Source: an uncultured Spartobacteria bacterium (GTDB taxonomy: Bacteria > Verrucomicrobiota > Verrucomicrobiia > Chthoniobacterales > Chthoniobacteraceae). Taken from it: a stretch of 47,940 nt of DNA. The stretch is from NCBI GenBank assembly GCA_903882875.1, contig CAIRYQ010000082.1, positions 1 through 47,940 on the forward strand, read 5' to 3'. Under the pieces are notes generated by a model. That model was not told the origin of the DNA. It was given only the letters and a program-made list of their open reading frames with translations, and made no database searches. The position numbers and the translations under genes were made by a program. Positions within the stretch are counted from its first letter, which is position 1. Each line of letters starts with the position of its first letter. This document shows positions 1-47,940 of this stretch, in pieces.

Positions 1-66
1 AATCCTCTGCTCGAACGCTACGCGATCTCACCCGTCGTTGAAGTTCCATGCGTTCGGTATCAGTAA
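1..66 (+). CDS. Possible 3' end of an upstream gene (partial)
   Basis: The first frame is open from the window edge to a TAA at 64-66 and reads as 21 residues ending in VRYQ. Codon choice is compatible with the coding style of the neighbours, and the next start codon follows 15 bases later, as in a compact operon. Nothing in these few residues identifies a family. It could be the tail of another conjugation gene or simply chance; the other two forward frames also lack a better candidate here. Confidence 0.22.
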   Translation, partial: NPLLERYAISPVVEVPCVRYQ

Positions 67-80
67 GAATCAATGGTTGA

Positions 81-677
81 ATGGCCATTCGCCAATCTTA
101 TCTCATGTGTGGCCGAAGTCAATGTTACGTTGCACTAGTCGTGGTGACTGCCGTGTACGGCCTTCAGACCATTCTGGCGGCGGCGATGATTGGCGGCTGG
201 ATCATCATCACGACGCTCATCGCGCCCGTGATCATTCAGACCGCCATCTCCACCGGCGCCCAGATTGGCAGCGCCTTGCTTGGCGGCGCGCTGACTGCGG
301 GCGCGGCAGCCGCCTCCGCTGGTGCAAGCACCGCAGCCTCGCTTGCCTCGGGCGGCGCGGGAGCGGCGGGAATGCTCGCGGGTGCGGGAGCGAGCGCAGC
401 GGGAAGCATGGCCGGATCAACGATGCAAGGCGGAGGCCCGCCTTTGAGCGGCTCATTGATGCAAAGCCTCGCGGCCCGAATGCCGCGTAGCAACTCTGCG
501 CAGGATTCGTCGGCTTCAGCGAAGCAGCAATCCAATGGTGCCGAAAGCGGAGGCGGCGGCGGCCAAGGCGGCGCGGCGGCATCGGCAGCGACAGCTTACA
601 ACGCGCAGGACGCAGGCAATGACGGCGCGGTTCAGCAGATGATCGAGCAGTCCAAACAGAAGGGAGGCACAGCATGA
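81..677 (+). CDS. TrbL/VirB6-like conjugal transfer protein, C-terminal region only
   Basis: The 198-residue product begins with a strongly hydrophobic stretch (about residues 17-58, with IIITTLIAPVIIQ in its core). It continues into a long Ala/Gly/Ser-rich low-complexity region and a polar tail. This is how TrbL/VirB6 inner-membrane channel proteins of type IV secretion systems end, and in trb operons trbL commonly sits just before trbF, as here. The protein is far shorter than full TrbL (usually more than 300 residues with five or more membrane segments), and an in-frame TGA lies directly before the ATG at 78-80. It is therefore either an N-terminally truncated or frameshifted trbL, or a small membrane protein mimicking its tail. 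Its end overlaps the next start by four bases (ATGA). The role is inferred from composition and position, not from a diagnostic motif. Confidence 0.45.
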   Translation: MAIRQSYLMCGRSQCYVALVVVTAVYGLQTILAAAMIGGWIIITTLIAPVIIQTAISTGAQIGSALLGGALTAGAAAASAGASTAASLASGGAGAAGMLAGAGASAAGSMAGSTMQGGGPPLSGSLMQSLAARMPRSNSAQDSSASAKQQSNGAESGGGGGQGGAAASAATAYNAQDAGNDGAVQQMIEQSKQKGGTA

Positions 678-1351
678 GCACCACCAGCAACACGACCGAA
701 GAACAGATGCGGCAGACTCCGGTAAATACGAAACCCGCGCCCGTTCCCAAACGCGCATTTAATCCCATGCGCGTCTTCGTGGACAAGGATCGCACCGCGT
801 TCTTGTGGTTCTGCGTTGCCGTGCTGGCGATCGTTTTCGCCGCGGCGCAGCCCTATTTTCTGATTCAGAAATTCAAGCAGAGCGAGCACGTGGTCATCAT
901 TGATCCGGCGGGCACCTACTACGTCTCGCCACTGCTGGATTTCCAGGAGGCGAGGGATCTTCACGCGCAGCAAAGTACGCTGGCGGCAACGGCCTTTCTG
1001 GAGCGCAACCCGAAGGGCTTCGACAATCCTGAACTGCTCAAGCAGATGTTCCTGAAATACGCGTTCGAAAAGGCGCAGAAGCAGGTCTCGACTGAGGGCG
1101 AGGAAATGAAATCCAAGCAACTGCATCAGAAGCCGGAGGTGGCGAAAATCGACATCCTAGAAACGCGCGAGGATGTCGTGATGACTCAGGTCACAGGGCA
1201 GCTCATCCGCACGGGCATTTTCGAGCAGAGGGCATTCAGTGAATCCATCCCTTTCAAGCTGGCGTTCAAGATGCGCCGCAATCCCGACATGACCAAGAAC
1301 GGCCGCTTTCCAACCGCCGTCAGCGATTTCAAATATGAACCAGCACATTAG
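674..1351 (+). CDS. TrbF/VirB8-like type IV secretion protein
   Basis: The 225-residue protein has a basic, proline-containing cytoplasmic N-terminus (residues 1-40), one transmembrane segment (about 44-62, FLWFCVAVLAIVFAAA) and a periplasmic domain of about 160 residues. This layout is that of TrbF/VirB8, the inner-membrane scaffold that nucleates the conjugation channel and contacts VirB9 and VirB10. Length fits the family. The start overlaps the preceding stop by four bases, and the 3' end overlaps the next gene by 17 bases, pointing to one translationally coupled operon. The next two genes match TrbG and TrbI in the expected order, which supports the assignment. No enzymatic motif is expected. 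Confidence 0.72.
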   Translation: MSTTSNTTEEQMRQTPVNTKPAPVPKRAFNPMRVFVDKDRTAFLWFCVAVLAIVFAAAQPYFLIQKFKQSEHVVIIDPAGTYYVSPLLDFQEARDLHAQQSTLAATAFLERNPKGFDNPELLKQMFLKYAFEKAQKQVSTEGEEMKSKQLHQKPEVAKIDILETREDVVMTQVTGQLIRTGIFEQRAFSESIPFKLAFKMRRNPDMTKNGRFPTAVSDFKYEPAH

Positions 1352-2282
1352 ATTGCCACTCCGTTCGTTCGCCCTGCTCGCGGTATTAGCCCCGCTTGTG
1401 ATTATTCACGCTGGTTCACTGGCCGGTGAGAACAAACAGATTCAAGAGGTCGAGCTGGATGAACACAGCATCCGCACGGTTGCGGTTTCCTTCTCGCGTG
1501 TGACGACGGTGAGTTTTCCGGGACCGATTTCCGCGATCGATGCGGCGCTCGTGACGACGGATGAAAAGACACAGGGGCTTTTCCAGCTAGCGCACAAGCC
1601 GGGCTCCTATTTTTTCTCGGTTCGCAGCCTAGTCAAAGGGGCGACGACGAACGTCAACGTGCGATGGAACAACCGGACTTACGTGCTGGAATTGCAGGAC
1701 AGCACGGTGCCGCAGCTTTCAGTGATCTTCAAACAGCCTACGGACACGGGAAAATCCCCGCTCGCAAACAGACCCGTCACGCCCGGAATGCTGCTCGGCC
1801 TGCTGGACAAGGCGAAGGCTTACCCGGTTTTGAAGGCAAGCCATCCCGAAGCGGTCGGGCAGGTGGACTATGTGAACTACGGGGAGAAGCCGCGCGTGAT
1901 GGATTACAACGCCTACGAGGCGCGGATCGAGGAGGTGTTTCGCTTTGATCCGCAGGACACACTGGTCTTTCGCATCGTGCTGCGGAACAAGATGGACAAA
2001 GAGATTCGCTATCAGCCGCAGGGATTCTCGCTGCGTGTCGGCGAGCGGCTGTATCCGCAGTCCATCAGCGACGCCAGTGGCGTCATGCCGCCGAAGAGCG
2101 ACACGCCAGCCTACTTTGCCGTCACGGGCACGCCGAGCGGCGGGCGCAATGATGTTTCGGTGAAGAACGATTTCACCGTGGTGCTTTCCACGTCCGATGA
2201 AGCAGGGGCGAAAGCCGCAGCTAACGGGACGCGGAATGATGGAAAGACAGCCACCGGAAAACTGGAGGGACTCCCGAAATGA
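1335..2282 (+). CDS. TrbG/VirB9-like type IV secretion protein
   Basis: The 315-residue secreted protein has an N-terminal signal peptide (about residues 1-30, ending near SLAGE). It has a beta-rich N-terminal half with the FPGPISAID and GSYFFSV stretches, and a C-terminal half with alternating hydrophobic strands typical of the VirB9/TrbG fold. VirB9 proteins form the periplasmic and outer-membrane part of the conjugation core complex with VirB7 and VirB10. The start lies inside the end of the TrbF-like gene, and the stop overlaps the VirB10-like start by four bases. The family call rests on fold-like pattern, signal peptide, size and gene order. I do not see a single diagnostic motif. Confidence 0.68.
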   Translation: MNQHIRLPLRSFALLAVLAPLVIIHAGSLAGENKQIQEVELDEHSIRTVAVSFSRVTTVSFPGPISAIDAALVTTDEKTQGLFQLAHKPGSYFFSVRSLVKGATTNVNVRWNNRTYVLELQDSTVPQLSVIFKQPTDTGKSPLANRPVTPGMLLGLLDKAKAYPVLKASHPEAVGQVDYVNYGEKPRVMDYNAYEARIEEVFRFDPQDTLVFRIVLRNKMDKEIRYQPQGFSLRVGERLYPQSISDASGVMPPKSDTPAYFAVTGTPSGGRNDVSVKNDFTVVLSTSDEAGAKAAANGTRNDGKTATGKLEGLPK

Positions 2283-3424
2283 CACCGCGCGGTTTCCTCA
2301 ATTTCTTTCGCAGCCGGACCGGGGCATTCCTGCTTTTCCTGCTGCTCCTCGGTATTGGTTACATCATGGTCAATGGGTTCAAGGCACCCAATACGGGCGT
2401 GGCGGCGAAGCCGAACAACTTGATGCCGGAAAAGACGCCGCAGAAACCGCAGGTCGTCGAGTCGGTGACGCGCGACATGACCGCGTTCCATCCGCCACAG
2501 GACAAGCCTGCCCCTCCGCCACCTGCTCCGGTGAAGGAGACAAAAAAGCAGGAGCCGCCACCGGCGTTGCCGCCCATCAGTCTTTACGCAGAGACGGCAA
2601 CTCCGGGTGCGGACAAACCGGTGGACACGCTGGGCAGTGACTACGCTCCGTATGGGAGGCTCGTGCCATGCGAATTGGTCGTCACCGTGGATTCCTCGTC
2701 CATCAGCACGCCGATCATCGGCCTTGTGACCGATGATGTCTGGCACGACGGGCGGCTCATCATTCCCGCAGGCACGGAGGTTCACGGCAAGGCGAAGGTG
2801 GATACGGTGCGCGAACGCATCGCGAGCGGCGGCAACTGGACGCTCGTGTGGCAGGGCGGTGAAGAACTCACCGTCACCGGCATGGCGCTAGATCGTGAGC
2901 TGCAGGAGGACGGAAGCGGCTGGGGAATCACGGACGGCAGCGCCGGATTGCGCGGCAGGATCATCAAGAGCGACAGCATTGCGGAGGCGAAACTTTTCGC
3001 GGCCACATTTCTGAGCGGCGCGGCGGACGGCCTGACCACGAAGGTGCAGACTATCCTCGGCAGCCAGGTGGTTTCATCCGTGCAAAATGCGTCACTGACC
3101 GGAGCCCAGGCGATCCTGAATGCCTACGCGAAGCAGATCCTCGACACGATCCAGCGCGAGGGGTTTTACATCCGGGTTCCAGCGGGCAAGCAGTTCTACC
3201 TCTATGTGACGCAGACGCTGGACCGGTCGAAGGCGACCATCGGGGCGACGCGGCTGGCAGCGATAAAGAGCACCGCCGAGACGAAGGAGGACGCGAACGA
3301 TCCGCTGGTCCGGCTCCGCAAGAATCTCCAGCGGCTCACGTCGCCAGCCGTCGAGACGACGACGGATTCACCCCGCCAGTTGCCCACGAACGTCACTTCA
3401 CCCCAATCGCTGCTCTTTCGATGA
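2279..3424 (+). CDS. TrbI/VirB10-like type IV secretion protein
   Basis: The 381-residue protein has a short cytoplasmic N-terminus, a single membrane anchor (about residues 14-33), a proline-rich periplasmic linker (about 73-102, with APPPPAPV and PPPALPP) and a C-terminal TrbI-type beta-barrel domain. That domain includes the pattern in which an early strand (PCELVVTVD) and IIPAGTEVHG precede a final VPAGKQFYLYV strand. VirB10/TrbI spans both membranes of the conjugation channel and passes energy from the ATPases to the outer-membrane pore. Proline-rich linker plus TrbI domain is a distinctive combination. Four-base overlaps on both sides place it in the same coupled operon as its neighbours. 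Confidence 0.82.
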   Translation: MTPRGFLNFFRSRTGAFLLFLLLLGIGYIMVNGFKAPNTGVAAKPNNLMPEKTPQKPQVVESVTRDMTAFHPPQDKPAPPPPAPVKETKKQEPPPALPPISLYAETATPGADKPVDTLGSDYAPYGRLVPCELVVTVDSSSISTPIIGLVTDDVWHDGRLIIPAGTEVHGKAKVDTVRERIASGGNWTLVWQGGEELTVTGMALDRELQEDGSGWGITDGSAGLRGRIIKSDSIAEAKLFAATFLSGAADGLTTKVQTILGSQVVSSVQNASLTGAQAILNAYAKQILDTIQREGFYIRVPAGKQFYLYVTQTLDRSKATIGATRLAAIKSTAETKEDANDPLVRLRKNLQRLTSPAVETTTDSPRQLPTNVTSPQSLLFR

Positions 3425-4020
3425 AAATCTCTCCACTGCTTTTTTTCCCAATGATGCTTGCCGCATGTGCAAGCCGACACACGCCCGCGGTTCGGACGGG
3501 CGCCCATGACGTGCCAGGTAATACGTTGCCGAGCAAGGGAGTCGGGAGCGTACGCTATGCGGAAAACATCAAAGCCTATCCGATCGGCCGCTATATCGAT
3601 CCGAACAATTCGCGGATCATGCACGAGGGGCATAGCATCTACCGCGTCGAGACCACGGCCAAATGGAATCTGCATCCCAACGAGCCGGTGCCCATGCCGC
3701 GCGGCCCGTTTCACATCCGCGACAGCGCCCGGACAACTGCGCCCATTGGCGATGAACTGGTCGCCCAATTGAACCAGCAGAGGGAGATAACCAAAGCGAT
3801 CATGCAGGGCGGGGAAGTGGTGTCGCAGAAACTCGGCGAACTTTCGGGCAAGCTGCAGCAGTCGCAGGAAATCGCCGCGCAAAATGCCCTGCTAAAGCAG
3901 GAGATGAACACCGCTAGGCAGCGGCTTGATGCGTTGGAGGAAGAAGTGCGCAAGCAACAGCCGACTGCCCGACCCTCGCAGCCAACTGACAAATCGAAAG
4001 GCGATAAAACCGACTGGTAA
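3421..4020 (+). CDS. Coiled-coil lipoprotein of the conjugation operon
   Basis: The 199-residue product starts with a lipoprotein signal peptide whose lipobox is LAAC (cysteine at residue 16), so it should be lipid-anchored after processing. The middle is polar, with no recognised domain. Residues about 117-185 form a heptad-like helical coiled coil (VVSQKLGELSGKLQQ and QRLDALEEEVRKQQ), followed by a basic, disordered tail. Its start overlaps the VirB10-like stop (ATGA). By position and lipidation it could act as a VirB7/TrbH-type partner of the outer-membrane core, but VirB7 proteins are usually much smaller. I regard the precise role as open. Confidence 0.6.
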   Translation: MKISPLLFFPMMLAACASRHTPAVRTGAHDVPGNTLPSKGVGSVRYAENIKAYPIGRYIDPNNSRIMHEGHSIYRVETTAKWNLHPNEPVPMPRGPFHIRDSARTTAPIGDELVAQLNQQREITKAIMQGGEVVSQKLGELSGKLQQSQEIAAQNALLKQEMNTARQRLDALEEEVRKQQPTARPSQPTDKSKGDKTDW

Positions 4021-4036
4021 CAAGCAATCACAACTC

Positions 4037-4231
4037 ATGAGCAACAACATACAGACCGAAATCAGCATCCCGCGCAAAACAGCGGAACTCTACATCCAAG
4101 CCAATCGAGAGATCGAAAAACGTCTAGGGCAGGCTCCCGGTGCCGAAGTCCTCATGTCATTGGTCGTCGAGCAGGAAAGCCCGATGGACCTTGTCGAGGA
4201 ATATTGCCGAATTCTTCTGGAGAAGCCTTGA
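4037..4231 (+). CDS. Small conserved-looking hypothetical protein
   Basis: This is a 64-residue protein, mostly helical by composition, with the core RKTAELYIQANREIEKR followed by a stretch rich in Glu and hydrophobics. I chose the ATG at 4037 over longer in-frame extensions because the extension would read into the end of the lipoprotein gene in another frame. It lies 16 bases after the lipoprotein stop and is probably co-transcribed. No family is recognised. Small helical proteins in this position of conjugation operons are often regulatory or entry-exclusion factors, but nothing here shows that. Confidence 0.5.
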   Translation: MSNNIQTEISIPRKTAELYIQANREIEKRLGQAPGAEVLMSLVVEQESPMDLVEEYCRILLEKP

Positions 4232-4278
4232 GGCATGTATCGCCCGCTCTTTTCACAACAACCAACAACCAACCAACA

Positions 4279-4668
4279 ATGACCATGATTAAGAAAACCA
4301 CGAAGCCACAATCCGGTGAAGCCGATGCTGCGGAACCGCAGTTCAAAGAAAACGCGCAGGTCAATGCGCGGATCGACCAATACATTAAGAACAACCCCAA
4401 GCACTGGGATTTCATCCAATCCATGCCGCCGGAACGCATGGCACGTGCGCTGGTGTTGAACGAAGTCCAGAAGCTCGACCGCCGCGAGAAAATGCGCGAG
4501 GGCGTGCTGACCAAGCTCGACCAGAACCCGGAGATGAAAGAGCATATTCAGGGACTGGTGAAACACCTGCCGGAAAGCCAGCGTGAGGACGCGATGGTCT
4601 CCATCGCTGTGCGAACAATGCGCGCAGTGAAACCGAGGGAGACGCAGTCTCCCGGCGTCAAAGTCTGA
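4279..4668 (+). CDS. Hypothetical helical protein of the conjugative element
   Basis: The 129-residue protein is charged and mainly alpha-helical, without signal peptide or membrane segment, so probably cytoplasmic. It has a basic N-terminus (MIKKTTK), an Asn/Lys-rich helix (QYIKNNPKHWDF) and further amphipathic helices to the C-terminus. The start at ATG 4279 is preferred; a longer in-frame version would begin at 4204 inside the previous gene and adds 25 residues of low-complexity sequence. I do not recognise the family. A DNA-binding or relaxosome accessory role would fit the neighbourhood but is guesswork. Confidence 0.5.
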   Translation: MTMIKKTTKPQSGEADAAEPQFKENAQVNARIDQYIKNNPKHWDFIQSMPPERMARALVLNEVQKLDRREKMREGVLTKLDQNPEMKEHIQGLVKHLPESQREDAMVSIAVRTMRAVKPRETQSPGVKV

Positions 4669-4966
4669 ACCGCGAATTCGTCCGCCCGCGCAAAGACCCG
4701 GCCTTTCTCCGCTGCGCGCTCCGCTGCCACGGGCTCCGCTGCGAAAAACCGGGACTTTGCTCCCGCCACACCAGAGCGAAACAGGATGATGTCGCCGCTT
4801 CGCAGGGCTTCGCGGCCACATCGCTTGCGCGAAATCCGCGGGCTTTGCCGGACAACAATTCGGGTCACTTTGCGCCCGTATTGGCGCAGCGTGCCACGTC
4901 TTCTCTGGCAGCGTGGATGAGATGAAATCCTCATCTCGAAATTTTTTCGCGCGCTGACGCACAGGT
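4669..4966 (+). other. Noncoding spacer with a triple CTCCGCTGC direct repeat
   Basis: This 298-base stretch has no convincing reading frame. It contains three exact copies of CTCCGCTGC starting at 4707, 4719 and 4734, and near its right end a possible transcription terminator (listed separately). It separates the conjugation operon from the helicase/methylase gene, so it is the natural place for a promoter for the latter, but I cannot point to defined -35 and -10 boxes. Confidence 0.4.
4919..4947 (+). terminator. Possible intrinsic terminator
   Basis: A perfect seven-base-pair stem, GAGATGA (4919-4925) and TCATCTC (4931-4937), encloses the loop AATCC and is followed four bases later by a run of six T (4942-4947). 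The stem is AT-leaning and short, so efficiency is doubtful. It lies between the conjugation operon and the helicase gene, where a terminator would make sense. Confidence 0.35.
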
Positions 4967-7900
4967 ATGCTAAAGCGAAATGGAACTTCGACGGTGCAGC
5001 CGCAACAGCAGTTGAACCTGTTCGATTTTCTTCCATTCAAGAAGGACACCACCGATGAGCACCAAATACCCACTGACCGGCTACGGCCTCATGGCGAAAC
5101 GCCACTGGACGGAGTTTTGCCCGCAAATGGTGAGCGAGCTGGAGGCGAAGGGCACGCTGATGGAAGCGATCTACGAGGCACAGGAAACGACCTTGGACGA
5201 AATGGAGGCTCTCACGCGGAAGTTGGAGACGGAGCAGAAGCTGACGCCGCAGCAGGCGCACGATCAGGCGTGGGAGATGATCCGGGAGAAATATATTCTC
5301 CTTCCAGCGGAAGAGAGCCTGACCCTCTAAACACCGGCAACTATCGCATCCGTGCGGAAGATGCATTGGGCGATGGGTCGCTCAAACAAAAGTGCCGCGA
5401 CAATTTTGAGGTCATCGAACTCGTCCGCAAACTCGACGCGGAAAATCGCGCGGCGACCGATGATGAGAGGCGGGTGCTCGTCAAATATGTCGGGTGGGGC
5501 GGCATTCCGCAGGTCTTCGCGTGGCATGAGTCGAGCGGGTGGGATGCGGAGCGCGAACGTCTGAAAAGCCTGCTCACGGAATCGGAATACGAGGCGGCAC
5601 GGGCCTCGACGCTCAACGCGCACTACACGGCTCCGGTCGTCGTCACCGCAATGTATGAAGCCGTGCAACGGCTTGGGTTCACACACGGCCGCGTCTTGGA
5701 ACCGGCGCTTGGCGTCGGGCATTTCTTCGGCCTGATGCCGGAGGAAATGAGCGCGCGTTCGCGACTCACGGGGGTCGAGGTCGATCCACTGACGGCGAAC
5801 ATTGCGCGCAAGCTCTATCCCGATGCGGATATTCGCAGTCAGGGATTCGAGACGGCGGCGCTCGTGGAGAACTCGTTCGATCTCGCCATTTCCAACGTGC
5901 CCTTTGGCGATTACAAACTCCACGATCCGCAGCTCAACGAGCGGAACTTTCTCGTCCACGATTACTTTTTCGCAAAGGGCATTCAGAAGGTGCGGGCGGG
6001 CGGGTTGATGGTTTTCATCAGCTCAAAAGGGACGCTCGACAAGGCGAACTCCCATCTTCGCGATTACCTGCATGAGCGGGCCGATTTCATCGGCGCGATT
6101 CGTCTGCCGAATACCGCGTTCAAACAGAACGCCAATACCGAGGTCACGACCGACATTGTTTTCTTCCGCAAACTTGCGGAGGGAGAACGGGCGACCGGCC
6201 CGGCGTGGCTGAACCTCGCCGAGCACGTCAGCGCGGACGGCACGGCATTTCAGGTCAACGAATACTTCGCGGCAAATCCGCACATGATGCTCGGCACGAT
6301 GGCGGAGGACGGGAAGATGTATCGTGGGAACGAGGCAGCGCTGATTCCCGATGGGCGCGAGCTGGTGGATGCGTTGCGCGAAGCCGTCGCCGCGCTGCCG
6401 CAGGGCATTTACCGGGCACTGGAGCAGACGAATGCTTCGCGTGCCGCTGCGCGGGTAGAAATTCTCGCGCCGGATTTCGTGAAGGAAAATGCCTTCGTGC
6501 TGCACGAGGGCGTCATCATGGTGCGCGATGGACCGGCGTTGACGCCGGTTGAAGGTCTCGCCGATGAAACGGCGCGGCGGATTCGTGGCTTGATCAAATT
6601 GCGGGACGCAGTGCGACAGACGTTGCGCACGCAGCTTGAAAATTGGAGCGATGACGCGGTTCTCGACGCGCGTCGTCAGCTCAATTCTCGATACGACCAT
6701 TTCGTTTCCCGTTTCGGCCCGGTCAACGACAGCGCCAACCGGCGCGCGTTTCGCAGCGATCCCGATGCGCCGCTGCTCTGCTCGTTGGAAGACTACAACG
6801 ACGAGACGAAGAAGGCCGTCAAGATGGCGATCTTTCGCGAGCGAACGATTCACCAGCCAAAGACTGCGCTGCTTGCGGAGACGCCGCAGGATGCTCTCGT
6901 GCTCACGCTCAATGAAATGGGGCGCGTGGATTTGGGGCGGATGGAGATGCTCTTTCGCAAACCTCCGGAGGAATTTTTGCCGGAGTTGAAGGGGCTGATT
7001 TATCGCAATCCGCAGACCGAGCTTTGGGAGACGGACGACGAATATCTTTCCGGCGACGTGCGTGTGAAGCTGGAGAACGCACGGGCTGCCGCCGCGGCGA
7101 ACCCGGTTTATCAGGAAAACGTGACCGCGCTGGAGGCAGTGCAGCCGATGGATCTGACGCCTTCGGAAATCGAAGCGCGCCTAGGCGCGGTGTGGATTCC
7201 GCCGGCGGATGTCGAGGCGTTTGCGAAAGCTCTGCTTGGCGCGGAAGGTATCTCGGTTTCGCATGTGGCGGCGGTCGGCACCTGGTTCATCAAAGCCGAT
7301 TACAACGCGCGCAGCACCGTCGCGAACACCACGGAATGGGGCACCACGCGCTACTCGGCGGTTGAGCTGATCCAGGACGCGCTCAATCTCAAAACGCCGA
7401 CGGTCTATGACACCGATCCAAAGACCGATGCGCCGGTTGTGAATGCGCAGCAGACGGAAGGCGCGCGCGATAAGATGGAGAAGATCAAGGAGCGGTTTAG
7501 GTCGTGGATTTGGGAGGACGACGCGCGGCGCGAACGGCTCTGCCGAAAGTACAACGATGACTTCAACAGCGTGCGGTTGCGCGTTTTCAACGGCAGTCAC
7601 CTCACGCTGCCATCAAGCAGCCAGCAAATCATCCTGCGTCCGCACCAAAAGAATGGGGTTTGGCGGATCGTGCAGAGCGACAATACGCTGCTCGCGCACG
7701 CCGTCGGCGCGGGCAAGACCTACACGATGGTCGCGGCTGGGATCGAATTGAAGCGGCTCGGGCTGGCTTCAAAGCCGATGTTCGTCGTGCCAAATCACAT
7801 GCTCGGCCAGTTCTCCGCCGAGCTGCTCATGCTCTATCCGACCGCGAACATTCTCGTGGCCGGAAAAGAGGATTTCGCAGCGGCGAAACGCGCACGGCTT

Positions 7901-10138
7901 TTCAGCCGCATCGCCACGGGGAATTGGGACGGCGTGATCGTGACGCATTCCAGTTTCGAGAAAATTCCGCTCTCGGTCGAAACGAAACGGGAGTTCATCG
8001 AGGATCAGATTCATGAAATCAAACAGGCCATCCGCGAGCAGCGCAGCGAGCGCGGGACTCGGCTCGTGAAGGAATTGGAGCGGATTGAAAAGCGGCTCAC
8101 TGCGAAGCTCGAAGGACTGTCCGCCGAGCACAAAAAGGACAACACACTGACCTTTGAGGAACTCGGCATTGATCGCCTTTTCATTGATGAGGCGCACAAG
8201 TTCAAAAACCTTTTCTACGTCACGAAGATGACGCGGGTGGCGGGTCTCCCGCAGACGGCTTCCGAGCGCGCCTTCGACATGTTTTTGAAGGTGCAGCACA
8301 TCCAGTCGCGCAACAAAGGCGGTGGCGTGGTCTTCGCCACCGGCACGCCGATTTCCAACACGATGGCGGAGATGTTCACGATGCAACGCTATTTGCAAAT
8401 GGCCGCGCTGCGCCGCAATCAGCTCCAGCACTTCGATTCTTGGGCGGGCACTTTCGGAGAAACCGTGACCTCGATGGAACTCAGCCCGGACGGCAGCGGC
8501 TACCGGTTGCGCAGTCGCTTCGCGCGTTTCGTCAACGTACCGGAGCTGATGCAGCAGTTCCGCCAGATCGCCGATGTGCAGACGGCGGAGATGCTGAAAT
8601 TACCAGTGCCGAAACTGGATCAGGGCAGACCTGTCACCGTCAGCGCGCCGACGAGTCCTGAGTTGAAAAAATACGTGGAGCATCTCATCAAGCGCGTGGA
8701 AGCGATCAAGAATGGCGACGTGGAGCCGTCGGAGGACAACATGCTCAACGTCACCACGGACGGGCGCAAAGCCGCGCTTGATCTTCGGCTCGTGCTGCCG
8801 CGCGTGCGGGACAACCCGGATTCCAAGACCAATCAGGCCGTCGAGAAAATTCACCAAATCTGGCTCGATTCTGCGGAGACGAAAGGTACGCAGCTCGTCT
8901 TCTGCGATCTCTCCACGCCAAAGGCCGGCGGTAAGGGATTTTCGGTCTATGATGACGTGCGCGAAAAACTCATCGCCCGCGGGGTTGTCGCCGACCAAAT
9001 CGCCTTCATCCAGGACTTCGACGACGACACCAGCAAAGCCTCGCTGTTCAAAGCCGTGCGCGAAGGCAAGGTGCGCGTGCTGCTCGGGAGCACCGCGAAA
9101 ATGGGGGAGGGAACCAACGTGCAGAAGCGGCTCGTCGCTTTGCATCACCTTGATGCGCCGTGGCGTCCGGCGGACATAGAGCAGCGCGAAGGCCGGATTC
9201 TCCGGCAGGGCAACGAGAACGAAACCGTGAAGATTTTCCGCTACGTCACCGAGGGCAGCTTCGACGCGTACATGTGGCAGACGCTCGAAACGAAATGCCG
9301 TTTCATCGCGCAGGTGATGAACGGCGACGCGACCGTGCGCCGCGCCGAGGATGTGGACTCTGCCGCGCTGACGTATGCCGAAGTGAAGGCCATTGCGTCA
9401 GGCAATCCGCTCGTCATCGAGAAAGCCCAGGTGGACGCCGAAGTGATGCGGCTCACGCGCTTGAAGAAGCAGCACGCCGAAAGCCTCTACCAGATGCGTT
9501 CCCGCATCCGAAGCCTGACGGGCAGCGTGGAAAGCTGCGAACGCGACATCGCCAATCTTCGTGAGGATTTGCGCACTCATAAGAGTACCCGAGGGGATGA
9601 CTTTTCGATGACCGTGCAAAAGGACACCTTCACCGATCGCGTGAAAGCCGGTCGCGCTCTCGTCTTCCTCGCCGCTGCGATGAAACCGTTTCAATCCACA
9701 AAGGCCATCGGTGAGATCGGCGGTTTTCCCGTTTCGCTCCACCGCTTCGACGAGCGGGCCAATCTCATCATCCACGGGAAAAGCGAATACAAGGCCAACG
9801 TGAGCGACAGCCCGGCGGGCACCATCGCATCCGTCGAGCACGCGCTGGAGAGCATGGCAGATCGTCTCCGGGAGCGTGAAGCCAACATTCAGCAGTATCG
9901 CAAGCAGGGCGAAGACCTCACCAAGCAACTGGATCATCCGTTCGAGCACGAGGAGAAGCTGGCGGTCGCTACAACGCGGCAGCAGGAGATCGTGACCGCC
10001 CTCGACATCACCAAGAACCAAGCCTCGGCAAAAGTTACCGACGCTCCAGAGGAGAACGGCGAAGCCATCGAGGAAAAGCCCGATCAAGTGAATGCCGGAA
10101 AAATCGCCTGGAAGAAAACGCGACCTGTGACGGTATGA
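4967..10138 (+). CDS. N6-adenine DNA methylase/superfamily 2 helicase fusion (N12-class, DarB-like)
   Basis: The very large cytoplasmic protein (up to 1,723 residues) first shows a methyltransferase domain: the SAM-binding region LEPALGVGH near residue 244 and a variant catalytic motif, NVPF at 310-313, in place of the usual NPPY. A superfamily 2 helicase follows, with Walker A GAGKT at 914-918, Walker B DEAH at 1074-1077 and motif VI QREGRILRQGN at 1406-1416, then a coiled-coil C-terminus. This combination is typical of N12-class adenine-specific methylases (COG4646) on conjugative elements and phages, including DarB of phage P1, which protects incoming DNA from restriction. The start is uncertain: between 5055 and 5330 this frame reads as Gly/Ala/Asp-rich sequence because another gene is coded there out of frame, and recognisable conservation begins only near NYRIRAEDALGDG (about 5338). 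A GTG at 5270 is an alternative start; the ATG at 4967 adds a QLNLF peptide. Confidence 0.85.
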   Translation: MLKRNGTSTVQPQQQLNLFDFLPFKKDTTDEHQIPTDRLRPHGETPLDGVLPANGERAGGEGHADGSDLRGTGNDLGRNGGSHAEVGDGAEADAAAGARSGVGDDPGEIYSPSSGREPDPLNTGNYRIRAEDALGDGSLKQKCRDNFEVIELVRKLDAENRAATDDERRVLVKYVGWGGIPQVFAWHESSGWDAERERLKSLLTESEYEAARASTLNAHYTAPVVVTAMYEAVQRLGFTHGRVLEPALGVGHFFGLMPEEMSARSRLTGVEVDPLTANIARKLYPDADIRSQGFETAALVENSFDLAISNVPFGDYKLHDPQLNERNFLVHDYFFAKGIQKVRAGGLMVFISSKGTLDKANSHLRDYLHERADFIGAIRLPNTAFKQNANTEVTTDIVFFRKLAEGERATGPAWLNLAEHVSADGTAFQVNEYFAANPHMMLGTMAEDGKMYRGNEAALIPDGRELVDALREAVAALPQGIYRALEQTNASRAAARVEILAPDFVKENAFVLHEGVIMVRDGPALTPVEGLADETARRIRGLIKLRDAVRQTLRTQLENWSDDAVLDARRQLNSRYDHFVSRFGPVNDSANRRAFRSDPDAPLLCSLEDYNDETKKAVKMAIFRERTIHQPKTALLAETPQDALVLTLNEMGRVDLGRMEMLFRKPPEEFLPELKGLIYRNPQTELWETDDEYLSGDVRVKLENARAAAAANPVYQENVTALEAVQPMDLTPSEIEARLGAVWIPPADVEAFAKALLGAEGISVSHVAAVGTWFIKADYNARSTVANTTEWGTTRYSAVELIQDALNLKTPTVYDTDPKTDAPVVNAQQTEGARDKMEKIKERFRSWIWEDDARRERLCRKYNDDFNSVRLRVFNGSHLTLPSSSQQIILRPHQKNGVWRIVQSDNTLLAHAVGAGKTYTMVAAGIELKRLGLASKPMFVVPNHMLGQFSAELLMLYPTANILVAGKEDFAAAKRARLFSRIATGNWDGVIVTHSSFEKIPLSVETKREFIEDQIHEIKQAIREQRSERGTRLVKELERIEKRLTAKLEGLSAEHKKDNTLTFEELGIDRLFIDEAHKFKNLFYVTKMTRVAGLPQTASERAFDMFLKVQHIQSRNKGGGVVFATGTPISNTMAEMFTMQRYLQMAALRRNQLQHFDSWAGTFGETVTSMELSPDGSGYRLRSRFARFVNVPELMQQFRQIADVQTAEMLKLPVPKLDQGRPVTVSAPTSPELKKYVEHLIKRVEAIKNGDVEPSEDNMLNVTTDGRKAALDLRLVLPRVRDNPDSKTNQAVEKIHQIWLDSAETKGTQLVFCDLSTPKAGGKGFSVYDDVREKLIARGVVADQIAFIQDFDDDTSKASLFKAVREGKVRVLLGSTAKMGEGTNVQKRLVALHHLDAPWRPADIEQREGRILRQGNENETVKIFRYVTEGSFDAYMWQTLETKCRFIAQVMNGDATVRRAEDVDSAALTYAEVKAIASGNPLVIEKAQVDAEVMRLTRLKKQHAESLYQMRSRIRSLTGSVESCERDIANLREDLRTHKSTRGDDFSMTVQKDTFTDRVKAGRALVFLAAAMKPFQSTKAIGEIGGFPVSLHRFDERANLIIHGKSEYKANVSDSPAGTIASVEHALESMADRLREREANIQQYRKQGEDLTKQLDHPFEHEEKLAVATTRQQEIVTALDITKNQASAKVTDAPEENGEAIEEKPDQVNAGKIAWKKTRPVTV
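5055..5330 (+). CDS. TnpV-like small protein nested in the helicase frame
   Basis: The 91-residue protein resembles the small TnpV-type proteins of mobile elements: an N-terminal PLTGYGLMAKRHW motif, then E-F-C-P-Q-M and amphipathic helices, ending with YILLPAEESL. The frame has the high third-position GC of this genome, whereas the overlapping helicase frame does not, so this is the genuine coding frame of the interval. A good ribosome-binding site, GAAGGA, lies nine bases before the ATG. It lies wholly inside the nominal helicase reading frame and stops where helicase conservation begins, so the two genes may be translationally coupled. The function of TnpV is unknown. The family match is by eye and modest. 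Confidence 0.6.
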   Translation: MSTKYPLTGYGLMAKRHWTEFCPQMVSELEAKGTLMEAIYEAQETTLDEMEALTRKLETEQKLTPQQAHDQAWEMIREKYILLPAEESLTL

Positions 10139-10187
10139 GTGCGGGCTACGCTAGTCGCCTTGCGTGAATTGAAGCTGACTTTGGAGT

Positions 10188-10239
10188 GGAGAGGTCTCTC
10201 CCCTCGTCCGAGCCGCAGCGTCTCGGACAGACCCCTCTC
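10188..10239. repeat. Nested inverted repeat (two-stem hairpin)
   Basis: An inner perfect seven-base stem, GTCCGAG (10206-10212) with CTCGGAC (10222-10228), sits inside an outer nine-base stem, GAGAGGTCT (10189-10197) with AGACCCCTCTC (10229-10239), which needs one two-base bulge. The left arm can alternatively fold on itself (GGAGAG/CTCTCC, 10188-10201). No T-run follows, so it is not a standard terminator. Confidence 0.55.
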
Positions 10240-10441
10240 AGCGGCACCCAGTTTCCGCAACGCCTCCTGATGCGGCTGCGCCGTGGAAGACTGCGCCTCG
10301 TCCGGCTGTCGCACGGTCGAGCCGCAGACTCCCCGTTGTGTGGACTCGATGAACTGCGCCGTCCTCACTGCGCTCCCGGCCTTCCGCTTCGTTACGGGCG
10401 GTGCAGATCATCCGACGATCCTCCGGGCCGCTCCCGCCTTT

Positions 10442-10476
10442 CACGAAGCGCGCCAGAGGAACTGTCACGCTTCGTG
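10442..10476. repeat. Perfect nine-base inverted repeat
   Basis: CACGAAGCG (10442-10450) is the exact reverse complement of CGCTTCGTG (10468-10476), with a 17-base loop. It is the second of three inverted repeats clustered within 101 bases. Confidence 0.55.
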
Positions 10477-10479
10477 CGA

Positions 10480-10498
10480 ACTTCCGCCCGGCGGAAGT
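10480..10498. repeat. Perfect 19-base palindromic hairpin
   Basis: ACTTCCGCC and GGCGGAAGT flank a single central C, forming a palindrome only three bases after the preceding inverted repeat. It could be a protein-binding site or part of a larger cruciform with its neighbours. Confidence 0.55.
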
Positions 10499-10515
10499 AA
10501 GTTGAACCTTTGCTC

Positions 10516-10542
10516 AGCCTCCGCGGGAACACCAGGGAGGCT
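10516..10542. repeat. Seven-base inverted repeat
   Basis: AGCCTCC (10516-10522) pairs with GGAGGCT (10536-10542) across a 13-base loop. It is the weakest of the four structures and could be chance at this GC content. Confidence 0.35.
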
Positions 10543-10806
10543 TCGCGTCGGCCAAGTTCGTTGGTGCCTCCTCGCTGGCGCTCGCCCCCGCTCAATCGGC
10601 GCGGGGCCTGGGAAGGAGAGAGAAAGGTGTTCCCTTGCTGCTCGGCGCGGTGCGCCTGCGCTGCGCCGGAGCGCATGATCGGCGGCATTTCCCGCTCCAA
10701 TGAAATATCCGAACCGAGGTGCGAGCCGTCTCAATCTTTTTCCGCCGTCGGATTTGGAAACATTCGCTGCTAAGAATCGGCGCTCGCCAAACCGTTCTTC
10801 CCCGAC

Positions 10807-11331
10807 ATGCGTTCTCCCGACGAACAACATCATCTCGCGCAGGTGCAGCGGCTTTTCCTCGACCACCAGTCGGCCCTGCGTGCCTACGTGCTGTCGATCG
10901 TGCGGGATTTCGCGCTCGCGCAGGATGTGGTGCAGGAGACGTTTCTCACGGTCACGCGGAAAGCCGGGGAATTCGATCTCGCCACCAATTTCCTGGCCTG
11001 GGCCTGTGCGATTGCGCGATTCGAGGCGCTCTCTGCGCTGCGGCGGGCGAACCGACCGGCGCTCCGTGAGGAGACGCTTGAGCTTTTGTCTGCGAGCGAG
11101 GCGGCGGTGGCACCCGATTATCGTGCGGACTGGCTGAGCAGATGCCTGGCACGGCTGACGCCGACGATTCAGCGGATGATGCGGCTGCGCTATGAGGATG
11201 CTCTGAAGCCTGGTGAAATCGCGAAGCTCCTCGGATGGACGCCAAATGCCGTCTGCGTGGCCACCTCGCGCGCGCGGACGGAACTGCGCAGGTGCATCGA
11301 AACCTTTCAACAACACGAAGCTCAATCATGA
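10807..11331 (+). CDS. ECF RNA polymerase sigma factor, cassette A
   Basis: The 174-residue protein contains sigma region 2 (about residues 15-80, with DVVQETFL and an aromatic NFLAWA stretch) and region 4 (about 115-165, with LRYEDALKPGEIAKLLGW as the helix-turn-helix). There is no region 3, as expected for extracytoplasmic-function sigma factors. The sequence style matches the Rhodopirellula/Verrucomicrobium ECF family (TIGR02989). Its stop overlaps the start of a membrane anti-sigma-like protein (ATGA), so the two should be made in balance. Unlike the other three sigma genes here, it has no GTAAC box upstream; the closest is GGAAAC. It probably drives transcription of the DUF1552/cytochrome genes downstream. 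Confidence 0.85.
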   Translation: MRSPDEQHHLAQVQRLFLDHQSALRAYVLSIVRDFALAQDVVQETFLTVTRKAGEFDLATNFLAWACAIARFEALSALRRANRPALREETLELLSASEAAVAPDYRADWLSRCLARLTPTIQRMMRLRYEDALKPGEIAKLLGWTPNAVCVATSRARTELRRCIETFQQHEAQS

Positions 11332-12323
11332 ACACGGAACGACTCGACCATTTGCTGCGCCAGTATTTCGACGGTGAAATGACGGGCGACGAAATCGCGG
11401 AGCTGGATGCCGCGCTCCACACACGGCCGGAGGTGCGAGAACGCTTCTGGAAGGAGGCGCATGTTCACGGGGCGCTGCGCGAGTGGGGCCTCGAAAGTCT
11501 CGGCAAGATGGAACTCCGTGCACTGCCGTCCCCTGCCCAGGCAATTCGCGGCCATCGCGAAAGGTCACGGTGGCTGTCATGGCGACCGCTGGCGGCAGCC
11601 GCTGCCGGAGTCGTGTTCGGCCTGTTCTGCGCGTCGGTGGCGTGGGCGGTTGCGTCGCCGCGGGCGATGGCGACGGCTTCGCGGTTGTTTGCGCTGGTGG
11701 ATGGGAGTTTTGAAAAGCAGAGCGGACGCTTGCCTTCGGGTTTTCCAGCGCAGTTCGGAGTCTGGAGCGGCGATGAATCGGATGTTGTCGAGAAGCCCTC
11801 GGTGGAGGCCATGGACGGGAAGCGGGCGCTCCGCTTTGTTCGTGCGGAACGGGAACCGGCGCTCCCAAACTACGGCGCAGCTTCGTGTGATGTTTATCAG
11901 TGCGTGGATTTGCGGTCGCTCAAGGCGGATATGACGCCGGGTGAAGCGACGCTGGAGTTGTCCGTGCAATTCCTCGATGCACGGGACGTGAAGGACGAGC
12001 CGGTGAAATTCATCGGCAGGTTGTATGTGTTTTCCGGTTCGCCGGAGTCGCTTCCGGCGGAATGGCCGCTGACGCAGAAGGAGGCGCTGGCGTCGGGTTC
12101 AGGCGCATGCGACAGCACCGGCGGCGCGCCGCGCTCCTGGTGCAACGTCACGACCAAAGTGCTGCTGCCACCGCAGGCAGATTTCGCAGTGGTGCATCTG
12201 GTGGCGCACAAGCCGAAGAATGCTGCCAACACCACGGCCACCTTTGGCGAGCAGTTCGCCGACGATGTGCGGCTGACATTGAAGACTCAGCCGAAATTGC
12301 CGGTGCGCAGCACCTCGCGCTGA
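11328..12323 (+). CDS. Membrane anti-sigma-like sensor with carbohydrate-binding-type ectodomain, cassette A
   Basis: The 331-residue single-pass protein has a cytoplasmic helical domain (residues 1-75, starting ERLDHLLRQYFDGEMT), a transmembrane helix (about 88-107) containing WRPL and a cysteine at 101, and a C-terminal exported domain. The ectodomain begins with a GSFE...GFP...WSGDES stretch (W146). It ends with a tryptophan-led strand, an LPP turn and FADDVRLTL, the pattern of CBM4/9-type and galactose-binding-like beta-sandwiches. Position directly after an ECF gene with ATGA overlap implies that it holds the sigma factor at the membrane until an outside signal is sensed, as FecR or RsgI do. 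The sensing role is inferred, as is the carbohydrate ligand. I chose the ATG at 11328 because longer in-frame starts overlap the sigma gene by nearly 100 bases. Confidence 0.65.
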   Translation: MNTERLDHLLRQYFDGEMTGDEIAELDAALHTRPEVRERFWKEAHVHGALREWGLESLGKMELRALPSPAQAIRGHRERSRWLSWRPLAAAAAGVVFGLFCASVAWAVASPRAMATASRLFALVDGSFEKQSGRLPSGFPAQFGVWSGDESDVVEKPSVEAMDGKRALRFVRAEREPALPNYGAASCDVYQCVDLRSLKADMTPGEATLELSVQFLDARDVKDEPVKFIGRLYVFSGSPESLPAEWPLTQKEALASGSGACDSTGGAPRSWCNVTTKVLLPPQADFAVVHLVAHKPKNAANTTATFGEQFADDVRLTLKTQPKLPVRSTSR

Positions 12324-12332
12324 ATTTTCCAG

Positions 12333-13883
12333 ATGCGCGAAGCCCCTCCAAACCGCCGCATGAGCACACCGCCGGAAAGGCAGCGACCCGCGCGTGAATT
12401 CTCGGTCGCCGAAGCCGCGCGGCTTCTCGGTGCGAATCCGCGCTCGATCCGCGATTGGATTCAATGCGGGCGCTTCGCCGCGCGGCGTGAAGGGCGCAGG
12501 TATTTTTTGAGCGATGCGTTCGTCCGCTCGCTGAAGGCGCACGAGGAGCGCGTGCGGAAATGGCCGCGGCTCGTGGATGTGTCGCGGCGGTTCGGCATTC
12601 ACCGCAATCACGGCGCGTCGCTTTGCCGCGTGGCGGGATTTTCCATCGAGAAGGATCTCACGGACGACTGCCGCATCCCGCCCGAGGCCGAGGCCTGGCT
12701 CGCGGAGCGGATGAAGGCCGAGGCGGCGCGGCGCGACTGGGTGCCGCTCGTCGCGCTCGCGAAGCAGCTCGGCGTGCCGCGCAATGTGCTCGATGGTGGC
12801 ATCCGCAAGCACGGGCTCGCATTTGCAAAGGACTACACCCGGCAGGTCGTCGTCCCGCCTGCGACCGTCGAGTGGCTGTGCGGGTGGCGTCGCAAGCTCG
12901 ACGGCTACCGCTCGGAGGCGACGGAAGCAGGAGACCGCCGTCTGCATCCGATTCATGCGACGGCGGCGAAGGCCGCGGAGAAATTCGCGAAGCGCGGCGA
13001 CGATGCGCACGCGAAGAAGACGCAGGCGCTCATCCATCGCTACCGGTATTGGGCAAAAGAGGGGATGCCGGTGGCGCGCATGGATCGCCAGTTGTTCGTG
13101 GATGAAGCGACGCACGATGCGCTCGTGGACGACGTGAGCCCGATCGAGGCGAGCCGGCTCACGGGGATCAAAATCGGCCGGCTGAAACGATGGGCCGCGA
13201 AGGGAATCGTGCAGCAGACGAAGGTCGCGCCGACGCGGAGGTCGCTCTCATTTTCCAGCGTGCTCGCTGCAGCCGCCGCCTGCGTGAAGGAGGGCCGCAC
13301 CGTCCACGGCGTGCCCGTGCAGATGCTCCTGCCGTGGCCGGAACTGATCGGCCGCCTGTGTCCGCCAGGCGCTGTTTCGCTGGAGCGGATGCTGGAACTT
13401 TCCGCCGATGCGACGCCGCGGGACATCGGGGCGCTGGTCTCGGGCGCGGGTTTCGTGTCGCGCGCTGTCTGGAGAATTCTCGATGACTGGCTGCGCGCGC
13501 GCGAAGCCGGGCGGCTGCCGCCGAAGCCTCCGATGACGACGCAGCAGCACCGCGACGCGCTCACCCGCGCGCCGGAGCTGCCATTCCTGCTCGGCTGGTT
13601 CTCGGGCATCCGCGACGCGCACTTCGCCGCCGTGCTGCGCCCCGGACTGCGCAACCAGGTGAATGGCGACGAACTCACAGCGCTCTGCGGCCATCTCACC
13701 GCGGGCACTCCGGTGCGCGTATATGAACCCGAGCGCGCCTATCGCACGGGCGAGTTTCTCGTGGACTCGAATGGAGAAGACCTCGGCGCAGTCCGCGCGG
13801 CGCACCCGTCGCACATCGAAGTGGAATGGATGCGCCGCGGCGCGCTGAAGATGAGCCACCACGCAACGAACGGCCCCGGATGA
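12333..13883 (+). CDS. Multi-HTH DNA-binding protein with internal repeats, unknown family
   Basis: The 516-residue cytoplasmic protein opens with a MerR/excisionase-type helix-turn-helix (residues 23-60: FSVAEAARLLG, then SIRDWIQCGRF and a basic wing GRRYFL). Two tandem copies of a further unit follow at 77-126 and 136-185. Both run W-P-LV, then a helix ending in FGIHRN or LGVPRN, a G-F/L followed by KD-T, and a PP-W-L ending. A fourth helix-turn-helix-like segment (SPIEASRLTGIKIGRLKRWAAKG) lies near 270-300. The C-terminal half is unrecognised; its last part (about 460-505) looks beta-rich. It starts ten bases after the anti-sigma gene (an ATG at 12360 is an alternative) and precedes the DUF1552 gene, so it may be a second regulator of cassette A. 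I know no described family with this architecture. Confidence 0.6.
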   Translation: MREAPPNRRMSTPPERQRPAREFSVAEAARLLGANPRSIRDWIQCGRFAARREGRRYFLSDAFVRSLKAHEERVRKWPRLVDVSRRFGIHRNHGASLCRVAGFSIEKDLTDDCRIPPEAEAWLAERMKAEAARRDWVPLVALAKQLGVPRNVLDGGIRKHGLAFAKDYTRQVVVPPATVEWLCGWRRKLDGYRSEATEAGDRRLHPIHATAAKAAEKFAKRGDDAHAKKTQALIHRYRYWAKEGMPVARMDRQLFVDEATHDALVDDVSPIEASRLTGIKIGRLKRWAAKGIVQQTKVAPTRRSLSFSSVLAAAAACVKEGRTVHGVPVQMLLPWPELIGRLCPPGAVSLERMLELSADATPRDIGALVSGAGFVSRAVWRILDDWLRAREAGRLPPKPPMTTQQHRDALTRAPELPFLLGWFSGIRDAHFAAVLRPGLRNQVNGDELTALCGHLTAGTPVRVYEPERAYRTGEFLVDSNGEDLGAVRAAHPSHIEVEWMRRGALKMSHHATNGPG

Positions 13884-13954
13884 GCGGTGTCGCACCGCAT
13901 CCACGAGTCACCCACAGCCACTCACCCATTTCCCAAACTCACATCCCGACGAAC

Positions 13955-15247
13955 ATGAAACCAAACCTCACCCGCCGCCGTTTCCTCCGCAGCTCATCCG
14001 CCCTCATCGCGCTGCCCGTGCTGGAATCGCTAGGTTTCAAGGCGTTCGCCGCGCCTAAGCTCATCACGCCACCGAAGCGCATGATCTTCCTCGGCTTCGG
14101 CTGGGGGGTGACGAAAGAGACGTGGTTTCCGGACAAGACGAAGACGGGCGCAACCTGGGACTTGCCCGCGGGACTGAAGCCGCTCGCCCGGCATCAGAAG
14201 GACATCACGGTCGTCCAGAATCTCGCGAACCGATTCACGAACGAGGCGCATTGGGGCAGCACCTTCTGGCTCACGGGCGCGAACCGCTACGGCGAGCCGG
14301 GGCAGAGCTTTCACAACAGCGTGTCGGCTGATCAGATCGCGGCGGAGGCGTTCGGCAGGGACACTCGTTTCACTTCGTTGCAGCTCAGCTGCGAGAATGG
14401 CGAGGAGTCCGGGCACGGCCCTGGGCTCTCGCTGGCGTGGGATCGCCGGGGCAAGCCGGTGGCGGGGTTCAACAATCCCGTCGTCGCATTTCACCGGCTC
14501 TTCTCGGACGACACGACTCCGCTCGCGCAGCGGCAGGCGCTGCTCAAGCAGAAGCGCAGCGTGCTCGACACGGTGCTCGATGACGCGGGCAGCGTGGCGC
14601 GCGGCCTGGGCAAGGAGGACAGCGACAAGCTCGCGGAATATTTGCAAAGCATCCGCGACATCGAGGTGAGGCTTTCGAAGGACGAGCAATGGCTGGACAG
14701 ACCGAAGCCGCGTCCCGGCAACGATGTGATGGAGCCAAAGGGCGAGGTCGCGGGCTACGAGGAGATCAAACTCATGTATGCGCTGATGGCTGCCGCGATG
14801 CAGACGGATTCGACGCGCGTGGTGACGTATCGCCAGCCGGTGAGTTCACTGCTGAAGAGCCTCAAGATTCCGTTCTCGCCGCACAACATGAGCCACTACG
14901 GCCCCGGCCCGCGCATGGACGCGAGCCAGCTTCGCGATGCGAAGCAAAGCGAGTTGCTCGCGGGTTTCATTGACAGGCTGAAGGCCACGAAGGAGCCCGA
15001 CGGCAGCACGCTGTTTGACCATACCACGCTCGCCTACGGCAGCAACATCCAGAGCATTCACTATCTGGACAACTGCCCCACGCTCATCACCGGTGGCGGC
15101 TCCGGCGTGAAGCTCGGGCAGCATCTGGTCATGAGCGATCCGAAGACACCGCTGTGCAATCTGTGGCTCACGCTGCTGCGCGGGAACGGCCTCGATGTCG
15201 CGTCGCACGGCGACAGCACGGGGCTGATCAAGGAACTCGTCGCGTGA
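13955..15247 (+). CDS. Tat-exported DUF1552 (HXXSHH-type) protein 1
   Basis: The 430-residue protein begins with a twin-arginine signal (TRRRFLR at 6-12, then a hydrophobic stretch ending near FAA), so it is exported folded. It belongs to DUF1552, a PVC and myxobacterial family also named for an HxxSHH motif, seen here as HNMSHY at 310-315. The conserved early PPKRMIFLGFGWGV segment marks the same subtype as the second DUF1552 protein in this window. Biochemical function is unknown. Family members are nearly always encoded beside a PSD/PSCyt cytochrome, and here one starts ten bases after the stop. The start at 13955 puts the Tat motif at the N-terminus; the longer in-frame extension runs into the HTH gene. 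Confidence 0.85.
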   Translation: MKPNLTRRRFLRSSSALIALPVLESLGFKAFAAPKLITPPKRMIFLGFGWGVTKETWFPDKTKTGATWDLPAGLKPLARHQKDITVVQNLANRFTNEAHWGSTFWLTGANRYGEPGQSFHNSVSADQIAAEAFGRDTRFTSLQLSCENGEESGHGPGLSLAWDRRGKPVAGFNNPVVAFHRLFSDDTTPLAQRQALLKQKRSVLDTVLDDAGSVARGLGKEDSDKLAEYLQSIRDIEVRLSKDEQWLDRPKPRPGNDVMEPKGEVAGYEEIKLMYALMAAAMQTDSTRVVTYRQPVSSLLKSLKIPFSPHNMSHYGPGPRMDASQLRDAKQSELLAGFIDRLKATKEPDGSTLFDHTTLAYGSNIQSIHYLDNCPTLITGGGSGVKLGQHLVMSDPKTPLCNLWLTLLRGNGLDVASHGDSTGLIKELVA

Positions 15248-15257
15248 GCATCGGAGC

Positions 15258-17912
15258 ATGAAATCGGCCGCGATCCTTTTCCTCACCGTCACGACCGCCA
15301 TCGCCGCGCCTCACGAGACGCGCATGGACGAATCGCAGCGTGTCTTTTTCAAAAACTACTGCCTGAAGTGCCACGGCGCGGAAAAGCCGAAGGCCGATGT
15401 GCGCCTCGATGATCTGTCCTTCACCATCGCGGACATTCCGACTGCCGAGCGCTGGCAGAAGGTGCTGAATGCGCTGAACTCCGGCGACATGCCGCCCGAG
15501 GACGAAAAGCAGCCGCGAGCTGCAGAGAAAGCGAAATTCCTCCAGCATCTCTCCGGCACGATGGTCGCGGCGCGGAAGGCGCTCGGCGACACAGGTGGCG
15601 TCATCACGATGCGCCGCCTGAACAAGCGCGAATATGAAAACACGATCGAGGACCTCCTCGGCGTGAAGGTGGATGCGAAGGAGCTCCCGAACGACGGCAG
15701 CAGCGGCACCTTTGACACGTTTGGCAAATCGCTCTTCCTCTCGAGCGATCAGCTCGAGCAATACCTCACGCTCGCCCGCCGTGCGCTCGATCAGGTCATC
15801 GCGACGGGGCCGCGCCCGAAGACGCTGAAGGCGCACATCGAGGCGGAGGACGAGGCGAACCTCCGCATCACGCACATCATGCGGTTTTACCAGATGGGCG
15901 GCTACCGCGCATACAAGCAGTGGAAGGCATCGAATGGCCGGCCGACGACGGACTTCGGCATCGTGGATGAGTCGGAGATCAAATTCCGCCTCTACGTCTG
16001 GGAGCGGAACACGGCGCCGATGATTGATTATCTCACGCGGCCCGAGACGAAGACCGGCGCGCTGCTCACGATTCAGGACAGCAACCCGCAGGTGGGCCTC
16101 GCGATTCCCGATGAAATGCCGCCGGGCCGCTACCGCCTGCGCGCGCGCATCGGCGCGATGCCCAACACCGAGGCCTCGCGGCATTTCGTGGAGCTGGGCG
16201 TGCGCGGGAGATCAATGGAGGACGCGATGAATCTCATCGCGTGCCGGAAAGTGAATGCGCCGCAGAGCAAGCCGGAGGTGATGGAATTCGACATCACGCT
16301 GCCGCGCCTCACGGTGCCGCTCTCCGTGGAGATCGGCCCCGAGACGAAGAAGCAGCTCATTCTCGGCGAGCGCGTTTTCGCATTCCGCGAGCGCATGCCG
16401 AACAACCGCGAGCACGCCGCGCAACTAGCCAGAGTAGCCCACGAACAGACCGGCTTCGGCGTCGAGCCCGCGCTGTGGATTGACTGGGTGGAATGGGAGG
16501 GGCCGCTCTTCGATGCGTGGCCGACCGCCGCGCACTCGCGCATCTTTTTCAAAGGCGAGACCGCGGCCCGGGACGACGCGTATGCACGCGAGATTCTCGC
16601 GCGCTTCGCAGCGGCGGCATTCCGCGGCAAGGAGGTGAAGCCGAGCTACCTCGACAAGCTCGTCGCGCATTTCCGAGAAAAGCGCGACGAGGGCGAGAGC
16701 TTCGAGCAGGCGATGAAGGAGCCGCTCAGCATCGTCCTCGCGTCGCCGAGTTTTCTTTACCTCAATGAGATCGGCAGCGCGGCGGGCCGCGAGACGAAGG
16801 CTGCGGGTGATGTGAAGCCGGTGAGTTTCACCGCGCCGGGCGGCGATGCTCCGCCGTCCCGCTCGCGTGTGCCTTTGTCCGGCACCGAACTCGCCACGCG
16901 GCTTTCCTACTTCCTCTGGAGCGGGCCGCCGGACGACGGGCTGCTGTCGCTCGGAAAATCCGGCGAACTCACGCAACCCGCCGTGCTGCACGCGCAGACC
17001 CGGCGGTTGCTCGCATCGCCGAAGGCATGGCGCTTCATCACCGGCTTCACGCATCAGTGGCTCGGCATGGAGCGGCTGGATTTTTTCCAGTTCAATTCGC
17101 GTCTCTATCCCGGCTTCGACGACAGCGTGAAGCGGGCCGCGCGCGACGAGGTGCTGCACACAATGCACACCATCTTGACGGAGAACCATCCCGTCACATC
17201 GCTGCTCAAGGCGGACTTCGTCGTCATCAACGACCTGCTCGCCGACTACTACGGCCTAAAATCCGAGGGGCGTGATTTTCACAAAGTCCTGGTGCCGCCG
17301 GGAACGCCGCGCGGCGGACTGCTCGGCATGGCCGCCGTGCTCGCGATGGGTTCGGACGGCGAACGCTCGTCGCCGGTCGAGCGCGGTGCGTGGGTGCTGC
17401 GAAAACTCTTGCACGATCCGCCGCCGCCCGCGCCGCCGAATGTGCCGCAGCTCAGCAGGCATTCCGGCAAGCTCCTTTCCGCCCGCGAACTGCTCACCGC
17501 GCACATGGAGGAGCCGCAGTGCGCGCAGTGCCATCAGCGCATTGACCCCATCGGCTACGGGCTGGAGCACTTCAATGCCGCCGGCCTCTGGCGCGATGTC
17601 GAGGTCGCCGAAATCGCCAGCGGCTACAGCGTGCGCAAATCGAAGGAGCACCCGATCGATGCAAGCGGCACGCTCTCGGACGGGACAAAGTTCGACGGCT
17701 TCTTCCAGCTCCGCGACGCCATCGCCAAACGCGAAAAAGCCTTCGCGCTCGGGCTCATCGAAAACCTCGTGAGCTACGCCCTCGGCCGCCCATCGCAGTT
17801 GTCCGACGACGACCTCTGCGCCGACATCCTGCTCCAGGCCCGCAAGGACAAGCTCACGCTCCCAACGATCATCCACGCCCTCGTCGGCAGTCGCGAATTT
17901 CAGAGCAAGTGA
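15258..17912 (+). CDS. Secreted PSD/PSCyt cytochrome (DUF1587-1595-1592-1588-1585) 1
   Basis: The 884-residue exported protein has a signal peptide (1-17) and two c-type haem sites, CLKCH at 35-39 and CAQCH at 755-759. Domains in order are PSCyt1-like (about 20-100), DUF1587/PSD3 (about 118-172, MRRLNKREYENT), a beta-rich insert, DUF1595/PSD5 (about 435-500), DUF1592/PSD4 (about 540-660, LATRLSYFLWSGPPDD), DUF1588/PSCyt3 with the second haem site, and DUF1585/PSD2 (about 795-884). Such proteins abound in Planctomycetes and Verrucomicrobia and have no proven activity; two haem sites suggest electron transfer during oxidative attack on a substrate. It is paired with the DUF1552 gene upstream. 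It shares the GTFDTFGKSLFLS subtype signature with the cytochrome at 18734. Confidence 0.88.
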   Translation: MKSAAILFLTVTTAIAAPHETRMDESQRVFFKNYCLKCHGAEKPKADVRLDDLSFTIADIPTAERWQKVLNALNSGDMPPEDEKQPRAAEKAKFLQHLSGTMVAARKALGDTGGVITMRRLNKREYENTIEDLLGVKVDAKELPNDGSSGTFDTFGKSLFLSSDQLEQYLTLARRALDQVIATGPRPKTLKAHIEAEDEANLRITHIMRFYQMGGYRAYKQWKASNGRPTTDFGIVDESEIKFRLYVWERNTAPMIDYLTRPETKTGALLTIQDSNPQVGLAIPDEMPPGRYRLRARIGAMPNTEASRHFVELGVRGRSMEDAMNLIACRKVNAPQSKPEVMEFDITLPRLTVPLSVEIGPETKKQLILGERVFAFRERMPNNREHAAQLARVAHEQTGFGVEPALWIDWVEWEGPLFDAWPTAAHSRIFFKGETAARDDAYAREILARFAAAAFRGKEVKPSYLDKLVAHFREKRDEGESFEQAMKEPLSIVLASPSFLYLNEIGSAAGRETKAAGDVKPVSFTAPGGDAPPSRSRVPLSGTELATRLSYFLWSGPPDDGLLSLGKSGELTQPAVLHAQTRRLLASPKAWRFITGFTHQWLGMERLDFFQFNSRLYPGFDDSVKRAARDEVLHTMHTILTENHPVTSLLKADFVVINDLLADYYGLKSEGRDFHKVLVPPGTPRGGLLGMAAVLAMGSDGERSSPVERGAWVLRKLLHDPPPPAPPNVPQLSRHSGKLLSARELLTAHMEEPQCAQCHQRIDPIGYGLEHFNAAGLWRDVEVAEIASGYSVRKSKEHPIDASGTLSDGTKFDGFFQLRDAIAKREKAFALGLIENLVSYALGRPSQLSDDDLCADILLQARKDKLTLPTIIHALVGSREFQSK

Positions 17913-17944
17913 GAGACGCCGACACCGCAACGCATTTTACGATC

Positions 17945-18709
17945 ATGAAAAAAATTCTCCCATTCCTCAGCCTCACCATCGGCCTCCTGCTGACACCCAT
18001 CGCCGCCCGCGCACAGAGTAGCGCGAAAGGCACAGTCCTCATCAAAGAAGACTTCAGTGGCGGGGAGAAACGCGCCGAGCCGCAGAAGTGGAGCGGTGGC
18101 CCGAGTTGGACCGTCCCAGCGGAGTGGGAAATCCGCGACGGTGCCATCGCGTGCATTTACGACCCGAAGCAGCACCCCGGCAAAGGGCACGCCCCTGGGC
18201 TCGCCCCGAAGTTCAAGGCGCACAACGTCCGCGTCTCGTATCGCATCAAGTTCGAGGGCGAGGGCGCGACGATGAACATGATCATCAATGCTCCGCTGCG
18301 GCTGGACAGCGCCCTTTGGCACATCGGGGACGTGTGGACTCGGCTCAACAAGCCCGAGGCACGCGATGATGTCTCCATCGGCGAGCGCGACTTCACGCGC
18401 GACGTGAACCATCCTGCTTTGAAGGGCAGGACGCTCGACCCAGCGGCGCTGAAGAAACCCGAAGGCACTTTCGGCAGCGCGTATACCATCCCGGGACTGG
18501 CGGCTAGGGCCAAACTCGGCCTCGTCACCGGCAAGTGGTATCAATTCGTCTTCGAGAATGTCGGCACGAAGTGGACGCTGTGGGTGGACGGTAAGGAAAC
18601 GCTCTCACTCAATCTCAAGCGCTCTGACCTCGAAAAGGAATCCATCAACTTCATCGGTGTCGGCCCCTTCCTGCTCGATGACATCGTGATCGAGGAACTG
18701 CCCCGCTGA
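17945..18709 (+). CDS. Secreted LamG/concanavalin-like protein
   Basis: The 254-residue protein has a signal peptide (about 1-22, ending ARAQ) followed by a single beta-rich domain. The domain begins LIKEDFSG, contains WEIRDGAIAC and closes with FIGVGPFLLDDIVIEEL. This alternation, with GKWYQFVFE and WTLWVDGKET strands, is that of LamG/DUF1080-type jelly-roll domains that bind or act on carbohydrates. The ATG at 17945 is preferred to the upstream in-frame start because it places the signal peptide first. It lies between two cytochrome genes of the same subtype and probably belongs to their operon. No catalytic residue is evident; a substrate-binding accessory role is inferred. Confidence 0.6.
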   Translation: MKKILPFLSLTIGLLLTPIAARAQSSAKGTVLIKEDFSGGEKRAEPQKWSGGPSWTVPAEWEIRDGAIACIYDPKQHPGKGHAPGLAPKFKAHNVRVSYRIKFEGEGATMNMIINAPLRLDSALWHIGDVWTRLNKPEARDDVSIGERDFTRDVNHPALKGRTLDPAALKKPEGTFGSAYTIPGLAARAKLGLVTGKWYQFVFENVGTKWTLWVDGKETLSLNLKRSDLEKESINFIGVGPFLLDDIVIEELPR

Positions 18710-18733
18710 AATCACTCCACCGCGACCCCGACC

Positions 18734-21277
18734 ATGCACCATCGCTGGCACAGACTCCTGTTTCTTCTCACGTTCATCGGCACTGCGAGCCGAGCCGCCG
18801 ACACACCACAGGCGCGTATGGATGAGAAGCATCGCGCCTTTTTGCGGAGCTACTGCACCGAATGCCACAATGCGAACAAGCAGAAGGGCAAGGTGCGGCT
18901 GGATGATGTTTCATTCGCGCTCGACACGGTGCAGCGCGCCGACCTCTGGCAGCGGATGCTCAATCAAATCAACTCCGGCGAGATGCCGCCAGAGGATGCG
19001 AAGCAGCCGGACAAACTCGCCAAGACAGACTTCCTCGATACGCTCTCGCGCACGCTCGTGGTCGCGCGAAAGTCGCTCGGCGATGTGCGCGGGAAGATCA
19101 CCATGCGGCGGCTGAACCGGCGCGAATACAAAAACACGATCCGCGACTTGCTCGGCGTGGAGATGGACGTGCGCGACCTGCCGGCGGACGGTGGCGCGGG
19201 GACATTCGATACGGTGGGGGCGTCGCTTTTCATGTCGTCGGATCAGTTCGAGCAATACCTCGCCATCGGTCGCAGGGCGCTGGACGAATCATTCGCGCAG
19301 GCGCAGGTGCAGACGCAGAAGAAGCGATTCGAGCCGGAGACGATCGTGCCGGGCATGAAGCGCGCGCTGGAGCGGATGAACGATGACCACCGCCGATTCA
19401 CCGAATGGAAGGCGGCTGGCGGCAAGCCGGAGGATCTCCCGAAGTTCGGCTTCCGGGGCGATGCGACCGCGGCGGGATTCAGCGACTCGATCTGGCAGGG
19501 AAATCACGAGTGGTATGAGCGCTACCTCGCGCGGCCCGAACTGCAAAACGGACTGCTGCTCGAAAACACGATGAACGAGACGATGCAGATCGCGATGGAT
19601 CTGCCGAAGGATTTGCCGACCGGCGATTACGTCTTTCGTGTCAACGTCGGACTGATGCCGGACATGCCGACGAAGCGCGCGTTTCTCTCGTTTCTCCAGG
19701 CCAGCCCGCTCGACAAGGCGGACACCACTTTCCTGGCGAGCCGGCACATCACCGCGCCGCTCGCGAAGCCGCAGGTCATCGAGCTTCCGTTCAGCATTGT
19801 GCCGGATGGTCCGCGCAAATTCATCTTCATGGAGAAGCGCTCGCTCTATACGCACGGCTTCAGCCTCGCTGGCTTTACAAAGACCATCTTGAAGGATCCG
19901 AAGGACCGCGACCCCGTGCTGTGGATTGACTGGGTGGAATGGGAAGGCCCACTGAACAAGGGCGGCGCGAGTTCGCCGGTCGCGTCACTGCTTCCGGCAG
20001 CGAATGGCGCGAAGGATCGCAACCAGGCCCGCGCGCTCATCGAGAAATTCGCCACGCGCGCCTTTCGCGGCAATCCGCCTGAGCCTGAGTTTGTGTATCG
20101 CCTCGTGAAGCTCTTCGAGGCGCGCATCAAGGCGGGTGAAAAATTCGATGAAGCCATCAAGACGCCGCTCAGTGTCGTGCTCGCGGCACCAGCGTTCCTT
20201 TATCTCCAGGAGCCGGCCACGGATGGCAAGCCGCGCCTGCTCACCGACCTCGAACTCGCCACGCGGCTCTCGTATTTCCTGTGGAGCGCGCCGCCGGATG
20301 ACACGCTGCTCGGGCTCGCCCGCAGCGGTGAATTGAAAAAGCCCGCCGTGCTCGCGCAGCAGGTGGACAGGATGATCGCGAGCGAAAAATCGTCCGCGTT
20401 TGTGAGCGGCTTCCTGCACCAGTGGTTGACCATGGAGCGGCTGGATTTTTTCCAGTTCAACACGCAGAACGTTGCCGACTTCGAGACGAGCGTGAAGGCG
20501 GCTGCGCGGCAGGAGGTGTATGAGACCTTCGCGCATCTGCTGCGCAGCGGTGACAGCCTGGGCAGACTTTTGAAGAGCGATTTCGTGGTCATCAATGGAC
20601 TCCTCGCCAGCTACTACGGCATCGAGGGCGTGAGCGGCGACGCCTTCCGCAAAGTGAAAGTGCCAGCCGGTTCACCGCGCGGTGGCTTGCTCGGCATGGC
20701 CGCGATTCACGCGATGGGCAGCAACGGCGAACGCAGCAGCCCCGTCGAGCGCGGCGCGTGGGTGCTGCGCAAGCTCATCAATGAACCGCCGCCACCCGCG
20801 CCGCCGAATGTGCCGCAGCTCACGCGCCTCGAAGCAAAGGCGCTCACCACGCGCGAACGCCTCGCCGCACACCAGGAGGAGCCGCAGTGCGCGCAGTGCC
20901 ACCGCAAGATCGATCCCATCGGCTTCGGCCTCGAAAATTTCGACGCCGCCGGTCAATGGCGCACCGGGGATTCCTATTGGAAGCGCGGCGTGCCCGGCAT
21001 GAGGGAAAAGAAATGGGACATCGATCCCAGCGGCGCATTTTTCAACGGCCCGACTTTCAAGGACTACTTCGAGCTGCGCGACCGCATTGCCGCGCGACCG
21101 GAGAAATTCGCACGCGGCTTCACCGAGGCACTTATCGAGTATGCGCTGGGGCGTCCGTATGGCTTCAGCGACGAACCGCTCGCGGAATGGATCGTCGGTC
21201 AGGCGAAAGGCAGCGGCTACAATGTCCGCACGTTCGTCCAGGCGCTCGTGGCCAGCCAGCATTTCAAAGCCAAGTAA
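18734..21277 (+). CDS. Secreted PSD/PSCyt cytochrome 2
   Basis: The 847-residue paralogue of the cytochrome at 15258 has a signal peptide (about 1-21), haem sites CTECH at 41-45 and CAQCH at 719-723, DUF1587 from about 124 (MRRLNRREYKNT), DUF1595 near 430-495, DUF1592 from about 503, and DUF1585 at the end. It carries the same subtype markers (GTFDTVGASLFMS; ERSSPVERGAWVLRK). It is followed by a DUF1552 gene of the matching subtype, the reverse of the order in the first pair. The middle insert (residues about 190-400) diverges most and may determine substrate choice. Role in electron transfer is inferred from the haem sites only. Confidence 0.88.
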   Translation: MHHRWHRLLFLLTFIGTASRAADTPQARMDEKHRAFLRSYCTECHNANKQKGKVRLDDVSFALDTVQRADLWQRMLNQINSGEMPPEDAKQPDKLAKTDFLDTLSRTLVVARKSLGDVRGKITMRRLNRREYKNTIRDLLGVEMDVRDLPADGGAGTFDTVGASLFMSSDQFEQYLAIGRRALDESFAQAQVQTQKKRFEPETIVPGMKRALERMNDDHRRFTEWKAAGGKPEDLPKFGFRGDATAAGFSDSIWQGNHEWYERYLARPELQNGLLLENTMNETMQIAMDLPKDLPTGDYVFRVNVGLMPDMPTKRAFLSFLQASPLDKADTTFLASRHITAPLAKPQVIELPFSIVPDGPRKFIFMEKRSLYTHGFSLAGFTKTILKDPKDRDPVLWIDWVEWEGPLNKGGASSPVASLLPAANGAKDRNQARALIEKFATRAFRGNPPEPEFVYRLVKLFEARIKAGEKFDEAIKTPLSVVLAAPAFLYLQEPATDGKPRLLTDLELATRLSYFLWSAPPDDTLLGLARSGELKKPAVLAQQVDRMIASEKSSAFVSGFLHQWLTMERLDFFQFNTQNVADFETSVKAAARQEVYETFAHLLRSGDSLGRLLKSDFVVINGLLASYYGIEGVSGDAFRKVKVPAGSPRGGLLGMAAIHAMGSNGERSSPVERGAWVLRKLINEPPPPAPPNVPQLTRLEAKALTTRERLAAHQEEPQCAQCHRKIDPIGFGLENFDAAGQWRTGDSYWKRGVPGMREKKWDIDPSGAFFNGPTFKDYFELRDRIAARPEKFARGFTEALIEYALGRPYGFSDEPLAEWIVGQAKGSGYNVRTFVQALVASQHFKAK

Positions 21278-21337
21278 CCGCGCACCGTCATCTCCATCGT
21301 CTCACGAATCAGCAACCGCCCCAAACCAATCGCCACC

Positions 21338-22618
21338 ATGAACACGCCACTCACCCGCCGCCACTTCCTCCGCAGCGCCAGCGCCGTCCTCGCACTGCCA
21401 GCGCTCGAATCGCTCGACTTCCGCGCCTTTGCCGCGACGAAGCCGGCCACTCCGCCGAAGCGCATGATCTTCCTCAATTTCGGCTGGGGTGTGACGAATG
21501 AAACGTGGTTCCCCAATGTGAAGAAGACGGGCGCGGATTGGGAATTGCCACCGGGGCTCGCGCCGCTCGCGCGGCACAAGAAGGACATCACCGTGGTGCA
21601 GGGGTGCTCGAACAAGTTCGCTGACATGCCGCACTGGGGCAGCACCTTCTGGCTCACCGGGGCGAATCGCTTCGGGGAGCCGGGGCAGAGTTTTCATAAC
21701 AGCATCAGCGCGGACCAGGTCGCCGCGGCACACCTCGGAGGGGACACGCGGCACACTTCGCTCCAGCTCAATGCGCCGAACGCGGACGACGGCCACGGAC
21801 CCGGGCTTTCGCTCGCGTGGGATCAGCGCGGCAAGCCGATGGCGGGACTCGAAAATCCCGTGCTCGTCTTTCATCGCCTCTTCTCGGATGAGACGATGCC
21901 GCTCGCGCAGCGTCAGGCCATGCTCGCGGAAAAGCGCAGCATCCTCGACGCGGTGACAGTGAATGCGAAGCGCGTGCAGCGCGGCCTCACGAAGACCGAC
22001 ACCGACAAGCTCGATGAATATTTTCAAAGCATCCGCGACATCGAGGTGCGGCTCGGCAAGGACGAACGGTGGCTCACCGTGCCGAAGGTCAAACCGCCCA
22101 TCGCCGAGCCAAAGCCCGGCCTCGCGGGGCGCGAGGAAATCAAGCTGATGTATGACCTCATCGCCGCCGCGTTGCAGACGGACACCACACGCGTCATCAC
22201 ATATCGCCAGCCCGTCTCCACGCTGCTCCGGAGCCTCGAACTGAAATTCGCGGCGCACGACATCAGCCACTACGGGCCGGGCGAGCGCATGGAGGCATCG
22301 CAGAAACGCGACGCGGCGCAGAGCGAATTGCTCGCCGGATTGATCGACAAATTGAAAGCCATTAGGGAGTCCGATGGCCGCAGCCTGTTCGACCACACCG
22401 CCCTCGCCTACGGCAGCAACATCCGCACGATCCACTACCTCGACAACTGCCCCACCGTTCTGACCGGCGGCGGGGCGGGCATCAAGCGCGGCCAGCACCT
22501 CGTGCTTTCGAAGGACACGCCGCTCGCGAACGTGTGGCTCACGATGCTGCGCGGCATTGGCGTCAATACCGAGCGTCACGGCGACAGCTCGGGCTTGGTG
22601 AAGGAGTTGATCGCATAG
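21338..22618 (+). CDS. Tat-exported DUF1552 (HXXSHH-type) protein 2
   Basis: The 426-residue protein has a twin-arginine signal (TRRHFLR at 6-12). It is close to DUF1552 protein 1: both share PPKRMIFL and FGWGVT near the N-terminus, HWGSTFWLTGANR and an H-x-x-S-H-Y motif (HDISHY at 307-312). It sits 60 bases after its presumed cytochrome partner and is the last gene of cassette A before the next sigma factor. Function is unknown. Confidence 0.85.
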   Translation: MNTPLTRRHFLRSASAVLALPALESLDFRAFAATKPATPPKRMIFLNFGWGVTNETWFPNVKKTGADWELPPGLAPLARHKKDITVVQGCSNKFADMPHWGSTFWLTGANRFGEPGQSFHNSISADQVAAAHLGGDTRHTSLQLNAPNADDGHGPGLSLAWDQRGKPMAGLENPVLVFHRLFSDETMPLAQRQAMLAEKRSILDAVTVNAKRVQRGLTKTDTDKLDEYFQSIRDIEVRLGKDERWLTVPKVKPPIAEPKPGLAGREEIKLMYDLIAAALQTDTTRVITYRQPVSTLLRSLELKFAAHDISHYGPGERMEASQKRDAAQSELLAGLIDKLKAIRESDGRSLFDHTALAYGSNIRTIHYLDNCPTVLTGGGAGIKRGQHLVLSKDTPLANVWLTMLRGIGVNTERHGDSSGLVKELIA

Positions 22619-22681
22619 TCGTCAGCCCCGAAACGAGTGGGCTGGCGTGGGGCGCGCTGCTTACTTTTTTTACAAAAGATC

Positions 22682-22708
22682 GTAACGCTCGTGCAGTCGC
22701 GGGTGTAG
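22682..22708 (+). promoter_or_regulatory. Candidate ECF promoter of cassette B
   Basis: GTAAC (22682-22686) lies 33 bases before the GTG start of the sigma gene, and TGTAG (22704-22708) follows after 17 bases. GTAAC is a typical ECF -35 core (the AAC motif). The same box precedes the sigma genes of cassettes C and D, which suggests self-activation. Confidence 0.45.
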
Positions 22709-22714
22709 TCCGGT

Positions 22715-23242
22715 GTGAGTTCCCCTTTTCCAGACCATGACTGGTTCATTGAGCAGGTCCGCCGCGAGCAGGCGGGGCTGCGGGTGTTTGTGCGCAGCCT
22801 GGGGCTGCGGGCCGAAGCGGCGGATGATGTGGCGCAGGAGGCGTTCGTCGTGGCGTTTGAGAAGCTGCAGACCTTTGAGCGTGGCACGAATTTCGGCGCG
22901 TGGGTCCGGACCATTGCGCGGTTTCTCGTCGGCAAGGAACTGCGGCGGGAAGATCGCCGCCAGCGCGTGCTCGCAGAGCATGTCGCGGAGATTTTGGCCG
23001 GCGATGAGGTGCCTGTCCCCGACGATGCAGCGGCAAAGGCTGAGGCGCTGAAGCGCTGTCTGGCGGAGTTGCCCGAGCGTGGGCGGCGGCTGGTGCAGCA
23101 GCGCTACTTTGAAGATATCGCTCCCGCCGTGATCGCCAGCCACGAGGGACGCACGGCGAATGAAATCCGCCAGGCGCTCTTCCGCCTGCGCACCGCACTT
23201 CACGACTGCATCACCCGCCGCCTGGCGGAACAACCTGCCTGA
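22715..23242 (+). CDS. ECF RNA polymerase sigma factor, cassette B
   Basis: The 175-residue protein has sigma region 2 (about 15-80: AADDVAQEAFVVAFEKL and FGAWVRTIARFLVGKEL) and region 4 (about 115-165) with the helix-turn-helix around AVIASHEGRTANEIRQALFRLR. The GTG at 22715 is used because the nearby ATG at 22737 is in another frame. A membrane anti-sigma-like gene starts five bases after the stop. In its region 2 it resembles the cassette D sigma factor more than those of A and C. It probably controls the fucosidase genes that follow. Confidence 0.85.
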   Translation: MSSPFPDHDWFIEQVRREQAGLRVFVRSLGLRAEAADDVAQEAFVVAFEKLQTFERGTNFGAWVRTIARFLVGKELRREDRRQRVLAEHVAEILAGDEVPVPDDAAAKAEALKRCLAELPERGRRLVQQRYFEDIAPAVIASHEGRTANEIRQALFRLRTALHDCITRRLAEQPA

Positions 23243-23247
23243 AATCC

Positions 23248-24297
23248 ATGAACACGAATCCCACACCCGATGAACTGCAAGCGGCCCTGACGCGCCTGAT
23301 CGAAGGTGAGGCCGAGCCGCACGATGACGCGCTCGTGGCGGAGATGCTGCGTGCCCATCCCGAGCTGCGCGGGCAACTCCGTCAGCAGCTCCAACTCGAT
23401 GCACTTCTTCGGTTGGAGGCAGAGCCGACGGCGGACGCGTTCGTCGAATCCGTGGCTGCCCGCACGCAGCCGCCCGCGGATGATGAGGCGGCCTTTCTTC
23501 GACGCGTGACGGCAGCGTTGCCGACGGCATCGAGTGACGCCGTGAAGAAGCGTTCTTTTCGCGGGAACTGGCTCTCCTGGCGTCCGCTCACTGCTGCCAT
23601 AGCGGGGATTGTGCTAGGGATGTTCTGCACGTCCATGGTGTTCGCGTATGTGGGGCCTTCGCTGGGGAAGGTGCTCACGCTGTTGCAGGACAGCTTTGAG
23701 AGCGGCCCTGCGCCACAGGTCACGGGGATGCCGAGGGAGATTGGAAAATGGAGCGGCGATTTCACGGAGATCGTCAGCGAGCAGCAGGGCGTGAAGCCGG
23801 CGAACGGGAAGAAGATGCTGCGCTTCCTGCGGGCAGACTATGAGGGCAAGGTGAAGCCGGAAAGCAGCTACATCAGCGATGTGTATCGGCTGGTGGATGT
23901 GCGGGCTTATCGCCGCGAGTTTGGCGATGGCGGAGCGGTGGCGCAGTTGTCGGCGGTGTTTGATGCCATTGCGTTTCCAGCAGGTGAAAGCTTCGAGTGT
24001 TCGGTCTGGCTTCATGCACTGGATGCGGAAACAGCATTGGCTCTGCGGGGGAAACAGAACGCCAATATCGCCAGGGAGTCGCTCGCGATGGCGTGCAGCA
24101 ACCGCGCGCGCTTGGATCGCGATCCGAAGACGTGGCAGCCTGTGAGTGCGGAACTGAGGCTGCCGGCCAACACGGACTTTCTACTGCTGCATCTTGCCGT
24201 AGCGCATTCGACCGCATCCCAGCGCCGCGTCACCTTTGACGGGCACTATCTGGATGACGTGCGGCTCACGCTGGGCCGCCGCGCACCGCTGCCTTGA
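23248..24297 (+). CDS. Membrane anti-sigma-like sensor with carbohydrate-binding-type ectodomain, cassette B
   Basis: The 349-residue single-pass protein has a cytoplasmic helical domain (1-105), a transmembrane helix (about 114-134) with the shared WRPLTAA...G.FC core (cysteine 127) and an exported domain. The ectodomain has a DSFESG stretch, WSGD (W168) and a terminal tryptophan-led strand, LP turn and YLDDVRLTL. The cytoplasmic part is longer than in the other three copies by some 20-35 residues. After the membrane helix it reads FAYVGP, matching cassette D rather than A or C. It presumably restrains the adjacent sigma factor and senses an extracellular ligand; the ligand is likely glycan, judging from the fold pattern and the fucosidases downstream. 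Confidence 0.65.
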   Translation: MNTNPTPDELQAALTRLIEGEAEPHDDALVAEMLRAHPELRGQLRQQLQLDALLRLEAEPTADAFVESVAARTQPPADDEAAFLRRVTAALPTASSDAVKKRSFRGNWLSWRPLTAAIAGIVLGMFCTSMVFAYVGPSLGKVLTLLQDSFESGPAPQVTGMPREIGKWSGDFTEIVSEQQGVKPANGKKMLRFLRADYEGKVKPESSYISDVYRLVDVRAYRREFGDGGAVAQLSAVFDAIAFPAGESFECSVWLHALDAETALALRGKQNANIARESLAMACSNRARLDRDPKTWQPVSAELRLPANTDFLLLHLAVAHSTASQRRVTFDGHYLDDVRLTLGRRAPLP

Positions 24298-24314
24298 AGC
24301 GCCTCCATTTTCCC

Positions 24315-25166
24315 ATGAAACCAACCATCCTCATTGCTGTCATCACGCTTGCGTCCTGCGCCGCACTGCGCGCCTCCGAACCGCCGAAGGGCGAGCCAAC
24401 CAATGCTGCTGAAGCCGCCGCACAGGAAGCAGCGGCGAAGAAGGCCAAAGCCGACGCGGAGACCGATGCGAAGTATCAGGCCCTCGTCGCCACTCTGCCT
24501 GCGGACCAACAGGAATGGGAGCGAACGCTGCAGGCGAACCTCGGCGGGTTCTATTTGCCGCTTTACAAGCGGCTGCGCGTCGAAGGGCGCTCGTCGTGCT
24601 GGGACTATGTGCAGGATGATCCAAAGCTTCCGCGCGTGCTGCTCATCGGTGACTCGGTTTCCGGCGGCTACACGCTGTCCGCTCGCAAAACGCTGGCGGG
24701 CAAGGCAAACATGCACAAGGCTCCTGAGAACTGCGGCCCAACGGCGAATGGCTTGAAGAAACCCGATGTCTGGCTCGGCGATGGGAAGTGGGACATCATC
24801 CATTTCAACTTCGGCCTGCACGACAGCGGAACGCGCGTCGCGGACTACGAGAGTCGCCTGCGCGAGATCGTGGCGCGTTTGAAAAAGACCAGAGCCAAGC
24901 TCATTTGGGCCAGCACCACGCCACGGCCCGCCGATGGCAAGGAAGGCCCGGCCTTTGTCACCGCCGTGATTGAGCGCAACGAAGTCGCCGCCCGCGTGAT
25001 GAAAGAGAACGGCATCGCCACGGACGACCTCTACGCCGCCATCCTGCCGCATCAGGCCGAGATGCAAAATCCTCAGGACGTTCACTTCAACTCGAAAGGC
25101 TATGAGTTCCTCGGCGAGACGGTGGCGAGGTCCGTGGAGGAGACGTTGAAGACTTTGCAAAAATGA
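24315..25166 (+). CDS. Secreted SGNH/GDSL-type hydrolase
   Basis: The 283-residue exported protein has a signal peptide (about 1-20) and a Lys/Ala/Glu-rich linker (about 28-55). Its SGNH hydrolase fold has block I LLIGDSVSGGY (nucleophile Ser), HFNFGLHD as the block III region, and a C-terminal DVHFNSKGY supplying the Asp-x-x-His pair. Such enzymes remove acetyl or other acyl groups from polysaccharides. Sitting directly before a GH95 fucosidase (four-base ATGA overlap) suggests deacylation of a fucose-containing glycan. The ATG at 24315 is preferred over a TTG at 24294 because it begins the signal peptide cleanly. Substrate is inferred. Confidence 0.78.
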   Translation: MKPTILIAVITLASCAALRASEPPKGEPTNAAEAAAQEAAAKKAKADAETDAKYQALVATLPADQQEWERTLQANLGGFYLPLYKRLRVEGRSSCWDYVQDDPKLPRVLLIGDSVSGGYTLSARKTLAGKANMHKAPENCGPTANGLKKPDVWLGDGKWDIIHFNFGLHDSGTRVADYESRLREIVARLKKTRAKLIWASTTPRPADGKEGPAFVTAVIERNEVAARVMKENGIATDDLYAAILPHQAEMQNPQDVHFNSKGYEFLGETVARSVEETLKTLQK

Positions 25167-27508
25167 CCACACAAACGGCGATACATATGAGATTCACGAC
25201 CAACGTGAGGGAATGTGCATCCACACTGGATGGCTTGGTCAAACTGGGGATTCTGTTGTTAGCCACAGTGGGCCGGTGCTTCGCAAGCGACAGTGCAGCG
25301 CCAAATCTCACGCTTTGGTATGACAAGCCTGCCAAGACGTGGGCCATCGAGTCGTTGCCGATCGGCAACGGCCGATTGGGTGCGATGCTTTTCGGCGGCG
25401 CGCCGAAGGAGCGCATCCAATTCAACGAGGCAAGCCTTTGGCTCGGCGATGAAACTAATGCAGGTGCCTATCAGGCCTTCGGCGACGTCTTCGTGGAGTT
25501 GGCGCACGGAAAAGTAGACGCCTACCGGCGCGAACTGGATCTGAAAAGCGCGGTGCATACCGTCACTTATCAAAGCGACGGCGTGAATTTCCGGCGGGAA
25601 GCGTTCGCGAGTTTTCCGGCTCGGGTAATCGTTTGCCGATTTACGGCGGACAAACCTGGCGCACTAACCGGCAGCGTCACTTTAACCGATGCGCACAAGG
25701 GGCAGATCATCGCCGTGGGCAATCGGCTTACTTCCTCCGGTTCGCTCGATGGCTACACTTACCTTTCGCACAAAGGCCAACCGGAACCGCCCTACGCCAT
25801 CGCATTGAAGTATGAAGCGCAAGTGGCAGCGCTGAGTGTAGGAGGGACGCAAAAAGTAATCGGTGAGAAGATTGCTTTCGAGCAGGCCGACAGCGTGACG
25901 CTGATCCTAAGTGCGGGCACCGACTTTGTTCAGGACCGGACCAAAGGCTGGCGTGGCGAACATCCTCATACCGCCGTTGCGGCCTCGCTCGATGTGGCGA
26001 TCTCGACACCTTACGAGAAGCTTCTCGCTGAGCATGTCAAAGACTACGCGGCACTCTTCGGACGCGTGGAGCTAAACCTTGGCACTGGGGATGCCGCTGC
26101 GGAGGCTTTGCCCACAGACCAGAGAATCTTGAACTACAAGCGGGCGGTGGCGGATCCGAAAACGACACCCTCAACCGACATGATTCGCAACACGAACATC
26201 TCACCCGCGAATATTGCACCGGACACAGGTTTGGAATCGCTGTTATTTCAATATGGCCGCTATCTCTTGATCGCCGCGTCCCGCGCCGGTGGATTGCCCG
26301 CGAACCTGCAGGGCCTGTGGAACGAGGACAACAACCCTATCTGGCGCTGTGACTACCATGCCGACATCAACATCGAGATGAACTACTGGTCGGCAGACGT
26401 CGCCAATTTGTCTGAATGTTTCCTGCCGTATTCGGATTGGCTCCATTCCATCGTGGAAGTGCGACGCGAACAGACCCGGAAGATGCTCAAGAAAGAGACA
26501 CGGGGCTGGGGCGTCACTTACTTGAATGGGATTTTCGGAGGATCGAATTATGGCTCCATCTACTTCGGCGGCGCTCCGTGGATGATGCAAAACATCTGGG
26601 AACACTACGCGTTCACCGGCGACCAGACTTACCTCCGCGCGGTGGCTTATCCAATGATGAAGGAAGTCAGCGAATACTGTCTCGAACGTTTGCAAACCCT
26701 GCCGGACGGAACTCTGGTGACCCCTCCGAACGGTTCACCCGAAAGTGCGCGGCCCGACGGCAGCAGGAAGATGGAAGTGGCCGTGGCTCATGACATGCAG
26801 TTGGTCTGGGACTTGTTCAATAATACCGCCCAAGCCGCTGATGTGCTCGGTGTGGATGCGGAGTTCCGCGACACGCTTGCCGCCAAGCGCGACCAACTGA
26901 TGCGCCCGCTCATCGGCAGATGGGGCCAACTACAGGAATGGAAATCTGATATCGACGACCCCAACGATCATAACCGAGCAACCGCGCACCTCATCGCGGT
27001 CTATCCGGGGCGGCAGATCAGCGTGGAAAAAACACCTGAACTGGCCAAAGCCGCCGCTGTATCGCTGACCGCACGCGGAGAGATCGGCGATTCCCGGCGC
27101 GAATGGGTCTGGGCGTATCGCTGCGCCTTGTGGGCTCGGCTGGGCGAAGCGGAAAACGCACACCGCAAGCTGCGTGGTCTGCTGACGTTCAACACCTATC
27201 CCAGCCTGCTCACCTTCCACTCGCCGTTTCAGTTTGATGGTCATGCAGGCATCGTCGCCGGCATCTGCGAGATACTCCTGCAAAGCCATCAAGGGGAAAT
27301 CGTCCTCCTGCCCGCTCTGCCTAAAGCATGGGCCAAGCAAGGCTCATTCTCCGGCCTCCGCGCCAGAGGCGGTTACAGCGTCGATTGTGCCTGGCAAGAC
27401 GGCAAGGTCACCGCCTATCGCATCGCCTCACCCGAACCGCGCGAAGTCAAAGTCCGCGTCAATGGCGAAACGAAAACAATTCAAGCCGAGAAAGTCTCAC
27501 AACCATGA
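25163..27508 (+). CDS. GH95 alpha-L-fucosidase-like glycoside hydrolase
   Basis: The 781-residue protein has an exported N-terminus (hydrophobic segment about residues 27-41) and the GH95 opening WAIESLPIGNGRLGAM. The catalytic region is recognisable: HADIN at 399-403, EMNYW, the SPE motif with Glu527 as likely acid, and FQFDGHAG with Asp692. GH95 enzymes invert and remove alpha-1,2-linked fucose, sometimes L-galactose, from glycans. Length fits the family. Two departures stand out: Asp401 where the family usually has the first Asn of NIN, and HAG after the Asp-Gly where N-F/L-G is usual. The gene overlaps the SGNH hydrolase stop. The start at 25163 is coupled to it; an ATG at 25187 is an alternative. 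Confidence 0.88.
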   Translation: MTTQTAIHMRFTTNVRECASTLDGLVKLGILLLATVGRCFASDSAAPNLTLWYDKPAKTWAIESLPIGNGRLGAMLFGGAPKERIQFNEASLWLGDETNAGAYQAFGDVFVELAHGKVDAYRRELDLKSAVHTVTYQSDGVNFRREAFASFPARVIVCRFTADKPGALTGSVTLTDAHKGQIIAVGNRLTSSGSLDGYTYLSHKGQPEPPYAIALKYEAQVAALSVGGTQKVIGEKIAFEQADSVTLILSAGTDFVQDRTKGWRGEHPHTAVAASLDVAISTPYEKLLAEHVKDYAALFGRVELNLGTGDAAAEALPTDQRILNYKRAVADPKTTPSTDMIRNTNISPANIAPDTGLESLLFQYGRYLLIAASRAGGLPANLQGLWNEDNNPIWRCDYHADINIEMNYWSADVANLSECFLPYSDWLHSIVEVRREQTRKMLKKETRGWGVTYLNGIFGGSNYGSIYFGGAPWMMQNIWEHYAFTGDQTYLRAVAYPMMKEVSEYCLERLQTLPDGTLVTPPNGSPESARPDGSRKMEVAVAHDMQLVWDLFNNTAQAADVLGVDAEFRDTLAAKRDQLMRPLIGRWGQLQEWKSDIDDPNDHNRATAHLIAVYPGRQISVEKTPELAKAAAVSLTARGEIGDSRREWVWAYRCALWARLGEAENAHRKLRGLLTFNTYPSLLTFHSPFQFDGHAGIVAGICEILLQSHQGEIVLLPALPKAWAKQGSFSGLRARGGYSVDCAWQDGKVTAYRIASPEPREVKVRVNGETKTIQAEKVSQP

Positions 27509-27582
27509 AACCGACCCTCACCGCTATTGCCGCGCTGGTGCTCGCCACAACGGCTGCGCTCCTGAAGGAGCTGCTCGCCTGA
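27505..27582 (+). pseudogene. Orphan signal-peptide remnant (25 codons)
   Basis: An ATG overlapping the GH95 stop region opens a 25-residue frame: MKPT, a classic hydrophobic signal sequence (AALVLATTAAL), then an abrupt LKELLA and stop. It looks like the front of an exported enzyme gene whose body has been deleted, or that was fused to a short tail fragment. About 50 noncoding bases follow before the next gene. It may still be translated, but no mature protein would result. Confidence 0.35.
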
Positions 27583-27638
27583 GCGCACCCGTATCGCCAC
27601 TACCGAGAGCCAGGCACCGCCCGCCACAGTATCACACC

Positions 27639-29864
27639 ATGAGAAACCTCCTCATCCTTATCCCAATCCTTCTCGCACCACTCACCGCCCGTGCCATCGA
27701 AGCGTTCACAGGTGACAAAGCAGATTTCCACGGCGCAGCACTGCGCACAGTGATGATTGGAGGCACCAAGGCATTAGTCCTGTGTCCCGAACAGCCCGCC
27801 GCAGGCAAACCATGGGTGCTAGCGGGTTCGCTCTACAACTTGGACAGCCCCCCCGTGGCGAACATGACCCGGACGGAGCTGGAACTGGTGAAGCGCGGAT
27901 TTCATGTCGTCGCGTTCGGCTTGGGAAACACCTTCGGAGCACCAGATGCCATCGCAAAATGGGACCCCGTGTATGATGAGATAACGAACAAGTATGGACT
28001 CTCCCAGCACGTCGCTCTCCTGGGAGTGAGCCGGGAAGGGCTGCCCATCACTCGCTGGGCGGCGGCGCATCCGGGTCGAGTCTCGTGCCTCTACATGGAC
28101 AAAGCGGTGTGTGATTTCAAAAGCTGGCCTGGCGGCAAGCTGGGATTTGGCAAAGGCAGCCCGCGAGATTGGGAAAGCCTCATCCCACTGTATCACTTCA
28201 AGTCGGAAGCCGAGGCGCTCGCTTATCACGAGAACCCAGTCGATCTCGCGCCCAAGCTCGCTGCCGACAAAGTTGCCATCATTTACCTCGCAGGAGAGAC
28301 CGATGATGCAGTGCCCTATACCGAAAATGGGGCACGCATGGAGCAGGCCTATCACAAAGCCGGTGGCATCTTTCAATTGATTCTCCACAAGGGCGAGGGA
28401 CATCATCCACACGGCTTGAGCGATCCATCACCCGTGGTGGACTTCATCCAGCGCCATGCGGGAGCTGGTGTTGCTCGCAACACGCGTTTCATTCCCGACT
28501 TCAGGATCAAGCCAGACGACTACAGCGTGCTCATGGCCGCCGACGGAACGAACCCAAATGGCCTCCGCGCCTGGATCAACGACCATCGCCGACTGCAAGT
28601 AAAAGACTGGCCGCTGGGCGGACAAACCACCTGGGAAGTCGAAGTCGTCGAGGAGGGCGATTACGCCGTCAATGTCTTGTTCAACCACAGCTTCAAGATG
28701 CCGTTAAAGGTCACCGTGAAGGCGAATGCTGCTCATTGCGAAGAAACCTCCGAATACATCGCGCATCACGATTGGCGGCGCTTGCCTCTTTCAAGCACCC
28801 TGCATCTGGCAAAAGGCAGGCAGCAGCTCGCATTGACAGTGGCACCCACCAGCGGCCCACCAGCCGACAAGATCGAACTGCTCTCCATCGAACTCGTGCG
28901 CCCCGAGGTCAAAGAACGCCTGCACCGCGCTGCAATGGCCAAACGCGAAGAAGCAGACACACCGTGGTTCCGCAGTGCCCGCTACGGACTCATGTGCCAT
29001 TGGACTTCACGCACCGTCCCACGCAACGGCCCGCCGAAATCATATGCCGACGCGGTTCGCGACTTCGACGTGAAGACGTTTGCGGAACAAGTTGCCAAGG
29101 CCGGCGCTCATTTCGTCACCATCACCACATCGCACGCGCAGATGTATTTCCCAGCGCCGCTCAAGTCGCTCGACCGCATCCTTCCAGGGCGCACTAGCCA
29201 GCGCGACCTCATCGGAGATTTGGTCGTCGCTCTTGGAAAACACGACATCCGGCTCATGCTCTACTATCACCTCGGATCCAATGACGACACAGAATGGCAG
29301 CATGCCAGCGGCTTTGGGAATACGGATACCACCGAGTTTTGGAATAACTGGACCGCCGTCATCAGCGAAGTGGGTGAACGCTACGGCGACCAGCTCGCAG
29401 GCTGGTGGTTCGATGACGGCACCGCGAACTACTACTACCGCAGCGCCCCGTGGGAACGCCTCGCCACCGCTGCCAAGGCCGGCAACGCGAAGCGGCTTAT
29501 CTGTTTCAACCCGTGGATTCTGCCACCCGCCACCGAGTTTCAGGATTACCTCGCAGGAGAGGGCAGCACCGATCCCACCGTGCAAGGCTGGCTGAAAGCC
29601 GACGACCACGGGCGCATCTCCGGCGGTGCCTATGCGGGCTTGCAAGCCAGCGCCGCGCTGGTGATGGAAGGCGATTGGCTGCACACGAAACGCGACACCG
29701 AAATCAGCAAACCGCGCTACACGGCCGAACAGACTGCCGACTTGCTCAAGCGTTACTCCGCCCTCGGAAACGTCTTGATGCTCAATCTTGAAATCTACCA
29801 AGACGGCACCCTGTCACCCGTGACCGTCCAAATGCTCAACGAAGCGCAACGATTGGAAAAGTGA
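27639..29864 (+). CDS. Alpha/beta-hydrolase - CBM-like - GH29 fucosidase fusion
   Basis: The 741-residue exported protein has a signal peptide (1-18) and three parts. Residues about 25-285 are an alpha/beta hydrolase with nucleophile elbow GVSREG (Ser131), acid near Asp222/Asp223 and His255 in GEGHHPHG. Residues about 290-430 are a beta-sandwich resembling a carbohydrate-binding module. Residues about 440-740 are a GH29-type fucosidase with FDVKTFAEQVAKAGAHF and the nucleophile motif WWFDDG (Asp592). GH29 retains configuration and cleaves alpha-fucose linkages, so esterase plus fucosidase in one chain would suit acylated fucoglycans. The ATG at 27639 begins the signal peptide; the frame is open further upstream, but that part overlaps GH95 out of frame. 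It is the last gene of cassette B. Confidence 0.8.
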   Translation: MRNLLILIPILLAPLTARAIEAFTGDKADFHGAALRTVMIGGTKALVLCPEQPAAGKPWVLAGSLYNLDSPPVANMTRTELELVKRGFHVVAFGLGNTFGAPDAIAKWDPVYDEITNKYGLSQHVALLGVSREGLPITRWAAAHPGRVSCLYMDKAVCDFKSWPGGKLGFGKGSPRDWESLIPLYHFKSEAEALAYHENPVDLAPKLAADKVAIIYLAGETDDAVPYTENGARMEQAYHKAGGIFQLILHKGEGHHPHGLSDPSPVVDFIQRHAGAGVARNTRFIPDFRIKPDDYSVLMAADGTNPNGLRAWINDHRRLQVKDWPLGGQTTWEVEVVEEGDYAVNVLFNHSFKMPLKVTVKANAAHCEETSEYIAHHDWRRLPLSSTLHLAKGRQQLALTVAPTSGPPADKIELLSIELVRPEVKERLHRAAMAKREEADTPWFRSARYGLMCHWTSRTVPRNGPPKSYADAVRDFDVKTFAEQVAKAGAHFVTITTSHAQMYFPAPLKSLDRILPGRTSQRDLIGDLVVALGKHDIRLMLYYHLGSNDDTEWQHASGFGNTDTTEFWNNWTAVISEVGERYGDQLAGWWFDDGTANYYYRSAPWERLATAAKAGNAKRLICFNPWILPPATEFQDYLAGEGSTDPTVQGWLKADDHGRISGGAYAGLQASAALVMEGDWLHTKRDTEISKPRYTAEQTADLLKRYSALGNVLMLNLEIYQDGTLSPVTVQMLNEAQRLEK

Positions 29865-30212
29865 TCCTTGGGCCATCAAGTGACAACGCTTGGAACACCG
29901 GTTCCCGCTCTCCGTTGAACGCCTCCGAGAGAGAAATCATCTTCAACGAACTCTGGGGATGAACCACCCTGCCCACCGTGCCGGACAAACACGACGCCCA
30001 CGACTACGACCGCTTTCGCCTGCTTGCTGAACGCAGCGCTGTCACCGGTTTCATTCGCCGCTGTCATCCTCGTCAGCGAAATTAACGCGGGCCGCGGCCT
30101 CGCACCCTGCAACCGGATCGGCAAGGACGGTGTGCTTCCTGCCTCTTGAGCAATCGCCTCGGATCGGAGATTTTTGTAACCTTTGCGCGGTCCCTCGGAG
30201 TGTAGATGTTAC
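29865..30212 (+). pseudogene. Intergenic stretch with a degraded reading frame
   Basis: This interval between cassettes B and C holds no intact gene. In the frame starting at 29873, protein-like sequence (WNTGSRSPLNASEREIIF) is broken by a TGA at 29960, continues as HDYDRFRLLAERSAVTGFIRR and stops with TAA at 30083-30085. The preserved composition on both sides of the stop suggests a decayed gene fragment. I do not recognise the family. The last 40 bases contain the candidate promoter of cassette C. Confidence 0.3.
30176..30205 (+). promoter_or_regulatory. Candidate ECF promoter of cassette C
   Basis: GTAACCTTT (30176-30184) lies 37 bases before the sigma start, preceded by a T-run, and TGTAG occurs at 30201-30205. 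The nine bases GTAACCTTT are identical to those upstream of the cassette D sigma gene. The -10 element is not clearly defined because spacing to TGTAG (20 bases) differs from cassette B. Confidence 0.45.
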
Positions 30213-30758
30213 ATGCCCGAATCCGCCGAAACCACACACCCAGGTCCCGATGCCGCCTTTGTGCGGGCATTGACCGAGTCGCAGACGACGCTGCGCGCGT
30301 ATTGCGAGGCGGCGCTGGGGCATTGCGAGGAGGCAAAGGATGCGTGGCAGAAGGCGAACATCGTCCTATGGCAAAAGGCGGGCGAATGGGATCCGCAGAC
30401 ACGATTTCTCCCGTGGGCGCTGGCGGTGGCGCGCTATGAGGTGCTCGGCATCGTCCGCGACCGGCAGCGCGAGCGGCTGATGTTCGACGACGACGTGGTG
30501 CGGATGATGGCGGATGCCTCGCTGCAACCCGCGGAGTCGCACGACCTGCGCAGCGAGGCGCTGGCGCGCTGCACGGAGAAGCTCCAGCCACGGCACCGCG
30601 AGACGCTCACCGCGCATTACGTCTTCGGCCACACGCAGGCGGATATTGCCTCGGCGCACGGCATGAGTCTGGGCGCGGTGAAGGTGCTGCTCCTCCGGCT
30701 CCGCCGCAGTCTCGCCGAGTGCATCGAACGCCAGCTCAACCAGCAGTCCGCATCATGA
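30213..30758 (+). CDS. ECF RNA polymerase sigma factor, cassette C
   Basis: The 181-residue protein has sigma region 2 (about 18-85: LRAYCEAALGHCEEAKDAWQ and FLPWALAVARYEVLG) and region 4 (about 125-172: YVFGHTQADIASAHGMSLGAVKVLLLRLRR). It matches the Rhodopirellula/Verrucomicrobium ECF style and resembles the cassette A sigma factor. The usual Asp-Val-Val-Gln-Glu core of region 2.2 is replaced by EAKDAWQKAN. The ATG at 30213 is preferred to an in-frame start at 30183, which would lie inside the promoter. The stop overlaps the next start by four bases. Confidence 0.83.
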   Translation: MPESAETTHPGPDAAFVRALTESQTTLRAYCEAALGHCEEAKDAWQKANIVLWQKAGEWDPQTRFLPWALAVARYEVLGIVRDRQRERLMFDDDVVRMMADASLQPAESHDLRSEALARCTEKLQPRHRETLTAHYVFGHTQADIASAHGMSLGAVKVLLLRLRRSLAECIERQLNQQSAS

Positions 30759-31774
30759 AAACGAATCCTGAACTTCCCTGGCGCGAGCGTCTCGATGAAC
30801 TGCTCCTGGAAAGCAGGACGCGCACGCTTTCCACCGCCGAGCGTGAGGAACTCAACGCCATGCTGCGAACCCACGAAGATGCACGTTCCCACGCCGCGCA
30901 AATGCTCATGGACGATGCGGCGCTCGCGGAAGAATTGCGCGCAGCACAGATGGAATCGCTCCTCAGTGCGGACTCCGGCGGCATGCTCGGCGCGACGCAG
31001 CCGTTTGCGGAAGCAAAGCGGCGCTCCGGCTGGTTCCAATGGCGTCCGCTCACCGCAGCGGCGGCTGGCGTGGTGCTCGGCCTTTTCTGCGCGACGGTCG
31101 CGTGGGCGATGGCTTCACCGCGCGCGGTGGCGACGATGGCTCGCGTGTTCGCATTGGAGGACGGGAGCTTTGAAAAAACAATGGGGCCAGTGCCTGCGGG
31201 TTTTCCCAAGCAGGCCGGTGTGTGGAGTGGCGATGAATCGGAAGTCGTGAGCAACGGTGCCGTGAAAGCGAAAGACGGTGCGCACATGTTGCGCTTCGTG
31301 AGCCCCGGCGCGGATGCGAATGATCCAAATGGCCGCGCGATTTCGTGCGATGTGTTTCAGCTCGTGGATTTGCGCGCCCTGCGCGATCACGGCAGCACCC
31401 AGAGCGACTCGGTGCTGGAGCTGTCAGCGGAGTTTCTCGATGCCCGCATCCAGCCACGCGTGTCCGTCACGTTTACCTGTCAGATGTTCCTTTTCAACGG
31501 CGACCCCGCAAAGGCGCACGAGACGTGGCCGCTGAGCAACGGCGACGCCATCGGCAGCGGCGCAGCGCACCTCGACTCGCTCGGCGGCACTCCGACCTCG
31601 TGGAAGAAACTCACCGCGCGCTGCCTTTTGCCCGCGCAGGCGGATTACGCCGTCGTGCAGATTGCCGCGCGTCCGAACATTCGCCCCACGAAACTGGAAT
31701 CACTCTTCGTGGACGACGTGAAGCTCACCGTGAAGATGCAGCCGAGCCTGCCAGTGCGCATCGTTCAACGCTGA
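30755..31774 (+). CDS. Membrane anti-sigma-like sensor with carbohydrate-binding-type ectodomain, cassette C
   Basis: The 339-residue single-pass protein has a cytoplasmic helical domain (1-90, with TLSTAEREELNAML), a transmembrane helix (about 99-119) containing WRPLTAAAAG and cysteine 112, and an exported part. The exported part has WAMASPRA, GSFEK, GFP and WSGDESEVV (W157), ending in a tryptophan-led strand and FVDDVKLTV. It is clearly closer to the cassette A copy (WAVASPRA, GSFEK, WSGDES) than to those of B and D. ATGA coupling with the sigma gene supports an anti-sigma role. Ligand unknown; carbohydrate is inferred from the beta-sandwich pattern. Confidence 0.65.
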   Translation: MKTNPELPWRERLDELLLESRTRTLSTAEREELNAMLRTHEDARSHAAQMLMDDAALAEELRAAQMESLLSADSGGMLGATQPFAEAKRRSGWFQWRPLTAAAAGVVLGLFCATVAWAMASPRAVATMARVFALEDGSFEKTMGPVPAGFPKQAGVWSGDESEVVSNGAVKAKDGAHMLRFVSPGADANDPNGRAISCDVFQLVDLRALRDHGSTQSDSVLELSAEFLDARIQPRVSVTFTCQMFLFNGDPAKAHETWPLSNGDAIGSGAAHLDSLGGTPTSWKKLTARCLLPAQADYAVVQIAARPNIRPTKLESLFVDDVKLTVKMQPSLPVRIVQR

Positions 31775-31778
31775 CCTG

Positions 31779-33041
31779 ATGAAGCAAATGACCGTTACCC
31801 GCCGCCATTTCCTCCGCGCTACCGGAGCCACGCTGGCGCTGCCTTTTCTCGAATCGCTCGCGCGGGCCGCCACGCCGGTGCCGACGAGGCGCATGCTCGC
31901 CATCATGACGAACATGGGCGTGATGCCGCGCTACTTTTTCCCCGAGAAGGCGGGGCGCGAGTATGAGAGCACGCCGTATCTCGATTTGATCAAAGCACAT
32001 CGCGAACGCTTCACGGTGTTCAGTGGCGTGTCGCATCCGGGCGTGGACGGGAACCATTCGTCGGAGCGTAGTTTCCTGAGCTGTGCGCCGCATCCGGGCG
32101 CGAGCAATTTCAAGAATAGCATCTCGCTGGATCAGTTCGCCGCCGAGCAGATCGGCGCGCAGACGCGCTTCGGCTTGCTCGTGCTCAGCGTGGGCAAGGA
32201 TCACATGGGCACGCCGTCCACCACGCGCGATGGCGTGCAGCTTCCGGCGGAGCGCAATCCGTCGGCGCTGTATCGCCGGCTTTTCGTGCAGGGCACGCCG
32301 CAGGAGATTGAGCGCAGCATCGATGACCTGCGCAAGGGCGGGAGCATCCTCGACTTCGTGCGCGATGAGGCGCGGGACATGAACCGAGACCTGACCGCGC
32401 GCGACAGGGAGCGGCTGGACCAGTATTTCACTTCGGTGCGCGAGTTGGAGCAGCGTCTGCAACACGCGGAATCGTGGGAACGCAAACCGAAGCCTGTGGT
32501 CGCTGCGCCGATGCCGAAGGACATCCCGAGCGACACCGAAGTCGAGGCGCAGACGAACCTCATGTATGACACCATGCGCCTCGCGCTGGAGACCGACAGC
32601 ACGCGCATCATCACCATTTACCTCGGCCCGCTGCTCATCACGCCAAACATCCCCGGCGTGAAAAACCAGACGCACGCGCTCACGCACCACGGCAATGATG
32701 AAGCGAAGATCGCGGAGTTGAAGAAGATCGAGGAAGCGCAGTTCCGGAGCCTCGCGCGGCTGCTCGATGGACTCACGGGCGTGAAGGAGGGCAACGACAC
32801 GCTGCTCGATCACACGATGCTGCTCTACGGCTCGAACCTCTCGAACGCGAACTCCCACGACACGACGAATCTTCCACTCATCTTCGCCGGCGGCGGCTTC
32901 AAGCACGGCCAGCACCTTGCCTTCGACAAGAAGAACAACAAGCCGCTGGCAAATCTCTTCGTCACCATGCTGCAACGCATGGGCATCGAGTCGGACAAGT
33001 TCGCGAGCAGCACGGGGACGATGACGGGCGTGGAGGTGTGA
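31779..33041 (+). CDS. Tat-exported DUF1552 (HXXSHH-type) protein 3
   Basis: The 420-residue protein has a twin-arginine signal (TRRHFLR at 7-13). It belongs to a second DUF1552 subtype, with RRMLAIMTNMGVMP near the start, FKNSISLDQFAAE and an HxxTHH variant of the family motif (HALTHH at 299-304). It begins four bases after the anti-sigma gene, so it should be under the cassette C sigma factor. Its likely cytochrome partner of the same subtype lies almost 5 kb downstream at 37892, with three carbohydrate-active genes in between. Function unknown. Confidence 0.85.
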   Translation: MKQMTVTRRHFLRATGATLALPFLESLARAATPVPTRRMLAIMTNMGVMPRYFFPEKAGREYESTPYLDLIKAHRERFTVFSGVSHPGVDGNHSSERSFLSCAPHPGASNFKNSISLDQFAAEQIGAQTRFGLLVLSVGKDHMGTPSTTRDGVQLPAERNPSALYRRLFVQGTPQEIERSIDDLRKGGSILDFVRDEARDMNRDLTARDRERLDQYFTSVRELEQRLQHAESWERKPKPVVAAPMPKDIPSDTEVEAQTNLMYDTMRLALETDSTRIITIYLGPLLITPNIPGVKNQTHALTHHGNDEAKIAELKKIEEAQFRSLARLLDGLTGVKEGNDTLLDHTMLLYGSNLSNANSHDTTNLPLIFAGGGFKHGQHLAFDKKNNKPLANLFVTMLQRMGIESDKFASSTGTMTGVEV

Positions 33042-33107
33042 AGTGTTTCACGCGACTCCGAGCCGCTCCGACGAACAACGAGCAAATCCTCAACGACAAC
33101 CAACCCA

Positions 33108-34949
33108 ATGCGCCCCCCACACAGACACATTCTCAATGCCATCGCCGCTCTCGCGGCGGCGTTTCATTCCGCGCACGCTCTCGACTATCCGCATCAAACG
33201 AATGAGCCGCAGAAGACCGGCTGGCCGCTCACGGATGAGGAGCGCGCGTATGTTTTGAAAGCAGAGTATGAACGGCGTCCCGGCAGCGAGGCGCAGAAGC
33301 ATCTGCCGCAGCTCTGGCCGCAGGTTCCGAGCGCGGGATTCTTCGGCGGCGATTCGTGGCTGAAGCTGCACGAGGCGCATGTGAAGACCGTGAAGGAAAA
33401 CAAGGGGCCGATTGATGTGCTGCTCGTCGGCGACAGCATCACGATCCAGTGGGGCGACTCGTGGAGGAAACTTTTTCCAAACTACAAGGCCGTGAACATC
33501 GGCATCGGCGGCGACAAGACGCAGAACGTGCTCTGGCGGCTGGACCACGGCGGCGTCGAGGGACTGGAGCCGCGCGCCATCGTGCTCATGATCGGCAACA
33601 ACAACATGTTCTTCACGCCCGAAACCGGCGTGGAGGCCGCAGCCAAAGGCATCGGGATGTGCGTGAAGAATTTGCGGGAGAAATTTCCGAACGCACCGCT
33701 CGTGCTTGCGAAGATCCTGCCCGCGCACGCACCGGGCGTTCGTTTCTACGAAGACATCAATCTGACCAATGCCGCGCTCGATGCACTGAAGCTGGAGAGC
33801 GACGCGAAGGTGCGCGTGATCGATCTATGGAGCGACTTTACCAACGCGGATGGCACGCAGAAGAAGGAGCTTTTCACGAGCGACAACATCCATCTCTCGC
33901 CCTCGGGCTACGCGGTGTATGCGGCAAAATTGAAGCCGCTGCTCGAAGCGATGTTCGCCGGAAAGCCGCTGCCCGCGCAGCCGGTGAAAAAGGAAGCAAG
34001 CGCCGCGTCCGCGCCTTCATCGCCGACGGCAAAAGCTGCACCGACCGCAAGCGCGCCCAAAGCAACAGCAGGCATCATTTTGAACTCGAAGCCCGTGCTC
34101 ACGTATCCCTACGCGCCTTACAACGAAGGCAAAGTGGACCCGCAACTCACCGGCTGGCCGCTCAACGACGCCGAGCGCGCGTGGGCGACGAAGGAGGAAT
34201 ACACGCGCAAGCCCGGCCACGAGGCGCAGAAACATCTGCCCGAGATGTGGGCCGTGACGCCGACCGCGTCGCATTGGAAAATGAAGGATGGCAGCGCAGG
34301 TAATGCGTGGCTCGATCATCACGCGACGAGCATCGAGCGGGTGCAGGCGATGAAGGATGGCATCCACATCGCGCTCATCGGCGACAGCATCACGCAGCAC
34401 TGGGGCGGCGGCTGGGATGGCGAGCCGTTCAATGCCGCGTGGCAAAAACATTTCGGCGCGATGAAGACCGTGAATCTCGGCATCGGCGGTGACCGCGTGG
34501 AAAGTGTGCTCTGGCGTCTCGACCACGGCGCGCTCGACGGCACATCGCCAAAGGTGGCCGTGCTGCTCCTCGGCACGAACAACACGCCGCTCATCAGCGC
34601 GAACGGCGTGCCCGTCGCCGCCGTCGCGCAGGGCATCCAGCTCTGCGTGCAAAACATCCGCGCGCGCTGCCCGAAGACGCACATCATCGTCGTGAAAATC
34701 CTGCCGGCCGGCAAACTCGGCAATCCCATCTACGAGGCCGCGAAGAACGTGAACGCCACACTCGATGCCTTGAAGCTCGACGCGGACGCAAATGTGCATG
34801 TGCTCGACCTATGGAGCGACTTCACCAACGCCGACGGCACGATGATGACCACCCTCTACTCCGACGGCCACCTGCATCTCGGCCCCGACGGATACGAGCT
34901 TTACGCGAGCAAGCTGAAGCCGGTGGTGGAGGCGCTGATGAAGAAGTGA
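33108..34949 (+). CDS. Tandem double SGNH/GDSL hydrolase
   Basis: The 613-residue exported protein has a signal peptide (about 1-25) and two homologous halves. Each has a short GWPL...ER...EAQKHLP preface and a platelet-activating-factor-acetylhydrolase-like SGNH domain. Nucleophile serines are Ser110 (VGDSITIQW) and Ser427 (IGDSITQHW). Oxyanion-region motifs are GNNN and GTNN. The C-terminal His blocks are DNIH (Asp259, His262) and DGHLH (Asp586, His590). An Ala/Pro/Lys-rich linker (about 292-325) joins them. The halves arose by duplication. The second lacks the usual Asp-x-x-His spacing. Such enzymes deacylate glycans; two domains may act on two ester types, or one may mainly bind. Confidence 0.8.
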   Translation: MRPPHRHILNAIAALAAAFHSAHALDYPHQTNEPQKTGWPLTDEERAYVLKAEYERRPGSEAQKHLPQLWPQVPSAGFFGGDSWLKLHEAHVKTVKENKGPIDVLLVGDSITIQWGDSWRKLFPNYKAVNIGIGGDKTQNVLWRLDHGGVEGLEPRAIVLMIGNNNMFFTPETGVEAAAKGIGMCVKNLREKFPNAPLVLAKILPAHAPGVRFYEDINLTNAALDALKLESDAKVRVIDLWSDFTNADGTQKKELFTSDNIHLSPSGYAVYAAKLKPLLEAMFAGKPLPAQPVKKEASAASAPSSPTAKAAPTASAPKATAGIILNSKPVLTYPYAPYNEGKVDPQLTGWPLNDAERAWATKEEYTRKPGHEAQKHLPEMWAVTPTASHWKMKDGSAGNAWLDHHATSIERVQAMKDGIHIALIGDSITQHWGGGWDGEPFNAAWQKHFGAMKTVNLGIGGDRVESVLWRLDHGALDGTSPKVAVLLLGTNNTPLISANGVPVAAVAQGIQLCVQNIRARCPKTHIIVVKILPAGKLGNPIYEAAKNVNATLDALKLDADANVHVLDLWSDFTNADGTMMTTLYSDGHLHLGPDGYELYASKLKPVVEALMKK

Positions 34950-35004
34950 GACTGCAAACGCTAACGTGAATCGGCGTATGGGAATCATCGTCAGGAACAA
35001 CTTA

Positions 35005-36474
35005 ATGAAACACACACTCACTCTACTCACCGCCGTGCTGCTGGCCTTTGTCAGTCATGCCTTCGCTGCCGTATCCGTCACCGAGTTTGGCGCAAAAGGT
35101 GACGGCATTGCCGATGACACTCGCGCCATCCAAGCCGCGCTCGACACCGGGAAGAACGTCGTCATTCCCGAAGGCACCTTCCGCATCAACAACGCGCTGT
35201 CGCCGAAAGCCAATCAGGTCATCGAACTCATCGGCACCGTTCGCATCGCGGACTCGATCATCCAGCGCGTGACGGCTGACGCCGCTGCGGGACAGCCGAA
35301 TGTGACGGTCGCCGATGCCTCGGGTTACTACGCAGGGCAGTGGGTCACGATGGGCGCGGACGATTTGCCCATGCAAGGCGGTGGCGGTGGCGTGCATAAG
35401 GACCGACGCGAGGGTGGCGATAGCGGACGCATCGCCAGCATCGCGGGGAATACGATCACCTTCGAGCTGCCGCTACGCCGTGCCTATAAGCTCGCGGCGA
35501 ACCCGCGACTCGGCACGCAGCCCAGCGCTTTTCTCATCACGCAACCCGGCGTGCGCATCCACGGCACGGGCGTCATTGATGGCAATCGCGCGAAGCAATT
35601 CGACTTCGCGCCCGGTGACATGTCGCCAAAGCAGGGACGCGGCGAAGACACGCGAGCGGGTTGCGGCATCAGCATTGATTCGCAGGTTGAACCCGTCGCG
35701 CACGTGCGCATCGAGGGCATCACCATCCGCGACTGCATTCTGCATAATCTCAGCCTCTACAACACGCAGCACACGCTCATCAGCCACATCACCTGCATCC
35801 GCGCGCACGACAAAAACATCGTCCTGCGACGCAGCGAGTATTGCCAGCTCATCGGCAATCAGTGCCTCGACTCCGTGTTCGAGGACGGCATCATCATTTA
35901 CGCGAACAACAACCATTGCATCGTGCAGGGTAACATCTGCGCCCGCAACGCCCGTGTCGGCATCGGCGTCAACGCCTTCCAGACCGGCATCCTGCTCTCC
36001 GGCAACATCTGCAAGGACAATGGAGCGAACCTCATGCTGCGCGGCGACTACTGCTCGTCCACCGGCGACTTTTGTTCCGGCACCGGCGACGTGGTCATCC
36101 ACGGGCGCGGCAATCAGGTCAATGGACTCATCGCACTCTGCGGCGTGGATATTTCCGCCACCGACCTCAGCTACACCGGCGGCATCATCAGCGGCAGCGA
36201 CGAAGCGCCTTTGAAAGTCGCCATGACCATCGCCCGCACGAGCGATGACAAACGCGTCGCCCTCGTGGATGGCGTGCGCATCCGGCAAGTCACCATGAAG
36301 AACTGCCACACTGCCGTGAATGTGAAGGGCGTGATCAAAGACGTGCGCCTCATCGAGAACCGCATCGAGTCGAAGGGCGAGCCATTCACTATCGCCGCCG
36401 AGTGCAAGGAGCACGTCACGCTGGAGCGGAATGAAACCGGCGTTGAATCCGCGAAAGAAAGCAAAGCGAAATGA
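35005..36474 (+). CDS. Secreted right-handed beta-helix (pectate-lyase-3/GH28-like) protein
   Basis: The 489-residue exported protein has a signal peptide (about 1-21, ending AFAA). Its mature start, VSVTEFGAKGDGIADDT, is the hallmark of pectate_lyase_3/GH28-type parallel beta-helices, followed by IQAALDTGKNVVIPEGTF. The body shows helix rungs with NIC, NQC and N-rich turns (IVQGNICARNARVGIG). Such proteins cleave or bind acidic or branched polysaccharides. I do not see a complete GH28 catalytic set, so it may be a lyase, another glycosidase or a binding protein. The start at 35005 has an AGGAA ribosome-binding site and gives a clean signal peptide; the stop overlaps the next start (ATGA). 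Confidence 0.72.
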   Translation: MKHTLTLLTAVLLAFVSHAFAAVSVTEFGAKGDGIADDTRAIQAALDTGKNVVIPEGTFRINNALSPKANQVIELIGTVRIADSIIQRVTADAAAGQPNVTVADASGYYAGQWVTMGADDLPMQGGGGGVHKDRREGGDSGRIASIAGNTITFELPLRRAYKLAANPRLGTQPSAFLITQPGVRIHGTGVIDGNRAKQFDFAPGDMSPKQGRGEDTRAGCGISIDSQVEPVAHVRIEGITIRDCILHNLSLYNTQHTLISHITCIRAHDKNIVLRRSEYCQLIGNQCLDSVFEDGIIIYANNNHCIVQGNICARNARVGIGVNAFQTGILLSGNICKDNGANLMLRGDYCSSTGDFCSGTGDVVIHGRGNQVNGLIALCGVDISATDLSYTGGIISGSDEAPLKVAMTIARTSDDKRVALVDGVRIRQVTMKNCHTAVNVKGVIKDVRLIENRIESKGEPFTIAAECKEHVTLERNETGVESAKESKAK

Positions 36475-37895
36475 AGCACCTGCTCGTTTTCACCGCCATA
36501 CTGCTCGCACCGCTGGCCGCGCTGAATGCTGCCGAAGAACCCATCGCCATCGGTTCTCGCCGTGAGTTGTTTGTGGATCGTCTGCTCGTCGGTAAACTCA
36601 AGAACACCGCGCTGAAATTGCACGAACCCATCCTCGCCGAGCCACTGAAGGAACCTCGTCCGAATGGCCATTACGCGACGGTCTTGAAAGCGGGGGACAA
36701 GTTTCAGTTTTACTACCGGGGCGACAAGGACCCGAAGGTGACGTGGAAGACGCACGGCATCGAAGCCTACCACGAGGGCGAGGTGACGCTCTATGCGGAG
36801 AGCAAGGATGGCATCTCGTGGACGAAGCCGAAGCTCGGCTTGTTCGAGCATCCATCGTTCCTGGATGGCAACATCGTCTTGATGAACGAGATTTTCGTGA
36901 ACCACAATTTCACACCCGTCATCGACACCAAGCCAGGTGTGCCGGCAGATCAGAAATACAAGGCGCTGGGCGGCATTGCGTTTCAGCTGCATCAGTCCGC
37001 GGTGCGCGAGAAGCGCGGCCCGGGCGGGCTGAAGGCGTTCGTTTCACCCGATGGCATTCATTGGAAAAAGCTGCGCGAGGAACCCGTCATCCCCGAGGAC
37101 TGGGGCAAGTATTTCGATTCGCAGAACTACGCTTTCTGGAGCGAGAGCGAGCAGTGCTACGTGTGTTACTTCCGCCGTTTCATCAAAGGCTACCGCGGCA
37201 TCGCCCGCACGACGTCGCAGGATTTCATCACCTGGACGCCGCTCGTCGAAATGCAGGCGAACCTGCCCGGCGAGCATCTCTACACGAGCTGCACGCAGCC
37301 TTACTTCCGCGCACCGCACATCTATGTCGCGATGCCCACGCGCTTCATGGACAAGCGCGGCGCGGCCACGGACATCCTCTTCATGACCACGCGCGGCGGT
37401 GACCATTACGACCGCGAGTTCACGCAGAGCTTCATCCGCCCCGGCCTGAGCAGAGACGGCTGGTTGAACCGCGCGAACTACGCCGCCATCGGCATCCATC
37501 AGACCAGCGACACCGAGATGTCCATGTTCCTCACGGGCGGACGGCGCTACACGTTGCGGCTCGATGGTTTCGTCTCGGTGAATGCGCCGCTCGCAGGCGG
37601 CGAGTTCATCACCAAGTCATTCACGTTCACCGGCACGCAACTGGAGATCAACTACGCCACCAGCGCCGCCGGGCAGGTGCGAGTGGAGTTGCAAGACGCC
37701 GATGGCAAACCGATCCCCGGCTTCGCTCTCGAAGACTGTGAGCCGATCTGGGGCGATCACGTCTCACGCATCGTGAAATGGAAGGCTGGCGATGATGTGA
37801 GCGCTCACATTGGAAAGCCCGTGCGGTTGCGTTTTGAAATGAGCGATGCGGATTTGTTCTCCATGCGGTTTCTGGAAAAGCATGAGACCAAATGA
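36471..37895 (+). CDS. Secreted five-bladed beta-propeller, glycosidase-like
   Basis: The 474-residue exported protein has a signal peptide (about 1-21) and a LFVDRLLVGKL opening followed by KLHEP. It has repeated blade motifs in which a Tyr-rich strand precedes DGISWTKPKLG and DGIHWKKLREE. This is the GH43/GH32-like propeller found in many PVC glycan-degradation clusters and annotated only as glycosidase-like. A final small beta domain (about 375-465) follows. I cannot name catalytic acids with confidence. ATGA overlaps on both sides tie it to the beta-helix gene and to the cytochrome after it, so the three are probably co-translated. Confidence 0.65.
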   Translation: MKHLLVFTAILLAPLAALNAAEEPIAIGSRRELFVDRLLVGKLKNTALKLHEPILAEPLKEPRPNGHYATVLKAGDKFQFYYRGDKDPKVTWKTHGIEAYHEGEVTLYAESKDGISWTKPKLGLFEHPSFLDGNIVLMNEIFVNHNFTPVIDTKPGVPADQKYKALGGIAFQLHQSAVREKRGPGGLKAFVSPDGIHWKKLREEPVIPEDWGKYFDSQNYAFWSESEQCYVCYFRRFIKGYRGIARTTSQDFITWTPLVEMQANLPGEHLYTSCTQPYFRAPHIYVAMPTRFMDKRGAATDILFMTTRGGDHYDREFTQSFIRPGLSRDGWLNRANYAAIGIHQTSDTEMSMFLTGGRRYTLRLDGFVSVNAPLAGGEFITKSFTFTGTQLEINYATSAAGQVRVELQDADGKPIPGFALEDCEPIWGDHVSRIVKWKAGDDVSAHIGKPVRLRFEMSDADLFSMRFLEKHETK

Positions 37896-40489
37896 AACGC
37901 ACGCTGATTCTTTTTACGGCACTGCTGCTCGCGCCGTGCGCAGCGCTGCCTGCCGCAGACCGCACTGCTTTCTTCGAGCAGCACTGCTACGACTGCCACG
38001 ATGCGGATGAAAAAAAGGGCGGGATCGATCTGGCTTCGCTCGCGCTGAAGCTCGACGACCGCGCGAACTTCGAGACGTGGGTGAAGCTTCACGACGCGAT
38101 CGCGAATGGCGAGATGCCGCCGAAGAAGAAGGCGCGGCCGCCGCAAGCGGAGACGAAGGCGTTGCTGGCGGATCTTGATGGGAAGCTGATCGCGGCGGAT
38201 GAGGCACGGATCGCGAAGGACGGCGGGCGCGCGGTGTTTCGGCGGCTGACGCGTTCGGAGTATGAGAATGCGGTGCGCGATTTGTTGGCGCTGCCGCATT
38301 TGGAAATCAAAGAGCTGCTGCCCGCGGATGGTTCGCGGCATGGCTTCGACAAGGTCGGCGATGCGCTCGACCTCTCGCATGTGCAGCTTGCGAAGTATCT
38401 GGAGGCTGCGGATCGCGCTCTCGATGCGGCGATTGCCACGCGGGCCACGCCGCCGCCGGTGGTGAAGCGGCGGCTGTATCCGACGGATTCGTTCAAGTGG
38501 CACGCGAACCTCAAGCTCGGCAGCGCGGTGCTGCTGAAGGACGGTCAGCCCGATCCGCTCTGGCCGGTGGCGACGGTGAAGCACGATGCGGGTGATGACA
38601 TCAAGACGCCGGACTTTTTCAAACTGAAGCAATCCGTCGCGCTGCTCACGCCGAATCTCGAAGGCTGGCTCAAGAGCATGACCTTCGCGCCGATGTTTGC
38701 GGGCAAGTATCGGCTGCGGCTCTCGACGTGGAGCGCGCATTGGAACGCGGGCAAGCTGGAGCCCGCGCCCGTGCCGCAGACGGTGCGGCTGTATGTGCAT
38801 CCGCGCACACTCGGCTACTTCGAGGCGCCGTCGCTCACGCCGAAGGTCCACGAACTGACGCCGTGGCTGGAGATGGGCGATGAGGTCATCTTTGATCCCG
38901 CGTCGTTTTTCTGGACGGGCTTGCAGATTCATCAGCACCAGGGCGGCGGCGGGCTGCACGTCGGGCCGGCGGTCGTGTGCGACTGGCTCGAAGTGGAAGG
39001 CCCGCTCAACGACCAATGGCCGCCGGAGAGTCATCGCCGCGTGTTCGGTGATTTGCCGCTGAAGCCCTTCGATGCCGCGAGCGGACTCACGCCGCCAACG
39101 CACCCGCAACCTGTGCAAAAGGTCGGCTACGGCTGGCCGAAGCCGTGGGAGATTCCGCCCGGTGATTCGAAGCCGCAGCCGCTCGTCACGGTCGCGAGCG
39201 ACGTGCCACTCGATGATGCGAAGCGCCTGCTCGCGAGTTTTCTCCCGCGTGCATTTCGTCGTGATGTGAGCGATGCCGAGGTGATGAAGTATGTCGGCCT
39301 CGTGCAGCAGCGCTTGGACAAGAAGGACTGCTTCGAGCTGGCGATGCGCCACGCATACAAGGCCGCGCTGACTTCCACGCAGTTCCTCTTCCGCAAAGAA
39401 ACTCCGGGCAAACTCGACGACCTCGCACTCGCCACACGACTCGCTTTCTGGCTCTGGAATTCACCGCCCGATGACGCCCTCCTCGCGCTCGCGAAACAAG
39501 ACAAACTCCACGAGCCCTCAACGCTCCACACACAAGTCGAGCGCCTGCTCGCCGACACGCGCGGCGGGCGCTTCATCACCGACTTCCTCGACCAGTGGCT
39601 CAAGCTCCGCGACATCGACGCCACCGATCCCGACCGCGCGCTCTACCCCGAGTTCCAGCTCTATTTGAAGGAGTCCATGCTCGCCGAGTCGCGCGCCTTC
39701 TTCCGCGAACTCATCGCCAAGGACCTGCCCGCGTCGAACATCGTCGCGTCGGATTTTGCGATGCTCAATCAACGCCTCGCCGAGCACTACGGCATCGCCG
39801 ACATCGTCCGTCTCACCGGCCCGGACATTCGCCGAGTCACGCTCCCGCCCGGCAGTCATCGCGGTGGCTTCCTCACGCAGGGCGCGGTTTTGAAAGTGAC
39901 CGCCAACGGCACCGTGTCATCGCCCGTCGTGCGCGGCGTCTTCGTCACCGAACGCATCCTCGGCCAGCCCGTGCCACCGCCGCCGCCCGGCGTGCCCGCG
40001 ATCGATCCCGACACGCGCGGCGCGACCACCATCCGCGAGCAACTTGCCAAGCATCGCGCCGATGCCAGTTGCGCCGCGTGCCATCGCAAGATGGACCCGC
40101 CCGGCCTCGCCCTGGAGAGCTACGACGTCATCGGCGGCTGGCGAGCGCAGTATCGGTCGTTGGAAAAGGGAACGCCCGTCGCGCTGAATTTCCCCGACGG
40201 CACCGGCGTCCGCTACAAGGCCGGCCCCGTCGTGGATGCCAGCGGCGAGACCGCGCAAGGCGAGCCCTTCACCGACCTCGCCGCATTCCAAAAACTCGCA
40301 CTCGCCCACCCCGACATCATCGCCCGCGCCTTCGTCACGCAAATGTTCACCTACGCCACCGGCGCCGAACCGAGCTACGCCGACCGCCGCGAAATCTCCC
40401 GCATCCTCGCGGAGACGATGGCGGGGAAGTTTGGCGTGCGTTCGCTCATTCACGCGATGGCGGAGAGTCCATTGTTTATGAGCAAATAG
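37892..40489 (+). CDS. Secreted PSD/PSCyt cytochrome 3
   Basis: The 865-residue protein has a signal peptide (about 1-22), haem sites CYDCH at 32-36 and CAACH at 727-731, DUF1587 from about 116 (FRRLTRSEYENAVRD), DUF1595 near 433-500, DUF1592 from about 508 (LATRLAFWLWNSPPDD), DUF1588 around the second haem site and DUF1585 at the end. It is of a second subtype (KKGGIDL after the first haem; HGFDKVGDALDLS) shared with the cytochrome at 43440 and different from the two in cassette A. It is the last gene of cassette C, separated from its DUF1552 partner by inserted carbohydrate-active genes. Confidence 0.88.
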   Translation: MKRTLILFTALLLAPCAALPAADRTAFFEQHCYDCHDADEKKGGIDLASLALKLDDRANFETWVKLHDAIANGEMPPKKKARPPQAETKALLADLDGKLIAADEARIAKDGGRAVFRRLTRSEYENAVRDLLALPHLEIKELLPADGSRHGFDKVGDALDLSHVQLAKYLEAADRALDAAIATRATPPPVVKRRLYPTDSFKWHANLKLGSAVLLKDGQPDPLWPVATVKHDAGDDIKTPDFFKLKQSVALLTPNLEGWLKSMTFAPMFAGKYRLRLSTWSAHWNAGKLEPAPVPQTVRLYVHPRTLGYFEAPSLTPKVHELTPWLEMGDEVIFDPASFFWTGLQIHQHQGGGGLHVGPAVVCDWLEVEGPLNDQWPPESHRRVFGDLPLKPFDAASGLTPPTHPQPVQKVGYGWPKPWEIPPGDSKPQPLVTVASDVPLDDAKRLLASFLPRAFRRDVSDAEVMKYVGLVQQRLDKKDCFELAMRHAYKAALTSTQFLFRKETPGKLDDLALATRLAFWLWNSPPDDALLALAKQDKLHEPSTLHTQVERLLADTRGGRFITDFLDQWLKLRDIDATDPDRALYPEFQLYLKESMLAESRAFFRELIAKDLPASNIVASDFAMLNQRLAEHYGIADIVRLTGPDIRRVTLPPGSHRGGFLTQGAVLKVTANGTVSSPVVRGVFVTERILGQPVPPPPPGVPAIDPDTRGATTIREQLAKHRADASCAACHRKMDPPGLALESYDVIGGWRAQYRSLEKGTPVALNFPDGTGVRYKAGPVVDASGETAQGEPFTDLAAFQKLALAHPDIIARAFVTQMFTYATGAEPSYADRREISRILAETMAGKFGVRSLIHAMAESPLFMSK

Positions 40490-40527
40490 GACTCATGCCG
40501 GGGCGGCGAATGGGGGAGAGAAAATGT

Positions 40528-40558
40528 GTAACCTTTATGCCTCTCGCATCACTAGTAG
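40528..40558 (+). promoter_or_regulatory. Candidate ECF promoter of cassette D
   Basis: GTAACCTTT (40528-40536) begins 43 bases before the sigma start and is identical over nine bases to the box of cassette C. AGTAG at 40554-40558 may correspond to the TGTAG of the others. AGGAG at 40557-40561 serves as ribosome-binding site nine bases before the ATG. Confidence 0.45.
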
Positions 40559-40570
40559 GAGCACATTGAA

Positions 40571-41140
40571 ATGACGCCTGATCCAAATCCAAATAACGGC
40601 GCGATGGATGACGACGCACTCGACCAGCAGGTGCGGACGTTTCTGGCCGCACGCCCGTTGATTCAGGCACACATCGGTTCGCTCGTGCGTGATGCGGCGT
40701 TGGCGGAGGATGTGTTTCAGGAGGTGTGGATTCGGTTTGAACGCGTCACGCGACGAGGCGAGATCGTTGCGAATGTGCCAGCCTGGTGCCGGGCAGCCGC
40801 GAGGTTGGTAGCGTTGGAAAGCTGGCGGCGGCAAGGCCGGGAGCAGGCCACGGAGGATGAGGAACTGGCTGCGCTCGTCGAGCAGGCTTACGAGGACCAG
40901 GATGTGCAGGCCGAAATTTGGGGGGCGCGCAGTGCGGCGCTAAAGCATTGCCTTGATCTGCTGCCCGACCGTTCACGCGATCTAGTCACCCGCCGCTATC
41001 GCGATGGCCAGCCGCTCGCTGAAATCGCCGACCAACTTAGCCAAAGCCTCGGCAGTGTGAAGACGGCGATGTGCCGCCTGCGACTCGCGCTGGCAGAGTG
41101 CGTCCGCAAACGTCTCGCATCAAATCCCGCATGCTCATGA
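40571..41140 (+). CDS. ECF RNA polymerase sigma factor, cassette D
   Basis: The 189-residue protein has region 2 (about 28-95: LAEDVFQEVWIRFERV and VPAWCRAAARLVALESW) and region 4 (about 130-180: RRYRDGQPLAEIADQL, SVKTAMCRLRLAL). It is preceded by a GTAAC box and a clear AGGAG ribosome-binding site. The stop overlaps the membrane anti-sigma-like gene by four bases. It is nearer in style to the cassette B sigma factor. It probably controls the DUF1552/cytochrome pair and the DUF1080 fusion that follow. Confidence 0.86.
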   Translation: MTPDPNPNNGAMDDDALDQQVRTFLAARPLIQAHIGSLVRDAALAEDVFQEVWIRFERVTRRGEIVANVPAWCRAAARLVALESWRRQGREQATEDEELAALVEQAYEDQDVQAEIWGARSAALKHCLDLLPDRSRDLVTRRYRDGQPLAEIADQLSQSLGSVKTAMCRLRLALAECVRKRLASNPACS

Positions 41141-42054
41141 ACGAAACTCGCCTGGAAGAACTGCTCCTTGCCTACGAGGACAATACGCTCCGCTCTGATG
41201 AACTGACTGAGTTCAAGCATCTCCTTCGTTCATCTCCTGCGGCACGCGAACGCCTCGTCGAAGCGGGGGTGCTGCAAAGCGTTGCCAAGAGTCACTTCTT
41301 TATCGAGGCGGCCGCTGCGCAGCTTCCAACGAAACAGAATCGCTTGTTTCAATGGCGTCCGCTCATGGCTGCGGCGGCGGGGATTGTTTTGGGGATGTTC
41401 TGCACGTCGGTGGTGTTTGGTTATGTGGGGCCGCGTGTGGTGGAGAAGGTGAAGGCGGTGTTCAGTGAGGGCTTTGAATCAGGCATGACGAAGACCGCAC
41501 CCGGAGTGCCGCGTGTTGCTGGACAGTGGAGCGGCGATGAGGCGGAGGTGGTCACCTCGACCCCGGAGGTGAAGGCGCATGGCGGTGCGAAGATGCTGCG
41601 CTTTCTCAGTGCGACCTATCCGGGTGAGAACTCGCCACGCAGTCAGTGGGGGGATGTGTATCGCATCGTGGATGTGCGCGGGCTGGCCGGTGCGGGGAGC
41701 ACGGTGGCGCGGGTGTCGGCAAGTTTTGCGCAGGGAGTGGTGACGGGGGAGGAAAGGTTCGCGTGCAGGGTTGGAGCTTATGCGTTGGATCAGGATTTGA
41801 GCACGCTGCCATCGTCGCTGAACCACACGTGGTTGCAGCAAAACAACAGCGCGACGGGTTCACGCAGAGCGGTGCTCACGGGCACTGGCCGGTGGCAGGA
41901 AGTTTCCGTCGAGCTGCCGATCACGCGTGAGACGCGCTTTGTGGTCCTGCATCTCGCGGTGGTTCAAGAGCAGCCCACACTCAATTCCGGAGTCGTGCAG
42001 TTTAGCGGTCACTTCATGGACGACGTGAAGGTGGAGCTGATCACGCGGCCTTGA
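41137..42054 (+). CDS. Membrane anti-sigma-like sensor with carbohydrate-binding-type ectodomain, cassette D
   Basis: The 305-residue single-pass protein is the shortest of the four. It has a cytoplasmic helical domain (1-70, ETRLEELLLAYEDNTL), a transmembrane helix (about 77-96) with WRPLMAAAAG and cysteine 89, then FGYVGP as in cassette B, and an ectodomain with EGFESG, WSGDEAEVV (W131) and a terminal tryptophan-led strand and FMDDVKVEL. Starts at 41131 and 41137 are both in frame; 41137 is chosen because it reproduces the ATGA overlap seen in the other cassettes. The anti-sigma role is inferred from coupling to the ECF gene. Confidence 0.65.
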   Translation: MNETRLEELLLAYEDNTLRSDELTEFKHLLRSSPAARERLVEAGVLQSVAKSHFFIEAAAAQLPTKQNRLFQWRPLMAAAAGIVLGMFCTSVVFGYVGPRVVEKVKAVFSEGFESGMTKTAPGVPRVAGQWSGDEAEVVTSTPEVKAHGGAKMLRFLSATYPGENSPRSQWGDVYRIVDVRGLAGAGSTVARVSASFAQGVVTGEERFACRVGAYALDQDLSTLPSSLNHTWLQQNNSATGSRRAVLTGTGRWQEVSVELPITRETRFVVLHLAVVQEQPTLNSGVVQFSGHFMDDVKVELITRP

Positions 42055-42132
42055 TCGGCCTCATCGCTCATTCTGCTCTCCCGAATCCAAGGACGCATCA
42101 CTTCACGATCCAACTTCTTTCCACAACACCTC

Positions 42133-43443
42133 ATGTCCCACCCTCATCCATCCCACGGCCCCTCCTCCAAACAGCACGCTCTGAATCGCCGCCAGTTTCT
42201 ACGCGCGGGCTCGGCGGTGCTGGCGCTGCCGTTTCTCGAAGCCCTCGCGCCGCGACTGGCTCGCGGAGCCGCCGCGCCGCCGCCAAAACGCATGGTGTGC
42301 ATCATGACGAACACCGGTCTGCTGCCGGATAACTTCTGGCCGAAGCAGACAGGCAAGGCGTTCGAGCCATCGCGTTATCTCGCGCATCTGGAGCCGGTGC
42401 GCGGGCGCTACTCGGTGATGAACGGGCTCTCGCACCCGGACAACTCTGGCGGGCATGTGGTGGAGAAGAGCTTCCTCACCGGTGCGCGGTTTCCGTCGTC
42501 CGCCGTTTTCAAGAACAGCATCTCTGTCGATCAGCTCGCGGCGGAGTCGCTCGGTCATCACACTCGGTTCCCCTTTCTCGCGCTTGGCGTAAATGGCCAG
42601 CACGACGGGTTGCTCTCCGTCTCGCGTGATGGCGTATTCATCCCGCCAGAGCTGAGCCCGGCCAAGGTGTATCAGCGGCTCTTCACCCCGGACACGGCAG
42701 CAGAGAGCGAGCAACGGATGCGCGAAATCGGCCAGCGGGTGAGCACGCTCGACTTCGTGAATGAGAAGGCGAAGCGGCTCTCGCGCAGCCTTGGTGCGGA
42801 GGATCGTGCGCGGCTCGACCAGTATCTCACCTCGGTGCGCGAGCTGGAGCAGCGGCTGGAGCAGGCGCGGGTGTGGCAGCAGCGGGAAAAGCCGCGCGTC
42901 GCCGTGCCTCAGCCGCAGGACATCCTGGATAACACGCAGGACGTGGATCGCGCCCGGCTGATGTATGACATGACTTTGCTCGCCCTCCAGAGCGACAGCA
43001 CACGCATCGTCACGCTGTATCTGAATCCGCTGGAGGTCCTCGTGAAGTTGCCAGGCATGAGCGACCGCACGCACACGCTCACGCATCACGGCAATGAGCC
43101 GGAGAAGCTAGAACAACTCGCCAAAGTCGAGGAAGCGGGGCTGAAGAATCTCGGCCGCTTCCTCGCGGGGCTCGCTGCGGTGAATGAAGGCGGCAGCAGC
43201 CTGCTTGACGACACAGCGGTGCTCTTTGGCTCGAACATGTCGAACGGCAGCAATCACTCGAACGTGAACCTGCCGGTCCTCCTCGCAGGCGGTCGCTTCA
43301 AGCATGGGCAGCACCTGCAGTTTGATCTGAAGAACAACACACCGCTTTGCAATCTCTTCGTCTCCATGCTTCAGCACATGGGCGTGGAGCGCGATGTCTT
43401 CTCCACAAGCACGGGAACTCTCAGCGGACTGGAAATGGCATGA
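42133..43443 (+). CDS. Tat-exported DUF1552 (HXXSHH-type) protein 4
   Basis: The 436-residue protein has a twin-arginine signal that starts unusually late (NRRQFLR at 18-24). It is of the second subtype: KRMVCIMTNTGLLP, FKNSISVDQLAAE and an HxxTHH motif (HTLTHH at 314-319), close to DUF1552 protein 3. The stop overlaps the start of a cytochrome of the matching subtype by four bases, the tightest coupling of the four pairs. Activity is unknown. Confidence 0.85.
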   Translation: MSHPHPSHGPSSKQHALNRRQFLRAGSAVLALPFLEALAPRLARGAAAPPPKRMVCIMTNTGLLPDNFWPKQTGKAFEPSRYLAHLEPVRGRYSVMNGLSHPDNSGGHVVEKSFLTGARFPSSAVFKNSISVDQLAAESLGHHTRFPFLALGVNGQHDGLLSVSRDGVFIPPELSPAKVYQRLFTPDTAAESEQRMREIGQRVSTLDFVNEKAKRLSRSLGAEDRARLDQYLTSVRELEQRLEQARVWQQREKPRVAVPQPQDILDNTQDVDRARLMYDMTLLALQSDSTRIVTLYLNPLEVLVKLPGMSDRTHTLTHHGNEPEKLEQLAKVEEAGLKNLGRFLAGLAAVNEGGSSLLDDTAVLFGSNMSNGSNHSNVNLPVLLAGGRFKHGQHLQFDLKNNTPLCNLFVSMLQHMGVERDVFSTSTGTLSGLEMA

Positions 43444-46148
43444 GACGCGGTGCATTTCCCCTCCTCCTCGCATCGCTTTTTCAATTCCTGCCGGCCACAC
43501 TCATCGCAGCTGATGCGGAGCTACGTGGCTATCTGGAGACGCATTGTTTCGACTGCCACGACTCGACGACGAAGAAAGGCGGGCTCGATCTGGAGTCGCT
43601 GCCGATGCAGCTCGACGCACGCGAGCGATTCGACAATTGGGCGCTCGTCCATGACCGCATCGCCGCCGGTGAAATGCCGCCGAAATCGCGCAAAGCGCGT
43701 CCTTCCGAAAAGGAAAACGCCGATGCGCTGAAGCGGCTTGATGACCGCCTGCACGACGCCGATGCTGCGGTCATCGCGAAGACAGGGCGTGCACTGTTCC
43801 GCCGCCTCTCTGCGCAAGAGTTCGAGAATGCGCTGCGCGATCTGCTCCATCTGCCCGGCCTGCGGATCAAGCAACTGCTGCCCGAAGACGAGCGCCGCCA
43901 TGGCTTCAACAAGATCGGCCAGGCGCTCGATCTCTCGAACGTGCATCTCAGCCAGTTCATGGACGCGACGGACCTCGCGCTCACCGCCGCCATCGCCACG
44001 CGCAGCACGCCGCCGCCGGTGTTGCGCCAGCGCTACGGCGGGGCCACCGGTTCGGAGACTTGGAACTGGATGGCGCATGGCAGTGCCGTGCTACTGAAGG
44101 ACAAGCAATACGATCCTGTCGTGCCACTGCCCGACCCGGAGGACGATCTCAACGCCAACGGCAACCTCAAAAGATCCCGCTACGCCGCGTTCGGCAAAGT
44201 CCTCCGCGACTACCCGCACGCCGCTGGCTTCTTCACCGGCGCGATCCATCGTCCGATGATTTTTTCGCTGCAATTCTCGCCCATCTACGCGGGCCAGTAT
44301 CGCATCCGCACCTCCGCGTGGGGCTTCTGGTGGGACCGTGGCAAAGTGGAGCCGCCGCACCGCAATGAGTCCTTCGCGCTCACCGCATGGATGCCCATGG
44401 AAGGTCCGCGTTTTGTTCACACGCCGTCGCGCTGGCTCGGCCTCTTTGACGCGCCGTCACTCGAAAGCCGCATCCACGAATACCAGGGCTGGTTCGATGT
44501 GAACGAGGAACTGGTCTTTGACATCGGCACCTTGAACGGCCACGAGAAAACCACCGGGCGCTTCCCCGGCGACGCGAAGGGCTCCTGCACTGTCTATAGC
44601 GGCCCCGGCATCGCCCTTGATTGGTTTGAAGTGGAAGGCCCGATCTTCGAGCAATGGCCGCCGCGCAGCCACACCGCGATCTTCGGCGATTTGCCGATTC
44701 GCCCGCTCGCAAAAGACAGCGACCTCATCCCTCCAAAACGCACGCCGGTGCGGCAGCGTTCGCGTTCGGGCATGGCCCGTCCGACCAACGCTTCGATCCC
44801 AAGGGAAGAGCAGGAGCCGCCGCTGGAGAGTGTCATCACCGCGCATCCGCACGAGGACGCCACGCGCCTGCTCGCGCAGTTCCTTCCGCGCGCGTTCCGT
44901 CGTCCCGTCACGGCAGAGGAAGTGCAGGGCTATGTGCAAATCGTCGCGCGCGAACTGGAAGGTCACGCGTGCTTCGAGGATGCGATGAAGGAAGCGTGCA
45001 AGGCCGCGCTGTGCTCCACGGATTTCCTCTTCGTCGGCGGCGACACCATCGCCGATGCGAAGGCCTCACGCCCTCGACTCACCGACCGTGCCCTCGCCGA
45101 GCGCCTTGCGCTTTGGCTCTGGAACAGCGTGCCCGACGAGGAACTCCTCGCGCTCGCCAGCGAAGGCCGCCTGCATCTTCCCGAGAACCTCAAAAAGCAA
45201 AGCGACCGCCTGCTCGCAGACGCGCGCTCAGACCGCTTCATCGCCGACTTCACCGACCAATGGCTCGACCTGCGGAAAATCGACGCCACCCAGCCGGACC
45301 AGAAGATTTACCCCGAGGCTCGTTCGCCTCTGAAGCAAAGCATGATCGCCGAAACCCGCGCCTACCTGCGCGAGCTGATCACGAAGAACCTCAGCGTCAC
45401 GCACCTCGTGAAATCGGACTTCGCGATGCTCAATCAAAGCCTCGCGATTCACTACGGCGTTCCCGGCGTCACGGGTTGCGACATCCGCCGCGTTCCCCTG
45501 CCGCAAGACAGTCCGCGCGGCCCCTTTCTCACGCAGGCTGCCGTGTTGAAAGTCACTGCCAACGGCACCACCACCTCACCGGTCACACGCGGCGCATGGA
45601 TCAATGAGCGCATCCTCGGCAACGTCATCCCGCCGCCACCCGCCGGCGTGCCCGCCCTCGATCCAGACACGCGCGGTGCCACCACGATCCGCGAGAAGCT
45701 GGAGAAGCATCGCTCCGACGCACGCTGTGCCGGTTGCCACGCGAAGATCGACCCGCCAGGTTTCGCGCTGGAGAGCTTCGATGTCATCGGTGGTTTCCGC
45801 GACCGCTACCGCTCGCTGAGCGCGGGCAACACGTTGGTCGATTTCCACTTCGACTCTGGCTTCAACCCCAGAGTCCGTCTGAACCAACCCGTCGATCCCT
45901 CCGGCCAGCTCCCCAGCGGCGAGCCCTTCCAAAACCTCGCCGACTTCCAATCCCTCGTCCTGCGCCACCCCGAAGCCCTCGCCGCCAACATGACGCGTCA
46001 GCTCCTGATGTATGCCACCGGCTCCGAGCCCCACTACTCCGACCGCCGCGAAATCACCCGCATCCTCGCGCAGACAAAGCCGAGTAACTACGGCCTCCGC
46101 TCCCTCATCGACGCCATCGTGCAGAGCGAGCTGTTCCTCACGAAGTAA
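43440..46148 (+). CDS. Secreted PSD/PSCyt cytochrome 4
   Basis: The 902-residue protein has a signal peptide (about 1-23), haem sites CFDCH at 36-40 and CAGCH at 763-767, DUF1587 from about 120 (FRRLSAQEFENALRD), a long middle insert, DUF1595 near 465-530, DUF1592 from about 547 (LAERLALWLWNSVPDE), DUF1588 and DUF1585. Subtype markers (KKGGLDL, HGFNKIGQALDLS) match the cytochrome at 37892. The ATG at 43440 is chosen because it begins the signal peptide and is coupled to the DUF1552 stop. Electron-transfer function is inferred from the two haem sites. Confidence 0.88.
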   Translation: MRRGAFPLLLASLFQFLPATLIAADAELRGYLETHCFDCHDSTTKKGGLDLESLPMQLDARERFDNWALVHDRIAAGEMPPKSRKARPSEKENADALKRLDDRLHDADAAVIAKTGRALFRRLSAQEFENALRDLLHLPGLRIKQLLPEDERRHGFNKIGQALDLSNVHLSQFMDATDLALTAAIATRSTPPPVLRQRYGGATGSETWNWMAHGSAVLLKDKQYDPVVPLPDPEDDLNANGNLKRSRYAAFGKVLRDYPHAAGFFTGAIHRPMIFSLQFSPIYAGQYRIRTSAWGFWWDRGKVEPPHRNESFALTAWMPMEGPRFVHTPSRWLGLFDAPSLESRIHEYQGWFDVNEELVFDIGTLNGHEKTTGRFPGDAKGSCTVYSGPGIALDWFEVEGPIFEQWPPRSHTAIFGDLPIRPLAKDSDLIPPKRTPVRQRSRSGMARPTNASIPREEQEPPLESVITAHPHEDATRLLAQFLPRAFRRPVTAEEVQGYVQIVARELEGHACFEDAMKEACKAALCSTDFLFVGGDTIADAKASRPRLTDRALAERLALWLWNSVPDEELLALASEGRLHLPENLKKQSDRLLADARSDRFIADFTDQWLDLRKIDATQPDQKIYPEARSPLKQSMIAETRAYLRELITKNLSVTHLVKSDFAMLNQSLAIHYGVPGVTGCDIRRVPLPQDSPRGPFLTQAAVLKVTANGTTTSPVTRGAWINERILGNVIPPPPAGVPALDPDTRGATTIREKLEKHRSDARCAGCHAKIDPPGFALESFDVIGGFRDRYRSLSAGNTLVDFHFDSGFNPRVRLNQPVDPSGQLPSGEPFQNLADFQSLVLRHPEALAANMTRQLLMYATGSEPHYSDRREITRILAQTKPSNYGLRSLIDAIVQSELFLTK

Positions 46149-46161
46149 GACCACACCAATC

Positions 46162-47940
46162 ATGAAACGCATACTCACATTCCTCACCGCCTTCACCGTC
46201 GCTATCGCTACACTCACTCACGCTGCCGATGACGGGTTCGAATCGATCTTCGATGGCCAAACCCTGAAAGGCTGGCATGTCAGTGCCAAGTCCGGCCATA
46301 GCCGCGCCAGCAACAATAAAACCGGTGGCGACTGGAAGGTGGTGGACGGCGCGCTCACTGGCACGCAGGACATCCCCGGCAATGGCGGCATCATCCTGAC
46401 AGATGCGAAGTATTCCGAGTTTGAGATCACGCTGGAGATGAACAACGACTTCGGCCCGGATAGCGGGCTCTTCCTTCGCTGCACCGAGGACGGCAAGTGT
46501 TACCAGGGACTCATCGATTTCCATCCCGGCGGCAGCCTCATGGGCCTTTACGGCGAGGGTCTCGGCGGCAAGCCTCACTTCCGCTTCTTCAACTTCGGAA
46601 AGACCGAGAGCGATATCATCCTCACTCCCGACCGCACGCCACAGCCGGTGGCGATGACGCCTGAGCAATGGAAGACCTTCTGGGAAGCGGATGGCTGGAA
46701 CGAGTTCAAGATGCGCATCACTGGCGGCGACAAGCCCACCATCACCACCTGGATCAACGGCATGCAGATCATGACGTGGACGGAGACGGAGGCACGCCTG
46801 CCCATCGCAGGACACATAGGCCTCCAAGTGCATGGCGGTGGCAACGAGGTCGGACGCTTTGTGCGCTACCGAAACATCCGCATCAAGAACCTCGCGGCTC
46901 CAACTGCACAGCCAGCCGAAAGCCCCGCGCCATTGTCCGTCGGGTGCCAAGCGTTCACCTTCAATCGCTTCACGGTCTATGAGGCCATCGAGAAGACGGC
47001 GGAGGCGGGCGGGACGGTGATCGAGTTCATCTCCGGCCAGAGACTCATCAAAGCAGAGCCGGGGAAGCTCAGTCCCGACATGAGCGATGAGCAACTCGCG
47101 GCGTTGCATGCGCATTTGAAAAAGCACGGCGTCGCACCGGCGAGCCTCTTCATCGGCATCCCGAATGATGAGGCGGGCGCGAGGAAGGTTTTCGAGTTTG
47201 GCAAGCGGCTCGGGGTGAAGTCGTTCAGCATGGGGCTCGTTCCCGATCAGCTCGACCTGCTGGAGAAGATGGTGAAGGAGTTCGACATCCGTGTGGGCTT
47301 CCACAATCACGGAAAGACGCCGCTGAATCGCACTTGGGACCCGGCTTTCGTCCTCGACGTGGTGAAGAATCGCGATGCGCGTCTCGGTTTGTGTGCCGAC
47401 ACGGGGCACTGGGCGACCTCGGGGCTGAATGCGCTGGATGCGATCAAGCTGGTCGAGGGACGCATCATCAATCTGCATCTCAAGGACCGCGCCGTCGTCG
47501 GTCAGGCGTCCACCGATCTCATCCTCGGCACAGGCGTGACAGACATCGCCGGGATCGTCGCGGAACTGCGGCGGCAGAAGTTCGCAGGCTCCATCTTCGT
47601 GGAATACGAGACGAACTGGCTGAACAGCGTGCCGGATGTAAAGCAGTGCATCGAGTTCATCCATCATCCGGTGGCGAAATCGGCGAGCGCTTCACCCCCG
47701 TCGTCCCCCGATGCTGCGCAGACTCCCGAGTTCCATCTCGACGTGCCGGGCTTGAAAGCCGTGGTCATCGACAGCGACGAGCGCGAGTCCTTCCTCGGGC
47801 TGCAACTCGACAGCGCCGGGCGGCTCTTTGCGGGCTGCCGCGAGGCGCTGTTTGTGTATGAGCCTGCGCCGGGCGGACTGTATGCGCCGCGCCAGTTGCT
47901 CTTCCGTTTTCCGAAGGACGCGTGGGTGTATGACATCGCG
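46162..47940 (+). CDS. DUF1080 - TIM-barrel isomerase - dehydrogenase-type fusion (partial, runs off window)
   Basis: The frame is open from the ATG to the window end (593 codons). After a signal peptide (about 1-21) comes a DUF1080 domain (3-keto-disaccharide hydrolase family, about 25-243: FESIFDGQTLKGW, FGPDSGLFLRC, ITTWINGMQI). After an Ala/Pro linker comes a sugar-phosphate isomerase/epimerase-type TIM barrel (about 258-503) with metal-site motifs VGFHNHG, CADTGHW, NLHLKDR and FVEYE. A second linker leads to the start of a beta-propeller domain (LQLDSAGRLFAG, ending near WVYDIA), as in PVC membrane-bound dehydrogenase-type proteins that often end in a cytochrome. DUF1080 and isomerase domains act together in 3-keto-glycoside processing. 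The C-terminus lies outside the window. Confidence 0.8.
   Translation, partial: MKRILTFLTAFTVAIATLTHAADDGFESIFDGQTLKGWHVSAKSGHSRASNNKTGGDWKVVDGALTGTQDIPGNGGIILTDAKYSEFEITLEMNNDFGPDSGLFLRCTEDGKCYQGLIDFHPGGSLMGLYGEGLGGKPHFRFFNFGKTESDIILTPDRTPQPVAMTPEQWKTFWEADGWNEFKMRITGGDKPTITTWINGMQIMTWTETEARLPIAGHIGLQVHGGGNEVGRFVRYRNIRIKNLAAPTAQPAESPAPLSVGCQAFTFNRFTVYEAIEKTAEAGGTVIEFISGQRLIKAEPGKLSPDMSDEQLAALHAHLKKHGVAPASLFIGIPNDEAGARKVFEFGKRLGVKSFSMGLVPDQLDLLEKMVKEFDIRVGFHNHGKTPLNRTWDPAFVLDVVKNRDARLGLCADTGHWATSGLNALDAIKLVEGRIINLHLKDRAVVGQASTDLILGTGVTDIAGIVAELRRQKFAGSIFVEYETNWLNSVPDVKQCIEFIHHPVAKSASASPPSSPDAAQTPEFHLDVPGLKAVVIDSDERESFLGLQLDSAGRLFAGCREALFVYEPAPGGLYAPRQLLFRFPKDAWVYDIA

Follow-up and report, generated by a model that had tools for sequence, protein, structure and literature searches.

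Among the described systems closest to the locus presented here are the SigI/RsgI proteins of Clostridium thermocellum, which the cited accounts characterize as paralogous sigma/anti-sigma pairs for biomass sensing (PMC4711584, PMC6056542, PMC12203970). As far as those accounts go, they share with our locus the presence of several paralogous pairs per genome, a sensor outside the cell and enzyme genes as output. The locus differs in that the sigma factors in the window, by which we mean the whole 47,940-nt stretch of DNA that was analysed, are closest to the ECF family TIGR02989, and in that the enzyme genes lie directly behind each pair. Moreover, RsgI_N, which we take to be the domain name for RsgI, yielded no Pfam match in the four membrane proteins at E ≤ 5 with HMMER filters on. 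Because of this missing match and the proximity of the sigma factors to TIGR02989, the SigI/RsgI parallel drawn in a preliminary description of this DNA holds for function, but not for family membership. FecI/FecR systems resemble the locus in gene order, with an ECF sigma factor followed by a single-pass regulator that carries an N-terminal cytoplasmic sigma-binding domain. Finally, in polymorphic toxins and in the specificity subunits of type I restriction systems, a conserved segment serves as the junction for swapping a variable part, whereas here the sensor, often together with enzyme genes, would be exchanged relative to a sigma head and its upstream DNA. The features of the window are the following.

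10768..10780, +, putative promoter footprint of sigma 1 (TGCTAAGRATCGG), kept 5' of sigma in a five-member sigma cluster
10807..11331, +, ECF sigma 1, head of cassette 1 (Sigma70_r2 9.9e-14, r4_2 2.2e-8; TIGR02989 121.1 bits)
11328..12323, +, anti-sigma 1: anti-sigma-like domain, transmembrane (TM) segment and predicted CBM-like ectodomain, homologous to the modelled anti-sigma 3
12507..13883, +, HTH_17/excisionase-type HTH protein, cassette 1 (HTH_17 1e-8; TIGR01764 8e-6, under cut-off; alternative ORF start 12333)
13955..15247, +, DUF1552 (HXXSHH) protein, Tat-like signal by eye, cassette 1 (PF07586 2e-75)
15258..17912, +, PSCyt1/DUF1587/1592/1588/1585/1595 protein, cassette 1 (Pfam)
17909..18709, +, weak DUF1080 (3-keto-disaccharide hydrolase-like) protein, cassette 1 (PF06439 1.7e-4, under cut-off)
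18734..21277, +, second PSCyt1/PSD protein, cassette 1
21338..22618, +, second DUF1552 protein, cassette 1 (PF07586 2e-73)
22681..22693, +, putative promoter footprint of sigma 2 (CGTAACGCTNGTG), kept in a five-member sigma cluster
22715..23242, +, ECF sigma 2 (Sigma70_r2, r4_2; TIGR02989 153.8 bits)
23248..24297, +, anti-sigma 2, mosaic (ectodomain against sigma identity to L021/L029)
24318..25166, +, SGNH/GDSL hydrolase, cassette 2 (PF13472 5e-10)
25163..27508, +, GH95 protein, cassette 2 (PF22124 1e-130)
27639..29864, +, large protein with a C-terminal GH29-like (alpha-L-fucosidase) region, cassette 2 (PF01120 4.8e-18; residues 474-735 of 741, profile positions 92-335 of 345)
30213..30758, +, ECF sigma 3 (Sigma70_r2, r4_2; TIGR02989 129.7 bits)
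30755..31774, +, anti-sigma 3, modelled: predicted anti-sigma-like helices 8-72, TM 98-126, CBM-like beta-sandwich 129-328 (model, fold searches)
31779..33041, +, DUF1552 protein, cassette 3 (PF07586 7e-78)
33108..34949, +, SGNH/GDSL hydrolase with two matched stretches, cassette 3 (PF13472 8e-48)
34978..36474, +, pectate-lyase-like beta-helix protein, cassette 3 (PF12708 8e-11)
36471..37895, +, exported protein with shared-type signal peptide, cassette 3
37892..40489, +, PSCyt1/PSD protein, cassette 3
40571..41140, +, ECF sigma 4 (Sigma70_r2, r4_2; TIGR02989 94.2 bits)
41137..42054, +, anti-sigma 4, mosaic (ectodomain against sigma identity to L065; start 41131 or 41137)
42133..43443, +, DUF1552 protein, cassette 4 (PF07586 4e-79)
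43440..46148, +, PSCyt1/PSD protein, cassette 4
46162..47940, +, DUF1080 and xylose-isomerase-like TIM barrel protein, ORF leaving the window end (PF06439 1.4e-25, PF01261 4.6e-15)

The preliminary description had read the window as four ECF sigma genes, each paired with a single-pass membrane protein, and this was confirmed. Sigma70_r2 and r4_2 reach the Pfam cut-off in all four sigma factors (r4_2 of sigma 2 exactly at the cut-off), the partner genes follow at distances of −4, +5, −4 and either −4 or −10 nt in cassettes 1 to 4, and each partner has one strong hydrophobic segment. The best NCBIfam match of all four is TIGR02989 (Rhodopirellula/Verrucomicrobium family), with sigma 2 and sigma 3 above its curated cut-off of 124.55 bits and sigma 1 and sigma 4 below it. 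Judged by its relatives, the bacterium is a verrucomicrobium. Since its genome holds 26 Sigma70_r2 matches (25 above cut-off) in 5.78 Mb, about 0.13 would be expected by chance in these 30 kb, against the four observed. The adjacency extends to the relatives: counting duplicates, 204 of 210 related ectodomain ORFs have a sigma gene immediately 5' of them, the remaining six beginning at the edge of the available sequence, and 118 of 151 unique pairs show the −4 nt overlap. A further sample had the sigma gene 5' of the ectodomain ORF in 13 of 14 cases, the 14th sitting at a contig end. Exported families recur behind the pairs, with four DUF1552, four PSCyt/PSD (DUF1592) and two SGNH proteins by Pfam. 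The description of exported enzymes behind each pair stands for DUF1552, PSCyt/PSD, GH95, partial GH29, SGNH and beta-helix proteins, but not for the first place in cassette 1, which is taken by the DNA-binding HTH_17 protein. A DUF1080 domain is matched at 46162-47940, while the copy in cassette 1 stays under the cut-off, and the propeller fold once assigned to 36471-37895 found no support (no Pfam match at E ≤ 5; best PDB sequence match E 0.23).

Structure prediction had been proposed as a way of comparing the ectodomains with carbohydrate-binding modules, and the model of the anti-sigma 3 ectodomain (pLDDT at least 90 in 12 of 21 ten-residue blocks) does resemble CBM folds, with Z 13.9 for CBM61, 13.0 for CBM16, 12.9 for CBM4 and 12.1 for CBM22 (VIA). 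In the same comparison the best match was the C-terminal domain of EndoMA1 (Z 14.6), and Fbs2 reached 14.0; Foldseek gave Fbs1 at 1.3e-6, CBM22 at 8.9e-5, CBM4 at 1.7e-4, CBM61 at 2.0e-4 and CBM16 at 4.9e-4. Taken as modelled, the ectodomain is a CBM-like beta-sandwich. At the sequence level, the four window ectodomains belong to no Pfam family that we found, none of 71 members has a Pfam CBM match at E ≤ 0.01, and the best PDB sequence match of the ectodomain profile, the C chain of a xylanase, is not significant (E 0.017). The model suggests that the ligand is a glycan. It is possible, although distinctly less likely, that the ectodomain instead senses a peptide, an exported enzyme of its cassette or envelope damage: the fold is common to non-sugar proteins, including stig cyclases, which fill 15 of the 50 places listed at a Z of about 13, and Cry1Ac (11.9), DUF1552 and PSD proteins have no informative PDB relative that we found, and a statement in He et al. 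2017 (PMC5615132) holds that nothing is known of PSCyt gene functions. Against this, sugar-related proteins (CBMs, Fbs-type sugar-recognition domains, glycoside hydrolases) account for 29 of the 50 nearest entries listed, and among the families encoded by cassettes of the window and of relatives are GH95, GH29-like, SGNH, sulfatase, SASA esterase and 3-keto-disaccharide hydrolase.

The FecR parallel of the preliminary description applies to sister proteins with FecR or LamG ectodomains encoded by this genome, but not to the four window ectodomains. The sigma factors of these sisters match the same profile as the window sigmas, and L093 has, behind its FecR-type partner, DUF1552 and PSD output genes as in the window; the difference lies in the window ectodomain, a CBM-like sandwich without Pfam family. 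Ten distinct sigma-like ORFs lack a CBM-type partner. Four of them are at least 70% identical to a CBM-type sigma factor, with FecR bodies behind three; LamG-type L096 and FecR+LamG L038 have sigma factors 61% and 58% identical to a CBM-type sigma, and the remaining four reach 34-40%. For L098 (FecR+LamG), from the genome of the window, the nearest CBM-type sigma is just 34% identical. By these identities, related heads are also found on FecR and LamG ectodomains. It could be argued, then, that the window proteins take part in FecI/FecR-type cell-surface signalling and relay a signal from a TonB-dependent transducer, and two further hints point the same way: L234 has FecR-like sequence (by eye) ahead of its CBM-like domain, and DUF4880, presumably the FecR N-terminal domain, matches one of 71 members (E 0.008). 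We consider this improbable, given that FecR (PF04773) has no match in the four window proteins at E ≤ 5 and is not among the five families matched by the 71 members at E ≤ 0.01, that a search of the genome, 96.18% complete, for the STN (FecA-type) domain gave no match at E ≤ 0.001 while the domain turned up in 4 of 14 control genomes, and that all four TonB barrel matches lie on other contigs.

The cytoplasmic domain, as modelled, resembles class I anti-sigma domains, at modest scores: RsiW ranks first (Z 6.5 over 69 of 70 residues), MucA second (5.8) and RslA sixth (4.4), all values being below 8 and thus below the firm level for helical bundles. Foldseek returned nothing at E ≤ 0.001, and, as a difference from class I domains, the zf-HC2 profile gives only marginal matches, in 5 of 71 members. 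This domain would bind the sigma factor. Whenever two anti-sigma domains are at least 60% identical, so are their sigma factors (94 of 94 pairs), and across 151 members sigma identity correlates with that of the anti-sigma domain at r = 0.74 and with that of the ectodomain at r = 0.24. Topology was tested on the 91 members from genomes searched with an ectodomain-only profile. For the ectodomain alignment, the sigma tree is rejected with a delta lnL of 4627. For the anti-sigma domain, the loss is 70 lnL units with the sigma tree (SH p 0.30, AU p 0.03) and 1178 with the ectodomain tree. Co-descent of the sigma factor and the anti-sigma domain is therefore supported.

The ectodomains follow a different history: sensors have moved between sigma heads that are not related to each other, which the earlier reading did not include. 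Among 139 pairs with ectodomains at least 70% identical, 65 have sigma factors below 45%; conversely, among 144 pairs with sigma factors at least 70% identical, 68 have ectodomains below 45%. In the 91 members used for the topology tests, discordant pairs number 21 of 37 (ectodomain-shared) and 9 of 46 (sigma-shared). The junction falls in the TM-coding stretch, the most conserved part of the anti-sigma gene: all 66 breakpoints of ectodomain-shared pairs lie between −10 and +34 codons from the WRPL tryptophan (median −3), as do 47 of 71 in sigma-shared pairs (median +26), the other 24 lying beyond the TM range. Within the window, the anti-sigma 1 ectodomain is 74% identical to that of L007, whose sigma factor falls just below 45%; that of anti-sigma 2 is 87% and 84% identical to L021 and L029 (sigma factors 27% and 29%), and that of anti-sigma 4 is 87% identical to L065 (sigma 24%). 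Judged by these comparisons, cassettes 1, 2 and 4 are mosaics, and the anti-sigma factors as a group are mosaics whose ectodomains appear to have been rejoined repeatedly to unrelated heads at the TM codons.

Could such mosaics be metagenome assembly chimeras, with paralogues mis-joined at the conserved TM-coding stretch? Nearly all named relatives are metagenome-assembled genomes and the junction falls in the most conserved part of the gene, yet we regard this as very unlikely. The exact TM DNA shared by discordant partners has a median of 14 nt and a maximum of 27 nt (ectodomain-shared) or 34 nt (sigma-shared), reaching 36 nt in a wider stretch; ten pairs repeat a swap-involved combination in a second genome with both halves at least 85% identical; and upstream DNA and downstream genes consistently track their respective halves. 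Discordance also occurs in the isolate Chthoniobacter flavus Ellin428 (sigma 68% and ectodomain 27% to L108; ectodomain 62% and sigma 29% to L025) and in genomes of 30-40 contigs (G226, G238, G105; sigma 68-77% with ectodomain 22-28%). An origin of TM conservation and discordance in unequal rates within one old paralogous family, without recombination, would draw on the fast evolution of both sigma and ectodomain (mean identity among members 0.31 and 0.28), but this account is close to untenable in view of ectodomains up to 94% identical joined to sigma factors of 41% and anti-sigma domains of 24%, of a mean nucleotide identity that jumps from 0.40 to 0.80 across a single breakpoint, and of the topology tests.

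The flanking DNA tells which neighbors travel with each half. The 150 nt upstream are alike in 29 of 70 sigma-shared and 31 of 39 both-shared pairs, against none of 65 ectodomain-shared pairs and 48 of the 9519 remaining ones. TGCTAAGRATCGG and CGTAACGCTNGTG each occur once in the whole genome by exact string search, at the positions given above. A block of the TTTTTCGGCA type is common to four among the nine sigma clusters listed, and the putative footprints are thus not always head-specific. Downstream, 2 kb are homologous in 44 of 64 ectodomain-shared pairs (30 of them at at least 80% identity), compared with 6 of 63 sigma-shared pairs (none reaching 60%); loose homology of the downstream genes is seen even in pairs sharing neither half (1474 of 8917). 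In 50 of 124 pairs with ectodomains at least 70% identical, homology ends within 30 nt past the anti-sigma stop. Hence the ectodomain often keeps its downstream genes when the sigma factor is replaced, although the link is incomplete. This retention is what one would expect if sensor and cassette were matched, but adjacency alone would also produce it. Cassette 2 shares DNA with L021 until about 166 nt past the anti-sigma gene, in the signal peptide of the SGNH gene, beyond which that gene is unrelated to the TPR protein of L021. DUF1552/PSD genes are enriched downstream (69 of 249 versus 39 of 477); sulfatases, which rank first by Pfam family among the other downstream genes, show hardly any enrichment (13 of 96 versus 12 of 118 neighboring genes).

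Taken together, we favor, with reasonable though far from full confidence, a reading in which each cassette is a modular ECF sigma/membrane anti-sigma circuit with a swappable CBM-like sensor. The head would consist of upstream promoter-like DNA, the sigma gene and the cytoplasmic sigma-binding domain, linked by the conserved TM segment to an ectodomain that would sense an extracytoplasmic poly- or oligosaccharide, with genes for exported carbohydrate-attacking enzymes placed behind it. Without ligand, the anti-sigma factor would keep the sigma factor at the membrane; ligand binding would lead to proteolysis or a conformational change and free the sigma factor, which would then transcribe its own operon, enzymes included. 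Release by proteolysis may involve an RseP-like M50 protease, such as is present in most bacteria and encoded in this genome. Autoregulation of the whole cassette by its sigma factor, and with it the identity of the regulon, is what this arrangement suggests. In this reading, recombination inside the TM codons has repeatedly joined related sensors, often with their cassettes, to unrelated heads, and has placed related heads on bodies of different origin, FecR and LamG sensors among them; the head could be exchanged without breaking the circuit because it brings its own promoter and sigma factor. If so, there would be dozens of natural chimeric anti-sigma factors, presumably working, that show separable and rejoinable points between sensor and switch, suggest that promoter, sigma factor and anti-sigma domain form one portable head, help to explain the rewiring of carbohydrate sensing in these bacteria and provide a parts list for sigma-based biosensors. 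The adjoining sensor would also let the substrate of the unexplained DUF1552/PSCyt enzymes be guessed. It is tempting to speculate, with more doubt than conviction, that in these Verrucomicrobiota DNA for hydrophobic segments (anti-sigma TM, signal peptides of exported enzymes) is a general joining point, like introns in exon shuffling, through which heads, sensors and enzymes are freely combined into new sense-and-degrade circuits, heads being exchanged against interference between circuits of the same genome.

The tandem arrangement of four cassettes is not a conserved unit. The term "array" used in the preliminary description overstates the case, because relatives are mostly single cassettes. 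A fifth copy lies on a different contig, and in one scan just four contigs had several complete matches (four on G000:C82, three on G003:C7, two each on G003:C35 and G004:C17). Adjoining pairs were also seen in L026, L049 and L053.

Each of the four ECF σ factor genes of the window is followed, at a spacing of −4 to +5 nt (−10 nt in cassette 4 if the earlier start of anti-σ 4 is taken), by a gene for a protein with one strong transmembrane (TM) segment, which bears out the four σ/membrane-protein pairs of the preliminary description. TIGR02989 is the best NCBIfam match of all four σ factors, its cut-off being passed by only two; together they account for 4 of the 26 Sigma70_r2 matches in their genome (5.78 Mb, 129 contigs, 96.18% complete). 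Pfam backs the enzyme families that had been assigned to the cassettes, except that the "propeller" has no informative match and that the DUF1080 domain of cassette 1 falls below the cut-off. A DNA-binding protein of the HTH_17/excisionase type (window 12507-13883) lies directly behind anti-σ 1, before the enzymes of cassette 1, and cassette 4 extends into 46162-47940, where an ORF running past the window end fuses DUF1080 to a xylose-isomerase-like TIM barrel; going by the family names, this combination suggests a 3-keto-sugar route. The PDB held no informative relative for DUF1552 or for the PSCyt/DUF1592-type proteins (PSD). In freshwater Verrucomicrobia, PSCyt genes close to sulfatases and CBMs are a topic of He et al. 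2017 (PMC5615132), whose main text nowhere uses the term "sigma factor". Just upstream of the cassettes (window 1335-10138) lie conjugation/T4SS-like genes (TrbI, 6e-18; a CagX-like match below the cut-off) and a 1723-aa ORF with ResIII/helicase matches.

The structure model of anti-σ 3, built from a 71-sequence alignment (the four window proteins and 67 of the 68 listed relatives, locus L094 being left out), shows helices at residues 8-72, the TM segment at 98-126 and a β-sandwich at 129-328, with a mean pLDDT of 83.8 and, from residue 131 on, values ≥90 in 12 of 21 ten-residue blocks. The fold model is that of anti-σ 3 only; anti-σ 1 and the anti-σ factors of the other three cassettes are homologous over their full length (29-47% identity to anti-σ 1). 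A structure search with the sandwich retrieved the C-terminal domain of EndoMA1 (Z 14.6), Fbs2 (14.0), CBM61 (13.9), CBM16 (13.0), CBM4 (12.9) and CBM22 (12.1), and Foldseek retrieved Fbs1 (E 1.3e-6), CBM22 (8.9e-5), CBM4 (1.7e-4), CBM61 (2.0e-4) and CBM16 (4.9e-4). Since the 50 fold matches listed comprise 29 CBMs, Fbs-type domains or glycoside hydrolases but also 15 stig cyclases (Z ~13), five phage proteins and one Cry1Ac (11.9), we infer from the modelled fold that the ectodomain may bind glycans. The cytoplasmic domain of anti-σ 3, modelled alone (pLDDT 83.5), most resembles RsiW (Z 6.5 over 69 of 70 residues), followed by MucA (Z 5.8), with RslA ranking sixth (Z 4.4); these are modest scores for so small a helical domain, with no Foldseek match at E ≤0.001. 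Searches of Pfam and of PDB sequences with the ectodomain gave nothing significant; weak PDB sequence matches to a xylanase C chain (a CBM22 protein; E 0.017) and to RsiW (E 0.042) are leads only, and the later fold searches point the same way.

A profile of the ectodomain only matched 101 places in 21 of 40 family genomes, five of these places being in the own genome (G000). Of the 96 foreign matches, 88 were fetched as loci (L numbers) and eight fragments or partial rows left out. With the loci of both searches and of the window pooled and duplicates kept, a σ ORF lies directly upstream on the same strand in 204 of 210 ectodomain ORFs; the remaining six begin at the edge of the available DNA, five at contig ends (a single gene accounting for two of these) and L069 at the boundary of its extracted locus. 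Removal of duplicates reduces the 204 pairs to 151, and in 118 of these the two genes overlap by exactly 4 nt. A further phylum-wide sample gave an upstream σ gene in 13 of 14 cases, the 14th lying at a contig end, and at least 10 of its 240 genomes match, a lower bound with 13 candidates scored per large genome. Seven of nine genomes of the same genus (G025-G033) have no match to the ectodomain profile, and this patchy presence suggests frequent gain and loss. Cassettes also occur in public MAG records whose titles name Akkermansia muciniphila or Klebsiella pneumoniae (L009, L011, L017, L025, L032, L038, L041, L068 and L070), which in our judgement look like mislabelled bins.

Among these proteins, similarity of the σ factor goes with that of the cytoplasmic anti-σ domain (r 0.80 for distances in the first 65 pairs; 0.74 for identities among 151 members) rather than with that of the ectodomain (r 0.22 and 0.24, respectively). 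The σ factors are ≥60% identical in all 94 pairs whose anti-σ domains reach 60%. The pairs are not independent of one another, and with those lacking a region dropped, 139 have ectodomains ≥70% identical, with σ identity ≥60% in 44 and <45% in 65, and 144 have σ factors ≥70% identical, with ectodomain identity ≥60% in 62 and <45% in 68. The same holds for the 91 members from genomes covered by the ectodomain-only profile search (discordant in 21 of 37 and 9 of 46 pairs, respectively). When clustered at 70%, 17 of 25 multi-member ectodomain clusters contain at least two σ clusters, and 26 of 31 σ clusters at least two ectodomain clusters. The extremes are L076/L081 (ectodomain 94%, σ 41%, anti-σ domain 24%) and L017/L021 (σ 95%, anti-σ domain 92%, ectodomain 37%). 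Within the window, the ectodomain of anti-σ 2 is 87% identical to that of L021 (σ 27%) while its own σ factor matches the one in L032 at 93% identity; anti-σ 4 pairs with L065 (ectodomain 87%, σ 24%) and anti-σ 1 with L007 (74%, σ just under 45%), and anti-σ 3 has no discordant pair at the thresholds used. Concordant relatives exist as well, namely, L026 for cassette 4 (σ 98%, ectodomain 100%), L030 for cassette 2 (97% and 91%) and, in the phylum sample, L222 with L061 (92% and 75%). Within genomes, 2 of 316 pairs have σ identity ≥60%, compared with 304 of 10859 between genomes, and 4 of 316 have ectodomain identity ≥60%, compared with 243 between genomes; as orthology inflates the between-genome counts, we make no claim that similar heads (upstream DNA, σ factor and anti-σ domain) avoid each other within a genome. 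The six most alike within-genome ectodomain pairs (59-81%) have σ factors of 21-33% identity.

We located the change in similarity by fitting two segments to nucleotide identity over the length of the gene, with no pair dropped (hence 66 and 71 discordant pairs here). In the 66 pairs alike in the ectodomain only (≥70%, σ <45%; "ectodomain-shared"), identity is 0.40 on the near side and 0.80 on the far side of a breakpoint whose median position is 3 codons ahead of the tryptophan of the WRPL motif, and all 66 breakpoints fall within −10 to +34 codons; in the 71 converse, "σ-shared" pairs, 0.74 gives way to 0.42 at a breakpoint with a median position 26 codons past this tryptophan, 47 falling within the same interval and 24 elsewhere. 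The TM codons are therefore common to both kinds of pairs. TM identity is also the highest along the protein among the 91 members (0.43 versus 0.23-0.29), whose ectodomain-only profile was itself derived from the window proteins and members found by TM patterns; the TM conservation of the first relative set was set aside because that search had used such patterns directly. Could assemblers have mis-joined unrelated genes at this segment? The evidence speaks against it: the exact DNA common to discordant partners is short (median of 14 nt and maximum of 34 in the TM, up to 36 in a wider stretch), in 10 pairs, a combination involved in a swap recurs in a second genome, and the pattern is also seen, at lower identity, in the isolate Chthoniobacter flavus Ellin428, which has one such cassette (L051), and in genomes of 30-40 contigs. 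Tree topologies for the 91 members, a set not selected for discordance, agree with exchange: the ectodomain alignment rejects the σ tree by 4627 lnL units, whereas the anti-σ-domain alignment loses 70 on the σ topology (SH p 0.30, AU p 0.03) and 1178 on that of the ectodomain. A 70-member test, restricted to taxa already in a discordant pair, agrees.

The DNA on either side often follows the adjacent half. The 150 nt 5′ of the σ gene are alike in 29 of 70 σ-shared pairs, 31 of 39 alike in both halves, none of 65 ectodomain-shared pairs and 48 of 9519 alike in neither; the gene region beyond that is rarely alike (3/31, 7/23, 0/26 and 38/3354, respectively). All nine σ clusters shown, which do not include those of window σ 3 and σ 4, have a short conserved block close to the σ start, five with a block of their own (window σ 1 and σ 2 among them) and four sharing a TTTTTCGGCA-type block. 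Searched as exact strings, which leaves room for variant targets, the putative promoter blocks of window σ 1 and σ 2 each occur once in the genome, at their own σ gene. Of 64 ectodomain-shared pairs, 44 have homologous DNA in the first 2 kb downstream, at ≥80% identity in 30, versus 6 of 63 σ-shared pairs (none ≥60%), 24 of 33 pairs alike in both halves and 1474 of 8917 (89 at ≥60%) alike in neither. This joint travel of ectodomain and enzymes is consistent with functional matching but no proof of it, because adjacency alone would carry the enzymes along after a crossover in the TM segment.

The joint between ectodomain and enzymes breaks too, homology ending ≤30 nt from the anti-σ stop in 50 of 124 pairs with ectodomains ≥70% identical. 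Between window cassette 2 and L021 (24206-24460 versus L021:5376-5627), it spans the end of the ectodomain and the signal peptide of the next gene and stops ~166 nt after the anti-σ stop, followed by an SGNH hydrolase in the window and a TPR protein in L021; judging from this alignment, that signal peptide may be a second joint. A near-identical signal peptide (~MKxTLTLLTALLLAPLAALHAAD) occurs on nonhomologous exported proteins at window 27639, 36471 and 37892 and in L060, L072, L047 and L071. Beside the motif, nucleotide identity is 0.56/0.53 in 17 nonhomologous representatives, picked by the core motif, versus 0.37/0.34 in 47 other signal peptides; in the mature part, it is 0.27. DUF1552/PSD genes are enriched behind anti-σ genes (69 of 249 in-operon genes versus 39 of 477 others), and sulfatases hardly so (13 of 96 downstream versus 12 of 118 control genes, random samples from 116 and 413, respectively, in Pfam scans with the first 25 families listed).

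Most likely, the head is a self-contained, autoregulated switch of promoter, σ factor and σ-binding domain, to which the body (ectodomain and downstream genes) would supply signal and output. The σ factor would be released by proteolysis; M50 protease matches are present in the own genome, as in 14 of 14 control genomes. FecA-type transducers were not found, the genome having no STN match. The likeness to SigI/RsgI biomass sensing lies in the way of working: the window proteins have no RsgI_N match and a different σ factor and are not members of that system. We regard the sensor type as a variant on a known σ/anti-σ theme; among the matches listed in a search of open-licence PMC papers, neither CBM-type anti-σ factors in PVC bacteria nor such a TM-centered exchange of sensors was described.

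To the FecR/LamG anti-σ factors, kinship runs via the head, the window ectodomain being instead CBM-like and without a Pfam family. The own genome pairs σ factors with membrane proteins carrying FecR (L093, L097), FecR and LamG (L098), LamG (L096) or RskA_C (L095) ectodomains. Altogether, the loci hold 12 σ-like ORFs without a CBM-type partner, 10 of them distinct (L006 repeats L093, and L151 is a cut-off copy of that in L166), several close to CBM-type σ factors.

σ factors without a CBM-type partner and their identity to CBM-type σ factors
L097 (FecR): 82.6% to L018
L056 (FecR): 77% to L060
L093 (FecR): 71.7% to L014
L063 (partner outside the domain scan): 70% to L113
L096 (LamG): 61% to L108
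L038 (FecR and LamG): 58% to L219
L185, L095, L194 and L098: 34-40% to the nearest

In the FecR cases, the similarity of the membrane protein to CBM-type partners fades in or just past the TM segment. One membrane protein (L234, genome G274) carries, as judged by eye, FecR-like sequence ahead of a CBM-like ectodomain.
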